Shown one piece after another: positions 1 to 64,000 of a stretch of DNA of 64,000 nucleotides. Location: the NCBI GenBank assembly GCA_035771165.1, contig JAWNZC010000265.1:1127001-1191000 (forward strand), written 5' to 3'. Source of the DNA: Paragorgia papillata. Taxonomy: Eukaryota > Cnidaria > Anthozoa > Scleralcyonacea > Coralliidae. The notes beneath the pieces are model-generated. The model did no database searches. It was not told the origin of the DNA and was given only the letters and a program-made list of their open reading frames with translations. The translations under genes and the position numbers were made by a program. The first letter of the stretch is position 1. Every line of letters starts with the position of its first letter.

Positions 1-2476
1 CTATATTACTCTACATATGTATATATGTATATATAACCTGACAATGATATCTCGTGTTTCTAATTCACCTACAAATATAATCAATCGAAAAATGTAACCC
101 AGGCACCATAATTTTTAAATACAACCTAAACCTAACACAGGGAACAATGTGAGTCTGTGATAATGCCTTACTCCTAAACTACTCAAACGTATACTAGACA
201 TACAATACGATCACCATCTACACTAGTACTTACAACTTAACAGTTAAACGAGACTATCCAATCACACACGTCAACGTATGACGTCACAAAACACAACTAG
301 GACTATTAACACAACCAACTCGACAAAATTAAGCCTTTCCACTCTAACACTTGACAAAAGATAGAGAGCGATAAAGGACACAGAGATAATTAGTACAATG
401 GCCTCAAGAAGATGCGGGCTGCCGAGGAACACAACCTTTAGTAAGACCACAATTCTTTTTTATTTTTATTATACAATTTTTATCATATTCTTTATTCTAA
501 ACCAACATACTCATTGCAATGTCAACACACATTCACATCCTGACTCTCAACATATCTTTATACCAACATACTGAAACATTGACTTGAAAAATCCCTCCTG
601 AAGAAGTCTGGAAGGTCGAAACGCGTCGAGGGTTAAGCGTGAATGGAAAGTACAAAAACTTACACAAATTTCCACATCTCTTCGTCCTTATTCCAACATA
701 CTTCAAGCCACACCCATTTTACATACATCCACTACTAAATAACACCGTAGTTTACGCATTAGTACATCTCATGTGTTTTTATACAATATGCTCGAAAATC
801 TATCCATAAACTAACGCCGATGGAGGTCCCACTACCTACCTTATTTTATAAAAGTATTGATTAAATTTTTTATAGGTTTAAGTGTAATTAATGAGAATCA
901 CATTGGAGTTTTAGTCGTGTAAAGTTGATGAACGATGGAGAAGTAAAGGGGAATTTGAATAAGAAGCCTCCGGCTATGTTGCGTATGAAATGTGATGCGG
1001 AGCACGCTGCTGGACATGCAGTGTAAAAATATTGCTTAAGAACCATGTAAAAACAGAAGGATTAAAGAATAAGAGATATGTAACGTATAGTACAGTGCAA
1101 TCAGGATCTTAGGACACAACCCTGGATGCGTTTTGACCTTCTGGTGGTCTCATCAGCAGGGATTTGGGGTTGGGAGTCGATGTAAATAAGTTAATTGTTG
1201 TTATAGATGATCCAATTATTGTTAAGTATGATCGATTGCAGAAAAAAACGAAAAATTAATCGATTAATTGGGAGCAGCTCTAATGTACAGTATAGTAAGT
1301 ATAGGTATGCAGTGTTTTTGATGTAAAGTAAAGCAAAATGGATACCTCTGGTGAGTTGTTAGCTGTGTGACTGAGTGAGGCTGTGAGGCATGTAAGTTTT
1401 TAAGTTTTTCACTCCTTTTGCTTTAGGAGTTGGACAAAAAGTTGAGCAGCTTTGCCTTTTGATCAAGCTAGGTGTTCTTGCACATTGTTGGTAGATCTTA
1501 AATCGTAAATATGTTGATTATGTTCTGACTGAGTGAGGCTGTGAGGCATGTTGTAAGTTCTTTGCTCTTTTTGCTTTTGGAGTTGGACAAAAATTAAGTT
1601 GAGCAGCTTTGCCTTTTGGTCTAAGGAAATACCAAATGGTTTTCCGTGTTTGGATACTCTGATCCAAACACGCGGGAAATTGCGAGACTGGAGAAAAGCG
1701 TAACAAAACACGAGCCGTAGGCGAGTGTTTTTAGCTTTTCGAAAGTCGAGCAATTTCCCAAGTGTTTGGATAAGAGTCTCCAAACACGGAAAAAACCATT
1801 TGGTATTTCCTTTATAAAATAATCACAAGTGAATATGATATACTGTCCGACATTTTCAAACAATCGTTTTGGCGGGAATTTTCCGTGTTTGGATACTCTG
1901 ATCCAAACACGGCAATTGACCAATCAGGGCTGGCGTAGTATACATGTTATTTTATAAAAGGTGTTCTTGCACATTGTTGGTAGATTTCAAAATAGACTGA
2001 GTAACTTTGTTGTTTAACAGTGATCAGATGTGGCTGACTGTCTTAAATCGTAAATATGTTGATTATGTTCTGTCACCAATATCAAGTATGCATATTCAGC
2101 CTTCAATCTGATCTTCCTCAGCCCACTTCCACCTTTGCTCACACGGTATAGAGCCTCTGCGGAAGAGAGAAGCCTTCGATTCAGGCTTTGATTATACACC
2201 TCTGCACTATGCCAGCAGCCCAAGTGAACTGCCCCAGGTGTCTTGTTTCTGACTATTTTCATGTTTCGAAAAGTATTGTTTTCATGGCATGTTCATGTGA
2301 AAATGAAGTTTTCTATTTCAATAGAATTCAAAAGAATCATGTAGATACTACTATGTACAACTACAGTATAATTATAGGAAAAGAGATCCTGTAGATGACA
2401 GAATATTGTCTCAACCAAATCTAGTTTTCTAATAACTCATTGATAATGAATTTTTAATTATTGTGTTTTATTCTAG
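1..2476. other. Non-coding DNA upstream of the first visible BZW exon
   Basis: No exon is supportable here. A 90-100 bp block is duplicated in tandem (about 1371-1462 and 1527-1620), and a second block beginning GGTGTTCTTGCACATTG recurs at about 1471 and 1961, on either side of the foldback repeat at 1625-1957. Around 590-640 a CTGAAGAAG...GGTCGAAACG motif resembles the 3' parts of some retroelements, but this is weak. The region is either the first intron of the BZW gene or its upstream flank; the exon with the start codon was not found. Confidence 0.5.
1625..1957. repeat. Composite foldback MITE, copy A
   Basis: The core (1625-1810) has inverted ends GGAAATACCAAATGG / CCATTTGGTATTTCC and nested inverted GTGTTTGGAT / ATCCAAACAC blocks. 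An adjoining foldback runs to about 1957 with ends resembling TTATAAAATAA. The whole unit recurs in inverted orientation at about 39724-40050. Long spurious reading frames across it are by-products of the palindromes. Confidence 0.75.
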
Positions 2477-5400
2477 ACGAAAAAGAAAAATACGATCCCT
2501 TAGGATTTCGTGATTCTGTGATAGGTGGTTTAGAAAAAACTGGTAATGATTTTGAAGAAGTAAGTATTTTATATTTCAGATTAATAGGATTGTGCTGTAC
2601 TGCTGTTGTATACAAATATAGTGTCATAAAAAATTTTGAAAGTGATCTGACAACTAAAGTTAAATGTATTTGTATACCGGTACATACATGTACATACTGG
2701 TAGATAGGCTGATGCGATATATCGATATTTTCGATAAATATCGATATTTCAAAAATATCGATTTTCGATTTTTCGCATATCAAAAATATCGAAAGTTTTA
2801 ACTAGACAACTTAATCTCCTTTTTTTCGGCAATTATTATTGTCCGGTAAAGTTTAGAAAACACGTGTATGACGGCAATTGCGAATTCAAGTAGCAAGCGC
2901 GTGGGCAATTTAAAAGTGTAAACAGAGTAAGTGTGATCACAGAAGATCACCACCCACACAAGTGGCAGTTGAGCGCTTGAAAACAATAACTGTGTGATGA
3001 TTCATAAAGATGGAATCTGCACTACTTTGAATAATAATCTTAATGGCGCATATTGGCACAGGTTTAAAAACAAAGTATCAGTATGTCCGACGATATCTGG
3101 CGATTCCAGCAAGCAGTGCTCCAACTGAGAGACTTTTTAGCAAAGCGGGACAGATAGTAACGGCAAAGCGAGTACAGCTTAAGCCAAACAAGGCGAACAT
3201 GTTAGTGTTTCTCGCAGAAAATTTATAAACAATCGTACGAACTGCGAAACCATTAAGCTTGTAAATAAATCTTTAAACATTCATAAACTGTTGTAAATAA
3301 ATCTTTTAATGTTTGACTAGTTTCATGCAACTTTGTTTTTTGCTGTTTGTGATGCGGTATACATGCAAGTTGACTAAACTACGTTTTCTAATTTGCATAA
3401 TTCGATATAGTCGATATTATCGATATTTTTTTTTCGATATCGATTTTTTTCAATATCGCATCAGCCTACTGGTAGACTCAAATATTTTGTATAAACTATT
3501 AGGTACAGTAGAGTGTTGGAAAAGGTGGTGAACTGGCAAGGTTTTTAAGGAAAAACACCAACATTATGAATGGAGTCTTATATATTAAATAATTAAGTTA
3601 TGCTTTAGGTAATGACAGCTTGTACAGCAAAGAACTAACAAAACATTATATTGATTGTCATGTAAAGTTTTATTGTTTTATAGGTATCTTTCACTATCAA
3701 AGAACTACGCAAAATGACTAATTAAATGTATTTTTATAGTTTACATTAAGGTTTTCACATTAAGGTGGGGGTCAAACTCTGTTGTGTTGCCCCTTGCTGT
3801 GTTTTGACAATTAATATTACGCTTATTTTCTTGTAGATATCAGCATTTTTAGATAATCCAGGAAATAAACTGAACTATCGTGCTTATGGGGAGCAACTGT
3901 TTGAAATTCTTGTCGCTGGTGGACTGTTAGGTTAATATTGCTACTTGATATTCCTTCTGTATTTAGTTAAGTTTCAATGGTGCTATAGATCTTTTTTAGG
4001 TTTGTTCGGATTGAGTTGCTAATTTTTATTTATTTTTTTGTATCCTACCGGTCAGTCTGGCGTGCTCCCTTGGTTTGGGACCACAAAATTAAAAAAAATT
4101 ACAGTACCAGTAGTTTAAAGATGAAAATAGAATGCTTGGTCTCCAGTCTTCGTGATGGCGTCGTCTTAAGAATTCAACAGATTACCCGCACCACCCTATT
4201 ACCCGCACTAATTATGTTTCCTAGCAAAATTAAGAGATAACCCACGGGTTATCGCCCAGAAAATACAGTAGATATTGCCAATGTAACTTGGACAGTATTA
4301 CCACAGTCAACCCTTTGAATAATGTAGCAGCATCTGTATGTACTGTAGCTAACATTTGATTTGGTGTTAATGTTTCTCATGCATTATAAGCAACAATGAA
4401 CATTACACTGTGGTTGGTTACTGAGTAATTGTGTTGAATTATAAGAACAAAACTCTGTATTTCTTCTTCTTTGTTCAGCATTCCTTCATTTTATATTCAG
4501 CAATTTTGAATAATGCGGTATATTCATTACTGTATCGCAGGCGTGGACTACGGCCCGGTTATTTCATACTCATACATATGATGTAATAAACCAGACAAAT
4601 ACAGTACAGTGAATAGGTGAAGCTGAGAGAAACATTTCACTTGACTGCGAGGATGCCTGCTACTGAAACCATCAAGACCTCTCTTCTCAAGGCTACCCTA
4701 ACCTACATGTAGATGAAACAACTTTCACAAACATGTAGAAATGGGTACTCTTAGCAGGACTGCTGAGAGAGAGGGGGGGGGGGGGGGTAGGGGGCAAGTT
4801 GCCCTTGGCTCCCAACTTGAGAAGGGCCCTGTAAAATTTTTGAGATTTCAGAAACCAAGAGGCCCAGAAAGTATAAAGATCAGTAACACTAACATTATTT
4901 TTAGCCTGACCCTATGACTGTGATGTCATTGGGGGGCCCCCAAGTCGACCTATGTGACGTCATTAGGCCCCCAAATCTATAATTTGCCCCAGGCCCCACA
5001 ATTTCTCTCAGCAGCCCTGACTCTTAGGTTCAGACCATTTGCTCTTACTATTTGTTGTCTAATGATTTTGACTTTTCCATATTGCCTGTAGCCCCTGGTG
5101 GTAGCATTATATTGGAAGGTGAAAAACCAAGAACTTCAATATGTATATTTGAGGCCAATGAAGACACGGAAACACTCAGGTCTTATGTTCAGGTAGGAAA
5201 AAGTAAATTTCACGCACAAAAAAAACAAGCAAAACTGGATTCTGAGGGCACTTCCACTTAATTAGGGCTTTCAAGATAAACAGCAGCCACTGGAGCTCTG
5301 GTGGTTGCTGAAAGGTTTATTTCCAGTTTATTTCTTTAATATACAAACAAATCTGTTCTGTGCCTTTTTAGCCACTCTAAGATTCCAAATTATAATGTTA

Positions 5401-8400
5401 TTGTTTAAAATGATCTTCAAAGTATTTTCCAGAAAAGATTTGTGCATCTGTGGTTACACCATATGGTTTAGCGTTAAGGAAGTAACTGATGTCTGAAAGA
5501 CGTCGTGGTATTTTTTTGCTGTGTCAGTTTGAGCTTTCTTCAAAATACAGGAGGATTACTTTTTAAAGTGGTACTAGCAGCTACTATGACATGTTCGGCT
5601 CTGGACCCTAGACTGTTCTCTGATTTTGCTCTTCATGAGTTTACTAATAAGCAGGCAGGACCACAAACTAAGGGCCAGTATGTACGCGATGTGTACCTAT
5701 TTTTAAGTTATTTACTCATTGCTTAGAAAGCTGCTTAGTGCTTGCTTAAATGATTATAAAGCACATGTGGCATGTCTTTAAAAATGCTTAATATAAATAA
5801 CGTGCAAAAGAAAAAGTAGAAGTCTTCCATGCTTACATGTATAATATTAGTGGCTGTAGAAATACACTTAAGTGGTAAAACATTTCTTTTTTTCCCAAAA
5901 ACCGCACCATACGAATGATCACTCGTTCTCAAGTTGATATAATAATTTTAAAATGTAATGTAATGTAGTGTAAACCATATTTATACTGTCTATCAATGTA
6001 ACGTTAGGGCCATTTAAACGGGAGAAATGATAAGTCGCGACTTAATTAAGACGCGTCTTATCTAAGTCGCGACTTAATTAAGACGCGTCTTATCTAAGTT
6101 GCGGATACCTATAGGTCTGGTATAAATGGTCAATTTCTGATAAGTCGCGACTTATTTTGGAGTAGCTTTCAACCTTGTTCTTATTTTAGTCGCGACTTAC
6201 TTTTGCCGCGAATAAATTGACCATTTATACGAGTGTGTTCGCGACTTAATTAAGTCGCGACTTGTTTTCTCCCGTTTAAACGGCTCTGTTGTCTGATACA
6301 GTAATATATAAGCCCAAGTTAAATTAGCCTAAGTGTAGCCAGGAATAGGTTTACTAAAATACTTAGAGTTAAGATTGTTGCTTTTGGTTTCAGATGTTCC
6401 TCAAGCTTATCCGAAGGTTCAAGTACCTTCAGAAATCATTTGATGAAGTGTTGGATAAGGTCAGTATATGTATGTATGTAATGTAGTATTGTGATGCTTG
6501 TAAGAAAGGGTGGAACAGTTTGATGAGCTGATTTAATATGACTAGCCTGCGAGCCAGATCTTCTTGCTAATTTATGCCCTAGAGCACCATCCGATTTTAA
6601 ACGACATGTCTGGAAAGCATGTCACCAGCGCTGGATTTTGGCCTCCTAGATCTAGAAGTCCGTCAATCTCAAGCCCATATCTCCCTAGAAATGCAGAACC
6701 AAAGTTTCTGACCGTCCAGGGGCCTCCTAAACCCTGCGTTACATGTTACTTAAGCAGGCTTTGAATGTTTAGCAGCTGAACAAGCTTGTTAAGCTACGGA
6801 TACAGTACACGGGCAAAATTCGTCTCGCGACGGCTACGCAATTGAAGATAAACGCAGAGCTTCCCTGTAGCACTGTACTGTCACTGTACTGTGGAAGCAC
6901 GGGTGGTGTGTGCTGTTAGGGCGCTGCCTCTCACCGCTGTAGTTAAGCCCAGTTGGTCGGTGTTAGTACTTGGATGGGTGACCGTCTGGGAATAACCCTG
7001 TTCTCGAACTTGAATTTCTTGTGAATAGAGTTTAGTTGGTCTCTCCTGTGCTTCGAGGGTTTTTCGCAGGGTTCTGCGGTTTTCCTCCCTCCGTAAAATC
7101 AACACTTAGGTCTTAGCTTATGTCGTGCACTTTTAACATGAGCCTCTGGCTCGGATGTTTGGGCGACCACATCCTGTGCTTACGACGTTAAATAAATCAT
7201 TACTTATTAGTGACGCCGGAGTTCGCGCAATCGTTGCCGAAAGTTAAAAACATTTATCACTATTGCGTTGCCGTAGCGAGACGAATATTGCCCATGTATC
7301 CGTATATAGCTTTACATGCGCTAGTCTGCAACGTCGTTGATATATGGAGAGCTACAAGTACTCCACTTTTTCACACGGTGATGACACAAAGTGTTGACTA
7401 ATGCTTTCACTTTATTTCAGATTATTGTATTCATGAAAGGCTTTACAGAGGAACAGCGTATGAAACTAGCCACCGTTTATGCCATGATACTTGCCAATGG
7501 TATGTTTGAAAGATGCATGTATTTAACGGCACTTGGTCTTTTAGGGCTTTTTTGAAACAACAAACAAAACATTCTTTTATGTTTTGAGTATAATATAATA
7601 TAAAAAATAGTAATAATAATAAATGACTTCAACAACCATTGAATTATTCATGAAGAAAACAACAAGGAAATCGGTGCTATGTCCGTGGTTTTATATCTGA
7701 TAAAAGTTGCTCCTGATTTATAAATTTAGCTTTAATTTTCTCGGCTTAGACAGCATTGTTTTTTTAAATTACTGCAGGTATTCTAAACACTCGCAGTACA
7801 TGTTTTATCAGATCTACTGTAAAACACTCCGCTGTCACATTATCGCCTCGTGTTTTACATTTGAATTACTGAGTTGCTCATGTTTTAAATATTACTTTTC
7901 TTTCAGGTATGACACAGGGAGGTTTTATTTCTAAATTGCTAAATGAACACTTGGTGAAGGAAGGTAACTAGTTGGTGTACTAGCGATTTAAAATGTTTTC
8001 TCGCTTTTGTGATTCAGAGCTGATTGTCTTTTTCTAGGCATTTCTCTCCATTTCATAACAAGGTTATTCCAAGTTTGGTTAAAAGAGAAGAAAGATGCAA
8101 GCAATATCATTAGCACGCTGAAAAAGAATGAAATGGACAACAAACTGCTGGTTTGTACTTTTTGTACAACGCATTTTATAATTTATATGTGCACTTGGAC
8201 TTATTTTTTACACAACATTTGTTCACGTTCAACGCAGACCTGGTTATTCAGCTCAGCTGTAAACACAACGTCATAAAGACAACATCGTGTGCATGTAGCC
8301 TAGTCTCTAGGCCTTCCTCGGTTAACACGTTTCGGAAGTGATCGGAACGGACCCGCTGGGGAAGGCCTTGAAAAATTCGTAAACACTTTCACTTTACAGC

Positions 8401-11400
8401 TTGGTTGTTTATTGAGGAAGAGTTGTGATGTTATGATGTCCTAAGTGTTTCCCGACATTTACTATTTCCGTCTGCATAAAATAATACAAGCCTGCTCACC
8501 TTCTTTCGATCGTCAAGATCTTTGGTAAAATCTTCGCAGTTATACTGCCGCTCAATGTTGTTTACGGTAGATACTAGATCCCAGGAACACTCGAAGTCGA
8601 AGGGCCAAAATGATTCTGGGAAGGACCCATTCTCGTACCCAGACCCTCGCGCTCTCCCCCTCGCGAAGGCTCTGGGAAAGCTCAGTGACGTCAGGCTCAG
8701 TGACGTCAGGTGCTCAGTGACGAAGGCTCAGTGACGTCAGGTGCATTCCAAACATTCCAAACTCTCGTGCCCAGACTCATGATAAACGGCTTGTCATTTC
8801 CCCTCCTTTCAACAAATCTCGTGTATAAATCTCGTGTAAATCGTAATATCGTATCGTATCCGTCATGAATCGCGAGGTAAACGAAGCTATCTAGTTTAGT
8901 GTTAAAGAGAGAACAGAAAGATGCCATAACAGCCATCGTTCGACGTTCGCGGAGTCGAAGACATCACAGCTGTATTGTCAAGCGGATTTGGCAAATTCAA
9001 TATTTCTTCCCCTGGTGTTTGACAGTCTACAATCTAAAACGAGGAACATCAGCCCACTCTGGGAAGAAAGTGTTTTGGTCAACTCAGTTTTAAATGTACT
9101 CATCGAAGACCAACTGGCGAAACGAAAGAATATGGGATTGAAGACTGTTGTTTTGAGAGACGATCGTAACATGATACATATTAGTTTATAGTATTATATT
9201 TTCGAATTTAAATGTGTTGTATTGTTATTAGATTTGTCAAATTATATCAAACGTACGTTTATGGCAAACAGAGTGTACATTGTGAAATTCTTATTTTATT
9301 GAATTTGTTTGAATTTTTTTCATTGTTTCGTAAAGCCAATCAGAACGCTCATGGGCAGGACCTTTTTGCGAATGTTGCTAGACCTTCTCGTTTCCAGCCT
9401 CTCCCCACTCTTCCCAAGAACCCAAACCGACTACGCCGCCAAGCTCATGGCGGAAACGAAAGGCCTAGAAACTAGGCTAGTGTGCATGCAGTCTAGTCTG
9501 TCTTTGCTTTTTCAGTTTCTTTTTCTCTTGCATGGTTTTACACAATATTTTTTTTCTTTGACGCTTGGTAACATATTTCACTATTATTTTTATTTCAGGA
9601 ATTTTTTCCACCGAACAAAAGAACAAATGAGCAATTTGAAAAACACTTTGTTGCAGCTGGTTTGCCAAAGTTAGTTGAATTTCAGGTACAGAAATATTTT
9701 GTGCTCGTGCAGCAATAAAGAGATTTTTGTGCTCGTGCAGCAATAAAGAGATTGTACTGTATTTAATGGCACCTTTGATGTGGTTTTCAGCAAAACTGAG
9801 TTACGAGTTTGCCTACGTAAATACCCAGTGAAAGTGCATTGCTCTTTACTCGGGCTACCGCATGTAGACGAGTCTAGGTTTCGCGATTATTTTTATTTTT
9901 TTGCGTCGCGTTATTAGTCCTCCGCGCGGCCGCTGGCGATATGGACCAATAAGCTTTGCGAAACTGAGGCATGTGCAGTAGCGGTCAGTGAACGCCTGAC
10001 CGTGTCTTGTTTAGTTATCAAACCATTTACATAGACAACGCTAACTTTTGCACTACGAAAACATTATGGGTCATTTGAACCAGGGATTATACCAGCCAAA
10101 AAGTACGTATGCGATGATTCAGTAAACAAAATTTTAACGAAGTTATTTAAATTTTGGTGTATTTTAAAGAAATTGTAGCTAGAGTGTCTGGTCGACCGGA
10201 GGTTTTCCGTAAAAAGTGAACTTCGAATCGAACGTCCAAACTTCAAATCGAACTTTCTAATCAACTTTGGAAACGTAATTTGAAACTTGGCAACAAACTT
10301 TCGAACCGCGCGTTGAAAAGTGAGCTGAAATCGACAATAAGAAGCACGCCGTAACCTTTATAACCATTTTGTGTTCTACCTTGTAGAAAGCTCAACAACA
10401 TGTGGGATCAAAGAAAGAATTCCAGTCTCAATTATCTGAGATGATTGACTCTAGATTACCTTTAAAAGAAGTAAGATCGTCATTTTAAATACAAAAAAGG
10501 GGGTCGTGTGTGTGTGTTACAACGTAGAAAGCTCGTCGCTAAAAGGGATCGTTCAAAAAGTTTTTTCAAAAACTTCCCAAAAGCCGCATAAACCAAAATT
10601 ATGGTTTTGTTGACAATTGGGTTGGTGTTTCGTGTATCGGTGACTAAATGAAGTACTCTTAATCCTATAACGCCACACCCACATCTAACCCTAATTATTA
10701 TTCGATTTATTTTTATCTTCGCTTTAATTGGTTGAGGGACCACTACGTCACATGCAAATAACTGCCTACAAATAACAGTCTGCTCATGCGCATTAGCCGG
10801 AAATGTTGTTTTGCAGCAAATAATATTCTACTCATGCGCGTTACACTCAATTTCGGCAAACGTATTAAATCGCTCGTTCAGCCAAGCTGGAAAGAAATGA
10901 ATGGACATAATTACAGGTAAACAATGTCAAATAAAAAATAAATCGAATAATAAAACAATTATTGAACTCGATTTTCACAAAATATCGTGATTTGTCAGTG
11001 TCTCGCAGTTCAGTTATTTAACTGAATAATTGATCTGCTCGCCACTGACAAATTACGATATTTTGCTCAACCTCGTCCAATAATTAATTATTTGATGACC
11101 TATACATCAAACGTCAATGTAAGGTTGTTTAGCAATAATTGATGACAATGTTGTTACTGCATTGTTGAGCCATACTGGCCATACATTCAGTGTTGCAACA
11201 ACATGTGTTATTTTGTGCTGAGTCAACTGATTGTGATTTGTATGTTCTATTATTTTGTGGTGTTTTTAACAGGGAAACATACATTTTATTTGATTAGATT
11301 GTTACAAACTGCAAAGATCAAATGAGTAAATTTAAGTTATCTGAAGAGCAGGTTATAATTCTGGTAAGTTTTAAGTTTTTATATTATATAAACGCAATTT

Positions 11401-14400
11401 TTTTTTATATAAAACTGATATTTTATTTCGGAATCAAGCATAAAGAGAACATTTCATGATTTTCTGACACTGCTGAACTCAAAAGTCAACAGAAAAATTT
11501 GTTGACTCGAGCGAGATTTGAAAGGATGATTTGAACTCGCAGTTTACCAGAGCTTCAGTCGTGATTTCAAACTCTCCAGTTATGGGTCCAGTTAGCGTAT
11601 AAGCTAGGCGGTGAATTCTGCTTCTGACTTGGGGTTGTGGTTTTTGTTGGGTCGGCACTTACTTATACTAAGGTTTCTGATTGGCTTAGATAACCTACTG
11701 TAATCCAAACAAAAACCTTAATCCTAATCACTAACCGGTTAACCTTACTCAAATTCGTCCAGTTTCGTGGGTCCCGTGTAAACGGAAGGCAGAATCGTAC
11801 AAATTCGAGTACGGTTTCGAATTCGTCCAGTACCGTGTCAACGGGGCCTAAATCAGTGTCCATGTTGTATCCATTTTCAATTTTAATTTCAATATTTTTT
11901 TCAAGACGTGGAAGGCGTTGATGGCTTCCGTGGAATGGAACAAAAAAGAAGATTTAGTAGCAGACCAAGCTCTTCGCCATTTAAAGGTAAAATCAGTCAT
12001 GTCAAATCTTATCCTATTCCTGATTACTTATTGATATATAAATATTGATTGTATTTAATCGAAGAACCTCCATGCTTTTAGATATATGCTCCACTTCTTG
12101 CAGAGTTTACAACCAGCTCTCCGTCAGAACTGACTTTAATGGTGAAGATCCAGGTAAAATAATTTATTAAATCGTAAATCATTTCGTTTGGTGATCGCGC
12201 TTCTTCTGGGCTGGGTGGGGCTAGTAATTATTCATTACAGAATACAAATTAATTCATGTATATATAACATTTGGTACAGTGTCTGAAACCCCAACGCTTC
12301 GAACTTAAGAAATTGTTCATGGTTTGGCGTGCTCCATCGAGTTATAGATGCACGCGGGACGTTCGGAGAGCACGAAAAAAGCGTAAGAGTTGGTCGAGGC
12401 GCAGCCGAAAGATTTTTGAGTGCTCTCCAACTTCCCAAGTGCATCCATAACTCAATGGAGCACGCCAAACCATGAACCATTTCTTTTATAACTGAGAATC
12501 AGACACATAACAACAGAAAACAATATTATTTCGCTGATTAAAAATGAGTTTCTCATTACGTTTGAAATTACCGTGCTCCATCGAGTTTTATACAATACCC
12601 TGGTTGCTACGCGTGTTTTCATTGGTTGTTGGCCATGATCTATTAGAGGACAGACACATGGACACGTCAGATCACGTCAGCTGACTTGCTTTTTTCCTTC
12701 TTCATGCCCCAAAATCCGGCAGGAGTTTTGATAGAAACCTTTTAAATGTTTGTATTGTATAAAACAAATAGATTCCATTTTTTTGTTGTCTGTTCAGTTA
12801 TAGATGCACAGAAGACGTAACAACGTGGTAAGAACATCAGTGACCCACTCGACTGCGTCTCGTGGGCCACTTTTTTGTTCTTACCACATTGTGACGTCAT
12901 CTGTGCATCTATAACTGAACAGACAACGGCAAAATGGAATCTATTTGTTAAATGGAGCACGCACGGTAGCCAACCAGAAACGCCGTTGTATTACATCTAA
13001 TTTATAATATATTTTTGTTCACTTTATGTTATATGTTTAACTTTCACACACGCTCAACACATTGTATTTCCCGTATAAAGAAGCAGTCGACCAATAGCAC
13101 CGTTTAAATATTAGTGAATGTAAGACAAAAGAATTGTGCACATTCATTCAAGACATAAATCGCAGCTCATTGATAGCCGCTTTGTCGTTCGCCCTATTTC
13201 CAGACCTATAGGAACTATACGGGCGACGGTTTTTTGTTTGGTAACGTGACGTCACACTTCAAATTGTTGTTTTATTGTCAAATTTGACTATGCAGTTGGT
13301 AATTTGGAATTGTAGAATGGTTAATCAGATATTTTCCTAAAGAATTTGTACCAAGAGTAGATCGACCAGAGGTTTCCCATAAGGGTGAACACCGCATCGA
13401 ACATTTAAATTTCAAATCGAACTTCGTAAGCCAATTTTCGAAATTTGGAAACGACGCGCTGAAAAGTGAGCTAAAAGCGACAATAACAACTTTATGGTGT
13501 ATTAAATATAAATAAACAGTCCTAAATGGTCGTGTCACTAGATCTTACTAGTTTAGGCCAGTTACACGATCTTGCGCGCGCATCATTTTGCGCACAACTA
13601 TTTTTTACAGATAGAAATAAGTCCTGATGCTAATATCATCTCAAACTCATTAATAATTCCTGAAGAAAACACAAAGGAAATCAGTACCGTGTCGGTGGTT
13701 TGGATATCGGAGGAAGAAATTGCATAAGTTAAGCAAACTTTCATCTTGATTTTCTCTTAAAATACGGATTTGTTTGAGATGCTATATCATACACGAGGAT
13801 GAGTGTTTCATCAGGATATCCAAACACCGAGACGTTTGTTGAAAACCGAGGCAAAGCCGAGGTTTTTGAACAAACTTCGAGGTGTTTGGATATCCTGATG
13901 AAACACTCCTCCGAGTGTATGATATATTACTTCAGAAATTGTCAGATTTCTTTCCTTTACCACATTTGTTATCATGTTATGCATGTGGCTTGCCAAAATT
14001 ATGCATGTGGCCCACCAAAATGATGCGTGCGCATGATCTGCAACTCGCGTATATATTATAACCTTTTTTCACAGGAGTATTGCTACGACAATATGAATTT
14101 TATGAAAGTTTTTCAAAAGATTATCCTCCTCCTGTACAAAAGTAAGTATACATGTTATTTTAGATAAAAAGTTTGCACCATGCCATGTATATAAATTATA
14201 AATTATTATATTTGAACATTTTAATAGCCTAGATTTTAATAGACATGTGTATCCGCAAACTTGTTATCTAAATTACATACCAGCATGCAAAACTTCAAAT
14301 CTTTACTAAGCTGCATATGTTGTTTATTTTTTGGGGTTTCATGCAGGCAGAGGCCGACTCGTCCCCAATTTTTTTTTGTGTCTTTCGTAATAGAGAATTT

Positions 14401-15997
14401 ATTTCAAGTAGGGGAACTAAAAACGACGTAATTGATGTGCAGTGGGGGTCAGGGTACCCTGCGAGTCAGAGCCCCTTTCCGACCTACGCAGGCTTTGGGG
14501 AAAAGTGGGCTCTGCCAACAAACTCGATCTTCGCCCCAAGTTTGGGGCGAGTCAGTCAGGTTTTAAACTGGTCAAACAAGTTCAAGTTTATGAGCACCAG
14601 CAAGCAGCAAAATAGCAAGTGACGCGTTAGAACCTGGGCCCAAAATAGTATCTTGGCAACCCTTCACGCATCCTCAAAAAGAAATGTCGAGTTTGTTGCC
14701 AGAACCCACTTTCTCCCGAAGCCTGCGTAGGTCGGAAAGGGGGCTCTGACTTGCAGGGTAGGGTCAGGGGAGTGAAATTCGAAAAGCCCCGCGTAATGTG
14801 CGTGATTCAAGTGCGAGGAATGCGAGGGAAAACGCGGGAGAAAGGGGAAATTGCAAGGCGCGCTGGTGTGACCTTCTTCTCTCCCCTTCCCTTTTTACCT
14901 GTTGAGTGTAATAGATCACAGATGAGGTAACAGCGTGTGAAGAACAACATGCAGTCACGCCGCTCGAGTTCGACGACTTTACACGCTATGACGTCATTGG
15001 TGATCTATTACAGTACACACACACGGGATAATGTAATCTATTTGTTAAGTACATAACGAGTTTAGAACACGGATGTGCTACTGGTGTAACAATCGAAATA
15101 TAGTAAGGTTTGATATACTGCCGAAACAGAGAACGTAGGAGTCTAACTTTCGAGCGAAGGGTCTTCGTCAGAGAGAAACGAAGGGCCTTCGCTCGAAACG
15201 TTAGACTCCTACGTTCTCTGTTTCGGCAGTATATCAAACCTTACTATATTTCGATTGTTGTTTCAACACTGCCTACGCAGCATGCTACGTTTATTTCACT
15301 TGCTACTGGTGTAGATATTTCGCGTTCTAAACAATGTCTTCGTGCTATAAAAGCCACAAAGTTAACCGTATTGTAATTTTCTTGTTTCAACAGCTGACGT
15401 TCTCAGTGAAGACACCGTTTTAAAATGGTACAAAGGAAGTCACGCGGCAAAGGGGAAAAGTGTCTTCTTAGAACAAATGAAGAAAATGGTGGAATGGCTT
15501 CAAAGCGCGGAAGAAGGTAAACAACGTAAAATAATTTGTGTAAACATATACATTTGGAAACGACCAAGCTTTTGCCCTGTTGAATCAGCATGTCGGTCTC
15601 CACATTGTATATCGTGGATCACTAAATTTGTTGGATCAAGTATTCGCTATCAGGGCCGCAGAGAGGGCGGCGGGGGGCAATTTGCCCCAGGGCCTCACAC
15701 AACATGGGGCTTCAGGGATAAAAAAAATTGTAAATTCAGCTCAACACCGTATACGAAAATAGCGCCCTCAAAATGTTGGAAATACCTTTTCAGAGACCCA
15801 ATAATTCAAATAATAACTATAAAGGCCTCCACCTGACCATTTTCCCCAGGCCTCCTGTCGTCCCTCGGCGGGCCTGTTCGCTATTTACAAGCTCTAATTT
15901 GATGATTTGCTCGTGAATTACTACTTTTAAGACATAAGTTTTAAAAGGCATTTTATTTGTTTTAGAATCGGGTTCTGAAGATGAGGAGGAGGATTAA
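2477..15997 (+). CDS. BZW / eIF5-mimic protein (basic leucine zipper and W2 domain protein), 5' exon missing
   Basis: Fifteen exons with GT-AG borders can be read in frame: 2477-2559, 3837-3930, 5092-5192, 6394-6459, 7421-7499, 7907-7963, 8038-8150, 9599-9685, 10387-10470, 11298-11363, 11906-11986, 12082-12153, 14075-14141, 15394-15516 and 15966-15997 (stop). Diagnostic stretches are [55 protein letters not shown] and [19 protein letters not shown], followed by an acidic tail. The family is the animal BZW1/BZW2 (5MP) proteins. These cytoplasmic proteins mimic eIF5 through a C-terminal W2/MIF4G-type domain, bind eIF2 and eIF3 and tune start-codon selection. Split codons match across the junctions checked, for example 3930/5092 and 7963/8038. 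The exon with the initiator Met was not found and may lie left of the window. Introns hold many MITEs. BZW1 and BZW2 cannot be separated here. Confidence 0.93.
2705..3468. mobile_element. hAT DNA transposon, internally deleted
   Basis: A 764-bp element inside the first visible BZW intron. Inverted ends TAGGCTGATGCGATAT / ATATCGCATCAGCCTA are followed by AT-rich TATCGATA-type subterminal repeats. It is flanked by a perfect 8-bp duplication, CTGGTAGA (2697-2704 and 3469-3476), the hAT signature. Only the C-terminal piece of a transposase remains (3043-3228). Confidence 0.9.
3043..3228 (+). pseudogene. hAT transposase C-terminal dimerisation domain relic
   Basis: The 61-residue frame contains [19 protein letters not shown] followed by R-x-L-x-P, the signature of the hAT-family C-terminal dimerisation region. 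It ends at the natural C-terminus (stop at 3226-3228). The DDE catalytic core and BED zinc finger are absent, so it cannot mobilise its host element. It lies centrally between the inverted ends at 2705 and 3468, which supports an internal deletion derivative of an autonomous hAT. Confidence 0.85.
4755..5019. mobile_element. hAT-type MITE
   Basis: Inverted ends CAGGACTGCTGAGAGA / TCTCTCAGCAGCCCTG, with a perfect 8-bp target duplication ACTCTTAG at 4747-4754 and 5020-5027. Includes a poly-G run near 4770. No coding capacity. Located in the BZW intron between exons 3837-3930 and 5092-5192. Confidence 0.9.
6006..6288. repeat. Foldback MITE with TAAGTCGCGACTTA blocks
   Basis: Ends GCCATTTAAACGGGAGAAA and TTCTCCCGTTTAAACGGC are inverted copies. 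The interior carries at least five copies of the self-complementary AAGTCGCGACTT motif and two of AAGACGCGTCTT. No target duplication could be settled. Intronic in BZW. Confidence 0.75.
6890..7208 (+). repeat. 5S-rRNA-derived SINE (SINE3-like)
   Basis: Positions about 6941-7002 match the internal-promoter half of eukaryotic 5S rRNA: AGTTAAGCCC, then GTTAGTACTTGGATGGGTGA and CCGTCTGGGAATA. The 5' half is poorly preserved. The match continues into an unrelated body (GGTTCTGCGGTTTTCCTCCC) and an A/T-rich TAAATAAATCATTA tail. A 5S-like head fused to a non-5S body is the organisation of class 3 SINEs transcribed by RNA polymerase III. It lies in a BZW intron. It is not a functional 5S gene. Confidence 0.8.
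8296..9479. mobile_element. Mutator-like non-autonomous element (9-bp TSD)
   Basis: A 1184-bp segment with inverted ends TAGCCTAGTCTCTAGGCC / GGCCTAGAAACTAGGCTA (22 bp, few mismatches). It is flanked by a perfect 9-bp duplication GTGTGCATG at 8287-8295 and 9480-9488. Nine-base duplications are typical of Mutator-like elements. No transposase is visible; the short open frames inside are unrecognised. It sits in the BZW intron before exon 9599-9685. Confidence 0.8.
10185..10350. repeat. Dispersed repeat, copy 1
   Basis: About 150 bp (GTCGACCGGAGGTTTTCCG ... GAAAAGTGAGCTGAAATCGA) is recognisably repeated at about 13360-13490 (ATCGACCAGAGGTTTCCC ... GAAAAGTGAGCTAAAAGCGA), in the same orientation. 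Both copies are intronic and non-coding. The family is unknown. Confidence 0.55.
10978..11066. repeat. Short inverted repeat
   Basis: AAAATATCGTGATTTGTCAGTG and CACTGACAAATTACGATATTTT form a near-perfect stem separated by about 45 bp. Flanking CGATTTATTTTTA / TAAAAAATAAATCG blocks at about 10698 and 10930 add a second inverted pair. Intronic MITE relics. Confidence 0.55.
12308..12484. repeat. Foldback MITE
   Basis: AGAAATTGTTCATGGTTTGG ... GTTATAGATGCAC is mirrored by GTGCATCCATAACTC ... CCAAACCATGAACCATTTCT. The architecture (outer ends, nested inverted block, GC-richer centre) parallels the repeat at 1625-1957, but the sequence differs. BZW intron. Confidence 0.75.
12763..12949. repeat. 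Foldback MITE
   Basis: AACAAATAGATTCCATTTT with TCTGTTCAGTTATAGATGCA on the left is mirrored by TGCATCTATAACTGAACAGA and AAAATGGAATCTATTTGTT on the right. It is a 187-bp near-palindrome with a central GTGGTAAGAAC / GTTCTTACCAC pair. A related end (AATCTATTTGTTAAGTA) appears at about 15037. Confidence 0.75.
13360..13490. repeat. Dispersed repeat, copy 2
   Basis: Second copy of the repeat at 10185-10350, diverged, same orientation, inside the BZW intron before exon 14075-14141. Confidence 0.5.
13783..13926. repeat. Foldback palindrome
   Basis: Arms GAGTGTTTCATCAGGATATC / GATATCCTGATGAAACACTC with CCAAACACCGAGACGTTTGT / ACAAACTTCGAGGTGTTTGG inside, and TATCATACACGAGG / CCGAGTGTATGATA outside. 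About 144 bp; no coding capacity. Confidence 0.75.
14455..14760. mobile_element. Mutator-like MITE (9-bp TSD)
   Basis: 306 bp with roughly 75-bp inverted ends starting TACCCTGCGAGTCAGAGCCC, mirrored by CTTGCAGGGTA, and sharing CCTTTCCGACCTACGCAGGC. Flanked by a perfect 9-bp duplication GGGTCAGGG at 14446-14454 and 14761-14769. No open frame of interest. BZW intron. Confidence 0.85.
14905..15018. repeat. Foldback MITE
   Basis: GTGTAATAGATCACAGATGA and TCATTGGTGATCTATTACAG form the ends, with GCGTGTGAAG / TTACACGC inside. Immediately precedes the larger palindrome at 15088. Non-coding. Confidence 0.55.
15088..15259. repeat. Near-perfect 172-bp palindrome
   Basis: AACAATCGAAATATAGTAAG through CGTAGGAGTCTAAC is mirrored by GTTAGACTCCTACG through CTTACTATATTTCGATTGTT. 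The arms are about 75 bp and the centre is a short GAAGGGTCTTCG / CGAAGGGCCTTCG stem. It is a foldback element in the BZW intron before exon 15394-15516. Confidence 0.8.
15651..15876. mobile_element. hAT-type MITE in the last BZW intron
   Basis: 226 bp, ends CAGGGCCGCAGAGAGGG / CCCTCGGCGGGCCTG, flanked by a perfect 8-bp duplication TTCGCTAT (15643-15650 and 15877-15884). GC-rich and non-coding. Confidence 0.9.
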
Positions 15998-16021
15998 TCT
16001 ATTTAAAGAACGTCTTTAACA

Positions 16022-16074
16022 AATAAATTGAAGTATTTTTTGTATATATAGAATACATAAAAAAACGCAATAAA
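16022..16074 (+). promoter_or_regulatory. Candidate polyadenylation signals of BZW
   Basis: Two AATAAA hexamers, at 16022-16027 and 16069-16074, lie 25 and 72 bases after the BZW stop codon. Either could direct 3'-end formation. Confidence 0.6.
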
Positions 16075-16572
16075 CATTTTAAGACTAAGTGGTTTTAAGA
16101 TCAGTAAAACTTCTGTTCTCAGTAAAACCAATCCAAATAGTTATGTGAGCTAAATACATTTGACACTTAAAGGTGAATAACAGTCCGTTTACATGAAATA
16201 GTCAGGTCAGCTCAGAATAGATACTCAAAATACACACCTTTTAAGGTTTAACATTATTTTTCGATAAAAATTTTATCTGTTCTGTGCCGTCAAGGAGCAA
16301 CATGGCAGAAAACCAAGCGATTCGGGCAATTCGGCGAGGATATGTATCATCTCTTTGGCTAGGATAACTAGGATAAGTGGGATAACTTGTATAATTAGTA
16401 TAACATAACTAAGATAGCATATTTGGGAAAGATAGGTCAAGTCACTATACCAAGGGGATACTTTAGGACATTATATATGAAAATTTATCTGTTCATTTGG
16501 TGACACCGATACATGAAACATCAACCCATATATCGCACACATTTCCGGTAGTAGCTCATCGGGGGATATTGA

Positions 16573-17960
16573 ATTGAATTTATTGAATTACTGATTTGCA
16601 ATTATTGTTAAAAACAAAATTGAATTCTACAGTATAACAACGAAATATAACTATTTACATTAAGGTTAAATAACAATTTACTATAAGATAAAAAAAAGAA
16701 AAAAGGCTAGAGATTCTTATCTACGTGTTCGCAGTTAAAAGTACGAGTTGCTGATGGAATAAAGCTTTTTAAAAATCTGTCCGTTCTACATCTAGGTAAT
16801 AACGGAGTAAAATTTCTAATATTATATTTTTTCCGTTCGGGGACAATAGAATAAATTTTGTGACCGGGGTTAAAAATTTTACGAAAGAAACGTTGACATG
16901 AATGGCTTCGACGATCGTACAAGCTGGGCAAATTTGCTAATTTCAAAGCGGCATCATATGAGCTGGATGGAAAAATGATACGAAGAGCTCTCGTTTGGAC
17001 GTGCTCGATTTGAAGGCTAAGGTAGTCCGGAAGGGAATAATGCCAAACTTCGCACGCGTATTCCACAATAGGTCTGATGCGCAAGTGCAGTAGATGATTA
17101 GTATAATACCACTTCTTTTTAAAAGACGGAGTGAAAATAACCGTTTTGAAGCCTTCTTTGTGATTTCGTCAGTGTTTTTGTTCCATTTTAAATCCTTTGA
17201 AATCCAAACACCAAGAAGCTTGGCTTCGTTAACGATCTCGACAATTTTATTATCTATGATGACTGGTAGTACTGCGGTAGGAGCGGTGCCTGAAAAAGAG
17301 GTATCATTGTACATCAAAGTGGAAATTGATTTGGAGGAAGATAAGCCGGCAAGTTTCTTTACGTTATTCCACCACATCCGAGGATTAGAGTTCTTAATTT
17401 CCGCGACATTGTTTTAAAAAAAGGAACGACGAGCTTTTTTACATACAAGGTTAACCTTATTTCGGTATGATCTAAACTCAGCAGTATTTCCTCGAGACCA
17501 CGCAGATTGTCTTTTCGAAATAAGTGATTTAATTTCCATTTGGAAAACTTTGTCATTTGGGGTCACTTTTTTTCTTCGAAGGGAAATACAAGATGAGATG
17601 ATAGAGTCGAGAGTCGAGTTGAAGTAGGCCAGCTGTTCATCCGATGACTTAAGGTGGTAAAGGGTGGACCAATTTACAAGATAAAATTTTTCCGAAACTC
17701 GTCTACGATATAGGAAGGTCGAGCATCTCTCACCAGGTGGGTTTCATACGAGGAAGATGAACGGTCGGGTTTAAAGGATTCATAACGATCGAGTTATGAT
17801 CGGAAAGACCAACCGGGGCAACGACTATGGGAGGAGAATAAAATGTTGAAATGTTAGTAAACACTTTGTCAAGGATGTTGTTACCTCTCGTTGGACTCTT
17901 CACAGTTTGTTTAAGGTTGAATAAGTTACAAAGATAACTGTGTTTGAATTTATTAAAGTA
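16573..17960 (-). pseudogene. Non-LTR retrotransposon (LINE) remnant
   Basis: Reading the minus strand from about 17945 down, there is an endonuclease-domain end with RGNNILDKVF and GLSDHN-type motifs, a basic linker (RKKVTPNDKVFQMEIKSLIS), then MWWNNVKKLAGL. Next comes EAKLLGVWISKDLKWN and, after a frameshift near 17090, RPIVEYACEVWHYSLPDYL with ALRIIFP, the typical C-terminal tail of jockey/CR1-type RT proteins. The reverse transcriptase palm (YxDD) is missing between the linker and tail, so the copy is internally deleted as well as 5'-truncated. The 3' end is an AATTGAATTTATTGAATT simple repeat at about 16573. The copy is dead. Confidence 0.8.
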
Positions 17961-19004
17961 TTTATTAAATAATTATTACTTGCTGATAAAGTTTTCTCGA
18001 GTTGATTTCTCTTGTCGTCTTGTATCTGTTCGGAGAAAGATATATTACAGTGATTGTCTCTTGCACTGGAAAAGCTGTAACCAAGGACGGGATGTCATTA
18101 TGACAGCGACTTGTTTTCAAAACTGAGGTCGTTTGCGGTGCCACATTCACTCGTTTCTACACTTGTCTTCTTTAAAACTAGTCTCCAATTTATTCATCGA
18201 TTCGGAATATTTATTCAACATCGCACTTAGGATTACAATATCTAGTTTGACTTCAGCCATTTCTATCGTCAAACGCCGACATTCACTGCAAAACCCTGGT
18301 AAGGAATTTGAAGTAAATTTTCAAAAAATGTCAAATCCCCCTGGGTTTGATCGTCCCCCCTACCCTGGGGCTAAACTTTGACAAGTGCATAATATTTTAG
18401 AACTTACTAAATTACTTGGGAGGAGACGAATCAAGACACAAAGAAAATAAGCAAAACAACGGCTGCAAAACTCGCGAAAGCACTTTTGAGTTGCAGCTCT
18501 TGTAAAAACCAGAATTTTTGCTCACTGGACAAGCTTAGTTTTCGGGCCAAAACAGAACCAAAACATTGTTAGTAGGGGTATTGTTTATCGAACGTCTGGT
18601 CGGAAGCATGGCCAAACTTTGTCAGTCTCGAGCGAAAAAAGGCATTAAAGAGACATGCACAACTGCAAAAACGACACGATCTGTACAGATAAACTACAAA
18701 CAAATATCCACATAGCAAAATATTTTATTGATCGCCACTTGATAAGCTTACTCACCTGCAAACGCTCGCGCAGACCTTTCTTCATAAATGTTTTTGTTCG
18801 AAGCGTGTTCGCTCAGTCGATCACTCTGAATTGACTTTCTCGACAACGACTGCAGTAACTTCATTACCTTTTCCACAGAATGTAGTAAATACCCCCCGCC
18901 CCCCCCAGTTATGCTGCAATAAGTAAAGTTTACTCTCGAAAGATAAAAGCGGTTAAAACTAATCAATTATTCCAAGTAAAAGTGCTCGCCTCGCGGCAGC
19001 CATT
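17961..19004. other. Intergenic DNA without a supportable gene
   Basis: No ORF or exon with recognisable content. A CCCCCCGCCCCCCC run lies at about 18893-18906. Nothing else stands out up to the MITE at 19005. Confidence 0.5.
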
Positions 19005-19289
19005 CCAGGGTGCATTCCGTGCATGCTACGCCGGATATGGACTTGTCCTTCGTGCTTGGCGTGCTGGCGTGAGTTACCCAAAATTTGATATCTTGGCGTA
19101 TTGGCGTGCAAACAAATGTGACCAGCACTTTGCCTCTTTTGGCGTATTATTTTGCGTATTATTACTTATTATTTTCAAATGTGCATGGCGTACCAAAAGG
19201 TCCGATAAAAAATAATTGGTAGCCGTGGCGTAAAGCTCTGAGCCTCGTCGCCAATCTCCGGCGTGAGACTTTCACGGAATGCACCCTGG
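19005..19289. mobile_element. hAT-type MITE
   Basis: 285 bp with ends CCAGGGTGCATTCCGTG / CACGGAATGCACCCTGG and a perfect 8-bp duplication CAGCCATT (18997-19004 and 19290-19297). Non-coding. Confidence 0.9.
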
Positions 19290-20986
19290 CAGCCATTTCA
19301 CCTGGAAGTGAAGTGATACCCAACTACCACAATGCATTGCGGGGTTTTCCTAAAAGGTCATTGGTGATGTTGAGTAATACAAATTTTGGAGTGTTCGTTG
19401 TTGTATTTTAGGTGACTTTTTAGCATATTTACTTTCCCTAGAAAAAAAGTTCTAAATACAGTATCTAGACATTTGGTTCTAAGTACTGTATTGAGAACAC
19501 AATTTCTAGGTACAGTGAATATGCTAGTAACTGTTAATTTGCCTATTGTTGACGTGGAATGTTGATTGCGTTCATCAGGAATTTTAATGAATATTGAACT
19601 TCCCCCAGCCTAGACCTAGGCCTTCTATTTCCTATTTGGGGGGCTGGGCCGAAAGGACTGGGGAGAGGGGAGAGACAACGGGAAATATAAGGCCTAGTAG
19701 ATTTCCCAATCAAAACTGCCCCAAAACTGCCCCACTCTAGATTCTCAAAGTTGGTGGCGCCAAATCTCAAGTTATTGATATTTTTGTCGAGTTAATGGAA
19801 GTTCAAGGTATTGTTGAAGCATTTACGCTATAAATCGAGTATTCTTGGCATTCTGTGAAAGTTATTTGATTTCCCGAACGAATCGAATGCATTTTATGTC
19901 AAATGAAGGTGAACTCGTGAGTGTATAAATGTAAACGTTCGCCACATGCGTGGCCAATGCTTCATGATTTTCTGTTGATGTTTCTCTGAAGATGATTCTG
20001 AAATGGTAATATATTTGCCAGGAGTATTTTACGCTTGAAAGATGTCATATTTTCATGTGTCTAATAGTCGAATCCAGAGCGTGAAGTTGAGTCGAATCCA
20101 GAGCGTGAAGTTGATAGGAATCGATCAGAGGACAATTGCTGAATATAATTTTAACTTAATATTATGGTTGTAAAATATAGATTTGATATTTAAGTGGTGG
20201 CTCGATGCCGATGGTTGTAAGACTTGTAACTGTGAGAAAAATGAATAAATACAATGGTCTGGGATTTGGCAAATCTACTAGGCTTTTCCGGAGCATTAAC
20301 TCTGTTACGTCATGAAGCGAATTTAGTTCCCAGTCCCATAGGCCACAGCTCAGCCACGGAAAAGCCTATGTCTAGGCTGAACTTCCCCTATAATCCAGAT
20401 ACGTCAGGTGACTGATTTGACGGTGCCTGATTGGACTGAGACTCATGAATATTTAATGAATTTGAGAAATATATTGCAGGCATGCATATGCTATAAACTA
20501 CAATACTACTAAAGGGTCTATACAAAATGCCTCCAACTTGTTTTTACATTTACGACTTGTTTATAAATAAATCTAAATATATTCTGACGTCGTATTATTC
20601 TACGTTCTGGTTTGATTTCAACAAAATTATGTAATTTATGGCTTTCAGACTACTCTTAAATACTTGCCTCAAAATGCAGGAAATAGTGTTTCAGGGACCC
20701 TAGGAATCCAAAATTTTACGGGGGGCCACGCCCCTGGACCCCCCTAGCAGACCGAGTTTGCCGCCCCCCCCCCCCCAAACTCAAGACGCTACGCCACTGT
20801 CGAAATCACGGATAGCGAAAGAGTTTTATAAAGCGAAAAAACAACGTACCTCTGCCAGATTTCTGTGTCAATATGGTGGCATCAGGGGGGTGTCAATAAC
20901 GTTTGGAACTGCGGGTTGTAGAAAACATGTCAAATATAGCAGAAGGTTTATACACGACCACAGTTAATTGAACGTGTGGACAAACT
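19290..20986. other. Intergenic DNA with repeat relics
   Basis: No supportable gene. 20260-20410 has inverted GGCTTTTCCG / CGGAAAAGCC blocks. About 20700-20802 is a truncated GC-rich MITE end (ACGCTACGCCACTG next to a poly-C run) resembling the family of the hAT MITE at 43592-43747. Confidence 0.5.
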
Positions 20987-21382
20987 TAACCTGAATGTCA
21001 GGCCTTTATTTGTTCCCGCCTTCCGCTAAACCCGTCAGCGCGGGCAGAGGTGCGGGCGAGCGAGAAGGCGAGAAAAACAAAGGCCTGAGGAAACTCTTAA
21101 CAAAACTGTCTTCCGCCCACTTTGCTATTTTTAAACATGAACGATTATGATTGATATGAGTTGTCAAAAGAACAAAGCGTATGTTTTGATTTCATCCCAC
21201 AGAAATATATAGACTTTCTCCGCGTCTGGTTTTAGTCCAGACTAGTCTAGGTAGACTTGCAATAAATACACGAGCTCGAATTGAAGGCGTTTGTCCGTGG
21301 TATCTAGACCCGATCTAGAGAAGAAGTCGAAGAATTGGAAAATACGATAAGAAACCGAGAAATTTGACAATTTGAGAGTATA

Positions 21383-21673
21383 CATACTACTCAAATCAGT
21401 AGAGCGAGACATGGATGATTTTTTTATCGCTTCCGAAGTGTCAGTTTTATTAACCGCGGATCAATATTAAAGCAATCACGAGGTGTATTCTCATGTACCA
21501 CGTGATAAACATCCCATTGAATCCCATTGTTAACTCGTAAACAAGCTATCACGTGGTACATAAGACTACACCTCGTGATTGCTTTGAAATTGATCTGCGG
21601 TTAACGAAACTGTCGCTTCGGAAGCGATGAAAACATCGTCTATGTCTCGCTCTACTGATTTGAGTAGTATATA
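21383..21673. repeat. Foldback element nested in the Mutator-like element
   Basis: Outer ends ATACTACTCAAATCAGTAG / CTACTGATTTGAGTAGTAT; inner arms include AGCAATCACGAGGTGTA / TACACCTCGTGATTGCT and GTACCACGTGATA / TATCACGTGGTAC. Non-coding. Confidence 0.8.
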
Positions 21674-22059
21674 TTGATTCAAAATTCCACCATAATAAAA
21701 GATAAACACGATTTGATAGCCGCCTTGATATAGTTTCGACTAAATTAATAAAATATATAATTTTGTAGCACAGGCTAGAGCGTTGGAGAAAAGGATCGAC
21801 TGGATATTGATCGGTTTTATATTAAAAACAAACGCAATAGTTTGGGAATTATTTTATACAGTTTTAGAATTTAAATTTTAGAATGCAGGTAGGCCATTTA
21901 ATATATTGATACATAATCATAAACACGTCTCAACCGTATAAACTCAGTCATCCACATAGTGACTAACTGTTCCGAGATTCCCGTTTTGTAACTTACGGGT
22001 CCACTTTAATTTCTGACAACCATTGTTCAGCACTGCCATAAACAACTTGGACTTGCCTT

Positions 22060-22350
22060 CAGTAGCCATCGTCCCTGATCATCGAACGAAGGACCCAAGT
22101 AGACTGCTTTTCTCAAGGTCTCCACCTGCTACAACGAAATTCCTCACCGTGCCATGTTGAAGTCGATGAAGTTCAGAGAACACAAATGGCAATATCTGAT
22201 ATATCAGACTTTTACCAAAACCAGTGGGCAAAACAGCAAAGACATCTTGGCTTGTCAACAGCGAGCTTTCGAATGCACGTCGTTTGTTCTGGTTTCAAAG
22301 ACTCATAGCCGAAATGTGTCAATGAATTTAACAAAGCGGTTTCGAAAAAT
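22060..22350 (-). pseudogene. RecQ-like DNA helicase fragment captured by a transposon
   Basis: On the minus strand one frame reads GYESLKPEQTTCIRKLAV. After a one-base shift, a second frame reads VFAVLPTGFGKSLIYQILPF. Together these are the motif 0 (GY-x3-KPEQ) and Walker A (PTGFGKS) regions of RecQ-type superfamily 2 helicases. The fragment stops well short of the DEAH, RecA2 and zinc regions, so no helicase could be made. Its position inside a transposase-less, long-TIR element is the gene-capture arrangement known from Pack-MULEs. The source gene is not in the window. Confidence 0.75.
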
Positions 22351-22743
22351 CCTCCTATGGTTTGATTTTCCGACATAATAAATGATTAAATGAATGAATT
22401 GGTCACAGAAACGTACACAATAAACACATTCGAGAAATGGCGATGACCTTGTCACGGTGTGCACCTTCGGGCAGTTGTTTATCTGAATGAACCAATCAAA
22501 ATGCTTACTTCAATTAGTCAGCCAATCAGAGCTCCCGTCCATGAGATGGACGGATTCCCCACAGTTTTGTTAAGAGTTTCCTCAGGCCTTTGTTTTTCTC
22601 GCCTTCTCGCTCGCCCGCACCTCTGCCCGCGCTACCGGGTTTAGCGGAAGGCGGGAACAAATAAAGGCCTGACATTCAGGTTAGGACAGACTAAGAAAGT
22701 TCGTTGTTTCAATGTGAGCTACACGTCGGCCGATATAAATGTC

Positions 22744-23154
22744 TTAAGCTAAATTTGCATATGTGTGTGGTGTATGTACTGTTTTCCACATTAAGGCAAT
22801 TTGTGGCCTAGAAAGGGGGAAGTCTGCACGCAGGCTAGATAAACTAAGAATAAGGAAAGCAACAAGATCATGAATGCTGTACCTCACAATTTGCTGGGGA
22901 TAGTATATCATATAATGTTGTTTCGGTATAATTGGCTTTTCATAAAGATTACTGAATTCTTCTAGATAATTAGCAACAAGGATACTGAGATATACAGCTA
23001 GTTGAACTGATGATTTTGGTGCAAATATAAGCTCTTCAATTTTTAAAAGTCTTAGGATATCAGTGGCGTAGGAAACATGGGGCCAGGGCATCGGCCATCC
23101 CAACTTTTTATTTATGGGAGGTGGAATATCGTTCACCCCCCCCCCCCCCTTCAA
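22744..23154 (-). pseudogene. Unrecognised protein-coding relic
   Basis: The minus frame includes IEELIFAPKSSVQLAVYLSI and KPIIPKQHYMIYYPQQIVRY. The Pro-Lys-x-His-Tyr-Met-x-x-Tyr-Pro motif recalls a domain seen in repetitive, transposon-associated cnidarian proteins, but I cannot name it. The N-terminal end runs over a poly-C tract (23139-23150), so the frame start is not credible. Probably a decayed exon of a mobile or captured gene. Confidence 0.3.
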
Positions 23155-25551
23155 AACTCACTTGGTACTAAAAATATTATATCTCAACTGTAAATTGTCC
23201 AGTCAGAGAGCTTGATTTGTACCACGTGACCAGTTAATTTATAGTAATCTAACCTCAGTTATAAATTTCCTGGGCCAGAGCATGCATCCCACAGACCCCC
23301 CTAAACATTTCTCACACCTATAGGCTCAATGCCTTTCGTTCAAAAATGATGGATCCGTTCCCTAACAAGTATTCTCCCTATTCCTGTATTCACTCCAAAA
23401 CTTGCATTATCCATTGAAAGTGGTCACCAGGTGAGAATGAGATGCCCAGTTCATTTTTGAATGTATAATAATTATCCAATTTGGCTTTCGCATTATAGTG
23501 TATATACATAGTGTATAATCAGATATCATAAATGTACTGTACTTCTTTGTAATGTTTCCAAATTTTCCATTTGCCTTGTTAGACATGTAATAAACTCGCA
23601 CTTTCTTCACAGTTTTGATGATATTTTGATAAATAATATATGCCAATATGGCTGACGCATGACATCATATTACTACTGGTACCTGTCTTGAGCAACCACC
23701 TGGTATTTACAACCACTTTTGCCTTGCAAAAGGGGTGGTCATAAAACTCAGGTTCTACTGTATTATAAATATCCAGACGTTGTGTTTGTGATTCTCTCGC
23801 GTTCAACAGCAATGGTATTTCACAAAAGAATCAAGTCATGGTCTATCACAAAAGAAGCAAGTGTTTTAGTTTACATAGAAAGGAAACTGAATTGAATAAA
23901 TCAGAACAGTTTGTCAGGTTTCACCCACTACAAAAGACAATAATTTTTCAATCTCGATAATTTTTGAAATGTGTTTATCAGCATTGCAATCCCAAAACTG
24001 TTTTCTAAGGATTGGATAATCTCAATCACAAAAATTATCAGGATTGCAATAGTGATACTGATAGCTCTTGATTGCAATCGTAATCCTGACACTTTGGCTA
24101 TTGTGTAACTAGCATTATATAGATGTCTGTTTCAAACTAGTCTTGCACGTGTTGCATCCTGTTTTCTGCATAATGAAAACACCAGTTTACTTGGGGGTTT
24201 TTCCGGTTTTTCTTGGACTGTTTTTTTTTTTTTTATCAAAACCACCTCACCCTACTTTATTATACATGGCCTAGGAATATTGTTCACAGTGATTTATCAA
24301 TTTGTGGTCTGTAACTTACAGTATGAACCGCCACTATATGAAATGTAATATTAATGGTATAATTACAGATCTGGGAAAAATAAATTAACATTACAGTAAG
24401 TAGCATATACACATAGCTAGAACAATGACATAGCACGACTGGTAGCACCATTACTAATTAACAAGCAATCTTCAAATGATGCAATGAATTCTCCCAACTT
24501 CGTCTTGTGTTTGCATAAGGCTAGGTAAGCATGGGCTGCCACTTTCTGTTTCTGAAATAGCAATTATGAAAGTTATTTGTCTTTTAATATAGTCACCTGA
24601 TGCAAGTGTCTGGAAAACTTTCACAATCGATCAGATGTCACAGCAAAATCTCTCCCAAGCCATGCAGCCCACTTAAAATGAACAAACGGCAAAACAATAA
24701 TTAGTATATATACACGACTTTTGTGAACTAGTATTTAATATACAGAGAATTGGCGTATTTTATATATTTATTTAAACAAAACTGAATTCAAGAAGCTAGC
24801 AAACCAAATCAAATGTCAAAGCCTCCCAAAAGAGTAAAATATATAATATTTTCCTTACTTGGTGGAGTTAGAGCTAAACCATTACCAAGAGATGAAGTAA
24901 AGCCAATCCAAAATTCCAAAACAACAATAAAAACTAAGCAAAGTCGCAGAGAATCACAAAATGCTTGGCCGCGCGCGCGCTCGCCCCAATAGTTTTGCGT
25001 CCCCCGCAAGATGGCGACCAAAACATTGAATACCCTGACATTTTTTAAGTACTCATTTATAAACTACCTCACTACCCTAAAATAAAATGAAAGTTTCTGT
25101 TCACTAAATGAAAGTTTGATGTATCCTTAAATAGCTCCCTAGTAAGTGGGAAGTAAATTGGCAACTAAAGGCTTATTTTAATCAACTTGAATCCACAGTA
25201 AAAAATGCTTTGATAAGTTTGAATATGAATTATGAATACGAATATATGAATACAATGATGTAAATATTCTCTATCGCAGACTAGTAAACGTTAGAGTTTT
25301 ATTGAACATTTTGATGTTACTCTTGTGCCCGACTCGCGATGGCTTTCATGAAGATATTCTGCTGGGCTCTCAATAGCTGCTGTTCTTTGATATTAGCTTA
25401 CTATGGTTTACTTCACGTCCCAAGCGCTTTCTATAAATCGTGACGCAGCAGTTTTCTTTCCCACCAGATTAAATTAGATCAGTTTTGTCTTCTTTGATCC
25501 GTAATCAGCATCAAACCGCTTGCTAAGCATTACCAAGGGCTTCGTTAATCG
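23155..25551. other. Intergenic DNA, no supportable gene
   Basis: AT-rich sequence with short open frames that show no domain. A GC-rich CGCGCGCGCGCTCG island followed by CAAGATGGCGACC lies at about 24969-25020. It could be a promoter-proximal island or repeat end, but no spliced gene could be built from it. Confidence 0.4.
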
Positions 25552-25971
25552 TTATTGTACAATTAGAAGTCTGTTTGATAGTCTAAAACGATGCCTCTGG
25601 TGTATACAAAACATAGTTGCACCTATTCCGATAACAGCACAAAGAACCGATATCACAACAACTACTGTAATCCACGTAGGAAAACCTTTATCGGATGGGC
25701 ACATGTTTGACGAAGTTTTGCAGATATGATTCGAGCAGCAAAACATGTCCTGTTTCTCTCCACAATCCAAACTGATGTCACAAGACTCATCTAAGCAAGT
25801 TTCTCGACACACGCTTGGCTGTGAATCCTCTGATCTTCTATGACAACAGACCCGTGTACCATTCTTCGTACAATCCTTATCGTACTCACACTCGTCATCG
25901 CCATAACTTGGTGCTAATGTAGCGGTCAACAGGAGGAAAGTAACAACAAAATTGGAAAAATACATACACAT
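25552..25971 (-). CDS. Small cysteine-rich single-pass membrane protein
   Basis: Intact 139-residue single-exon frame. Residues 1-24 form a signal peptide (hydrophobic FVVTFLLLTATLAP, likely cleaved around SYG-DDE). Residues 25-95 hold about 14 cysteines in spacing such as CEYDKDC, RVCCHRR, CRETC, CDISLDC and MFCCSNHIC, consistent with disulfide-rich extracellular modules. Residues about 99-122 (WITVVVVISVLCAVIGIGAT) form a transmembrane helix, followed by a short basic cytoplasmic tail. The doubled C-C and regular spacing suggest two or three tandem mini-domains, WAP-like in flavour but not assignable. The topology is type I membrane. A second Met at residue 3 is an alternative start. Upstream exons cannot be excluded. 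Function unknown. Confidence 0.65.
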   Translation of the reverse strand: MCMYFSNFVVTFLLLTATLAPSYGDDECEYDKDCTKNGTRVCCHRRSEDSQPSVCRETCLDESCDISLDCGEKQDMFCCSNHICKTSSNMCPSDKGFPTWITVVVVISVLCAVIGIGATMFCIHQRHRFRLSNRLLIVQ

Positions 25972-26539
25972 TCCTGGCTCTTTCTGAGCAGTCTGACATA
26001 GTCCGGGGGTATCTATCTATTCCTTATATGGAGGAAAACCGCGCTAGTCCCAGGCGCAAATACACGGTATATTGACGAAAAAATAGAGCAGAATGACGAG
26101 CAAATATCCTAATAAAAACCCTAACCCTAAACTCAAATGGGGTTTTCAAATGTTTATGAGTAAAGCTTGGTTCACACAACAGCATAAGCATAAGCACAAA
26201 ACAAAACGCAAAACAAAGGAATGAAGTCAAGCCTGCGACATAAGGATCGTCATAAGCATAAGTATAAGATCATAGTTCAAGCATAAGCCAAGAGCAGAAC
26301 AAAAGGCGAAACAAAGAAAAATTCTCGATGTTTTGTCTTCGCAAGTCCCAGAGGAGAAGTCATGCTTTGTTTTCGTATTGATCTTGTGCTTATGCTTACG
26401 AATAAATAACGACCAAAAACCTTTTACAACCCGAAGCACTTGATGTAATAGGATATGTTGATTATGTTCATTGGTTCTATTTGCTCGCCAACCCTGTCTA
26501 TTTGTTCGTCTTTACCTTTGTATTTGTTTGTCCATATAT
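25972..26539. other. Non-coding with GCATAAGCATAAGCAC-type inverted repeat
   Basis: About 26165-26405 is bounded by CAGCATAAGCATAAGCAC and GTGCTTATGCTTACG, inverted copies that suggest a small MITE. Otherwise nothing supportable. Confidence 0.45.
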
Positions 26540-27074
26540 CAGGGGTTTTCAAACCATGGGTCGCGTCCCAAAAGCGGGTCGCGGGCCCGCGGCTTTCTTT
26601 GGCGAGGGTCGCCATATAGAGCAAACATAGAACCGGATGTTTTGATTTATATTATGACGATAACTCATTGGGCGTGGTCTAATACAATATTATTTTTATG
26701 AAGTCGTTCGAGAGACCAATGAGAGGGTGAAGTTTATAAAATATACCGAGTATAATCAAGCTGTGAAGTGACGTGATTAATCCAGTAATTTTCATCTAAA
26801 TATTTGTGGGAATCTAAAGCTTATTCACCACAAAATTTCTGACTCCGTTTCCCTTATTATTAAAATTTAAATCTTATCTAATTTCAAAAGACCGCATCTA
26901 ATTTATCATTCAAGAGGTATGAATGACAGGCACGGTGCTCTTTCCTACGAGTTGGGTCATTCTTGATTCTAAGACCTAAATTATTGAATTTAATCGTACA
27001 GTATAAGCTTGGCTTGCAAGGTCGCAACCAATACGAAAATTTGGGTCGCCAATAATTTTGATTGAAAACCCCTG
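26540..27074. mobile_element. hAT-type non-autonomous element
   Basis: 535 bp with ends CAGGGGTTTTCAAACCATGG / TTTTGATTGAAAACCCCTG and subterminal GGGTCGC / GGTCGCC motifs, the typical form of hAT termini. Flanks CCATATAT and CCACACAA could be a diverged 8-bp duplication. No intact transposase. Confidence 0.75.
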
Positions 27075-27942
27075 CCACACAAGGTAAACGTACTAGTATA
27101 GCGTGCCGCAACAACAACTACTCACTTTATACCATCGCTACAGGAATAAGTCTACGATTGACGTAAAGGGAACTTCTACTTACAAACATTCTATTGGTTA
27201 ACTACAAGTCAAGACAGGAAGAACTTACAAGAGAATCCTACACTAAAAGGAACAACATATTTTACTATTTACGTATATGAAGATAGATGCTGAGAGGAAC
27301 TATGGCTTTGGCAGGGAAATACTGTTTCGATGTTTTAACAATTTTTGATAACTTAACGTAGATAATAGAAATTAACTTTATATATATGTAATATGTATGT
27401 CATGCATGTAGTTGTAGTTAGTGTCACGTTTGTATCCTATATACCAAAGCTGGTATTGATGTTGTTGATCAAATAAACTATCAAATTGTTTACGTACATC
27501 GAAGTGTCATATATCAGATAAGAGTCTATTGCTCAATAATCTAAATTAAAGTATTGGCTATATATATATACATACAGAATTACAGGTCACTACACCAGTA
27601 GATGTACATCTCACTACGATTATTCGGATAATTCCGGTAACTTTGAGTCTACGTTTTTACTATATTTCTTACGAGAAAGTTATATTTATTGTCAAAGTTA
27701 AAGTTTATATAAATCAGGAGGATTTTGTATCACAACAACTACTGATTAAACATCCATTTCTTTTGTGTTTTCATCATGGATTATTTAATTAATGAGTATT
27801 TTTAATGACTATAAAGCCATCTTTATGATGCCTATGCTAATTCTACGGAAGAAATGAGTTGGCCACTTCTTTAGTCGTTACGAACTGTACCTATAAAACA
27901 TTCAAGGCCAAATATGACAAAAAATGTTGATCTGCTACAGTG
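27075..27942. other. Intergenic, nothing recognised
   Basis: AT-rich, no open frame with recognisable content. It forms the 3' flank of the toxin-like gene on the minus strand and may contain its untranslated region. Confidence 0.4.
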
Positions 27943-28875
27943 TCACATGCTAAAAGCTGTTGGTTGCAATTGTTCGGCTTTGTCGAGGACGACAGTCCAG
28001 TCTTTCTTGGCAGTCTCTAGCAGGGGGCCCAGATAGTCGGCAGCATCTGTGGTTGACAGGCTCTTTAACTCCGTGATCACTTCTTCAAAATCACTTTCCA
28101 GTGATACCCACCCTTCTTCAAGGGTTGTTGAAGCGCTCACAGCAGTGGGAATCGCCTTTACAAATCCATCGATCTGGCCTTTAACAGCGTTTAATGCCAC
28201 AATCTCCTGGTTCTCCTTCGCTAAATTTCTCTCTGCGTTGTCTTTCGCGCTTTCCTGTTTCTTCAGGTCTATTCCTGCCCCTATGGCAAGCCAAAAGCTG
28301 AAAACACCACCTGCAATAAGACCATGGTCACGATCTATGGCTTTATTGATTGCGTTAAGCTGATTCTGAAATGCTTGCTTCTCTCCATTATCCCCAGTTA
28401 TCTTCCTCTGAGCTTCGTCGGAATCCTGCTTGAAGTCCCTCATGTCCTGTTGCAGCATTGTCCTAAACTTCCCTACAATGGTCACGACATCTTTCGTTTG
28501 GCCAGCCACGACGTCAACATTACCTACCAGGGAGATGATAGTTGTTGCGAAGTCATCTTTTGCTTTCTGCTGGTTCTCTTTCTTCATTTGGTCGATCAGT
28601 GACTGTAATGCATCACACTTTCCCAAGAAAACCTTGGAGAAGTGGATAGTATCGGTAACAGTTTGCTGAATCTTTGGTTTAACACTGTCTCTCCAGAACT
28701 GGGCGTGCTTTCTTGCTAATTTCTGATGATCCGGAAGGTTTTCTATGGCAGCAAGTTTTACGTCCTTTTGTTGCAAAACGAATTGAACGTAGTGGCCGAC
28801 AACAATGTTGGAATTTATAACTCCGTCAAGTTCTTTTACAAGTTGAGAATTCGAGAGCTTTCCCTTCTTCGCCAT
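27943..28875 (-). CDS. HBL/ClyA-like alpha-helical pore-forming-toxin family protein (putative)
   Basis: Intact single-exon frame, 310 residues from the Met of MAKKGKLSN at 28875; an upstream in-frame extension to 28995 looks like leader. The protein is almost entirely helical. It has a conserved His-Ala-x-x-W segment (KHAQFWRDSVKPKIQQ, about residues 55-70), a long coiled-coil middle and a hydrophobic hairpin candidate (LIAGGVFSFWLAIGAGI, about residues 190-206). A second helical bundle with W-x-x-L and an AxxDW motif follows near the C-terminus. This plan matches the Bacillus HBL/Nhe - ClyA alpha-pore-forming-toxin superfamily, in which the hydrophobic head inserts into membranes. Homologues occur in some animals. 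Assignment is by pattern only. No signal peptide is evident. Two paralogs lie at the right of the window (43811-44569 with 63281-63613; 63906 onward). It could instead be a non-toxic helical protein. Confidence 0.6.
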   Translation of the reverse strand: MAKKGKLSNSQLVKELDGVINSNIVVGHYVQFVLQQKDVKLAAIENLPDHQKLARKHAQFWRDSVKPKIQQTVTDTIHFSKVFLGKCDALQSLIDQMKKENQQKAKDDFATTIISLVGNVDVVAGQTKDVVTIVGKFRTMLQQDMRDFKQDSDEAQRKITGDNGEKQAFQNQLNAINKAIDRDHGLIAGGVFSFWLAIGAGIDLKKQESAKDNAERNLAKENQEIVALNAVKGQIDGFVKAIPTAVSASTTLEEGWVSLESDFEEVITELKSLSTTDAADYLGPLLETAKKDWTVVLDKAEQLQPTAFSM

Positions 28876-29454
28876 TGTATTAATCTTTAGTGACACTCGC
28901 CGGAAAAGGAAACAACTGGGCCTGTTGACTCTATGCACATCAGGTGTCACGTGAGCCGGATGATCCGCCATCGGAAACGAGCTGTCTTCATGCACGTCTT
29001 ATCTTATACAAGCATCAAGAATTTCAGTTTCCGGCCCAATTATGATGCACTATGGGATAGAATCAAAGGTCAAGTGAGCACCAATTAAGTCAGTGCCATT
29101 GTTAACAAAGAATATTCATGAGCCACAACAATGGCACTGACTTAATCGGTGCTCACTTGACCGTTGATTCTATCCCATAGTGCATCATAATTGGGTCGGA
29201 AACTGAAATTCTTGATGCTTATATAATAATAGACTGGGTCAAGTCCTTAAAATACAATTGCATCTAAGTAATCAAGTTCACCAACTATTTTGCGGGGATA
29301 CGGTCTGTTTTAGCGTTTAACGTTGGCAGAAGAACAGTCACTATTCTCTTTGATCACAACCAAATTTCCAAGGAGGAAGTCTAAACATATTTTCTATCCT
29401 ATCAGTATGATGTAATGTGTCCTGAGGCTGAGTAAACTACTACAGTATATAGAG
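28876..29454. other. Upstream flank of the toxin-like gene
   Basis: Holds the 5' leader of the minus-strand gene and the foldback at 29005-29224. No other gene seen. Confidence 0.5.
29005..29224. repeat. Near-perfect foldback element
   Basis: AAGCATCAAGAATTTCAG ... TATGATGCACTATGGGATAG is mirrored by CTATCCCATAGTGCATCATA ... CTGAAATTCTTGATGCTT. The arms are about 100 bp and also include CAAGTGAGCACC / GGTGCTCACTTG and CACTGACTTAAT. It lies about 130 bp upstream of the toxin-like gene start, so it could affect that gene's promoter. Confidence 0.8.
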
Positions 29455-29660
29455 TAGAAATAACACAACGTTTTGTGTAAATTACTTAACACAATGATAC
29501 TCTTCTCAAAACTTTGTGTAAACAGTTACTCAAAGATGTGTGTTAATTTACACTCTTCTTGTGTAACTTTTGTTTTACACAAATTCATGTGTACAATTTA
29601 CAGTTTTTGTGTGGTAATTAAATTTACTCAAATTCTATGTGTAAAAATCCTAAATAAAAC
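29455..29660. repeat. TTGTGTAA / TTACACAA degenerate repeat cluster
   Basis: At least eight copies of TGTGTAA or its complement occur within about 200 bp in both orientations. No coding content. Low-complexity array. Confidence 0.5.
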
Positions 29661-29805
29661 ATACATGTCCAATACTGTCGAACTCACATACGAACTCATA
29701 AGGTTCATTGACGATCCGTAAGCTCAATTTTCAGTTCAAAAAAAGGAATCATGCTGTGCATTACAAATTAACTCCACCTGAGAATGCAAGTGACACCCTG
29801 ACAAT

Positions 29806-30234
29806 TATCATATATCATTGCCTCGTTCTTTAAAACGGCCTCAAACCCCTAAATATATATATCAAATGCCAATTATCATATATCATTGTTATTGCCTCCT
29901 TCAAAACCCTAAATATCTCTATCAAACGCAATCTACAACATCATATATGATTGCCTCGTTCTTTTAAAACCTCGAACCCCTTAATATATATCAGCATGAA
30001 ATGGCAATTATCATACTCAAAACCCAAACTATCTCTCGCAAACGCAATCTAGAATATCATATATGATTGCCTCGTTCTTTTAAAACCTCGAATACCTAAA
30101 TATATATCTCAATTCTCAAATATCAATTATCATACTCAAATCCCTAAATATCTCTATCAAGCGCAATCTACAACATCATATATGATTGCCTCGTTCTTTT
30201 AAAACCTCGAACCCCTTAATATATATCTCAAATC
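29806..30234. repeat. Diverged tandem repeat, about 116-131 bp period
   Basis: The block ATATGATTGCCTCGTTCTTT (first copy with ATATCATTG) recurs at about 29818, 29945, 30061 and 30180. It is followed each time by AAAACCTCGAA and CCTTAATATATATC-type text, then ATTATCATACTCAAA and TCTCTATCAAACGCAATCTA. Roughly four units with indels. Confidence 0.75.
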
Positions 30235-30615
30235 GAGTCCGCGCCCGTGGTGCAGTGCAGAGTCTTGTTGCTTCAAGGTTGCTAGTAGCAGTAACTTTCA
30301 CTTGCTAGGGTCAGAAGACCCACTTACTACATTTTTCTCAAATGACTTTCAGGCAGGAAAGATTAAACATTGAGAATTAAGATTTTCTGGTGCCGGCTAT
30401 AGTAATAATTATACATATTTTTGATATATCAAATCAACAAACAGCCATGTACATACATATGCAGATAGATCAATGGGACAAAACAAATAGAAAATATATT
30501 TTTCTTTAAAAATAACAGGAACAATAACATGATTAATAGTTTGCAAGATGATAGTGTTCTGAATGTTAGACTACACAGTCAGCAGTTCCACATTAAAATT
30601 ACAAATTACTAACAC

Positions 30616-31290
30616 TTATCTCAATATAATTGGCAAGGGTTTTGGCTGAATATAAGTATGTATTATGTAGACTATGTAGTTATGTAGTTGATGTTTAGAA
30701 ACTGTTTTGAAAATTAAAATAGAGTAATAATGCGTGAACGATGAATCAGCATCACAGCATGACTCTATTAGCACCAAGCTGTGAGTGGAATTCAGAGTTT
30801 CTGATGCTATGACAAAATTAATGAACAGCTGAACAAATTGTTTAGTAGAAGTTTGCTGTTGCTCGATTGTTTTTGTTTTGACACAGTTGAGGTAAGTAGT
30901 TTCTTGAAGACTGTTAACTGTACAGTTCAGTGTATCTATATAGTGTACATTGCACAGCTTTGTGCAGGAATACATCACTGCAGGATCCACTGTAGTTTAT
31001 TTTCTCAATTGAAAGAACCTTGTAATATTTATACCAATTACTGTGGTTATCCATGGCACAAAATATAAAGCTTCCACTGTCAATGAATCACTTAATTTTT
31101 GCCAAGTTGATAAGTAATTTTTTGAAGACAATTCCATGTGGTACAGTTCAGTTTTTCCATACACAGCTTTGTGCACAAATCCATCATAGTAACCACTGTA
31201 AATCAGATGTAGTGTGTCATTATAGCATAAATAGATATAGTCCCAAAGGTTGAGGAGATGCTTTAATTTACAATAAACAAAGAGCACCAT
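30616..31290 (-). pseudogene. Degenerate kelch-like repeat fragments (tentative)
   Basis: Two minus-strand frames look like tandemly diverged units: GFVHKAVYGKTELYHMEL followed by STWQKLSDSLT (31000-31290), and MYSCTKLCNVHYIDTLNC (30850-30990). The T-W-x-K-L-x-D-S-L pattern followed by a hydrophobic strand is kelch-like. The two segments also share DNA similarity (GTACAGTTCAGT, CACAGCTTTGTGCA). No complete beta-propeller or BTB domain is present and no splice model could be built. Probably a relic. Confidence 0.3.
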
Positions 31291-31542
31291 CTTTTTTAGT
31301 TCCCTTGTTGGTGGAAGTGATAATCCTTTTCTGTAGAGATAAATTGTTTGTTATTTGTTGCTACCATATATTGTCCTAGATGGAAGCTCCATGGGCCGGA
31401 TTATAAAAATCTATAAAGACAAAAAAAGGATTTTGTTAGAATGCATAGCTCACAAAAACTAACAGAGAATTAAAACAAATGGGTACGAGTGGTGGGGTGT
31501 GAGACTGAAAAGAGACTAATAATTTATATAGTAAAAGAGATA

Positions 31543-33888
31543 TTATTTTATTATGGGTTCAATAACACAAGAGGATAGTGTTTTTGCTCTACTTATTGCA
31601 ACATAAGAGACTCCAGCAGTCCTTTCAGATTTACCAATATCAATCCAAGCCTTTGGTAGAGTTAATCCTTGGCTCTTGTGAATTGTTAGAGCCCAAGCAA
31701 GTCTAAGAGGTAATTGTTGCCTCTCATGGAAACCATTCTCTGACTGTGAGGAGACAGTGATTGGACATATTGGGACACAAGATGGTTGAGTGTCATGAAA
31801 TGAAGGACCTCTGTAGTTCTCAAACTGAACAATTACAGCAACTGGTAAGGTTGGTGGCTGATGATTGCTCTCAAAGATAAAATCAATGATTGTTCCAGTA
31901 GCCCCATTGCAGAGACCAACACTTGACCATAAATTAATGGTTAGCATGACTCTAGCACCTTTGGCTAAAAACACTATAGGTTCTAATCCAGACATGTCTT
32001 CTGAAGAAATTCTCTTGGCAATCACAGATGAGTGCCGAGCATTGATATGAGCAACTGGATGCTCAAGTTTAGTCAGTTGCTCATGGTTGTAATTTGCAAC
32101 TTGCTCATTGCTGTAGAAGAGCGTTGTAGCATCTTCAAATTCTGGCAAGTTTGGTACACTTGATGGCTGGCGAGTTAAAAGTAATTCCCAGTCTTCAACT
32201 GTCAACTCACCTCTACGTAGTCGTAACAACAAATCTCTGAATTTGGTTTGTTCAACGCTCATGCCTTGTACTCGCTGATTTACAGTGAGTTTATCAACTT
32301 TGTCAAACATATGATAAGTTTGATAGCCTTGTTCACCTGGCAACATCACTTGATGGTTTAGCATGATAAAGAGGCTTATCTGCTACTGGTGGTAATTGAC
32401 CTGGGTCACCAGTTAAAATCAGAGATTTTCCTCCAAGAACTTTGTTGTTACATCCAGTTGCTTGTTTGCAACGCTTGTCTATCCAGCCAAAAGCAACTTG
32501 GCCAAGCATTGAGTATTCATCAATAATAATTATAGTCAACTTCATTTAGATTTTCTTGCAATCTACACAAGCTCTGTCCTGTAAGATCTTTTTTCCCCCG
32601 TGATCCAATGGGTAATTTCAACAAAGAGTGCACAGTGACACCTCTTATAGCTTTACCAGTTGTTGCAGTGTCTGCACATTTACTGTGCAGAAGGTTTCAA
32701 ATAGCATTGATAAGGTAACTCTTACCAGTACCAGCAACACCCGAACACCGATAATTACAAGGCATAGTGGCTCTTTATCAGATGATTTATCATCAAAATG
32801 AGACTTGACAATATTATAAGCAAGTTCTTGCATTTCACTGAAACTGTTTGTATCTACAACTTCATATTGGTCATCTATTAGTGATAGGACCATCTTTTTG
32901 GGTTTTAATCCATGTTGGCATTTCATGGATTTGTTGATCAGAATAATTAGCTCGGTCTTCGTGCCAGTGATTAATTGACCCTGGGGTTTGCTCAGAATTA
33001 TCAAATGGAGTATTAAGTTCAGATAAAATCATCAATTCTTCTCGGGTAACTCCTTGCTCATCACAAGGTTCATCATCTGGCTCTTGTTGACTGTCGACAA
33101 AAGAATGTAGTTTATCAAACCAGTCTGCGACATTGGCTTGTCCATAAGGTGTCTGCAAGAATTCTTGCCAACAATTAACTAAAATTTCATCAGTTGGCTC
33201 TTCGTCATCCGATGCATTGTTTTGGGTTATTTGCCAAGGTTTATACCTCAGAAGCTGATATTTACAATAAAGACCAAAATTTGGCCCTCTGGGATTGGGA
33301 GAATAAGTTGGAAATATTCTTGGCACAACATTCTCTGGTAGTTTTGCTAGCTCATTGTTAACAACTTTGTATGTTGTAGCAAACTGAACAAAGTTCATGT
33401 TCATAATGTCATGTGAACTGTCATATTGTCGACGGTTAGCATACACGTCAAGAAGTGAATTATCAGTACAAGAATCACCACTTCTCTTGATACATTTTCA
33501 CGTACTCTACGTGAACCATTTAGACTCACTGGCATCACCTTAAATGATGAACTATGAAGTTTTAGTGACAACAAATGATGCATTGTCTCTTGAGCAGCAT
33601 AATCTCTTTCACCGAGAGTTTTCATAATTACCTTTTTAATAGCCCTGTGAGGGTCACTATTATTGTCATATTGTCAATTGATCTTGGTTCACCTTTAGCA
33701 GCATACTTGGTGAGATATTCAACACGAAATCTGCATTTCAACTCTGATTCATTACATTTTTTTCTAAGACAGTAGCTTGTACTACAACGAGTGTGTCGTT
33801 GAACCATGTTCAGCAGATCTGCATAATCAGATTCTACTTCATTCTCAGGGATGTCATGAGATTTCTGACAAGGATAATACAAATACAT
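31543..33888 (-). pseudogene. Helitron Rep/PIF1-helicase protein, decayed
   Basis: Reading the minus strand downward: LLNMVQRHTRCSTSYCLRKK and YLTKYAAKGEP (about 33650-33830), the C-terminal part of Helitron replication-initiator proteins; NFGLYCKYQLLRYKPW (about 33240), the Rep-helicase linker; and GVAGTGKS Walker A (about 32715). Then come IIIIDEYSMLGQ and LTGDPGQLPPV (32390-32530, PIF1 motifs II-III) and LPLRLAWALTIHKSQGLT with SYVAISRAKTL (31560-31720, motifs V-VI). At least four frameshifts or frame changes (near 33627, 33430, 32730 and 32350) break it. The HUH nickase part is missing at the 5' side. Only the last 273-codon segment (31543-32364) is long and open. Helitrons transpose by rolling-circle replication; this copy cannot. 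Confidence 0.85.
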
Positions 33889-34095
33889 GATAAACTAGAA
33901 CAACCAAACTAATTGCTCTTGTGGTCGATCAAGAACATTTAAACCCATTTCAAACCTTGCACTACTGAAGAGGGCAGTTTCCATAGTGGAAAGTAGGTCT
34001 TTTCTTCCGCAGGAGGTTTCCACAATTCAACCGCTGGAGGCTTGAAGGCTTCCGCAAAACCTCCGACCACTTTCGAGGCGTCCGCATTAGTATTA
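33889..34095. other. Spacer between Helitron relic and Ngaro-like element
   Basis: About 200 bp. GGAGGTTTCC and GGAGGCTTGAAGGCTTCCGC form small imperfect repeats; nothing coding. Confidence 0.4.
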
Positions 34096-34233
34096 TTAAC
34101 ACCTTACTCCACCATACTTACCCGTTTGGATGGTTAGGTGTTAGCTCAGCTGACCGAGGGGTGGCCTGGGACGAATACTGTTACTTGGACTCAGGATAAG
34201 ATCCATGCAAGTGGTATCTTGAGCTGACCACCA
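34096..34233. repeat. Ngaro-like split direct repeat B2
   Basis: 138 bp starting TTAACACCTTACTCCACCAT and ending GAGCTGACCACCA; matches B1 at 34508-34645 in direct orientation with no difference I could see. Confidence 0.85.
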
Positions 34234-34340
34234 CCCCCCGAAGAACTAACACCTTCACACCAATTAACAATTGGTGGAAAATTTAAGAGAACATAATTGA
34301 GTAGGAGAACCAAGTGAAACAACGAATCAAGGGGGAAAAA

Positions 34341-34511
34341 AAAAAAGATTTTGCTTTCCTCCAGTCGGTCTTGCTTCGCGTAACACGATAACTGATACCA
34401 AATGCTCTATCACGCTCACCTTACCTAGCCCCCCTCGGCCACGTGACGTGCTGACGTATCGAAGCCTGGTTACCTAGCTGTTAACCTTGGTTATTGCATA
34501 ACCCCATTTAA
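34341..34511. repeat. Ngaro-like split direct repeat A2
   Basis: 171 bp starting AAAAAAGATTTTGCTTTCC and ending TAACCCCATTTAA; matches A1 at 38393-38563 in direct orientation. Confidence 0.85.
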
Positions 34512-34645
34512 CACCTTACTCCACCATACTTACCCGTTTGGATGGTTAGGTGTTAGCTCAGCTGACCGAGGGGTGGCCTGGGACGAATACTGTTACTTGG
34601 ACTCAGGATAAGATCCATGCAAGTGGTATCTTGAGCTGACCACCA
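34508..34645. repeat. Ngaro-like split direct repeat B1
   Basis: Second 138-bp copy of B2. It starts in the last four bases of A2, so the A2/B1 boundary is the presumed recombination junction. Confidence 0.85.
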
Positions 34646-34745
34646 AGGGTGATGAAAGCATTACCCCTCCAAGAAACAGTCTGACTCAACCCTACCACCG
34701 TATGTACCTGGTCAACACACCATCAGCACTTGCTCAGATATGACC

Positions 34746-35600
34746 AGTAAAGTTACCAGACGGTATGGTAAATAACGTGAAACAACAGTTCGTGGCCAGG
34801 CAACAATATATACATGGTAAACGCAACTTGAGCATTTTGCTCAAATATGACAAAAACGTTACCAGACAGTATATGGTAAATAACGTGAGCATTTTGCTCA
34901 AATATGACAAAAACGTTACCAGACAGTATGGTAAATAACGTGAAACAACAGTTCGTGGCCAGGCAACAATCTATACATGGAAAACGCAACTTGAGCATTT
35001 TGCTCAAATATGACAAAAAACGTTACCAGACAGTATGGTAAATAACGTGAGCATTTTGCTCAAATATGACAAAAAACGTTACCAGACAGTGTGGTAAATA
35101 ACGTGAGCATTTTGCTCAAATATGACAAAAACGTTACCAGACAGTATGGTAAATAACGTGAGCATTTTGTTCAAACCTGACAAAAACGTTACCAGAGAGT
35201 ATGGTAAATAACGTGAGCCTTTTGCTCAAATATGACAAAAACGTTACCAGAGAGTATGGTAAATAACGTGAGCATTTTGTTCAAACCTGACAAAAACGTT
35301 ACCAGACAGTATGGTAAATAACGTGAGCCTTTTGCTCAAATATGACAAAAACGTTACCAGACAGTATGGTAAATAACGTGAGCATTTTGCTCAAATATGA
35401 CAAAAACGTTACCAGACAGTATGGTAAATAACGTGAGCATTTTGCTCAAATATGACCAAAAAACGTTACCAGACAGTATGGTAAATAACGTGAGCATTTT
35501 GCTCAAACATGACAAAAACGTTACCAGAGAGTATGGTAAATAACGTGAGCATTTTGCTCAAATATGACCAAAACCGTTACCCGACAGTAAGGTAAATAAC
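34746..35600. repeat. 55-bp tandem repeat array inside the Ngaro-like element
   Basis: About 13 units of period near 55 bp (34851-35600; a partly different longer first unit lies at 34746-34850), consensus beginning ACGTTACCAGACAGTATGGT. Each unit has two small inverted repeats: TTACC...GGTAA and GAGCATTTTGCTC. It occupies the place where a tyrosine recombinase gene would be expected and runs into the RT reading-frame end. Variant units (CAGAGAG, AACCTGAC) alternate, implying stepwise amplification. Confidence 0.85.
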
Positions 35601-36895
35601 GAGAAGCAATGCGGTTTGCACCAGACGGAAGAATTCCTGTAAGTTGAAGCGAGACAAGGCATCAGCAATCACGTTCTTCTTACCAGGCACGTGCGAAGCA
35701 GATACCCGAAAGTCGTATTTTGCCGCAACCAGAAAGAGTTCTAAATCCATGATGACGTCATCTTTAGATGCGCCAGACTGTACAATTTGAACCACGCTTT
35801 CATTGTCGCAATGAAAAAGCACTCTCTTGCGACGCCAACCATGACCCCAAAGATGGCCAGCAATGACGATAGGATAAAGTTCCTTGTACGCCATACCGAA
35901 TTTTAACTGTGTGGGTAGCCATGCAACCGAAAACCAGTCATTGTTATAAAAACCGCCAAAGCCTTTGTTGCCGGAGGCATCGGTAGACAGTTCAAAATCC
36001 GGCACCGGTGCCCACTCGGGAATATCGGAAAAGGAGATACCGTTCCAGGTTGGCAGAAAGTCGTGCCACCATTGTAGGTCGAGACGAGCTTGCTTTGTTA
36101 AACGGATGAATCTCTGATGCGGTCTAGAACCGCGAAGCAAATTAATGAGGCGTTGTAGGAACGTGCGGCCGGGCGCCACTACAGTACCAGCATGACTGAG
36201 TTTACCCACCAAGGATTCTAATTCCTTACGCGTGCAGACTTTCTTATGCACCCAAACGAGAATTGTTGCTTGTAACTCAGCCAGTTTGTCGTTTGGTAGC
36301 CGCGCGGTCAGATTAATTGAGTTCAGTTCAATGCCCAAAAACGTAATACAGGTTGTGGGCCCCTCACACTTATCTGGTGCTAAGGGAATTCCGATGTCGG
36401 GAGATGCTTGTTGTATTGCGCTAAGTGACTTCGAGCATACTATGGTACCCGCTGGCCCAAGTGTAAAAAAGTCATCAAGATAGTGCAAAAGTTCCGGAAC
36501 ATTGTAATTATGATGTAAAATCCACTCGAAAAGATCCGCCAATGAATTGAAAATCGCTGGGGCGGAACGCAAACCAAATGGTAACGCAATGTCAACGAAG
36601 TATTTATCCCGCCATTTCATGCCTAACAAATATCTATCGCCTGGGTGAATTGGGACAATGCGGTACGCTTTTGAATGTCCACTTTGCCCATTAACGCCCC
36701 TCTACCAGTTTTGACTATCAAACGAATGGCATCCTGAACTGTGCTATAGACTACGGGAAATTCGCTCTTCAAAATGCCATCATTCACGCTGTGATCGGTT
36801 GGACATGACAGGTCTAAAATTAAACGCCATGCATCTGGTTTGTTCTTCTTTGGAATCACTCCAAAGCGGCTTATATGCAAATTATTAAGAGGCGG
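35577..36895 (-). pseudogene. DIRS/Ngaro-type reverse transcriptase - RNase H
   Basis: The upstream segment (36623-36895) reads SRFGVIPKKNKPDAWRLILD, the RT fingers. After a frame break near 36625 the main 350-codon frame has LPFGLRSAPAIFNSLADL, the catalytic HYLDDFF (YxDD), FLGIEL, and DLQWWHDFLPTWNG. RNase H motifs follow: STDASGNKGFGG, AYKELYPIVIAG, FHCDNESVV and HVPGKKNVIADALSR. These are DIRS-order signatures rather than Gypsy or LINE. RT would copy the element RNA to DNA in the host cell. The start is lost in a frameshift, and the last residues read into the tandem array, so the natural C-terminus may be altered. Confidence 0.88.
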
Positions 36896-37101
36896 CGTGT
36901 CAACGGGCCGACCACTCGATGAGCTTGAATTTCATCCGCTAATATTTATTGATAACCTCAGGATGAGCTTGCGCAGACGAACAGTTTGTTTCGGCTGATC
37001 TGAGATTTATTCTATCAGCATAAAAACCCGTGCGAAAACCGTCACGAAGTCGTCAAGTCCATTAACGATGAACTCTACTTCAACTCGGTCCGGATGTGCG
37101 G

Positions 37102-38380
37102 CTAATTGAAATTGTCTAACACCGCCAAGTTTAAATAGTCTTGTTGACAGCTATCTAACGAAACAAGACCCGGTGCAAAGTTCGCCAACGTTTGGCATGG
37201 TTCAAGTTTTTCATTTTGAATGCGCTCGGCGCGAATAGTTGGTACGTTCGGGGCTGCGATTTCGTTTCCTTGACGAGAAGCGGTTGTGTTCGAGAAGCCG
37301 GTGAGAGCCGTTGCAATCGGGGTAGGAGCATATGTGCCGGTATCGGCAGGTTGGGAAGGCACTGCTACAAACCCCCCATTCCACGAGTGACATAGTTGCC
37401 TTGCAGAAGGTTTTCCCTGGGCTTCGTCACGAAAGCTACGTCGGGTAGCTTGTTTAACTTCCATCCCATGAGAAACTGTTCGATTCACGAACGACGTGTG
37501 GTAATTATATAAATCGGGCCGCATCCCGCTCCAATCCCGTAAATTACTAGCCGCGGCCTCTCGACGGTAAGCGCGATCGTAGTCTATAGCCAGGCTTTTC
37601 CTCTGAAGCGTTTAGCTGTCCGAATAATCAATGCCATGTAGGCCAAGAGGTCGCGCGATCGAGACGGAAAAGCTTGTGAGCACCGCAGTGTAGCTGTTAA
37701 AGCACTCGACCCACGATAGAATGTCAGGCACCTCGCCCTTTTTGCTTGAATTAGGTTTCGGCACGACGGTTGAGCCCTCAATGGTAAATACCGGTGCTTC
37801 TGATTGGGGTTCTTCCAATTCTCCGGGATTAGGTCCCACATTTCTGAAATTCGTGCGACACGATTCGCTTTACCAATTTGGCTGGAATCGGAGCCCTACC
37901 GGGGCCAAGAATGAACGCGCTCTCCGGGCTATTTTGTAAAGCTACTGGGGCTATAAACGGTCTTGCGTGGTCGAGATTCTGATTCGTAGAGGAGTTTGAA
38001 ACACTCGTAGCGCCGCTTACGGAGGGAATAGCTTGAGACTCCGCCGCATTACTATAACTCGCAATAAACGATGGACCTATTAACATACCTGGGTTCTGGT
38101 GCCGAGAGACTGGCCCACCACCTACCTGACCATCCGAACATGCGCTCGTGTCCCTGAATGCTTGTAACGGGTTTTCCATAGCTTCCAGTGAAGTGACTTG
38201 CTCTACAGGCGCGTGAAATTGGCGTAGCACTTGCGACCTTGCCGTTTGGAGCCCGACCATAAATTCCGGTGATTGAAACGCGGAACCCCAACAGACAGAC
38301 GGACTAGTTTGGTTAGTACTTTCCATACTCGGCAGCGTAGGAGTGGCAGAAGCTTGTCCTTCCGCTCGTTCAGAATCCAT
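37102..38380 (-). pseudogene. Gag-like ORF of the Ngaro-like element, frameshifted
   Basis: Starts at MDSERAEGQ (38380), just inside A1, and stays open to about 37830, containing PAKLVKRIVSHEF. It then passes through alternating frames with WDLIPENWKNPNQ (37840), DILSWVECFNSYTAV (37720), RDLLAYMALIIRTAKRF (37650) and MRPDLYNYHTSFV (37524). The arrangement (disordered Ser/Pro/Gln-rich N-terminus, conserved KLVKRI...LLPENW-type core, lone CH box) is that of DIRS/Ngaro gag-like proteins, which presumably package the RNA. At least three frame breaks make it non-functional. Confidence 0.75.
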
Positions 38381-38392
38381 ATCGCTTCTTTC

Positions 38393-38563
38393 AAAAAAGA
38401 TTTTGCTTTCCTCCAGTCGGTCTTGCTTCGCGTAACACGATAACTGATACCAAATGCTCTATCACGCTCACCTTACCTAGCCCCCCTCGGCCACGTGACG
38501 TGCTGACGTATCGAAGCCTGGTTACCTAGCTGTTAACCTTGGTTATTGCATAACCCCATTTAA
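38393..38563. repeat. Ngaro-like split direct repeat A1
   Basis: Upstream (minus-strand 5') 171-bp terminal repeat; direct copy of A2 at 34341-34511. Likely carries the promoter for the element transcript, because the gag-like ORF starts 13 bases inside it. Confidence 0.85.
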
Positions 38564-38626
38564 ATTCTCACATGAATAATTCGGGCTGGGGGGGCGCCGG
38601 GGCGGTAATTTACATTTATTTGTTTC

Positions 38627-38692
38627 TAGCCTGCGGTTGGGGTCTTGGTGAAAAAGCGGGCGAGGGAGAAAAACCGCTAGCTACGCAGGCTA
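38627..38692. mobile_element. 66-bp miniature Mutator-like element
   Basis: Ends TAGCCTGCG / CGCAGGCTA with a perfect 9-bp duplication ATTTGTTTC at 38618-38626 and 38693-38701. The termini resemble those of the elements at 8296 and 14455. Confidence 0.75.
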
Positions 38693-38708
38693 ATTTGTTT
38701 CGTGTAGA

Positions 38709-38957
38709 AAACAACCTATTGTAGTAGTTTGAAAGCCCTAAGCACTTCGCTGAACCCACAGATGCGTAAAACACACGGTCTTATACACCTGGGAAATTAA
38801 GATAACTTGAAGTGTATGCATGGTGAAAGTATTTAAAAGCTTTTTCGCTTCGTTTAACTTACGTGCTGATTAATTTATAACGCAGCGCTTTTAGGGCTTT
38901 CAAACTACTACAATAGGTTGTTTTCTAAGGGTTCAGGTTTTTTTGATACACACTGTA
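38709..38957. repeat. Mariner-like MITE, end-truncated copy
   Basis: Inverted GAAAACAACCTATTGTAGTAG / CTACTACAATAGGTTGTTTTC ends and a distal ATACACACTGTA. The interior is present in opposite orientation at 42657-42933. The left CAGTGTGTAT terminus is missing. Confidence 0.7.
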
Positions 38958-39669
38958 CATAGCTCGGCCAAACGACTGGGCACGAGTGAACGCAAAGGCA
39001 CGTCAAGATTAGTGTTGCTGCCCTCTGACGGGGGCAGCAACAACATGTTAATTAATGCAATAATATAATTACCGTCTGTCAACGCGACAGTTCGATTCCT
39101 AAGGTTACAAACACTTTACCCTTAAGGTGGTACTGGAGGCTAAAGTCGACTCTTCCGATCTTTTTTTCGCGCCAAAACAGAAGATTAAGGCCAATTTGTG
39201 TTTGCTCTCCTACAGCGAGTTTTGACAGAATTTTACACCTTGAGATTGGTGTTGATTTAATATGCCGCAATCATGGGATCATTTTGCGCTTTTCTCACAT
39301 TCACTTTCCTCTCATCGACAAAGAAACACTAGTATACTGTATTTCGAGAAGGGCTGGTAAGTAACAATTGAGAAACTTTATTCGTTATTGTCTGTGATTT
39401 CGCGAATCTGACTCGGTTGTTTCATTGCGCGCGGTCGCTAGAAACAGATAGTTGCTCGTCCGGGCCATCTAACGTATCCATTATTTCAGAGTGCCGCTGA
39501 ACAGTTTCCTACAGGCCATTTTCTTTTAAATATATTTCCACGTCTTTCCCTGTTTTAAACTTCTTCCCATTTTGATTCACGAATGAAACGTTTGTTCGTT
39601 TACACCCGCTGCTGAAAGTCTCTCTTTTGTTCACAGTCCACCCAAGAGAAACGAGCTTCTCGGTGCTAA
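38958..39669. other. Non-coding spacer
   Basis: A block at 39120-39142 (TTAAGGTGGTACTGGAGGCTAA) recurs inverted at about 43007-43029. No supportable gene; the reading frame at 39509-39733 runs into a transposon end and lacks a domain. Confidence 0.45.
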
Positions 39670-39723
39670 GGGACCGGTCATTATTTATGGCCAGGGGTGG
39701 AACCGAAGAGAAAAGTTTTTTAT

Positions 39724-40050
39724 AAAATAACATGTATACTACGCGAGCCCTGATTGGTCAATTGCCGTGTTTGGATCAGAGTATCCAAACACGGAAAATT
39801 CCCGCCAAAACGATTTTTTGAAAATGTCGGACAGTATATCATATTCACTTGTGATTATTTTATAAAAGAAATACCAAATGGTTTTTTCCGTGTTTGGAGA
39901 CTCTTATCCAAACACTTGGGAAATTGCTCGACTTTCGAAAAGCTAAAAACACTCGCCTACGGCTCGTGTTTTGTTACGCTTTTCTCCAGTCTCGCAATTT
40001 CCCGCGTGTTTGGATCAGAGTATCCAACACGGAAAACCATTTGGTATTTC
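39724..40050. repeat. Composite foldback MITE, copy B
   Basis: Inverted copy of the repeat at 1625-1957, highly similar, with the same nested GTGTTTGGAT palindromes. Lies inside the Harbinger-like element, so it inserted there or is mobilised with it. Confidence 0.8.
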
Positions 40051-40859
40051 TTTAATCCTCACAAAAAAATGACTACCCAACTTATTTTCCATTAAAATTT
40101 TCCCTTACCCACCCAACAAATCACCAAATTTTTTTCTGACCCACCCCCACATATCAAACAAAAAAGGGTGTTTGATCAGCCACGAACAACACTTTACTTT
40201 AAAAATAGTATAATGCCAATGTCTTTTGGGGGCAAAGGTCACACCGTACTGTTCCAGGATATCTGGATATGTCTATTAGACATTTATATTTGACGATTTC
40301 TATTATAAAATTCCATTCTTATCTTTTAAAGCCATTTAGTGTTGTGATTCAATGCTGTTCAATCAAAAGCACCTCAATTAAGTTTAAACAAATTCCAATG
40401 CCCGCCATCACGTCCATAGCGGGTTTTAACTATTAATGGCAGGTGGTCAACTGCTGGTGCTTCACTCTCCACTTCACTGCTACTACCACTCTCTCAGTTC
40501 CAATTTCTTCAACATCTAGGTCTTCGTCACTCCCATGATACTCCTGCTTTCACATGTTACACGAGCTTTCAACATCGATCAACTCTGCATGCTCGTGCTT
40601 GATTCTTCCCTCGATGCTCCGTCTCCAGTAGCCTTGGTCGTCCGTTCATGTTGATTTTTGGCGGCCTTTCGGTTACTTTTCATTCGACCTCCATTACAAT
40701 ATAATAGAAATTTTCACTGTTGAGCTCAATCTCAGCCACCACCACTATTTGATATCGAAGAACGCGAACAGCGCAAACGGAAAGGTCAAAGGTCTACGTC
40801 ATCAGTATTAAAATAATTATGGTTGCTAAGTTGCCAGGATTCCCGTATGGTCTTTTGTC

Positions 40860-42193
40860 ATGATCATGGCGGATGGTTCTACTTCTAGCTTCGAATCTTT
40901 TCTCTCTTCGATTAACTTCACCAATGAGTGTCTACAGCGTTTTAAAGACACTGGTTTTGATGATGTGGAATTGCTGAAGTCCTTGAACACTGATGAGAAG
41001 CAACAGATGTTCGACCTCGTTGGTTTAATATCTGGAAAACCAGGCCATTTGATAAAATTCAAGAAAGCTTCATCATGTCTACAATTACCTCCAACTGCTC
41101 CAATTGCTGCATGTTCTTCTGTGCTTGAAAAGGTCAACGATAATTCAAGTATAAATAGCGCAACAACGACTAAACAAGGTCGACAAGGGAAATTTCAAAG
41201 AAGTAAGTCTGTTAATATTTTGACTCTGAAGAATTATATTTTGATGTATTTTTACAAAATGTATATAATTATGTGGTATGTTTACAATTTCGTCATATTT
41301 AATACGTATAACATTCCATAACCGGGCTTTTCCCCCTAAGATAAGAATTTCCAGTAGATTTTGTCTTGAAGTAATTGATTTTATAGTTTTGATTTCCATG
41401 GCATCATTGGCATGGGGTTAGTACCTCTTAAGAATTTGGAACAAACTGAAAGACAACACATTGCTTGTTGGTGGAAAATTTCAAGTATTTGGTAAAGCAA
41501 CCGTTGTGGAAAAGAAACCATGGGAGAAGTTTCTGATCCTGAATGTCAAGTCAGATAGATTGATTTACTTCAATTCCATAGCAAGAGCAGTGTATCAATC
41601 CGCTTTTGTTGGGAAACAGTCCACCTTCCAGGCATATTTGGATGGTCAATGAAGGTTTCAATATGGTGTTGTAACCAAGTACAAACAAGTGCAAAAGGTT
41701 CTCATCATATCAGGAAGGGATGATTCCTAAAGAGAACATAACATGGAAAAGATACCAAGATTTTCCTTCTGATGTTAATGTTGAAGATGTCTCCAAAAGT
41801 CAAAGAGCAGTAGAGCACTTCAATGGAACGATTAAATCTTTGAATGATATACATGATCATCTTTCAGCAAGGAAAAAGGAATTATATGATGACAGTATGA
41901 ATGAAAGGCCATGGGCAAGTAATGAGCTTGAATTTATTAAAGAAACATTGTTACTAGTTGAGGAAATGATCAAGCAGACTGAGCATATGATGCATGATGT
42001 TCATCATGTTATGGATCAGTTGCAAAAGAGGTTTGATATGGGAGAGGTAAGAAAGTGTGAGAAGCGGAGGAAAGCTAGGAGAGAAAAAGAGAACAGGTCG
42101 AAAGTTAAGAAGAAGAAACAAATCGTCCAAGGGAACCATGCCAGATTGAGCAATCCATCTGATGATGAAATGCCAATTGACCTTGTAGAATAA
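40860..42193 (+). CDS. Putative SAM-domain / coiled-coil gene carried by a transposon
   Basis: Three segments on the plus strand. (1) 40860-41202: MADGSTSSFESFLSSINFTN plus KDTGFDDVELLKSL and LVGLISGKPGHLIKFKKA, a helical SAM-like fold of about 60 residues, ending at a good donor (AA|GTAAGT). (2) About 41420-41652: LKDNTLLVGGKFQVFGKATV and WEKFLILNVKSDRLIYFNSI, ending in a stop. (3) 41720-42193: 157 residues with ERPWASNELEFIKETLLLVE, a predicted coiled coil, a KCEKRRKARREKENRSKVKK basic tract and an acidic C-terminus. Whether 1-2-3 are spliced into one product is unproven. SAM domains mediate oligomerisation; no catalytic motif is seen. Position between Harbinger-like ends suggests cargo or a second transposon protein. 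Confidence 0.5.
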
Positions 42194-42245
42194 ATATTTT
42201 TGACTTTGTAGGAACTTTAAAAATGTCCTTCTTGTGATACATGTA

Positions 42246-42447
42246 CCGGGTGGCGCAAAAAAAACGTACCCCTGATTGATTCAATATTCATGTCAATATT
42301 GCATGAAAATGCAAAATTTGTATATCAAAATTTAAGTTAGCCATTATTGAATGCAAAGAAAGTTGTTATAATCATATAATGTAATAGCTTTTCTAGTTTT
42401 TACGTTATACTGAATCACACAGGGGTACTTTTTTTTGCGCCACCCGG
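42246..42447. mobile_element. Mariner-like MITE
   Basis: 202 bp, ends CCGGGTGGCGCAAAAAAAA / TTTTTTTTGCGCCACCCGG and CGTACCCCTG / CAGGGGTAC, flanked by TA on both sides (42244-42245, 42448-42449). Confidence 0.85.
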
Positions 42448-42656
42448 TAGTTGCATATGTTATACATATTAATACAACATTTTAATAGATACTTTTGAAT
42501 TCTTGGTATGGTGATTTTTTTTACCCACCCCTTTCACTCTTTAATTTTTTTCGTACCCAACCTTGGACATACCCAAATTTTTGCTTACCCAACCTTTTTC
42601 TCTTCGGTCCCACCCCCAGCCATAAATAATGACCGGTCCCTAAACTTCATTCTACA

Positions 42657-42933
42657 GTGTGTATAACAAAAAATTCAACCCTTAGAAAACAACCTATTGT
42701 AGTAGTTTGAAAGCCCTATAAGCGTTGCATTATAAATTAATCAGCACATAAGTTAAACGAAGCGAAAAAGCTTTTAAATACTTTCACCATGCATACACTT
42801 CAAGTTATCTTAATTTCCCAGGTGTATAAGACCGTGTGTTTTACGCATCTGTGGGTTCAGCGAAGTGCTTAGGGCTTTCAAACTACTACAATAGGTTGTT
42901 TTCTAAGGGTTCAGGTTTTTTTTATACACACTG
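42657..42933. mobile_element. Mariner-like MITE, complete copy
   Basis: 277 bp, TIRs CAGTGTGTATAA / TTATACACACTG continuing into CAACCCTTAGAAAACAACC, flanked by TA dinucleotides. Interior matches 38709-38957 in reverse. Confidence 0.8.
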
Positions 42934-43591
42934 TAGAACAGGATCCAATTCCTCGAGAAACATTTAACATGCCTGGACTCAAAATATGGAGAAAAAAATT
43001 TCAAAATTAGCCTCCAGTACCACCTTAATCCTTTCACACCTATGCAGTAAAACCCGATCGCTCGCTCTTGAGTAAACTCAGACGTTGATTTATTCTCGTT
43101 GTGAAGTCTACAGTCAATGAATCGTTTCGCCACGACTATATTTAGTAAGCCAATACAGTCCCTGATTCCAGAACAAAATTGATCGCTCGCTCTTGAGTCT
43201 TTGCTTGCAATCTCGACATCTATCTTAATTTAGTGTCGCCATTTGATCTTTTTTCGTTCAACAAAATTTAATATCGCGCGTGCGCAGTAGCTTTTTTAAC
43301 ACCATGCTTGTATCCCGGCCCAGAGATCCCGGCCTGTTCATGTGAATTTTCCCTCCTCGAAACATTCCACTGAAAACAAAAGACAATAGTGAAGGTGATA
43401 TTTCGAGTCTATTACAGAATCATTTTCAAACCTCAAGTGAAAATTACTACCAAGTACCAACTCTATGGTAAAAACGTCTAATGAGTTTGAGTGAGTTTTG
43501 TTAAAATCTCTGGAAAACAGTAAATTTCAGTATTCAAGTCAACTCAAGAGCCAAACTTCAGTGAGCATAATTAACATAACTATAATAACTA
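42934..43591. other. Intergenic, nothing recognised
   Basis: No gene. Contains the inverted partner of the block at 39120-39142 and two copies of GATCGCTCGCTCTTGAGT (about 43056 and 43181). Confidence 0.45.
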
Positions 43592-43747
43592 CAGTGGCGT
43601 AGCCAGAAGGGGGGCCGGGGCCCCGGACCCCCCTGGCAAAAGTGCTGCCCCCCCTGAGAAAATTTGGCTTCATATGCCTCAGTTAAGCTGGGCCCCCCCT
43701 AGGTTTTTCTTGGCCCCCCTTGACAAAAAATCCTGGCTACGCCTCTG
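43592..43747. mobile_element. hAT-type MITE, GC-rich
   Basis: 156 bp with ends CAGTGGCGTAGCCAG / CTGGCTACGCCTCTG and a perfect 8-bp duplication AATAACTA (43584-43591, 43748-43755). Lies about 60 bp downstream of the toxin-like gene stop. Confidence 0.9.
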
Positions 43748-43810
43748 AATAACTACAAGAATTATTAAGGCCTCAAAGGGCACGTATATTATCAGTTTTC
43801 GGTTTCGGCC

Positions 43811-44569
43811 CTAGGACGAGCGTTGTGGTTTCTGACTTGTGTCGATAACATCCATGATGTTCGCAACGTCTTTCACGGGCATGGAACCACGTGGTTGCAT
43901 CCTTCTAGCTAAATTCAATGCGTTCTCCCAATCTCCTTTCGCCGTCTTTAAAATGGCTACCAATCCCAGCGATCCTGGATTTTTGTCAAGATCGGCGATC
44001 ACTTGATCCAAGTTATCAGAAAGAAGGGTCCACTGCTGTCGAAGAACTCCCGCCGATTCAATGGCGCTGTCCATTTGATTTACAAAACCATCAAGGAGGC
44101 CTTTGACGTGTTTTAAAATCCCAATGCCTTGTTTGTCAGTGGCGAGTAATTCCTGCAGCTTTTTCTTCTCCTCGACTGCCAGGCCATATTCAACACCTCC
44201 AGTAATCTCAGCACCAATCCCTCCCACGAGCAACCCAGTACCGGCCACAACCAAACCGGTAGAAATTCCTGCCGTTTCAATTGTGGCAAACGAACCAACG
44301 AGTATCATCACGATTCCTCCGACCATACTAACTGCACCTCCTGACATCACTCCGATGTAACCATTGAGCTGCGAATTGATCGTGTCAATTTCCCCGCTGA
44401 TTTTTTCAAGCTCCCCGTCGGCGCCTTCAAGTGCTTTGGTGGCCGCGGCTGCTTGCTTGGTGAAAATGTCATAGTCCACCTTCAGTTTGCTGCAGAAGTC
44501 TTTAAGTTGAGTCTCAGTGTATTTAGCTTGTGATTCTTTGCGACTGATGTTGTTTCTTAGAAGAACCAG
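43811..44569 (-). pseudogene. 3' part of a toxin-like gene split by the Polinton
   Basis: Minus-strand frame open from the Polinton junction (44569) to a stop at 43811-43813. It contains a long helical segment and a strongly hydrophobic stretch (SGGAVSMVGGIVMILVGSF, then a second such strand), the counterpart of the head hairpin of alpha-pore-forming toxins. A second helical bundle ends in GDWENALNLARRMQP, which parallels the C-terminus of the intact gene at 27943-28875. The matching 5' part lies at 63281-63613 and is in the same phase on the other side of the inserted element, so only the insertion breaks the gene. Family assignment (HBL/ClyA-like) is by pattern. Confidence 0.65.
44564..44569. 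repeat. Polinton target-site duplication, left copy
   Basis: AACCAG immediately left of the terminal inverted repeat; the same six bases occur at 63281-63286. Six-base duplication is the Polinton integrase signature. Confidence 0.95.
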
Positions 44570-44807
44570 AGTAGTAGAGTAGGGCGGTTCCTAGCGCACT
44601 TTTGGTTTTACCGTTTCGGCAACCACATACGCGCGCCATGTTTGTCCCAGTCTGTTCTACAACATTATTATTTAAATTTAATAATAATGTTTGGTCGTCA
44701 CTCCACTCCGTCGTCGTCACTGTCGTCACTGTTGGCATTGACTTTTGTAATGGCCGATTGCCAGTGTCTGAATTCCGTCTGGTAATATTATTCTTTTGTC
44801 GTCGTTT
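44570..44807 (+). repeat. Polinton left terminal inverted repeat
   Basis: 238 bp, begins AGTAGTAGAGTAGGGCGG and contains AATAATGTTGTAGAACAGAC-type text in reverse. Compared base by base with the reverse complement of 63043-63280, no mismatch was found. Includes a duplicate of the last 82 bases of the polymerase gene. Expected role: replication origin and terminal-protein attachment end. Confidence 0.96.
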
Positions 44808-44823
44808 TTCTTTTAAATAAAAA

Positions 44824-45579
44824 ATGAGTATACATTATGGTTATGAAGCATGTCAATGTAAACAAAAACAAAAACCGCTGTACAAAACTGTTTTTGACAT
44901 TAACATGTTAAAAGCTGTGAAATCCGGACAAGCCGATAAAGGTGTTAGAGTTGGAAGAGTGCAAGACAATGAATATTCACTTTTTCAAAGTGTGTACAAC
45001 AGAGGACCAATACCTGGATTAGATTTTATTCAAAATACCAGAAAGTGTTTTATGATATTTAAATGTCCGGAAATGGTTACCATTAATGTTTCAGTTTTTA
45101 TCGTGGTACGTGTTATTGGCGATACCAACAATTCTGGAAAATGGGCATACATTATTGGTAACGATAATGGTGGTTACGATAAATTCATTGGATACAAGAC
45201 CGGAACAACAAACCAACTTTCGTATGGAGGGGGATTTCCAACAAAGGAGTACAACTGTACAATTCAAAGTGATGTTAATATTTTTGAAAAACATATAATT
45301 TCTTGTCATTGGTTATTAAGTGGAAGTTGTGTATACATTAATGGAAAGCGAAGCGCGGATTCAGATTTTTATGCAAATCCAAAAACCATTGGTGAAACAT
45401 GTTGCACAATATTTATGAACGATAGGTTTACAGGAACCACAGGACCGTTATCAAAACCTTTTACGGGAGAGATTTACGATATTAAGGTAATTAGCGGATT
45501 TTTAGAAACAAATGATATTGTAAGCATAAACAAAAAAATGATGGAACAAAACAAAATTAACAAAAGTGTTTCCGCTTAA
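44824..45579 (+). CDS. LamG/concanavalin-A-like fold protein (Polinton cargo)
   Basis: 251 residues, first gene inside the left TIR, start preceded by AAATAAAAA. The N-terminus has CQCKQKQK. From residue about 30 the protein looks beta-rich, with DNEYSLFQSVYNRGP, FMIFKCPEMVTI, VYINGKRSADSDF and a terminal FTGEIYDIKVISGFLETNDI. The last (Gly-Glu-Ile-Tyr-Asp-Ile then an acidic-helix end) is the closing strand of LamG/ConA-like lectin sandwiches. Such domains bind glycans or proteins, so a receptor-binding or host-interaction role is an inference. No signal peptide is visible. It is not one of the conserved Polinton core genes. Confidence 0.55.
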   Translation: MSIHYGYEACQCKQKQKPLYKTVFDINMLKAVKSGQADKGVRVGRVQDNEYSLFQSVYNRGPIPGLDFIQNTRKCFMIFKCPEMVTINVSVFIVVRVIGDTNNSGKWAYIIGNDNGGYDKFIGYKTGTTNQLSYGGGFPTKEYNCTIQSDVNIFEKHIISCHWLLSGSCVYINGKRSADSDFYANPKTIGETCCTIFMNDRFTGTTGPLSKPFTGEIYDIKVISGFLETNDIVSINKKMMEQNKINKSVSA

Positions 45580-45645
45580 AGTGGGACACTTTTTTCGACC
45601 ATTTTTTCGACCATTTTTAATTAGTTAAAAAGATATATAATAAAG
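45578..45645 (+). promoter_or_regulatory. Hairpin-containing control repeat, copy 1
   Basis: AAAGTGGGACACTTT (perfect 6-bp stem, GGA loop), then TTTCGACCATT twice, then AAAAAGATATATAATAAAG ending a few bases before the ATG at 45651. Closely similar to 47929-47996 and partly to 58654-58705. Likely promoter or enhancer. Confidence 0.65.
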
Positions 45646-45650
45646 GAATA

Positions 45651-47309
45651 ATGGAACAAAAACGTGAAAAAGAAAGATTAAGAAAAGCTAAACAAAGAAA
45701 AGCTAAAAAACCTATGAAACCAGTACTAACAGCAGAAGAAACAAAAAAAAAGTATGCTGAACAAAGAAAATCAAAAAAACCATCAAAACCGGTACTAACA
45801 GCAGAAGAAACAAAAAAAAAGTATGCTGAACAAAGAAAATCAAAAAAATCTGTGAAACCAGTACTAACAGCAGAAGAAACAAAACAAAAGTATGCTGAAC
45901 AAAGAAAAGCTAAAAAACCTGTGAAGGTAGCCGTTTCTTTAGAGGAAAGACGCAAAACAGCTCAGCTAAAGAAAGCCAAACAAAGACCAGACAAAAAACC
46001 ACCAAAACCTAAAAAGGAACCAAAACCTTTAACTGAACGACAACAACGTGAACAGGAGTGCTTTCGGAAACTCGCTGACAAGTTACCGTCTATTGAAGAT
46101 TCGGGCTTACCAGGAGTGATAAAGCTGTCAATATCAAGAGCTAAACTTCTGGAAACCAAGCCAGGTTATTTTAACAGCGAAGCATCACTATTGTTTAGTC
46201 AGATGTTACACACAATCAAAAAACAACGAGAAAAACCACAAACATTTCCACCAAATTACGATTTAGGCCAACCATTCCTACCAGTAAGGAGTTGTAACTT
46301 TCAAAACTATTGTTTGCATGCCTTTAAAGGTGACTACTGTGAAAGGAAATGTGACCAAAAGTTTTGTGACGAACACAAACCTAGAGACAATACTGATAAC
46401 TGCTTTCACCTAATCAAGGAAGAGGATGGTGACAACCGTTTCTGTACAAACTGTGGATTAGTTTTTGAAGACTGTCCTACAGCACCACGTCACAAGCCAG
46501 TGAGACTTAAGAAAGGTGAAAGGGAAGAGGATAATCCTGACTACTCATCAATTCAAACCAACAGTAAAAGCACTTTTACCACTAATTACAACATTAGGGA
46601 TTGGGTGAGGTGTGGTCAGATTCTAAGCAGAATGGCAGTTAATGAAAACAACAACATAAAAGAAAGACTGTTTTACCTATGGAAAAAGTTTTCACTAAAA
46701 ATGTGTGACAAAAACTATAGCCATGACTGTGTTAAGGAAATGTGGAACAAAGGATGTGTTTCCACAGCAACGTTACCACCTTATCCGTTTGGTGGAAAGA
46801 TATGGATGGATGATGGTTATCTTTTACACAGACTGTCAGACGGCTGCCCATCACTTTTTAACCTTTGGTTAGACTTTACCAAAAAACAGGATAGTACATT
46901 TTCATTACGGTTTTCAATTGAAATGTGGGAAAACTACTCTACACCTACCTGGAACAGGAAGAAACTTATTTACCTTAAATATTTTCGAAACGAGGAAATA
47001 TCACATCACTTTTTCAGCAATGGGTTTACACTTGCTGTGAGCGACAACCACAACTTTAATGCATACGCAAAAGAGTACAAAAAAGGTGCTATTGAAAAAT
47101 ACATAAAAGCCAACAGAAAGGTGTTAAAACAACTGAAACCAATTGTAAGTACAAACTTTGAAAACGAAAAAGAAAGTGAACTTAACGATGAAATTGTTCG
47201 GATTAACGGTATTTGCAAAGAAAAAAAGATAGAGTTATACAACTTTAACATCACTATGGTTGACGAAAGACTTAAGAGAGACTATATTGATCAGCTTGTA
47301 AAAGCATAA
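45651..47309 (+). CDS. Lys-rich repeat / Cys-cluster protein with PriCT_2-like modules
   Basis: 552 residues. Residues 24-92 are three 23-residue tandem repeats of PVLTAEETKKKYAEQRKSKK type, strongly basic and helical. Residues about 214-275 form a Cys/His-rich cluster (CERKCDQKFCDEH, CFHL, FCTNCGLVFEDCP) suited to zinc binding. Around residues 316-365 is DWVRCGQILSRM with LFYLWKKFSLKMCDKNY and VKEMW, the Trp-x3-Gly ... Trp ... Trp spacing of PriCT_2-type primase C-terminal domains. A weaker copy (LFNLWLDFTKK ... IEMWENY) is at about 402-430. The two downstream plus-strand genes share the module. A nucleic-acid-associated role is inferred from charge and fold; no catalytic primase motif is seen. 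Confidence 0.6.
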   Translation: MEQKREKERLRKAKQRKAKKPMKPVLTAEETKKKYAEQRKSKKPSKPVLTAEETKKKYAEQRKSKKSVKPVLTAEETKQKYAEQRKAKKPVKVAVSLEERRKTAQLKKAKQRPDKKPPKPKKEPKPLTERQQREQECFRKLADKLPSIEDSGLPGVIKLSISRAKLLETKPGYFNSEASLLFSQMLHTIKKQREKPQTFPPNYDLGQPFLPVRSCNFQNYCLHAFKGDYCERKCDQKFCDEHKPRDNTDNCFHLIKEEDGDNRFCTNCGLVFEDCPTAPRHKPVRLKKGEREEDNPDYSSIQTNSKSTFTTNYNIRDWVRCGQILSRMAVNENNNIKERLFYLWKKFSLKMCDKNYSHDCVKEMWNKGCVSTATLPPYPFGGKIWMDDGYLLHRLSDGCPSLFNLWLDFTKKQDSTFSLRFSIEMWENYSTPTWNRKKLIYLKYFRNEEISHHFFSNGFTLAVSDNHNFNAYAKEYKKGAIEKYIKANRKVLKQLKPIVSTNFENEKESELNDEIVRINGICKEKKIELYNFNITMVDERLKRDYIDQLVKA

Positions 47310-47355
47310 TTTCTAAAATTTCATATACTTAAAAATATATGAAATTAAACCGTTT

Positions 47356-47904
47356 TTAGAATTTTCCAAACCTTCTTGATCTGAAAGTAATCGTATCGTA
47401 TGGTTTTTCTACGAAGTCATCCCCATCCTCGTTTTCTGAGTCTTCTGACATATAGTTTTCTAATTCGTATACATTGTATGATTTTAACCCATATTTTTCA
47501 GGATGTGCGTTTCTTCTTTGAGTTCCAGTAGGGTTGTACGGAATGATATAAAGTCCACGTTCTTGTTGATAGATTTTTTTTCTGTTGAATTCTTTGAAGA
47601 TGTTTTTGTACAACATATAGTATTTTTTGTTATTCCTTTCGTTTAAAATTGTGACAGTATCGTGACCAATTATATGATCAATAAGCATTTTAAACATATT
47701 TTCTAATGCATCTGAAAGCTGACCACGGTTTTTCTTGCTTTGTACTATTTCGATGAACACGTAGATTTTTTCAAGTTGACCAATTGGAAATATTATGAAA
47801 TTAAAGTTAACTTCAATTTCAAACGTTTTTAATGGTGGCATTTTGTCTTGACAAATTAAACTTTGAAACTTTGAAACTAACTCATTTTTTTTAATGTAAT
47901 TCAT
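47356..47904 (-). CDS. Unrecognised Polinton protein, acidic C-terminus
   Basis: 182 residues from the Met of MNYIKKNELVSKF at 47904. That start is chosen because ACTATAATAAAGGAATA directly precedes it; an in-frame upstream Met exists but falls in the control repeat. Visible features: a hydrophobic strand pair (FEIEVNFNFIIFPIGQLEKI), basic RKKIYQQERG, and an acidic patch SEDSENEDGDDF before a basic FRSRRFGKF tail. No transmembrane or catalytic motif. It is divergent from the gene at 47999, with the control repeat between. Function unknown. Confidence 0.6.
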   Translation of the reverse strand: MNYIKKNELVSKFQSLICQDKMPPLKTFEIEVNFNFIIFPIGQLEKIYVFIEIVQSKKNRGQLSDALENMFKMLIDHIIGHDTVTILNERNNKKYYMLYKNIFKEFNRKKIYQQERGLYIIPYNPTGTQRRNAHPEKYGLKSYNVYELENYMSEDSENEDGDDFVEKPYDTITFRSRRFGKF

Positions 47905-47928
47905 TATTCCTTTATTATAGTACGATTT

Positions 47929-47996
47929 AAAGTGGGACACTTTTTTCGACCATTTTTTCGACCATTTTTAACTAATTAAAAAGATATATAATAAAG
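47929..47996. promoter_or_regulatory. Hairpin-containing control repeat, copy 2 (bidirectional)
   Basis: Same AAAGTGGGACACTTT hairpin, TTTCGACCATT pair and AAAAAGATATATAATAAAG end as 45578-45645. It sits between divergent genes starting at 47904 (-) and 47999 (+), so it could serve both. Confidence 0.65.
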
Positions 47997-47998
47997 AG

Positions 47999-48811
47999 AT
48001 GAACACTTTAAACTTTTACTTATCCCAACTTTCAACAAACCGAGCAGAACCTTATTCCGAATCCTGGTATACAACCGGGAGTGTTATTTGTAACTGTACT
48101 AATGGCACTAAAAAAGGTCTTGAAATTTGGCATCAGTTTTCCCAACGTCATGAAAAATATAACAAAGAACTATGTGATAAAAAATGGCTTCACTTTAAGA
48201 AAAAAGTTGTACTTTACGCTATAAGATCACTAGTGCCAATGATTTACAAAGACGGTGGAACAACCTATAATCCAAGTGAAACCCAATTAGTTTCAGACTT
48301 AGAAGTAAGAAATTTTGTTTGTGAAATTATTATTCCTAAGTTATCGATTCGAAGAATGCGAAATAACAAAGCACTTAACAACCTTTGTTCCGCTGTTTAC
48401 ACCATGTCAGAAGGAAAAGACGAGCATGTTATGGAAAAAATTTGTAAAAGAATTAAAGATAGTGGACTAAGAAACTTTTTTATCTCAACATGGAAACACA
48501 AAAATTTTAGGTTTACCTGCGATATCAACAGTATTATTAGCTGGTACAACAGTGATGAAAAAGAAAAACCAAATCCAAGAGCAACTAATATTAAACCTTA
48601 TGTTAACAACGACCCGCTTTGGTTAGAAAGTACAACCAGATATTTGAAGTCATTTGATGACATTGGTTGTACGCCGAGGTATTTTAAGGTAACTGCTGAA
48701 GAACGAAAAGAACTTAAACCTAAAGTAAAAAAGAAAAAACTTGTAAATGAACTATGTAACGCAGGATGTTATAACATAGTTAATAGTCTTTTAGCTGAAG
48801 GAAAACTATAA
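47999..48811 (+). CDS. PriCT_2-like domain protein
   Basis: 270 residues, start preceded by ATATAATAAAGAG. Residues 22-63 hold the module: W23-x3-G27, G40-x3-W44, then W63 after HEKYNKELCDKK, followed by a basic stretch. This matches the PriCT_2 pattern (primase C-terminal domain 2, found attached to D5-like primase-helicases of large DNA viruses). The rest is helical and basic (RIKDSGLRNFFISTWKHKNF, PKVKKKKLVN) without AEP-primase or helicase motifs. The next gene (48822) is almost nothing but the same module. A DNA-replication accessory role is inferred. Confidence 0.6.
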   Translation: MNTLNFYLSQLSTNRAEPYSESWYTTGSVICNCTNGTKKGLEIWHQFSQRHEKYNKELCDKKWLHFKKKVVLYAIRSLVPMIYKDGGTTYNPSETQLVSDLEVRNFVCEIIIPKLSIRRMRNNKALNNLCSAVYTMSEGKDEHVMEKICKRIKDSGLRNFFISTWKHKNFRFTCDINSIISWYNSDEKEKPNPRATNIKPYVNNDPLWLESTTRYLKSFDDIGCTPRYFKVTAEERKELKPKVKKKKLVNELCNAGCYNIVNSLLAEGKL

Positions 48812-48821
48812 ATAAAGAAAG

Positions 48822-49025
48822 ATGTTAGTTAAAAACAACACCAATGTTGCGAAGTGTGATTTTAGATCTAAAACTTGGTTTGACATAGGCAAACTTATTT
48901 TTAATCTTACAAATGGTAGCAACGAAGGATACAACCTTTGGGTGATGTACAGCAAATACGACCAGAAAAACTTTAACGAATCTTATTGTATTGAATACTG
49001 GGTTTATCTTATGAACAACGCTTAG
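48822..49025 (+). CDS. Stand-alone mini PriCT_2-like protein
   Basis: 67 residues. W19-x3-G23, G36-x3-W40 and W60, almost the exact spacing of the module in the preceding gene (23-27, 40-44, 63). It starts 10 bases after the preceding stop, with AATAAAGAAAG before ATG, so the two are probably co-expressed. No other domain; likely arose by partial duplication. Confidence 0.6.
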   Translation: MLVKNNTNVAKCDFRSKTWFDIGKLIFNLTNGSNEGYNLWVMYSKYDQKNFNESYCIEYWVYLMNNA

Positions 49026-49043
49026 AGTTACTATAATAAAGAG

Positions 49044-49280
49044 ATGAACAACGAATTACAGTACGAAGATCCAGAAGGTTACATAGTTGTTTCAAACCAA
49101 GAACTGTATTGGTTTAGTAATTTAACTGAGCTTTTTGATACATTTGGTGACCGTGTAGAATGGGACCCTGAAAACGAAGTTTATATTATACCAGTTGAAA
49201 ACTTTGGAGTTGATGAAGGGTTAAGTAAGTGGTTGGATGAAGAAAATTTACCAGAATCAACAGCTACTGATGAACTTTAA
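49044..49280 (+). CDS. Small acidic protein
   Basis: 78 residues, strongly acidic (about one residue in four is Asp/Glu), with aromatic pairs (ELYWFSNLTELF, RVEWDPENEVYI). Start preceded by ACTATAATAAAGAG. No recognised domain. It ends the short plus-strand operon-like run begun at 47999. A DNA-mimic or binding-partner role is possible but unsupported. Confidence 0.55.
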   Translation: MNNELQYEDPEGYIVVSNQELYWFSNLTELFDTFGDRVEWDPENEVYIIPVENFGVDEGLSKWLDEENLPESTATDEL

Positions 49281-49324
49281 ACAAAAAAAAAAATTCCTAT
49301 TTTTAAAAATAGGAATTTAAAAGT
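49281..49324. terminator. Convergent-gene hairpin
   Basis: AATTCCTATTTTT and AAAAATAGGAATT form a near-perfect stem in the gap between the plus gene ending at 49280 and the minus gene ending at 49325, followed by A/T runs. A plausible 3'-end or transcription-blocking structure. Confidence 0.5.
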
Positions 49325-49726
49325 TTAAACCAGCTTGTGTAACAACCAACCACCACCAGCACCTGCTATTCCAACAGCCATAATTTGGTATTTTTTCATT
49401 TCAGACGATGGTTGGTAATAGTCTTCTAGTTTTGGTGGTGGAATATTTTTTCTGTTCCGAACTTGTTGTAATTCTGCGAGTGCTTTGTTGGTGTCTTTAA
49501 TATCACCTTTTGCATTGTAAAGTTCTTCTTGAAGTTTTTTTTCTTTTTTTCTTGCTTCAGCCTCTTGTTCACGGTAAGCTTCGTTAGCTTTTTGTTGTTC
49601 TTCCATTGCATGGTCATGTCTTTTTATTTCTTCTTGGTAACCTTTTTTGTTAAACGTTGAGAATAGATAACCAGCTCCTGCGAAGGCAACTGCATTGAAT
49701 AGTCCTCCTGCTATCATTGATGCCAT
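49325..49726 (-). CDS. Membrane protein with central coiled coil
   Basis: 133 residues. An N-terminal hydrophobic segment (residues 3-24, AGGLFNAVAFAGAGYLFSTF) is followed by a charged coiled coil of about 60 residues (EEQQKANEAYREQEAEARKK ... KALAELQQV). A Pro-rich spacer and a second hydrophobic segment at the C-terminus (IMAVGIAGAGGGWLLHKL) complete it. Start preceded by AAATAA directly at ATG. First (3'-most) of the minus-strand virion block 49325-52959; small membrane proteins of this sort accompany Polinton capsid genes. Virion-membrane or core role inferred. Confidence 0.6.
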   Translation of the reverse strand: MASMIAGGLFNAVAFAGAGYLFSTFNKKGYQEEIKRHDHAMEEQQKANEAYREQEAEARKKEKKLQEELYNAKGDIKDTNKALAELQQVRNRKNIPPPKLEDYYQPSSEMKKYQIMAVGIAGAGGGWLLHKLV

Positions 49727-49740
49727 TTATTTATGTGTTA

Positions 49741-49962
49741 CTATGCCTTAAGTGGGATATAGCCCGCGGTTTGTCCTTTTTTTACCAAGAAGCTACCAAC
49801 TGCGACAGCGACAGCTAACTTTGCGGCATCCTTTAGACTGGCCGGTGCGGCTAAAGGCTGTCCAACCAGTTTTTTAGAAACCATACTTACAGCTACGGCT
49901 CCAGCAGTAACTAGTGCAGCTTCGTATAAATCTTGTATTACTTCACGTTTTGTTTCACTCAT
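49741..49962 (-). CDS. Small hydrophobic virion-type protein
   Basis: 73 residues with two hydrophobic helices (AALVTAGAVAVSMVSKKLVG and KLAVAVAVGSFLVKKGQ) around a Pro-Leu-Ala-Ala-Pro turn. Start preceded by ACTATAATAA fused to the ATG. Similar tiny hydrophobic proteins are encoded next to capsid genes in adintovirus/Polinton elements. Role unproven. Confidence 0.6.
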   Translation of the reverse strand: MSETKREVIQDLYEAALVTAGAVAVSMVSKKLVGQPLAAPASLKDAAKLAVAVAVGSFLVKKGQTAGYIPLKA

Positions 49963-50077
49963 TTATTATAGTAGGTTTTTACAACGTAATGAAAAGTTCA
50001 GATGTATCGTTAGGTAATGATCCTGATTTTTGTTGCATGTTACACTTGCTTTTTCAAAACCATAGTTTAGTGCCATT

Positions 50078-50716
50078 TTATTTTATCGTTATTTCTAACA
50101 ATATGTCACCAATCTCATGGCTTACCGAAAACTTTAGTTCGTTATAAATCCCATCGTTTAGTTTGGTTTCACTGTTGATGTTGTCGTAGTGTGTAACGGT
50201 ACCCTTTAATGACTGGGTGGTTGTGATTGGAAGAATAGCAATAGATCCATCCCGCTGACCTTGGAATGATGTTTCGTTTTTGTTAACAGCACTACACTTA
50301 ATGTTAATATATTTTAAACCAAGGTTGACATTAACAGATGTGTCAGAAGTCCAACCAGTGTCTTTTGGTATGATCATTCGTGTTTTAGAAAATCCAAGAA
50401 TTGGTGCCAGTTTTTCTAATGAAAGAATTTCTGTTGGTGTAATTTTAATTTTTTGTGAATAATGGACTAGCTCAGCTTTTGCGTTTACTTCCGCTAATTT
50501 GTCAACAATCATGTTGGCAGTCCAATAACCAGGTTTGAACCATAATTTTTTACTACCATTTGCGATAAAAATAAAATCTGTGATGTTATTAAAATCCCAA
50601 AACACACTTGCACACTTTACAGTCATTGATTTGTTTTCAATGACTAGTGGTTCATCAAATTTAACAATGGTTTCCATTTCATCGTTCTTTTCCATGAAAA
50701 TTCTTAAAAGACTCAT
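50078..50716 (-). CDS. Probable minor capsid (penton) protein
   Basis: 212 residues, predicted mostly beta. Hallmarks: FKPGYWTANMIVDKLAEVN (helix between strands), LAPILGFSKTRMIIP (the L-G-F motif), GLKYINIKCSAVNKNETSFQ, SIAILPITT, and the closing strands ELKFSVSHEIGDILLEI. This order is that of the single-jelly-roll penton proteins of Polintons and adintoviruses, which form the five-fold vertices. The length is normal to slightly short. It lies next to the ATPase and major capsid genes on the same strand, the usual morphogenesis cluster. Start: first Met directly follows AAAATAA. Confidence 0.72.
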   Translation of the reverse strand: MSLLRIFMEKNDEMETIVKFDEPLVIENKSMTVKCASVFWDFNNITDFIFIANGSKKLWFKPGYWTANMIVDKLAEVNAKAELVHYSQKIKITPTEILSLEKLAPILGFSKTRMIIPKDTGWTSDTSVNVNLGLKYINIKCSAVNKNETSFQGQRDGSIAILPITTTQSLKGTVTHYDNINSETKLNDGIYNELKFSVSHEIGDILLEITIK

Positions 50717-50768
50717 TTATTTTAAAAAAAAAATCATATGCTAACAAAAACATATGATTTTTTACTTT

Positions 50769-51353
50769 TTATACTATTTCATGATTGTATGGATGAACCA
50801 AATTAATTTCTAATCTACTATATTTTTTTTCTTTCAACGTTTCTTTTATATTTTTTTCTTCTTCTCTGTCAACGTCTAAATAGTCATCTAGAATAACCTG
50901 CATATCCTTTTTGTTTGGATTGTAGAAAGTCACCAGCTTGGATATGTTTTCTCTGTACGGTTTTGCAATACTTGTTAGTTGTTGTGTAATAACTATTGTG
51001 CTAATAACCATATGTCTTGCACCGAATCCAAGTTTCACCAACTCACTGGTTCGGTTTTTCACCAGCTGACCAGCAGCACAGTCATCAAGTATGATTAGCG
51101 ATGGACTTCCTTTACAATACTCCACAACAAATTTTAAAAGATCATCTGTTTGATCCTGATTGCAGGGTATGGTGAAAAAGTTTGGATCATTCAAATGTTT
51201 CCAGTTTAGATAGGTTTTGTTCCACTCAAAAGTTGGACAGATTAAAAATATGTTTTCAAACTGTTTATAGCATTTTTCTTCTAGCATTTCAAGAAGGTAG
51301 TGTGTTTTTCCACATCCCGTCATTCCAACTATTATCATGTTAAATGGTTTCAT
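50769..51353 (-). CDS. A32/FtsK-HerA-like genome-packaging ATPase
   Basis: 194 residues. Walker A GMTGCGKT at residues 10-17, Walker B SLIILDD at 85-91, and a Gln sensor STIVITQQL at about 118-126 define the FtsK/HerA superfamily packaging ATPases shared by Polintons, virophages and large DNA viruses. It would pump DNA into the capsid using ATP. Size is near the short end for the family, but all motifs are present. Start directly preceded by TAAATAA. It lies between penton and major capsid genes, as in other Polintons. Confidence 0.92.
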   Translation of the reverse strand: MKPFNMIIVGMTGCGKTHYLLEMLEEKCYKQFENIFLICPTFEWNKTYLNWKHLNDPNFFTIPCNQDQTDDLLKFVVEYCKGSPSLIILDDCAAGQLVKNRTSELVKLGFGARHMVISTIVITQQLTSIAKPYRENISKLVTFYNPNKKDMQVILDDYLDVDREEEKNIKETLKEKKYSRLEINLVHPYNHEIV

Positions 51354-51374
51354 TTATTTACGACGTTTCACTTT

Positions 51375-52583
51375 TTAGTAGGTAACACCTCGGAAGTCAC
51401 CTGCTTGCACCTTTAGGACACCATCTGAAAGTATGAAAATATGACAGGTGAGGTCTACTGTTGTTGCTTTTTTTGTGATTTCCAGCATAATACCAGATTG
51501 TGTTGACAAAAGTTTTGTTCCGTGACCGTATAGTTCGTTGTCATCAATAGCTCTAAGATCGACTATCAAGGCAAACTTGTCACCGGTGAAAAAGCTGGTT
51601 GCGGTTACTGCACTGGTGTCTTGCTTGAAAAGTCTTTCAGCCTCTTCAAATAATCTTCTTTTTACTATTCCCTGTGAGTAGATGCTATTGGGTATGCCTT
51701 CAATGGTTACCTTCACATTTTCGATGTTTGGAAAAACATACTCTTCACTTCCACCACGGGTTTTCTTTGTAAAAAGCATAACAACTGCTTTCATGCTTTT
51801 TCGTGGGAGGTTGATGGTTTCGTTGATAAGTGTGGTTGTTTTAGCCCAGTTAACTGTTTTGAAAAGGGTGGCATGCTCAAAACTAAGTGATCTTCCAGCG
51901 TTGTAGCCACTTTCCACCTCACGCATAAGTTCAGGATTGGTGATGGTTTCAAATTCTAGTTCCATGTTTTCTAGGCTGTAACCATCCACTGTCTGATTGT
52001 TTTGTGCCTTCATAATTTCACTAGCTTGTGGAAGGGTAATGATGTATTGTAGGTCGTTGCTCATGTTGTAAGGAGCATACAACCCATGGTCCATAAGAAT
52101 TTTTCCTAGCTGGATTCTTTGCTTAGGACCGTAAACTGATGCGTACGCATCAGATGAGGCATCGTCAGACTTTGAGATAACCTTACGTTGGTTTTCCGTA
52201 GCGATACCATCTTCCAACATGTTGGCACGAACGTCACGGTTTAACCACAGGTCTTCATAAGTTCTAAGAACACTTTCACCTGTGTTGTCGTAAATAATTT
52301 CACCTGCAAATTTAACTTTCAGCTGCTTTTGAAGTTGTTTTGCGAGGTTGTTATTGAACCACGATTTGGTGTTTGCATTTTTGAAGTCGAAAACTAGGTA
52401 CATTTTGTCGGGGACAAGGGTTGTTCCAGGTTTAAGTTTTGGAATTTGAATATAAATTTCTTCTCCTGGATTGGCTTTGTTAGGATTAAATGTTGTAACG
52501 TGTCTTGTTCGTTCACCAGTTATTTCGCTTTTTTGTAAACGTTTATAACCTGGTTTTAACATAGTTTGTCGTTCCTTATTCAT
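51375..52583 (-). CDS. Major capsid protein (double jelly roll, hexon-like)
   Basis: 402 residues. Alternating beta segments include EEIYIQIPKLKPGTTLVPD, MYLVFDFKNANTKSWFNNNL, KFAGEIIYDNTGESVLRTYE, LMDHGLYAPYNMSNDLQYII and SLENMELEFETITNPEL. The GLYAPYNMSNDLQYIITLP and ENMELEFETI signatures are those of Polinton/adintovirus hexons, which pack as pseudo-hexameric trimers. It is shorter than many Polinton major capsids, suggesting short surface loops. Start follows ACTATAATAA. Largest gene of the minus-strand virion block. Confidence 0.82.
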   Translation of the reverse strand: MNKERQTMLKPGYKRLQKSEITGERTRHVTTFNPNKANPGEEIYIQIPKLKPGTTLVPDKMYLVFDFKNANTKSWFNNNLAKQLQKQLKVKFAGEIIYDNTGESVLRTYEDLWLNRDVRANMLEDGIATENQRKVISKSDDASSDAYASVYGPKQRIQLGKILMDHGLYAPYNMSNDLQYIITLPQASEIMKAQNNQTVDGYSLENMELEFETITNPELMREVESGYNAGRSLSFEHATLFKTVNWAKTTTLINETINLPRKSMKAVVMLFTKKTRGGSEEYVFPNIENVKVTIEGIPNSIYSQGIVKRRLFEEAERLFKQDTSAVTATSFFTGDKFALIVDLRAIDDNELYGHGTKLLSTQSGIMLEITKKATTVDLTCHIFILSDGVLKVQAGDFRGVTY

Positions 52584-52614
52584 TTATTATAGTAGAATTT
52601 TTTGGTATAAAAAA

Positions 52615-52959
52615 TTATATATCATCGCTATCAAGATTGTTAAACACCACTTTTTTTGGTTCTTTTTCTGGTTCAACTTTTTCTTTAGTTTTTGTCCCAG
52701 TTTCGGTGAACTGCTTCCATACAATGTATGTCCCTATTACACCGGTTACAGCACCAACTATACTTAGTGATGTTGATAAACCAGGTAACACCAAAAATTC
52801 ATCCCCACTGCTTTGTTCTTCGTTTTGTTGTTGAAGGGCTTCCTTTTTCTTAGCTTTTGCGTTCTTACTTATTTCAGCTAGTCTATATCCTTGTGCAACT
52901 CTTTTTGGGTTTTTTACCCTTGTTGCTTCTTCAGATTTTGTAATAGTTCGTTCACTCAT
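52615..52959 (-). CDS. Basic/membrane virion protein
   Basis: 114 residues. The N-terminal half is basic with the NPKRVAQGYRLAEISKNAKA motif (N-P-x-R-V-x-x-G-x-x-L-A) that recurs in small Polinton and adintovirus proteins. A single hydrophobic helix follows (LSTSLSIVGAVTGVIGTYIV, residues about 60-79), then a charged tail with EPEKEPKK. Possibly a DNA- or core-associated membrane protein. Start preceded by CATAATAA; first gene of the minus-strand block, divergent from the resolvase gene. Confidence 0.6.
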   Translation of the reverse strand: MSERTITKSEEATRVKNPKRVAQGYRLAEISKNAKAKKKEALQQQNEEQSSGDEFLVLPGLSTSLSIVGAVTGVIGTYIVWKQFTETGTKTKEKVEPEKEPKKVVFNNLDSDDI

Positions 52960-52986
52960 TTATTATGACGGAATTATTACATTTGC

Positions 52987-53151
52987 TGTATAGCTAGCTA
53001 TTTTGTATTGTAAATTTGCTATTTTGTATGTAACAGCTAGCTATACAGCTAGCTATTTTGTATTGTAAATTTGCTATTTTGTATGTAACAGCTAGCTGTA
53101 TAGCTAGCTATTTTGTATTGTAAATTTGCTATTTTGTATGTAACAGCTAGC
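52987..53151. repeat. Three 55-bp direct repeats in a divergent promoter region
   Basis: Units at 52987-53041, 53042-53096 and 53097-53151, nearly identical, each TATAGCTAGCTATTTTGTA ... GTATGTAACAGCTAGC. AGCTAGCT palindromes lie at each junction, and each unit repeats CTATTTTGTAT internally. They separate the minus-strand virion block (start 52959) from the plus-strand resolvase (start 53174). Candidates: shared enhancer, factor-binding array or internal origin. Confidence 0.85.
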
Positions 53152-53173
53152 TGCCAAAAAACATACAAAATAA

Positions 53174-53689
53174 ATGTTAATATTATCTATAGACATTGGA
53201 ATTAAAAATTTTTGTTACAGTGTGGAAGAATATACAGAGGATCCGCTTTCTGGTTGTGTGAAAGAACTAAAAAATTCATGTTTAGCAAAAAATGGTCGAA
53301 AGGAAATTTCAACTGCGGTTCTTAATAGCGTTTCTGATATTATTCAGAATGTTTTTAAAACATTTGCGGTTACTAATGTTTTAATTGAAAAACAGGTTAG
53401 ACAAAACACAAACTGTATACGACTAATGCAGCACGTTTGGACATTGGTTTCTTTGCTGTATCCTAACGTGGAACTAGAACTGTACCCCCCAAAATTTAAA
53501 ACAAGTGTGTTTGGAGTTAAGCTTGGTGATTACAGATCGCGTAAAAAGTGGACTGTTCAACATGCTAAAGAAATAATGAAACAACGTGGTGATCAAAAAA
53601 CCTTACTTTTACTTAGCGCTAAAAAAGCAGATGATATGGCAGACTGTTTGTTGATGGGTCTTAGCTGGATGTACAGAAAGTATGGTTAA
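53174..53689 (+). CDS. RuvC-like Holliday-junction resolvase
   Basis: 171 residues with the RNase-H-fold nuclease acidic set: D7 in ILSIDIGIKN, E72 in NVLIEKQ, and D153/D154/D157 in KKADDMADCLL. LYPPKFKT and the basic RSRKKWTVQHAK sit between, as in poxvirus-type (A22-like) and mitochondrial RuvC-family resolvases. It would cut four-way DNA junctions in replicating element DNA, for instance at recombined inverted repeats. Start directly preceded by AAAATAA. It converges on and overlaps by four bases the minus-strand gene ending at 53686. Not a usual Polinton core gene. Confidence 0.82.
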   Translation: MLILSIDIGIKNFCYSVEEYTEDPLSGCVKELKNSCLAKNGRKEISTAVLNSVSDIIQNVFKTFAVTNVLIEKQVRQNTNCIRLMQHVWTLVSLLYPNVELELYPPKFKTSVFGVKLGDYRSRKKWTVQHAKEIMKQRGDQKTLLLLSAKKADDMADCLLMGLSWMYRKYG

Positions 53690-55152
53690 AAAAACTTGTA
53701 GAATGTGAAAAAGGTGCCTGCAAGAACAGAACCGAAAACCAGTGGTAAAACAAGCGACGAATCATGTGTGACGTCTTTTTTGGGAATCAAATGTGTGACG
53801 TCTTTTTTGGGAATCAAATGTGTGACGTCTTTTTTGGGAATATTAACCACTTTGTTAATATTGTTATTGTTGCCAAATGTCATCCTTTCTGTTGCCAGTG
53901 TTAGTGTGTTGTTGAATCCACTAATAGGATTAATAAGAATTCTCATATCTGACGGAATAAGAATTAGACCTGGGGAAACGGCAAAATTTAAAATTACATT
54001 GGTGCTTTTGATTGCCGTACGCATATTTAATATGGCAACAGTTGTATCATCTTGTACAACTGTGTCATTCATTAGTTTTACAAATACCTCTTGAGTTTGT
54101 AAACTTTTTGCACCTTGATCAACAATAGACCATCTGGTTCTTGCCTGGGCACCTAAAACGCTGTAAACATAGCTTTCTACTGATTGTTGAAACATTCTTT
54201 GGCCAAGCGTCGTTAACCCAGTGGTGGATCTTGGAATGAAAAGCATGTAATCATCTTCACTTTTCGCATGACTCCATATAAACTCTTCGTACTCTGTTGA
54301 AACACCCATATTTCCGTGTAAAACAAACTTTAAACCTCTTACTCTTTTTCCGCTTCGCTCTAACTCCTGTTTGAAAAGGTAAAGCTTTGCTGACGAACTG
54401 CTATAACGTTTTTCCCACTTTTCACTAATAGGAATATGTTGTTGAAGTAGTTTAATGACGTCCTTTGTCATAAATATGTTTAGATTTTTAGGTTGTTTTA
54501 AAAATCTTCTTAAATGATATACATAGTGATACTGAGCAATGCTTGTTACGATATTGGAATGAGCCCTTTTAATGCTGTTCGTTAGGTGTTCTTTTGATAT
54601 TCCACACAAGTAGGTGGTTACGTACGAAGCCGCTATTGCAGTAAAATATGGATTATTAATGTAATCAAATAACTCTGTACGAATGTTTTTGCTTGGTGAT
54701 GTGTTTGAGTATTTGACATCAATAGGGTTAAGATGAGCAACAAACTTTTTCTTTTCCGTAACAAAAGTTAAAAGTGTGTTTGAATCTATCTCAAAATCAT
54801 CCCTTAAAATCTTAAGTTTTTCAACCTTTCCTTCGTCTTTCCACCCCCGTGGCCAGTATAAGTACTGTGTCCAATCAGGGTTGTTTTTAAAGGTGTTTGA
54901 TGTGATGTTGATAGTTGAGGAGTCATTTTCATTTAGTTTAAAAAGTACCTCTCTAGAGTCAACATCGCCTTTGTTGTTAAGCCAAACAGAGAAAATAAAC
55001 CTGCTTACATCAGCATTTGGATATTTTTCTAAAAATTCATTACGAAGTTTGGCTTTTTCTGACGGACCACCTTTAACCGCACCTTTGTATTTGTTTTCAT
55101 ACAGTGTCTTAAGTCGTTGTAGTTCTTTTGGTGAGTAAACATTAGTCATCAT
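53686..55152 (-). CDS. Large unrecognised protein with C-terminal anchor
   Basis: 488 residues, start after ATAAATAAA. The N-terminus is helical and charged. The middle has SAKLYLFKQELERSGKRVRG and SHAKSEDDYMLFIPRSTTGL; a later beta-rich part includes VAILNMRTAIKSTNVILNFA. The end has three tandem nine-residue repeats IPKKDVTHL (27-bp DNA repeats at about 53767-53845) and a C-terminal hydrophobic helix LVLPLVFGSVLAGTFFTFYKF. No protease triad or enzyme motif is seen. Possibly a structural or entry-associated virion protein anchored in a membrane; this is inference. Confidence 0.55.
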   Translation of the reverse strand: MMTNVYSPKELQRLKTLYENKYKGAVKGGPSEKAKLRNEFLEKYPNADVSRFIFSVWLNNKGDVDSREVLFKLNENDSSTINITSNTFKNNPDWTQYLYWPRGWKDEGKVEKLKILRDDFEIDSNTLLTFVTEKKKFVAHLNPIDVKYSNTSPSKNIRTELFDYINNPYFTAIAASYVTTYLCGISKEHLTNSIKRAHSNIVTSIAQYHYVYHLRRFLKQPKNLNIFMTKDVIKLLQQHIPISEKWEKRYSSSSAKLYLFKQELERSGKRVRGLKFVLHGNMGVSTEYEEFIWSHAKSEDDYMLFIPRSTTGLTTLGQRMFQQSVESYVYSVLGAQARTRWSIVDQGAKSLQTQEVFVKLMNDTVVQDDTTVAILNMRTAIKSTNVILNFAVSPGLILIPSDMRILINPISGFNNTLTLATERMTFGNNNNINKVVNIPKKDVTHLIPKKDVTHLIPKKDVTHDSSLVLPLVFGSVLAGTFFTFYKFF

Positions 55153-55170
55153 TTTATTTATAAATAAAAA
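55153..55170. promoter_or_regulatory. Palindromic bidirectional start element
   Basis: TTTATTTATAAATAAA (palindrome) fills the 18-base gap between divergent start codons at 55152 (-) and 55171 (+). Each gene therefore sees AATAAA just before its ATG from the same bases. Confidence 0.7.
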
Positions 55171-56133
55171 ATGACTACCCTAACTTTACTTGACCTTGAG
55201 TTAAGAAATATATATTACAACCCTGTTACCGGTTACCAAAGTGCGGAAAAGCTATACCAAAAAGCGGTTGAAGAAAATGTAAAAGGAGTTACAAGAAAGT
55301 TAGTAAAGGAGTGGCTATCTTCACAAAGTACGTACACACTACACAAACCGCTAAGGAAACCACGTAAAACGCAAAGGACTTTTGTTAAAAATTTAGCCGA
55401 TCAGCTTCAGATGGACTTAGTGGATATGGCTAAACTTAGTTCTGTAAACAAAAGATTTAACTGGATATTAACAGGAGTTGAAATTTTAAGTAGGTTCGCT
55501 TTTACCGTTCCTGTACATAGAAAAAATACAGAAAGTATGGTTGATGGTGTTGGTAAAATGTTAAAGGAATTTACACTGCGCTTCAAAAAGTATCCAGAGG
55601 TTGTTCAGTTTGATAATGGTAATGAATTTTATAATGTTGGGGTAAAAACCCTTTTGAAATCTCATGACATAGAGTATTTTTCAACACTTTCAGAACGTAA
55701 AGCAGCTATTGTTGAAAGATTCAACAGAACCTTAAAAACCAGAATGTGGAAATATTTTACCGCTGAACAAACTAAAACTTGGATTAACGTTTTAGGTAAG
55801 TTTACCAAAAGTTATAACAACACATTTCACTCAACTATTAAGAGAAAACCTAATAGCGTTAATTTTAATAACCAGGATGAGGTATTTCTAACTTTATACG
55901 GTTTACCACCGACAAAATTTCCAACACCCAAATTTAAGGTTGGTGACCATGTAAGAATATACAAATACAAAAAGAACTTCGCAAAGGGGTATGATCCTAA
56001 TTTTACAAGTGAAGTTTTTAAAATATCGGCTGTGTTTCGCGGTGATCCGGTGATGTACAACATTGAAGACAGCTCAGATGAAAATGTTATTGGTAAGTTT
56101 TACGATGAAGAGTTGGTTCGAGTTACACAATAA
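55171..56133 (+). CDS. Retroviral-type (DDE) integrase
   Basis: 320 residues. The N-terminal helical domain (YYNPVTGYQSAEKLYQKAVE, VKEWLSSQSTYTLHK) is typical of Polinton integrases. The rve core has catalytic D82 (QMDLVDM), D148 (VVQFDNGNEF) and E182 (AAIVERFNRTLK), so D-D-34-E spacing. HSTIKRKPNSV follows, and an SH3-like C-terminal domain (KFKVGDHVRIYKYKKNF) is present. All catalytic residues are present, so it could be active. It would join element ends to target DNA, giving the 6-bp duplication seen at 44564 and 63281. Confidence 0.95.
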   Translation: MTTLTLLDLELRNIYYNPVTGYQSAEKLYQKAVEENVKGVTRKLVKEWLSSQSTYTLHKPLRKPRKTQRTFVKNLADQLQMDLVDMAKLSSVNKRFNWILTGVEILSRFAFTVPVHRKNTESMVDGVGKMLKEFTLRFKKYPEVVQFDNGNEFYNVGVKTLLKSHDIEYFSTLSERKAAIVERFNRTLKTRMWKYFTAEQTKTWINVLGKFTKSYNNTFHSTIKRKPNSVNFNNQDEVFLTLYGLPPTKFPTPKFKVGDHVRIYKYKKNFAKGYDPNFTSEVFKISAVFRGDPVMYNIEDSSDENVIGKFYDEELVRVTQ

Positions 56134-56138
56134 ATAAA

Positions 56139-57431
56139 ATGGAAGGAATTGAATTTGACACTTTTAACGATAACACCCCGGAAATGCGGGGTGAAGAAGA
56201 AACAAGCTTCATAGACGTTGACAATGATGACGATGACTACGATGAAAACATCGATCTGGAAGGAAGACCAGATCTAGATCCGTTTGACCCAAACGCGTGG
56301 GTAAAAGCAAGAGACGTAAATACAACTGAAGAAGAAAACGCTGAAGAAAACACCTTGAAAAACAAACTAAAACGGTGGGAAACCGCTGAAAAACGGAGAA
56401 TCACAAAAACACGAAAAACTTTTTTTCGTAATAATTTTAATCAAGAAATAGTGATGAAAGATGGACCCGCCTCGAGAGATCTAATCAACAAAAGTTTAAT
56501 CTCAATAAGTGAAAAAACTGGTAAGGTAAACGGAATTCTTTTTGACGGAGAAAGAGTTGTTGTTCAAAAAGGAAAAGGTTTTGTATTAAGCAAAAGTGAA
56601 AATGTGAAAGATGCTGTTCAAAAATACACCCATCTTATGGAAAAGGCACGTTACGAACATAACAAAACCGCAAACGGTTTTATTGAGGAAATTGTTGGTA
56701 GTCTTCCTGGGACACCAAGTGTTAATGGAATTAGAGCAAATGTTATTGATAACATCCAAGCTGAAATAGAAATAGGTAACAATTCGATTGACAAAACACA
56801 ACTTACAAATGAGGAACTAAGAGAACTTGGTGGGATACTAGCTGTAGATAACATTGAAAATTTAGACGCTGTTGACATAGCTGTTAAGTACTGGGATGAC
56901 AAAGCAAAAGCTGAAGTTGATAACCGGAAAAAAGCTGTTTACAAAGACATTTCAGATGTGGCTAAGTTAAAAGCTGAAGAACTCAGACTAAAAAATAACT
57001 TAAAACCAACTAGCGAAGAAATCTCAGATAGGATAGCTAACGATGAAATAACAAAATTTCAAAAATTTAAAAATTTTGCTAAAGAAAACTTTGTATCTCT
57101 GTCAACATTAGCTATAACTATTGCTGGTGTTATAACAACAGTAGTTATATTTGGTAAAAAAAACTTAACTAGTGCTGCAAAAGCCGCTGCACAAGTGGCT
57201 GCTAACTTAGCAAAAGCATCACTAAAAATAGCAAAAGCACAATACAAAATACTGAAAGCTGCCCTACCCGTAATACTTAAGTTGTTTAACATGTTAACCA
57301 AATTATTGTTATTTGGTTCAAAAGGATTGCTATGGTTGTCAAAACATATGTGGATACTAGCTATTGCTTTTGCCTATATTCTTTACAGAAACGTAAAAGC
57401 ACTTTTACCAAAAAAAGATAGTAATAAATGA
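56139..57431 (+). CDS. Large acidic-to-hydrophobic membrane protein
   Basis: 430 residues, five bases after the integrase stop, with AATAAA before ATG. The N-terminal 80 residues are highly acidic (DVDNDDDDYDENIDLEG). A basic segment follows (KRWETAEKRRITKTRKTFF), then a helical middle. The C-terminal third has hydrophobic helices STLAITIAGVITTVVIFG (about 320-337) and WLSKHMWILAIAFAYILYR (about 400-418), flanking an Ala/Lys-rich amphipathic stretch (AAKAAAQVAANLAKASLK). It may be a multi-pass or membrane-active virion protein. Not recognised. Confidence 0.6.
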   Translation: MEGIEFDTFNDNTPEMRGEEETSFIDVDNDDDDYDENIDLEGRPDLDPFDPNAWVKARDVNTTEEENAEENTLKNKLKRWETAEKRRITKTRKTFFRNNFNQEIVMKDGPASRDLINKSLISISEKTGKVNGILFDGERVVVQKGKGFVLSKSENVKDAVQKYTHLMEKARYEHNKTANGFIEEIVGSLPGTPSVNGIRANVIDNIQAEIEIGNNSIDKTQLTNEELRELGGILAVDNIENLDAVDIAVKYWDDKAKAEVDNRKKAVYKDISDVAKLKAEELRLKNNLKPTSEEISDRIANDEITKFQKFKNFAKENFVSLSTLAITIAGVITTVVIFGKKNLTSAAKAAAQVAANLAKASLKIAKAQYKILKAALPVILKLFNMLTKLLLFGSKGLLWLSKHMWILAIAFAYILYRNVKALLPKKDSNK

Positions 57432-57958
57432 ACACAGAAGAACTTAACTTTGAAAACATACAACCAGACGTACAACACGAAAACAACAATCTTAGAGATG
57501 AGCTAATCCGCTTGTCTGCCGCAAAAGAAATTAAATACTCAGAAAAATATATCAAAAAGGCAAGTCAATCCGCATTAGAAAAAATCAAGGAAAACCATCA
57601 ACGCGATCAAATGGATAAGGTCAACTCACAACTAACTGAAAGTCTTATTTCAAAGTTTTCAACACTAATGGAACAGCTGAATATGGTTGAAAACAACGGT
57701 AACCTAGACAAAGAACTATCAGAAAACAAACTTTTTCATGACGATGTTAAAACAATGGTTATGAAAATATCTCCCTACATTCCTATGATTGGTTTGTTTT
57801 CAGGAGGTTTAATACTAGCAAAACATATGTGGGATAAACCTGAAAACAAAGTAGATAAAGAAACACAAGATGAAGTACAAAGTAATCAGGATTCTGGTGC
57901 AAGCAGCAGTAGTAGCGATGCTGTTAATTCCAGTAACAGTGGAGTTAATACTAATTAA
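57428..57958 (+). CDS. Acidic helical protein with one membrane segment
   Basis: 176 residues, ATG overlapping the previous stop (ATGA), suggesting coupled expression. Helical charged N-terminus, hydrophobic segment ISPYIPMIGLFSGGLILAK (about residues 116-134), and a Ser/Asn-rich disordered tail (SSSSDAVNSSNSGVN). Organisation mirrors the C-terminal half of its upstream neighbour. Function unknown. Confidence 0.6.
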   Translation: MNTEELNFENIQPDVQHENNNLRDELIRLSAAKEIKYSEKYIKKASQSALEKIKENHQRDQMDKVNSQLTESLISKFSTLMEQLNMVENNGNLDKELSENKLFHDDVKTMVMKISPYIPMIGLFSGGLILAKHMWDKPENKVDKETQDEVQSNQDSGASSSSSDAVNSSNSGVNTN

Positions 57959-57993
57959 AACATTACTATTTTAATTTCCCATTTTTAAATAAA

Positions 57994-58275
57994 ATGGGAA
58001 ACTCAACAAGTAAATCAAAAGAAAAACTCAACAAAAACCACAACACACGAAAAGGGTTTCAGCTTGGTATCAGTTTCGGTAAAGATACAGAAACTATAGA
58101 AGGAAACGTACAGATGGGTTGGACAAACAAAACAGTTAAGAACTACTCTCGTATACCTGGGTATACCACTTGTCAACACTGTCTGGAATCTCAGAACACA
58201 TCTCCCGAACCAAATCGTCAATCACCATCAGCTCCCCATCAAACAGAGCCTGATCAAAGTGAACCCCTCGCATGA
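57994..58275 (+). CDS. Predicted N-myristoylated small protein
   Basis: 93 residues beginning MGNSTSKSKEK: Gly2, Ser6 and basic residues fit the N-myristoylation consensus, a common membrane-targeting signal in viral matrix-type proteins. The middle is QLGISFGKDTE; the tail is Pro/Ser/Gln-rich and contains CQHC. Start after AAATAAA. The last 140 bases overlap the 3' end of the minus-strand gene at 58136, so both coding sequences constrain each other. Membrane association is inferred from the motif. Confidence 0.6.
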   Translation: MGNSTSKSKEKLNKNHNTRKGFQLGISFGKDTETIEGNVQMGWTNKTVKNYSRIPGYTTCQHCLESQNTSPEPNRQSPSAPHQTEPDQSEPLA

Positions 58276-58636
58276 ACTCTCTAAGGTTGTTCAACACCTT
58301 TCTATAATTTTTAAAGGCAAACCTGTTTCTGTGCACCGCTTTTGACAAATTAGCTTTTCGCATATAACCAGCTATCAAAAGACCTAGTCCAGACATCGCA
58401 CCTAAAATCAACGGATTAAGTGTAACACAGCCTAAAACAGTTCCACCAGTGCCACCAGATATTAAAACCACTTTTAATGCCATAAAAATGTTGTCTTTGT
58501 ACTTGCTTTTTTTATACATTCTTTCATAACATTTTGTTAATCTGTGATAGTGTACATACATTTCCTTAAATCTCGTCATTTGTTCTTCAGTTAAATCTTT
58601 TGAGATATGATTGAAGTTAAATATTTTACAAACCAT
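58136..58636 (-). CDS. Two-helix membrane protein
   Basis: 166 residues. The N-terminal helical part has Tyr/Lys-rich HRLTKCYERMYKKSKYKD. A hydrophobic double segment follows (ALKVVLISGGTGGTVLGCVT and LILGAMSGLGLLIAGYM, residues about 54-93), then a soluble C-terminus (FKNYRKVLNNLREFMRG). Start directly after ACTATAATAA. Overlaps the gene at 57994-58275 tail to tail. Unknown function; likely membrane-associated virion protein. Confidence 0.6.
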   Translation of the reverse strand: MVCKIFNFNHISKDLTEEQMTRFKEMYVHYHRLTKCYERMYKKSKYKDNIFMALKVVLISGGTGGTVLGCVTLNPLILGAMSGLGLLIAGYMRKANLSKAVHRNRFAFKNYRKVLNNLREFMRGVHFDQALFDGELMVIDDLVREMCSEIPDSVDKWYTQVYESSS

Positions 58637-58653
58637 TTATTATAGTACAATTT

Positions 58654-58830
58654 AAAGAGGGACACTTTTTTGACCGTTTTTTCAACCATTTTTTCAACCA
58701 TTTTAGGGGGACAACTTTTCACTTTTCTGTATAATAAAGAAAAGTACTAAAGTTAACTTTAAGTTAAAGTTAAAGTTAACTTCACCTTAAAGTGGGACAA
58801 CCTGCCGGAAACCTACTATAATAAATAACA
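58654..58830. promoter_or_regulatory. Control region with hairpin repeat copy 3 and GTTAAC inverted repeats
   Basis: AAAGAGGGACACTTTTTTGAC with three (C/A)GACC / CAACCATTTT-type units (58654-58705) is a diverged copy of 45578-45645. 58751-58782 has nested AGTTAACTTTAAGTTAAAGT inverted repeats, and AAAGTGGGACAA recurs at 58789. It lies between divergent genes (58636 - and 58831 +). Confidence 0.6.
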
Positions 58831-59148
58831 ATGTATACAGTAAGACAACTAAGACAAATGGGTAAAGAAAGAGGAATCAAATACTTTTCAAAAATGAATA
58901 GTAAAACCCTATGTGAAAAACTTGGTCTTACACTGGTAAGAAACCAAGCATTTGACACCCATAACAAAAACAAAATTGGTATTCCAGTACCAATCACAGT
59001 TGAAAACATGGAAAGTGGTGAAATTACAAAATTTCCAAGCATATACAAGGCATCAAAACATCTTAACACAAATCCAAATTACATTTACAAATTTCTAAAA
59101 GAAAAAACTGTACTAATAAAGGGGTGTCTGTACTCTATCACAAAATAG
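58831..59148 (+). CDS. SAP/Rho_N-like plus NUMOD1-like DNA-binding protein
   Basis: 105 residues. Residues 1-35 (YTVRQLRQMGKERGIKYFSK, then LCEKLGL) fit the SAP/Rho-N helix-turn-helix that binds DNA or RNA. Residues about 65-103 (KFPSIYKASKHLNTNPNYIY, then KFLKEKTVLIKGCLYSI) fit NUMOD1, the small helix-turn-helix DNA-binding module normally attached to homing endonucleases. No nuclease domain is attached. It stands just upstream of the polymerase gene; both starts follow ACTATAATAAA. Probably an element-specific DNA-binding or transcription factor. Confidence 0.68.
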   Translation: MYTVRQLRQMGKERGIKYFSKMNSKTLCEKLGLTLVRNQAFDTHNKNKIGIPVPITVENMESGEITKFPSIYKASKHLNTNPNYIYKFLKEKTVLIKGCLYSITK

Positions 59149-59257
59149 CCAGTTTTTATTCCATACTTCCTTTTCTCAAAAATTTCATATATTCTAAGTA
59201 TATGAAATTAAATCAAATTTTTTTTTTGTTAAATCTTACTATAATAAAGGGATAAAA

Positions 59258-62200
59258 ATGTGGAATACTAATATTAACGAATATATTAAAAAACTTGAAC
59301 TTAAAAACAAACGTCAAGTTCAAAAACAAGAAGAAAAACATCAACGAGAAAAAACAAGACTTCAGCGACAAATTCAACGACAACAGCAAGAAGAAAAACG
59401 TCAACAAGAAAAAGTCAAGCGTCAACAAGAAAAAGTTAAACAAAAATTACAGCAAAAAATGAACGCCGTCCTGGAAAAAGCCAAAAAACAATGGCACAAG
59501 CAAGAACTCAAGGCCCTAAAAAAGCAACAACACAAGGAAACCATCAAGTGGCGAAAAGAAATCAAACAGGAGTCCAAACGTCAATTCAACGTCATCGAAG
59601 GAAAGAAATGGAAAGGATCCAAAAAACTCGCTAATATTCGTGAAAAGCTTAGTAGTAAGCTGTGGAATAGTGCTAACGAAAAAGCAAAAATGTTGAATGA
59701 ATTTAACAACAACAACTTTTTGCCAACAATTGTTTCAAGAGCAATACGTAAAAACACAGAAAAATGGGAAATTAATGGTGATGGAGTTAACGATCCAAGA
59801 GCATTCGTCTATGGTGTTTCAGAAAACGTCGAAAATTTAATTAACAACACCACAAGTGTTGGTAAAAAGGTTAACACAGTCCTTGTTTGTGTGTTAAAAG
59901 ATGCTAGCAACAACGAAGAACTGGTCTACTTTAGAAGTAGAACCCACTCAATTATTTCAAAAGAAGATGCCAGTAAAGAATACAGAAAAATGTGTGGTAA
60001 AATGTTAGAAAGTCTGTCGGTGTTTCAAAGAAGAGGGTCTGGATGGAGGTTACTTTATGTTGATGGTTTAGAAATTTTCATAACAAAATACAAACCAGTA
60101 AACGGTAAAAGCTACAAACCTTTACCAAAATTTCTTAGCACCAAAAAGGCTATCATCAACATAGAAAACGACGGTAACCAGTGCTTCAAATACGCGGTAA
60201 CAAGAGCGCTAAACCCTGTGGAAAAGGATGGTGGTAGAGTAACCAAAGTTCTAAAACTCCAAGCAGAAGAACTTAACTGGAGTGATGTGGTGTTTCCTAT
60301 GGAGTTAAAAAATATAACCAAGTTTGAAATAGTAAACGAAATCTGTATCAACGTTTTTGGATTTGAAGATGAAATTAAAAAGGTGTTTCCGTTAAGAGTT
60401 TCTAAAAACTATTACAATGAGAAAATCAACCTGTTTTTATACAATGAACATTACAGTGTTGTCAGTGACATAGGCAAACTTCTTTCTAGCCAACTTAGTA
60501 AGAAAAAAGCTAGTAAGCATATCTGTTTAAGATGTCTGAACGCGTTTGGAACAGAAGAATTGCTAACAAAACACTCAGAAGTTTGTAACACACATGACAT
60601 CCAAATCCATGAATATCCTAAAGAAGGATCGGAAACATATTTTAAGCAGTATCAAAAAACAACCGATGTTCCGTTTGCCATTTACGCCGATTTCGAAAGC
60701 TTTATCAGACCTATTGATACGGTACAGAAAAACAACGATGAAAGTCATACCACTGCTTACCAGCACCATCAACCATCAGGATATTGCTATACAGTCAAAT
60801 GTATTGATGAAAGTATATATCAAGACAAAACTGTGTTGTATACGATGGAAAATGAAGACGAGGATATAGGTAAAAAATTTGTTGAAAGTGTTGAACATGA
60901 GATGAAAGAAATCTATGAAATCACAAAACAAATTAAACCTATTCAAATGAGTAAAACACAAGAAAAAGAATTTCGGTGTGAAAAGAACTGCTACGTTTGT
61001 AGTGAGGTACTGAACGCCGATCGAGTTCGGGATCACTGCCATCTAACAGGAAAGTACCGTGGTGCTGCTCACAGCAAGTGCAACCTGAAAATGAAAAACC
61101 CAAAATTTTTACCTGTTTTGTTTCACAACCTGGAAGGTTACGATGCACATCTGTTCATCAAAAGTCTAGGCCTTTCAGAAGGAAAAATTAACTGCATACC
61201 TAAGACTGATGAAAAGTACATCAGTTTTAGTAAGGAAGTGGTTATGGAAACGATAACAAAAAATGAAAAAACAAGAGATGTTAAGTATGAACTAAGGTTT
61301 CTGGATTCACTAAAGTTTACTCTAAGTTCGTTAGATGGATTAGTCAAAAACTTAGGTTCCGACCAGTTCAAATCTGTCGAACAAGGATTTAACGGTTATA
61401 GTGAAACCCAAGTTAACCTACTTAAGAAAAAGGGGGTTTTTCCCTATGAGTTCATGTCCGGATTTGAAAAACTGAGTTATCCTCGGTTACCTAACAAATC
61501 TGAGTTCTTTTCCAAGCTAAACAACACACACATTTCAGACGAGGATTACAAGCATGCCCAAAATGTTTGGACTGCCTTTAACTGTCAAACTATGCGAGAT
61601 TATCACAATCTGTACTTAAAAACTGACGTGTTGTTACTCGCTGACGTCATGGAAGGTTTCCGTAAAGTTTGTAAGAAAAACTATGGACTGGATCCGTTGT
61701 GGTACTACACCAGTCCAGGTTTGGCATGGGACGCAGCTCTCAAGCTAACAAAAGTTAAACTAGAACTAATAACCGATCCGGATATGTACCTTATGATTGA
61801 AAAAGGAATCCGTGGTGGTATTAGTACAATTACAAAAAGGTATGCCAAAGCTAACAATAAGTACATGCCAAACTTCAAACTACATGAACTAAATGTTTTT
61901 CTAGCATATTTAGATGCTAACAACCTGTACGGTTGGGCCATGAGTAAGAAACTACCTGTTAAAGATTTCCGGTGGTTGGAACAGCAACAGCTTGAAACAT
62001 GGGAATCTGTACCGTGTATTCTAGAAGTAGATTTAGAATATCCACAAGAATTACACGACTTACATAACGAATACCCACTAGCTGCGGAAAGACTAAGTGT
62101 TGACGGTGTAAATAAGTTAATTCCTAACTTAATGAATAAGGAAAAGTACGCCATACATCACGAAGCACTAAAGCAATGCTTAGAACTAGGACTAAAGTTA

Positions 62201-63124
62201 ACTAAAATTCACCGCGGAATAACGTTTGTTGAAAAGGCCTGGTTAAAACCATACATCAAACTCAACACAGATTTAAGAACCAAAGCAACCACAGATTTTG
62301 AAAAAGATTTCTTTAAGTTGATGAATAACTCGGTATTTGGGAAAACGATGGAAAACGTAAGAAACCGAGTTGATGTTAAACTAGTAACAAACGAAGGCCA
62401 GCTTGAAAAACTAGCTAAGAAATCCAACTTTGATAGGGTTAACATATTCACAGAAAACCTAGTTGCTGTCCATATGAAAAAGACTATGGTGAAGCTTAAC
62501 AAACCTATATACTTAGGTATGAGTATTCTAGATATCAGTAAAACACTAATGTACGATTTTCACTACAACTATATTAAACCAAAGTATGGGGAAAAGGCTA
62601 GCCTGCTGTTCACGGATACAGACAGCCTATGCTATGAAATTCAAACCGACGACTTTTACAAGGATATTAGTAATGATGTAAGTAGTAGGTTCGACACCAG
62701 TAACTTTCCAAAGGAACACAGCGATAGTGCAGGCAATCTCAGTGAGATTCAAACCGGTGTCAACAAAAAGGTTATCGGCATGTTCAAGGACGAGGCAGGT
62801 GGAAAACAAATCACAGAATTTGTAGGACTACGAAGTAAGCTGTACGCTTACAAAATGAACTCTGGATCCGAAGAAAAAAAATGTAAGGGTGTGAAGAAAG
62901 GAGTAGTCAAGAATGAGATCACCTTCCAGGATTACAAAGACTGTGTGTTCAGTAAAAAACGTCTGATGAAAGGAATGAATACATTCCGAAGCCGACAGCA
63001 TGAAATATATACGGAACACATTAATAAGATAGCTCTTTCGGCAAACGACGACAAAAGAATAATATTACCAGACGGAATTCAGACACTGGCAATCGGCCAT
63101 TACAAAAGTCAATGCCAACAGTGA
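59258..63124 (+). CDS. Protein-primed family B DNA polymerase (pPolB)
   Basis: 1288 residues. Residues 10-110 are a Gln/Lys/Glu-rich coiled coil. C309 (GNQCFKYAV) and H398 (NEHYSVV) lie in the OTU-like region common to Polinton polymerases. A zinc finger is at about 421-444 (ICLRCLNAFGTEELLTKHSE). Exo I is YADFES (about 477-482). An endonuclease-VII-like zinc motif is at 578-615 (CYVCSEVL, RDHCHLTGKYRGAAHSKCNL). Pol A is LDANNLYGWAM (about 885), Pol B KLMNNSVFGKTM (about 1018) and Pol C FTDTDSLCYE (1118-1127). All catalytic Asp residues of motifs A and C are present. It would replicate the element from protein-linked ends. The last 27 codons lie in the right inverted repeat. Start follows ACTATAATAAAGGGATAAAA. 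Confidence 0.97.
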   Translation: MWNTNINEYIKKLELKNKRQVQKQEEKHQREKTRLQRQIQRQQQEEKRQQEKVKRQQEKVKQKLQQKMNAVLEKAKKQWHKQELKALKKQQHKETIKWRKEIKQESKRQFNVIEGKKWKGSKKLANIREKLSSKLWNSANEKAKMLNEFNNNNFLPTIVSRAIRKNTEKWEINGDGVNDPRAFVYGVSENVENLINNTTSVGKKVNTVLVCVLKDASNNEELVYFRSRTHSIISKEDASKEYRKMCGKMLESLSVFQRRGSGWRLLYVDGLEIFITKYKPVNGKSYKPLPKFLSTKKAIINIENDGNQCFKYAVTRALNPVEKDGGRVTKVLKLQAEELNWSDVVFPMELKNITKFEIVNEICINVFGFEDEIKKVFPLRVSKNYYNEKINLFLYNEHYSVVSDIGKLLSSQLSKKKASKHICLRCLNAFGTEELLTKHSEVCNTHDIQIHEYPKEGSETYFKQYQKTTDVPFAIYADFESFIRPIDTVQKNNDESHTTAYQHHQPSGYCYTVKCIDESIYQDKTVLYTMENEDEDIGKKFVESVEHEMKEIYEITKQIKPIQMSKTQEKEFRCEKNCYVCSEVLNADRVRDHCHLTGKYRGAAHSKCNLKMKNPKFLPVLFHNLEGYDAHLFIKSLGLSEGKINCIPKTDEKYISFSKEVVMETITKNEKTRDVKYELRFLDSLKFTLSSLDGLVKNLGSDQFKSVEQGFNGYSETQVNLLKKKGVFPYEFMSGFEKLSYPRLPNKSEFFSKLNNTHISDEDYKHAQNVWTAFNCQTMRDYHNLYLKTDVLLLADVMEGFRKVCKKNYGLDPLWYYTSPGLAWDAALKLTKVKLELITDPDMYLMIEKGIRGGISTITKRYAKANNKYMPNFKLHELNVFLAYLDANNLYGWAMSKKLPVKDFRWLEQQQLETWESVPCILEVDLEYPQELHDLHNEYPLAAERLSVDGVNKLIPNLMNKEKYAIHHEALKQCLELGLKLTKIHRGITFVEKAWLKPYIKLNTDLRTKATTDFEKDFFKLMNNSVFGKTMENVRNRVDVKLVTNEGQLEKLAKKSNFDRVNIFTENLVAVHMKKTMVKLNKPIYLGMSILDISKTLMYDFHYNYIKPKYGEKASLLFTDTDSLCYEIQTDDFYKDISNDVSSRFDTSNFPKEHSDSAGNLSEIQTGVNKKVIGMFKDEAGGKQITEFVGLRSKLYAYKMNSGSEEKKCKGVKKGVVKNEITFQDYKDCVFSKKRLMKGMNTFRSRQHEIYTEHINKIALSANDDKRIILPDGIQTLAIGHYKSQCQQ

Positions 63125-63280
63125 CGACAGTGACGACGACGGAGTGGAGTGACGACCAAACATTATTATTAAATTTAAATAATAATGTTGTAGAACAGAC
63201 TGGGACAAACATGGCGCGCGTATGTGGTTGCCGAAACGGTAAAACCAAAAGTGCGCTAGGAACCGCCCTACTCTACTACT
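63043..63280 (-). repeat. Polinton right terminal inverted repeat
   Basis: 238 bp, inverted copy of 44570-44807 with no visible mismatch; ends ...CTCTACTACT. Its inner 82 bases are the coding 3' end of pPolB. Confidence 0.96.
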
Positions 63281-63286
63281 AACCAG
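63281..63286. repeat. Polinton target-site duplication, right copy
   Basis: AACCAG, identical to 44564-44569. Confidence 0.95.
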
Positions 63287-63613
63287 TCCTTCAGCAAATT
63301 TCTGCACCTCATCGGTGCCTCCAGCTCCGGTGTCGATCGTTTCAGCGAGTTTTACGAGAGTGTCGTAGAATGCCAAAAAGCCATTGGCGTAATCAGTGAT
63401 GTCGGCATTCGTGTTGATGATGGCTGGTAATACTTGGTTTAACCATAGCTCGGCATGTTGTCGCGCAGCCTTTTGATAAGTTGGTAGATCAGGAAGCTCG
63501 TCAAGAACTATATCTGTTTGTCTCAGGATTGCTGCCACATAGGTTTGAATAGCAGTTGAAGCGTCAAACACGTCTTTGTGGATGACGATCAACTTAGAGT
63601 TGGATAGTGACAT
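63281..63613 (-). pseudogene. 5' part of the toxin-like gene split by the Polinton
   Basis: Minus-strand frame from Met at 63613 (MSLSNSKLIVIHKD) running open into the Polinton junction. It has the family signature ARQHAELWLNQVLPAIINTN (compare KHAQFWRDSVKPKIQQ in 27943-28875), followed by a helical segment with LAFYDTLVKLAETI. It then reads into the right inverted repeat and stops soon after. The remainder of the gene is at 43811-44569. Family: HBL/ClyA-like alpha-helical pore-forming-toxin type, by pattern only. Confidence 0.65.
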
Positions 63614-63905
63614 TATGGAAGAGCAGGCAGAGAAACTAAGAGCTATACAATGTGATTTCGAAATGAATATATCAACATTCAACAATAAACACTTTGTATA
63701 TGATATCAACTGTCGTCATAGGTCAGAGTACCATGGTCAGATCTGACCTATCACGGTAGTTTACACCATATTTGGAAATTTGATTGGCCAATAAAAATAT
63801 CTCACTCAATAATGTCAATCTCGTCCCCACAGCCCGCGTTCCCCTGAAGCAATAAATAGCATCATATCGTAGTCGAAAGAGTATACGTCGGCCTTAAGTT
63901 CAATC
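63614..63905. promoter_or_regulatory. Shared upstream region of two divergent toxin-like paralogs
   Basis: 292 bp between start codons at 63613 (-) and 63906 (+). GATATCATATACAAAG-type TATA-like text lies on the minus side (about 63690) and GCAATAAATAGCATCATATC on the plus side (about 63849). GGTCAGAGTACC and GGTCAGATCTGACC (palindrome) lie centrally. Divergent, possibly co-regulated promoters. Confidence 0.45.
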
Positions 63906-64000
63906 ATGAGTACGAAACCAAAAGGCGGTCTTTCCCAACCAACAATTAAAGACGAACAAATCAAACTAACCTCGGCGTCTACTGTTATTCAAACCTATGT
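63906..64000 (+). CDS. N-terminus of a third toxin-like paralog (runs off the window)
   Basis: Starts MSTKPKGGLSQPTIKDEQIK and continues ASTVIQTYV. The latter aligns with ASTAIQTYV at the same place in the split paralog on the opposite strand, so this is a divergently transcribed relative. Only 31 full codons are inside the window. Function as for the family; incomplete. Confidence 0.6.
   Translation, partial: MSTKPKGGLSQPTIKDEQIKLTSASTVIQTY

Follow-up and report, generated by a model that had tools for sequence, protein, structure and literature searches.

How an animal-genome Polinton is transcribed, and whether it needs a helper virus, are the questions raised by a locus of the coral Paragorgia papillata. 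The DNA analysed here, called the window, is a stretch of 64,000 nt (contig JAWNZC010000265.1, assembly GCA_035771165.1, positions 1,127,001-1,191,000, forward strand), and all coordinates below refer to it. The transcription signals of the Polinton that it contains seem to be of viral style, unlike those of ordinary animal genes, in a kind of punctuation code with a candidate initiator at every gene start and hairpins at many isolated gene ends.

The element and its ends

The window holds an intact Polinton/Maverick element of 18,711 bp (44570..63280), with ends AGTAGT...ACTACT and a 6-bp target duplication, AACCAG. Its left terminal inverted repeat (TIR; 44570..44807, 238 nt) is 100% complementary to the right one (63043..63280), in which the PolB ORF terminates. 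TIRs, a 6-bp target duplication and AGT-type ends are hallmarks of this class, and the termini agree with those of Polintons in passages of PMC8097293. Further hallmarks found are a packaging ATPase together with a double jelly-roll major capsid protein, and an rve integrase, detected by Pfam scan (PF00665, E 2.3e-7) at 31.5 bits, just under the cut-off of 32.6; the integrase ORF also matches phage transposase families (best E 3.3e-7). Homology further indicates a type B DNA polymerase, presumably protein-primed as is typical of the class. The Pfam scan of the PolB ORF itself gave Endonuclease_7 alone, and 120 homologues were listed of 7991 scored, all with E <= 0.001 and 52-71% identity; one of these 120 (P0190, 60% identity) carries PF03175, which we take to be DNA polymerase B family 2. 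The relatives of PolB and of the capsid protein are Polinton-like proteins from animals and metagenomes. Pfam scans of the element ORFs gave no match to a maturation protease or a penton, nor to any RNA polymerase family among the 21 ORFs, and no capping enzyme was recognised in the element.

A common word at the gene starts

An earlier note on this DNA had placed AATAAA within about 14 nt upstream of all 21 start codons. The word is indeed present in 21/21 ORFs, beginning 5-15 nt 5' of the ATG, the limit being off by one for a single gene (59258, at -15). All 21 starts are the first ATGs of their ORFs. In nine genes the word lies at -5 and overlaps the ATG, as the note had said of many starts.

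The hexamer precedes the plus-strand ORFs 44824-45579 (44816..44821), 48822-49025 (48811..48816) and 55171-56133 (55163..55168), the last of which encodes the rve integrase and is the divergent partner of minus-strand ORF 55152-53686, headed by AATAAAATG (55153..55158). AATAAAATG is also found before ORF 57994-58275 (+; 57988..57993). On the plus strand, AATAAA is part of GATATATAATAAA at ORFs 45651-47309 (45639..45644) and 47999-48811 (47990..47995; PriCT_2), and ORF 56139-57431 is preceded by two overlapping copies (AATAAATAAAATG, 56129..56138). The overlapping form AATAAATG occurs on the minus strand at ORFs 49726-49325 (49726..49731), 50716-50078 (50716..50721), 51353-50769 (51353..51358; Pox_A32-type packaging ATPase) and 52959-52615 (52959..52964, within TCATAATAAA), and on the plus strand at ORFs 53174-53689 (53169..53174; Pox_A22-type resolvase) and 57428-57958 (57423..57428). 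The longest version of the word is a 12-nt extended form, TACTATAATAAA, present at seven genes. On the minus strand these are ORF 47904-47356 (AATAAA at 47911..47916, extended form at 47911-47922) and, with AATAAATG, ORFs 49962-49741 (49962..49967), 52583-51375 (52583..52588; major capsid protein) and 58636-58136 (58636..58641); on the plus strand they are ORFs 49044-49280 (49035..49040), 58831-59148 (58820..58825) and 59258-63124 (59243..59248; PolB). The note's count of seven longer forms was exact: ACTATAATAAA occurs at seven starts, seven times in the element and 0 times in the rest of the window. Early and late gene classes defined by motif were considered and set aside, since the TACTATAATAAA set combines PolB and the capsid protein with small ORFs and does not divide cleanly by function.

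Shuffling the 100 nt upstream of each gene gave the word by chance in a mean of 5.6% of cases, for a joint probability of about 1e-28. When every hexamer in the 40 nt upstream of each start was counted (on an ORF set without 57994 and with an extra 60-aa TIR ORF), AATAAA ranked first, at 20/21 against a shuffle mean of 3.7. The word is far less frequent before other ATGs, where it was seen in 6/592 cases within the element and in 22/1532 in positions 1-44500; among intergenic-only 18-nt windows away from starts, 20/2183 carry it. Three of the six non-start ATGs lie just within genes 55152(-) and 49726(-) (55149, 55142 and 49717), two are inside ORFs (50583+ and 49617-), and one (50076-) heads a 36-aa ORF, 50076-49966(-), with AAATAAAATG at 50077..50082. 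This ORF is probably a 22nd gene, an example of how the code lets small genes be predicted. For ORFs of at least 100 aa, the word is present at 17/18 in the element versus 0/18 outside it, the lone exception in the element being 61705-62154(-), antisense within PolB.

A Kozak-like translation-start context, or a by-product of AT composition, might account for such a word, since AT-rich organisms often have A-rich start contexts and the non-coding DNA here is 71% AT. We reject the Kozak-like form because the distance to the ATG varies (5-15 nt) and T occupies -3 in 9/21 genes. The rate of about 6% per gene in shuffles, the lack of the word at all 18 large ORFs outside the element and the 12-nt form at seven starts speak against both versions, which we consider very improbable. 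The word marks starts on either strand and on the two sides of divergent pairs. This, with its floating position and its recurrence in some relatives (see below), argues for the single initiator-like code that the note had proposed and likened to the late promoters of poxviruses or to virophage promoters.

Gene ends and 3' hairpins

The note had also suggested that the hexamer might double as a poly(A) signal for the gene upstream. Counting the proposed 22nd gene, all 13 of the 13 tandem junctions carry AATAAA, at -8 to +95 relative to the upstream stop, as would be expected if the words served chiefly to polyadenylate transcripts of the genes before them; the next gene, with its start word, follows at each of these junctions and accounts for the count. 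AATAAA was found within 100 nt of 0/9 convergent or terminal gene ends, although the variant ATTAAA occurs at two of the nine (47309 and 63124), and we therefore reject polyadenylation as the main role. On the two sides of four divergent pairs, and ahead of the first gene (44824), the word likewise stands where no same-strand gene lies just upstream. We consider a poly(A) signal as the driver of the pattern very improbable.

Perfect AT-rich hairpins, overlooked in the earlier note, lie 3' of the stops of 8/21 genes, with stems of 11-13 bp and loops of 4-10. Two are placed between convergent stops, at 47317..47346 (stem 11; stops 47309(+)/47356(-)) and at 49291..49318 (stem 12; stops 49280(+)/49325(-)). 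The others are found at 50728..50763 (-; stem 13), 3' of the ATPase stop 50769; at 57975..58001 (+; stem 11), 3' of stop 57958 and including the AATAAAATG of the next gene; at 59181..59209 (+; stem 11), 3' of stop 59148; and at 63159..63189 (+; stem 12), in the right TIR 3' of the PolB stop 63124, with a copy in the left TIR (44661-44691). The shuffle control for hairpins comprised 300 shuffles. Long hairpins also occur in the window where a terminator makes no sense (44661 and 58750), and two overlapping convergent gene pairs have neither AATAAA nor a hairpin.

Recurrence among relatives

The motif count covered 12/17 PolB loci (L129-L132 and L134 excluded); L138 is the same contig as L137, and L139 the same as L121. 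These relatives are mostly short contigs that had been placed in bacterial or archaeal genome bins. ORFs were discarded as fragments when their plus-strand start fell between 60 nt upstream of the PolB match and a point 30 nt before that match ends, a rule that also removed the L126 PolB start, which carries AATAAA; the L124 match has just 8 nt upstream and hence no expected value.

AATAAA was found at 5/6 starts in L122 and 6/12 in L137, with no enrichment in L121 (2/12, expected 1.0), L127 (0/5) or L133 (0/3), which rules out a universal Polinton code. L121 is TATATA-rich instead (10/14 upstream stretches, shuffle mean 3.9). Hairpins follow stops in L122, L123, L128 and once in L137; none with a stem of at least 10 was seen after stops in L121, L124-L127, L133, L135 or L136. 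Misplaced hairpins lie inside an L122 ORF (3517-3554, stem 12), at divergent starts in L126 (880-914) and L137 (8334-8360), where an L128 ORF has its 5' end (3215-3250), and 193 nt 3' of the PolB stop in L137. Each signal is shared by some of the PolB relatives and missing from others, so the code is lineage-specific.

Comparison with known transcription systems

Poxvirus intermediate and late promoters have a TAAAT(G/A) initiator (PMC5294985). Similarly, the AT-rich element has TAAATG at 9/21 start codons and TAAA at 21/21, and its mRNAs would have next to no leader if transcription starts at the word. Poxviruses, unlike the element, encode their polymerase and factors; here, seven genes have the word in its longer form TACTATAATAAA, and genes for replication, capsid and integrase all use the word, without a visible early/late division.

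The virophages Sputnik and mavirus and the EMALEs share promoter and terminator signals with their giant virus, according to passages of PMC6428243 and PMC8547959. Like them, the element is small and capsid-bearing, with an AT-rich promoter-like motif and 3' hairpins, and its motif differs among Polinton lineages as motifs do among the EMALE types in those passages. In contrast, the motif is not TCTA, and the PolB and capsid relatives are Polinton-like.

For the yeast cytoplasmic virus-like elements pGKL, passages of PMC6211774 describe a TAAAN initiator and stem loops at transcript ends with no common 3' sequence motif, a combination resembling the TAAA-type start word and 3' stem loops seen here. 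By the same passages, pGKL are cytoplasmic and supply an RNA polymerase and a capping enzyme of their own, neither of which was recognised in the Polinton.

AT-rich palindromes right after stops and common to convergent genes also recall mimivirus and Pithovirus. As quoted in PMC8557863, the mimivirus rule is a stem >= 13 with a loop <= 5, and the Pithovirus limits are a stem >= 10 and a loop <= 10. All eight window hairpins fit the latter; none satisfies both mimivirus limits, and hairpins follow just 8/21 genes. Our literature search returned no report of such a start and hairpin code for Polintons.

A candidate transcription code

The best explanation, on which our judgement is evenly poised, is a start-site promoter combined with hairpin 3' ends, read by a giant-virus-type polymerase supplied in trans. 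The AATAAA-centred word (TACTATAATAAA at its longest, with a TAAATG end in nine genes) would be the initiator at every gene, so that each could be transcribed separately, from a site a few nt 5' of the AUG. Transcription may initiate within the AAA run, and slippage there might add a short poly(A) leader; this would make the mRNA translatable although a leader is otherwise missing. Transcripts with no close downstream gene would end mostly at the AT-rich hairpins. As with virophages, both signals would most likely be read by a nucleocytoplasmic-virus-type RNA polymerase that a large virus provides during co-infection, a preference that we infer because no RNA polymerase gene was recognised in the element. 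Against this explanation stand the relatives without AATAAA enrichment or 3' hairpins, the hairpins after no more than 8/21 genes, those in misplaced positions, and dimensions short of the mimivirus limits.

With the same promoter role, the word could instead be an unusual AT-rich initiator that the host's RNA polymerase II recognises in the nucleus; the hairpins would then be terminators or RNA-stability elements, and a helper virus would be unnecessary. Host transcription is the default for an element that a clean target duplication marks as integrated and in which no RNA polymerase family was matched, and, according to passages of PMC10945749, a giant virus is dispensable for the replication of some PLVs. 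A host TATA box sits 25-30 nt 5' of the start site (passages of PMC5294985), and AATAAA acting as one would put every transcript start inside the ORF. In the nucleus, AATAAA at the 13 tandem junctions would also invite cleavage close to where the following gene begins, and the rarity of poly(A) signals at convergent and terminal ends (AATAAA 0/9, though ATTAAA 2/9) tells against host polymerase as well; we consider this reading rather unlikely.

A bolder version of trans-supplied transcription, which we offer tentatively, is that this animal-genome Polinton is a functional virophage, silent in the nucleus, its code being read solely by the cytoplasmic polymerase of a large DNA virus infecting the same animal. 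The motif would then be the fingerprint of the helper, and the element possibly an inducible antiviral. The motif (TACTATAATAAA or TATAATAAATG) could serve as a sequence tag for finding the matching large virus. A scan of viral contigs with the pattern ACTATAATAAATGA returned at least 120 stretches and was uninformative, the word being too AT-rich. Single-protein scans of viral contigs with the capsid protein, PolB and integrase, a capsid alignment against viral and genome contigs and a capsid search of a phage collection found no relatives; PolB gave one weak match in the phage collection, to an endonuclease VII gene.

ORF 45651 was considered as a motif-binding factor on account of a zinc-ribbon-like stretch noticed by eye (CTNCGLV), and was dropped with no support from any search: Pfam gave nothing below 0.01 (one chance match at 0.97), there was no PDB relative of note, no homologue was found, and a single-sequence model of residues 111-552 had a pLDDT of 34. 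A further upstream element, TTAAAGWGGGACA, lies at 45576..45588 (+), with more copies at 47927, 58652 and 58787, all in plus orientation.

Probable start signal of the Polinton genes

The hexamer AATAAA starts 5 to 15 nt upstream of the first ATG in all 21 ORFs of the Polinton, confirming, with this range, the claim of the earlier note that it lies within about 14 nt of every start. It is found at -5 in nine ORFs, at -6, -8, -9, -11 and -12 in two each, and at -10 and -15 in one each. The longer word ACTATAATAAA, also reported in that note for seven starts, was found at these seven and nowhere else in the window; the 12-mer TACTATAATAAA has seven exact copies and one further, mismatched copy at 17949, and TAAATG occurs at 9/21 starts. 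The element contains 31 copies of AATAAA, 22 of which sit at the 21 ORF starts. The assigned starts are supported by an in-frame TAA at most 12 nt ahead of the ATG in 13 of the 21 genes. A 36-aa ORF (50076-49966, minus strand), preceded by AAATAAAATG, which ends at 50076, occupies a 115-nt gap and terminates within the motif of the following gene; we propose it as a 22nd gene.

In dinucleotide shuffles of the 100 nt upstream of each gene, AATAAA was expected at a mean of 5.6% per gene, giving a joint chance probability of approximately 1e-28 for all 21 genes. At other ATGs, used as a control, the word was far rarer than at the 21/21 starts, preceding 6 of 592 inside the element and 22 of 1532 at window positions 1-44500. 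Among ORFs of at least 100 aa it stands at the start of 17/18 inside the element versus 0/18 outside, and intergenic 18-nt windows away from starts contained it in 20 of 2183 cases.

Several known signals were considered. A Kozak context would imply a fixed distance and a preference for a purine at -3, but the distance is variable and T occupies -3 at 9/21 starts. A classical TATA box, with its 25-30 nt spacing to the start site, would put every start inside its ORF. The earlier note's suggestion that the hexamer doubles as poly(A) signal of the upstream gene is not supported as its main role. AATAAA does lie near the upstream stop at 13/13 tandem junctions (22 genes counted), because it is the start word of the following gene; at convergent or terminal ends, where poly(A) signals would be most needed, it occurs within 100 nt in 0/9 cases. 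The variant ATTAAA is present at two of these nine ends (47309 and 63124), both beside hairpins.

Hairpins at gene ends

A 3' hairpin system, absent from the earlier note, forms a second signal beside the start word. Non-coding DNA makes up 1,501 bp of the element and wholly contains seven of its eight perfect hairpins (stem of at least 11 bp, loop of 4-10 nt); the eighth (57975-58001) lies 30% within the next ORF. No hairpin in coding DNA has a stem longer than 10 bp. The terminal inverted repeat (TIR) hairpin, present twice, was counted once, and six of the resulting seven are located at most 80 nt downstream of stops, serving eight of the 21 genes with stems of 11-13 bp. Two of the six lie between convergent stops (47309/47356 and 49280/49325). 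The observed stem length was reached in 0/300 shuffles for seven of the eight genes (P = 0.007 for the eighth).

Such hairpins follow 8 of the 11 genes that have at least 30 nt of room before another gene or the end of the element, and none of the 10 genes that are packed or overlap. The exceptions among the roomy genes are 50716(-), whose downstream gap contains the proposed 22nd gene, 44824, with only a 7-bp stem in a 72-nt gap, and 52959(-), with a weak 8-bp hairpin overlapping its own stop. RNA folding z-scores were -2.4 to -4.8 for the six post-stop hairpins (seven foldings, one hairpin being folded on both strands) and -1.9 for the weak one. Two convergent gene pairs overlap, and the ends of their four genes have neither AATAAA nor a hairpin. 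A 3' role does not suit two of the hairpins, at 44661 (the copy in the left TIR) and at 58750-58782 (in a divergent region).

Both signals in PolB relatives

PolB alignment yielded 17 related loci, two of them IMG/VR contigs and the other 15 contigs assigned to MAGs of bacteria or archaea. Twelve loci were used for motif counts (ORFs of at least 70 aa, 60 aa for locus L137), and AATAAA lies within 16 nt of the start in 19/60 of their ORFs, versus about 3.5 expected. By locus, the counts were 5/6 in L122, 6/12 in L137, 2/4 in L125, 2/12 in L121, 1/3 each in L124 and L128, 1/5 each in L126 and L136, 0/5 in L127, 0/3 in L133 and 0/1 each in L123 and L135, so the word is common to part of this PolB family and absent in the rest. 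Longer start words match in L137 (TATATAATAAATG) and L122 (TAGTATAAATAAAATG), and that of L125, TATATATAATAAAGAATG, may be compared with GATATATAATAAAGAGATG at window position 47999. Seven PolB ORFs are uninterrupted and have their start in view (window, L121, L124, L125, L126, L127 and L137); AATAAA precedes five of them, the exceptions being L121 and L127. In L121, an IMG/VR Polinton, TATATA rather than AATAAA precedes the starts (10/14 upstream stretches, shuffle mean 3.9), resembling the TATATA late motif reported for pacmanvirus and ASFV (PMC11788076).

Hairpin support is thinner in the relatives than in the window. Hairpins with stems of 11-15 lie downstream of stops in L122, L123 and L128 (in L128 between convergent stops 1969/1995) and once in L137, there overlapping the next start; none with a stem of at least 10 follows a stop in L121, L124-L127, L133, L135 or L136. 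Other long hairpins in the relatives lie away from stops, inside an ORF (L122, 3517-3554), at divergent starts (L122, 4775-4807; L126, 880-914; L137, 8334-8360), at the 5' end of an ORF (L128, 3215-3250) and 193 nt past the PolB stop of L137.

Possible reading of the signals

The shared start position of the word, its statistics and its recurrence in relatives favour the single promoter-like code put forward in the earlier note. AATAAA would act as a start-site initiator, with transcription probably starting in or next to its AAA, and the hairpins would make the transcript 3' ends. In poxvirus late genes, which lack a 5' leader, TAAAT(G/A) overlaps the start site (PMC5294985); yeast virus-like elements have a TAAAN initiator, at which slippage produces 5' poly(A) leaders, and stem loops at their 3' ends (PMC6211774). 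Medusavirus lacks 3' hairpins, and its AATAAA-like upstream motif shows no preference for intergenic DNA (PMC8557863). Late promoters and termination signals are common to Mimivirus/CroV and Sputnik/mavirus (PMC6428243), and the promoter motif varies between EMALE types, which was read there as reflecting different giant viruses (PMC8547959). According to a later study, some but not all Sputnik genes are preceded by helper promoter motifs (PMC11998528), which counts against a simple shared-promoter model.

No RNA polymerase gene was recognised in the element; given both signals, a large-virus-type RNA polymerase supplied in trans, which would read the two together, is the simplest account. Reading of the element by the host RNA polymerase II is less likely but a serious alternative. 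In the open-licence literature searched, as far as its text was available, we found no description of a Polinton promoter motif or of 3' hairpins; the main text of PMC10120064 does not mention promoter, motif, upstream, transcription or hairpin, and the term promoter does not occur in PMC12220804.

Other features in and near the element

TTAAAGWGGGACA occurs four times in one orientation (45576, 47927, 58652 and 58787), near ORFs 45651, 47904/47999 and 58636/58831, followed at three of the four copies by CRACCATTTTT repeats; it is possibly an upstream control element for a subset of genes. Three 58-nt copies with 55-nt spacing (GCTGTATAGCTAGCTATTTTG...) at 52985-53152, separating the divergently oriented ORFs 52959(-) and 53174(+), may represent an origin or control repeat. 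Three 27-nt repeats (53764-53844) near the 3' end of ORF 55152(-) encode the repeated peptide IPKKDVTHL. The last 82 nt of the PolB ORF (63043-63124) fall within the right terminal repeat, so that the left repeat contains a copy of the PolB C-terminus. Outside the element, ORF 43811-44590, which the Polinton directly adjoins, is similar by eye to ORF 27943-28998(-).
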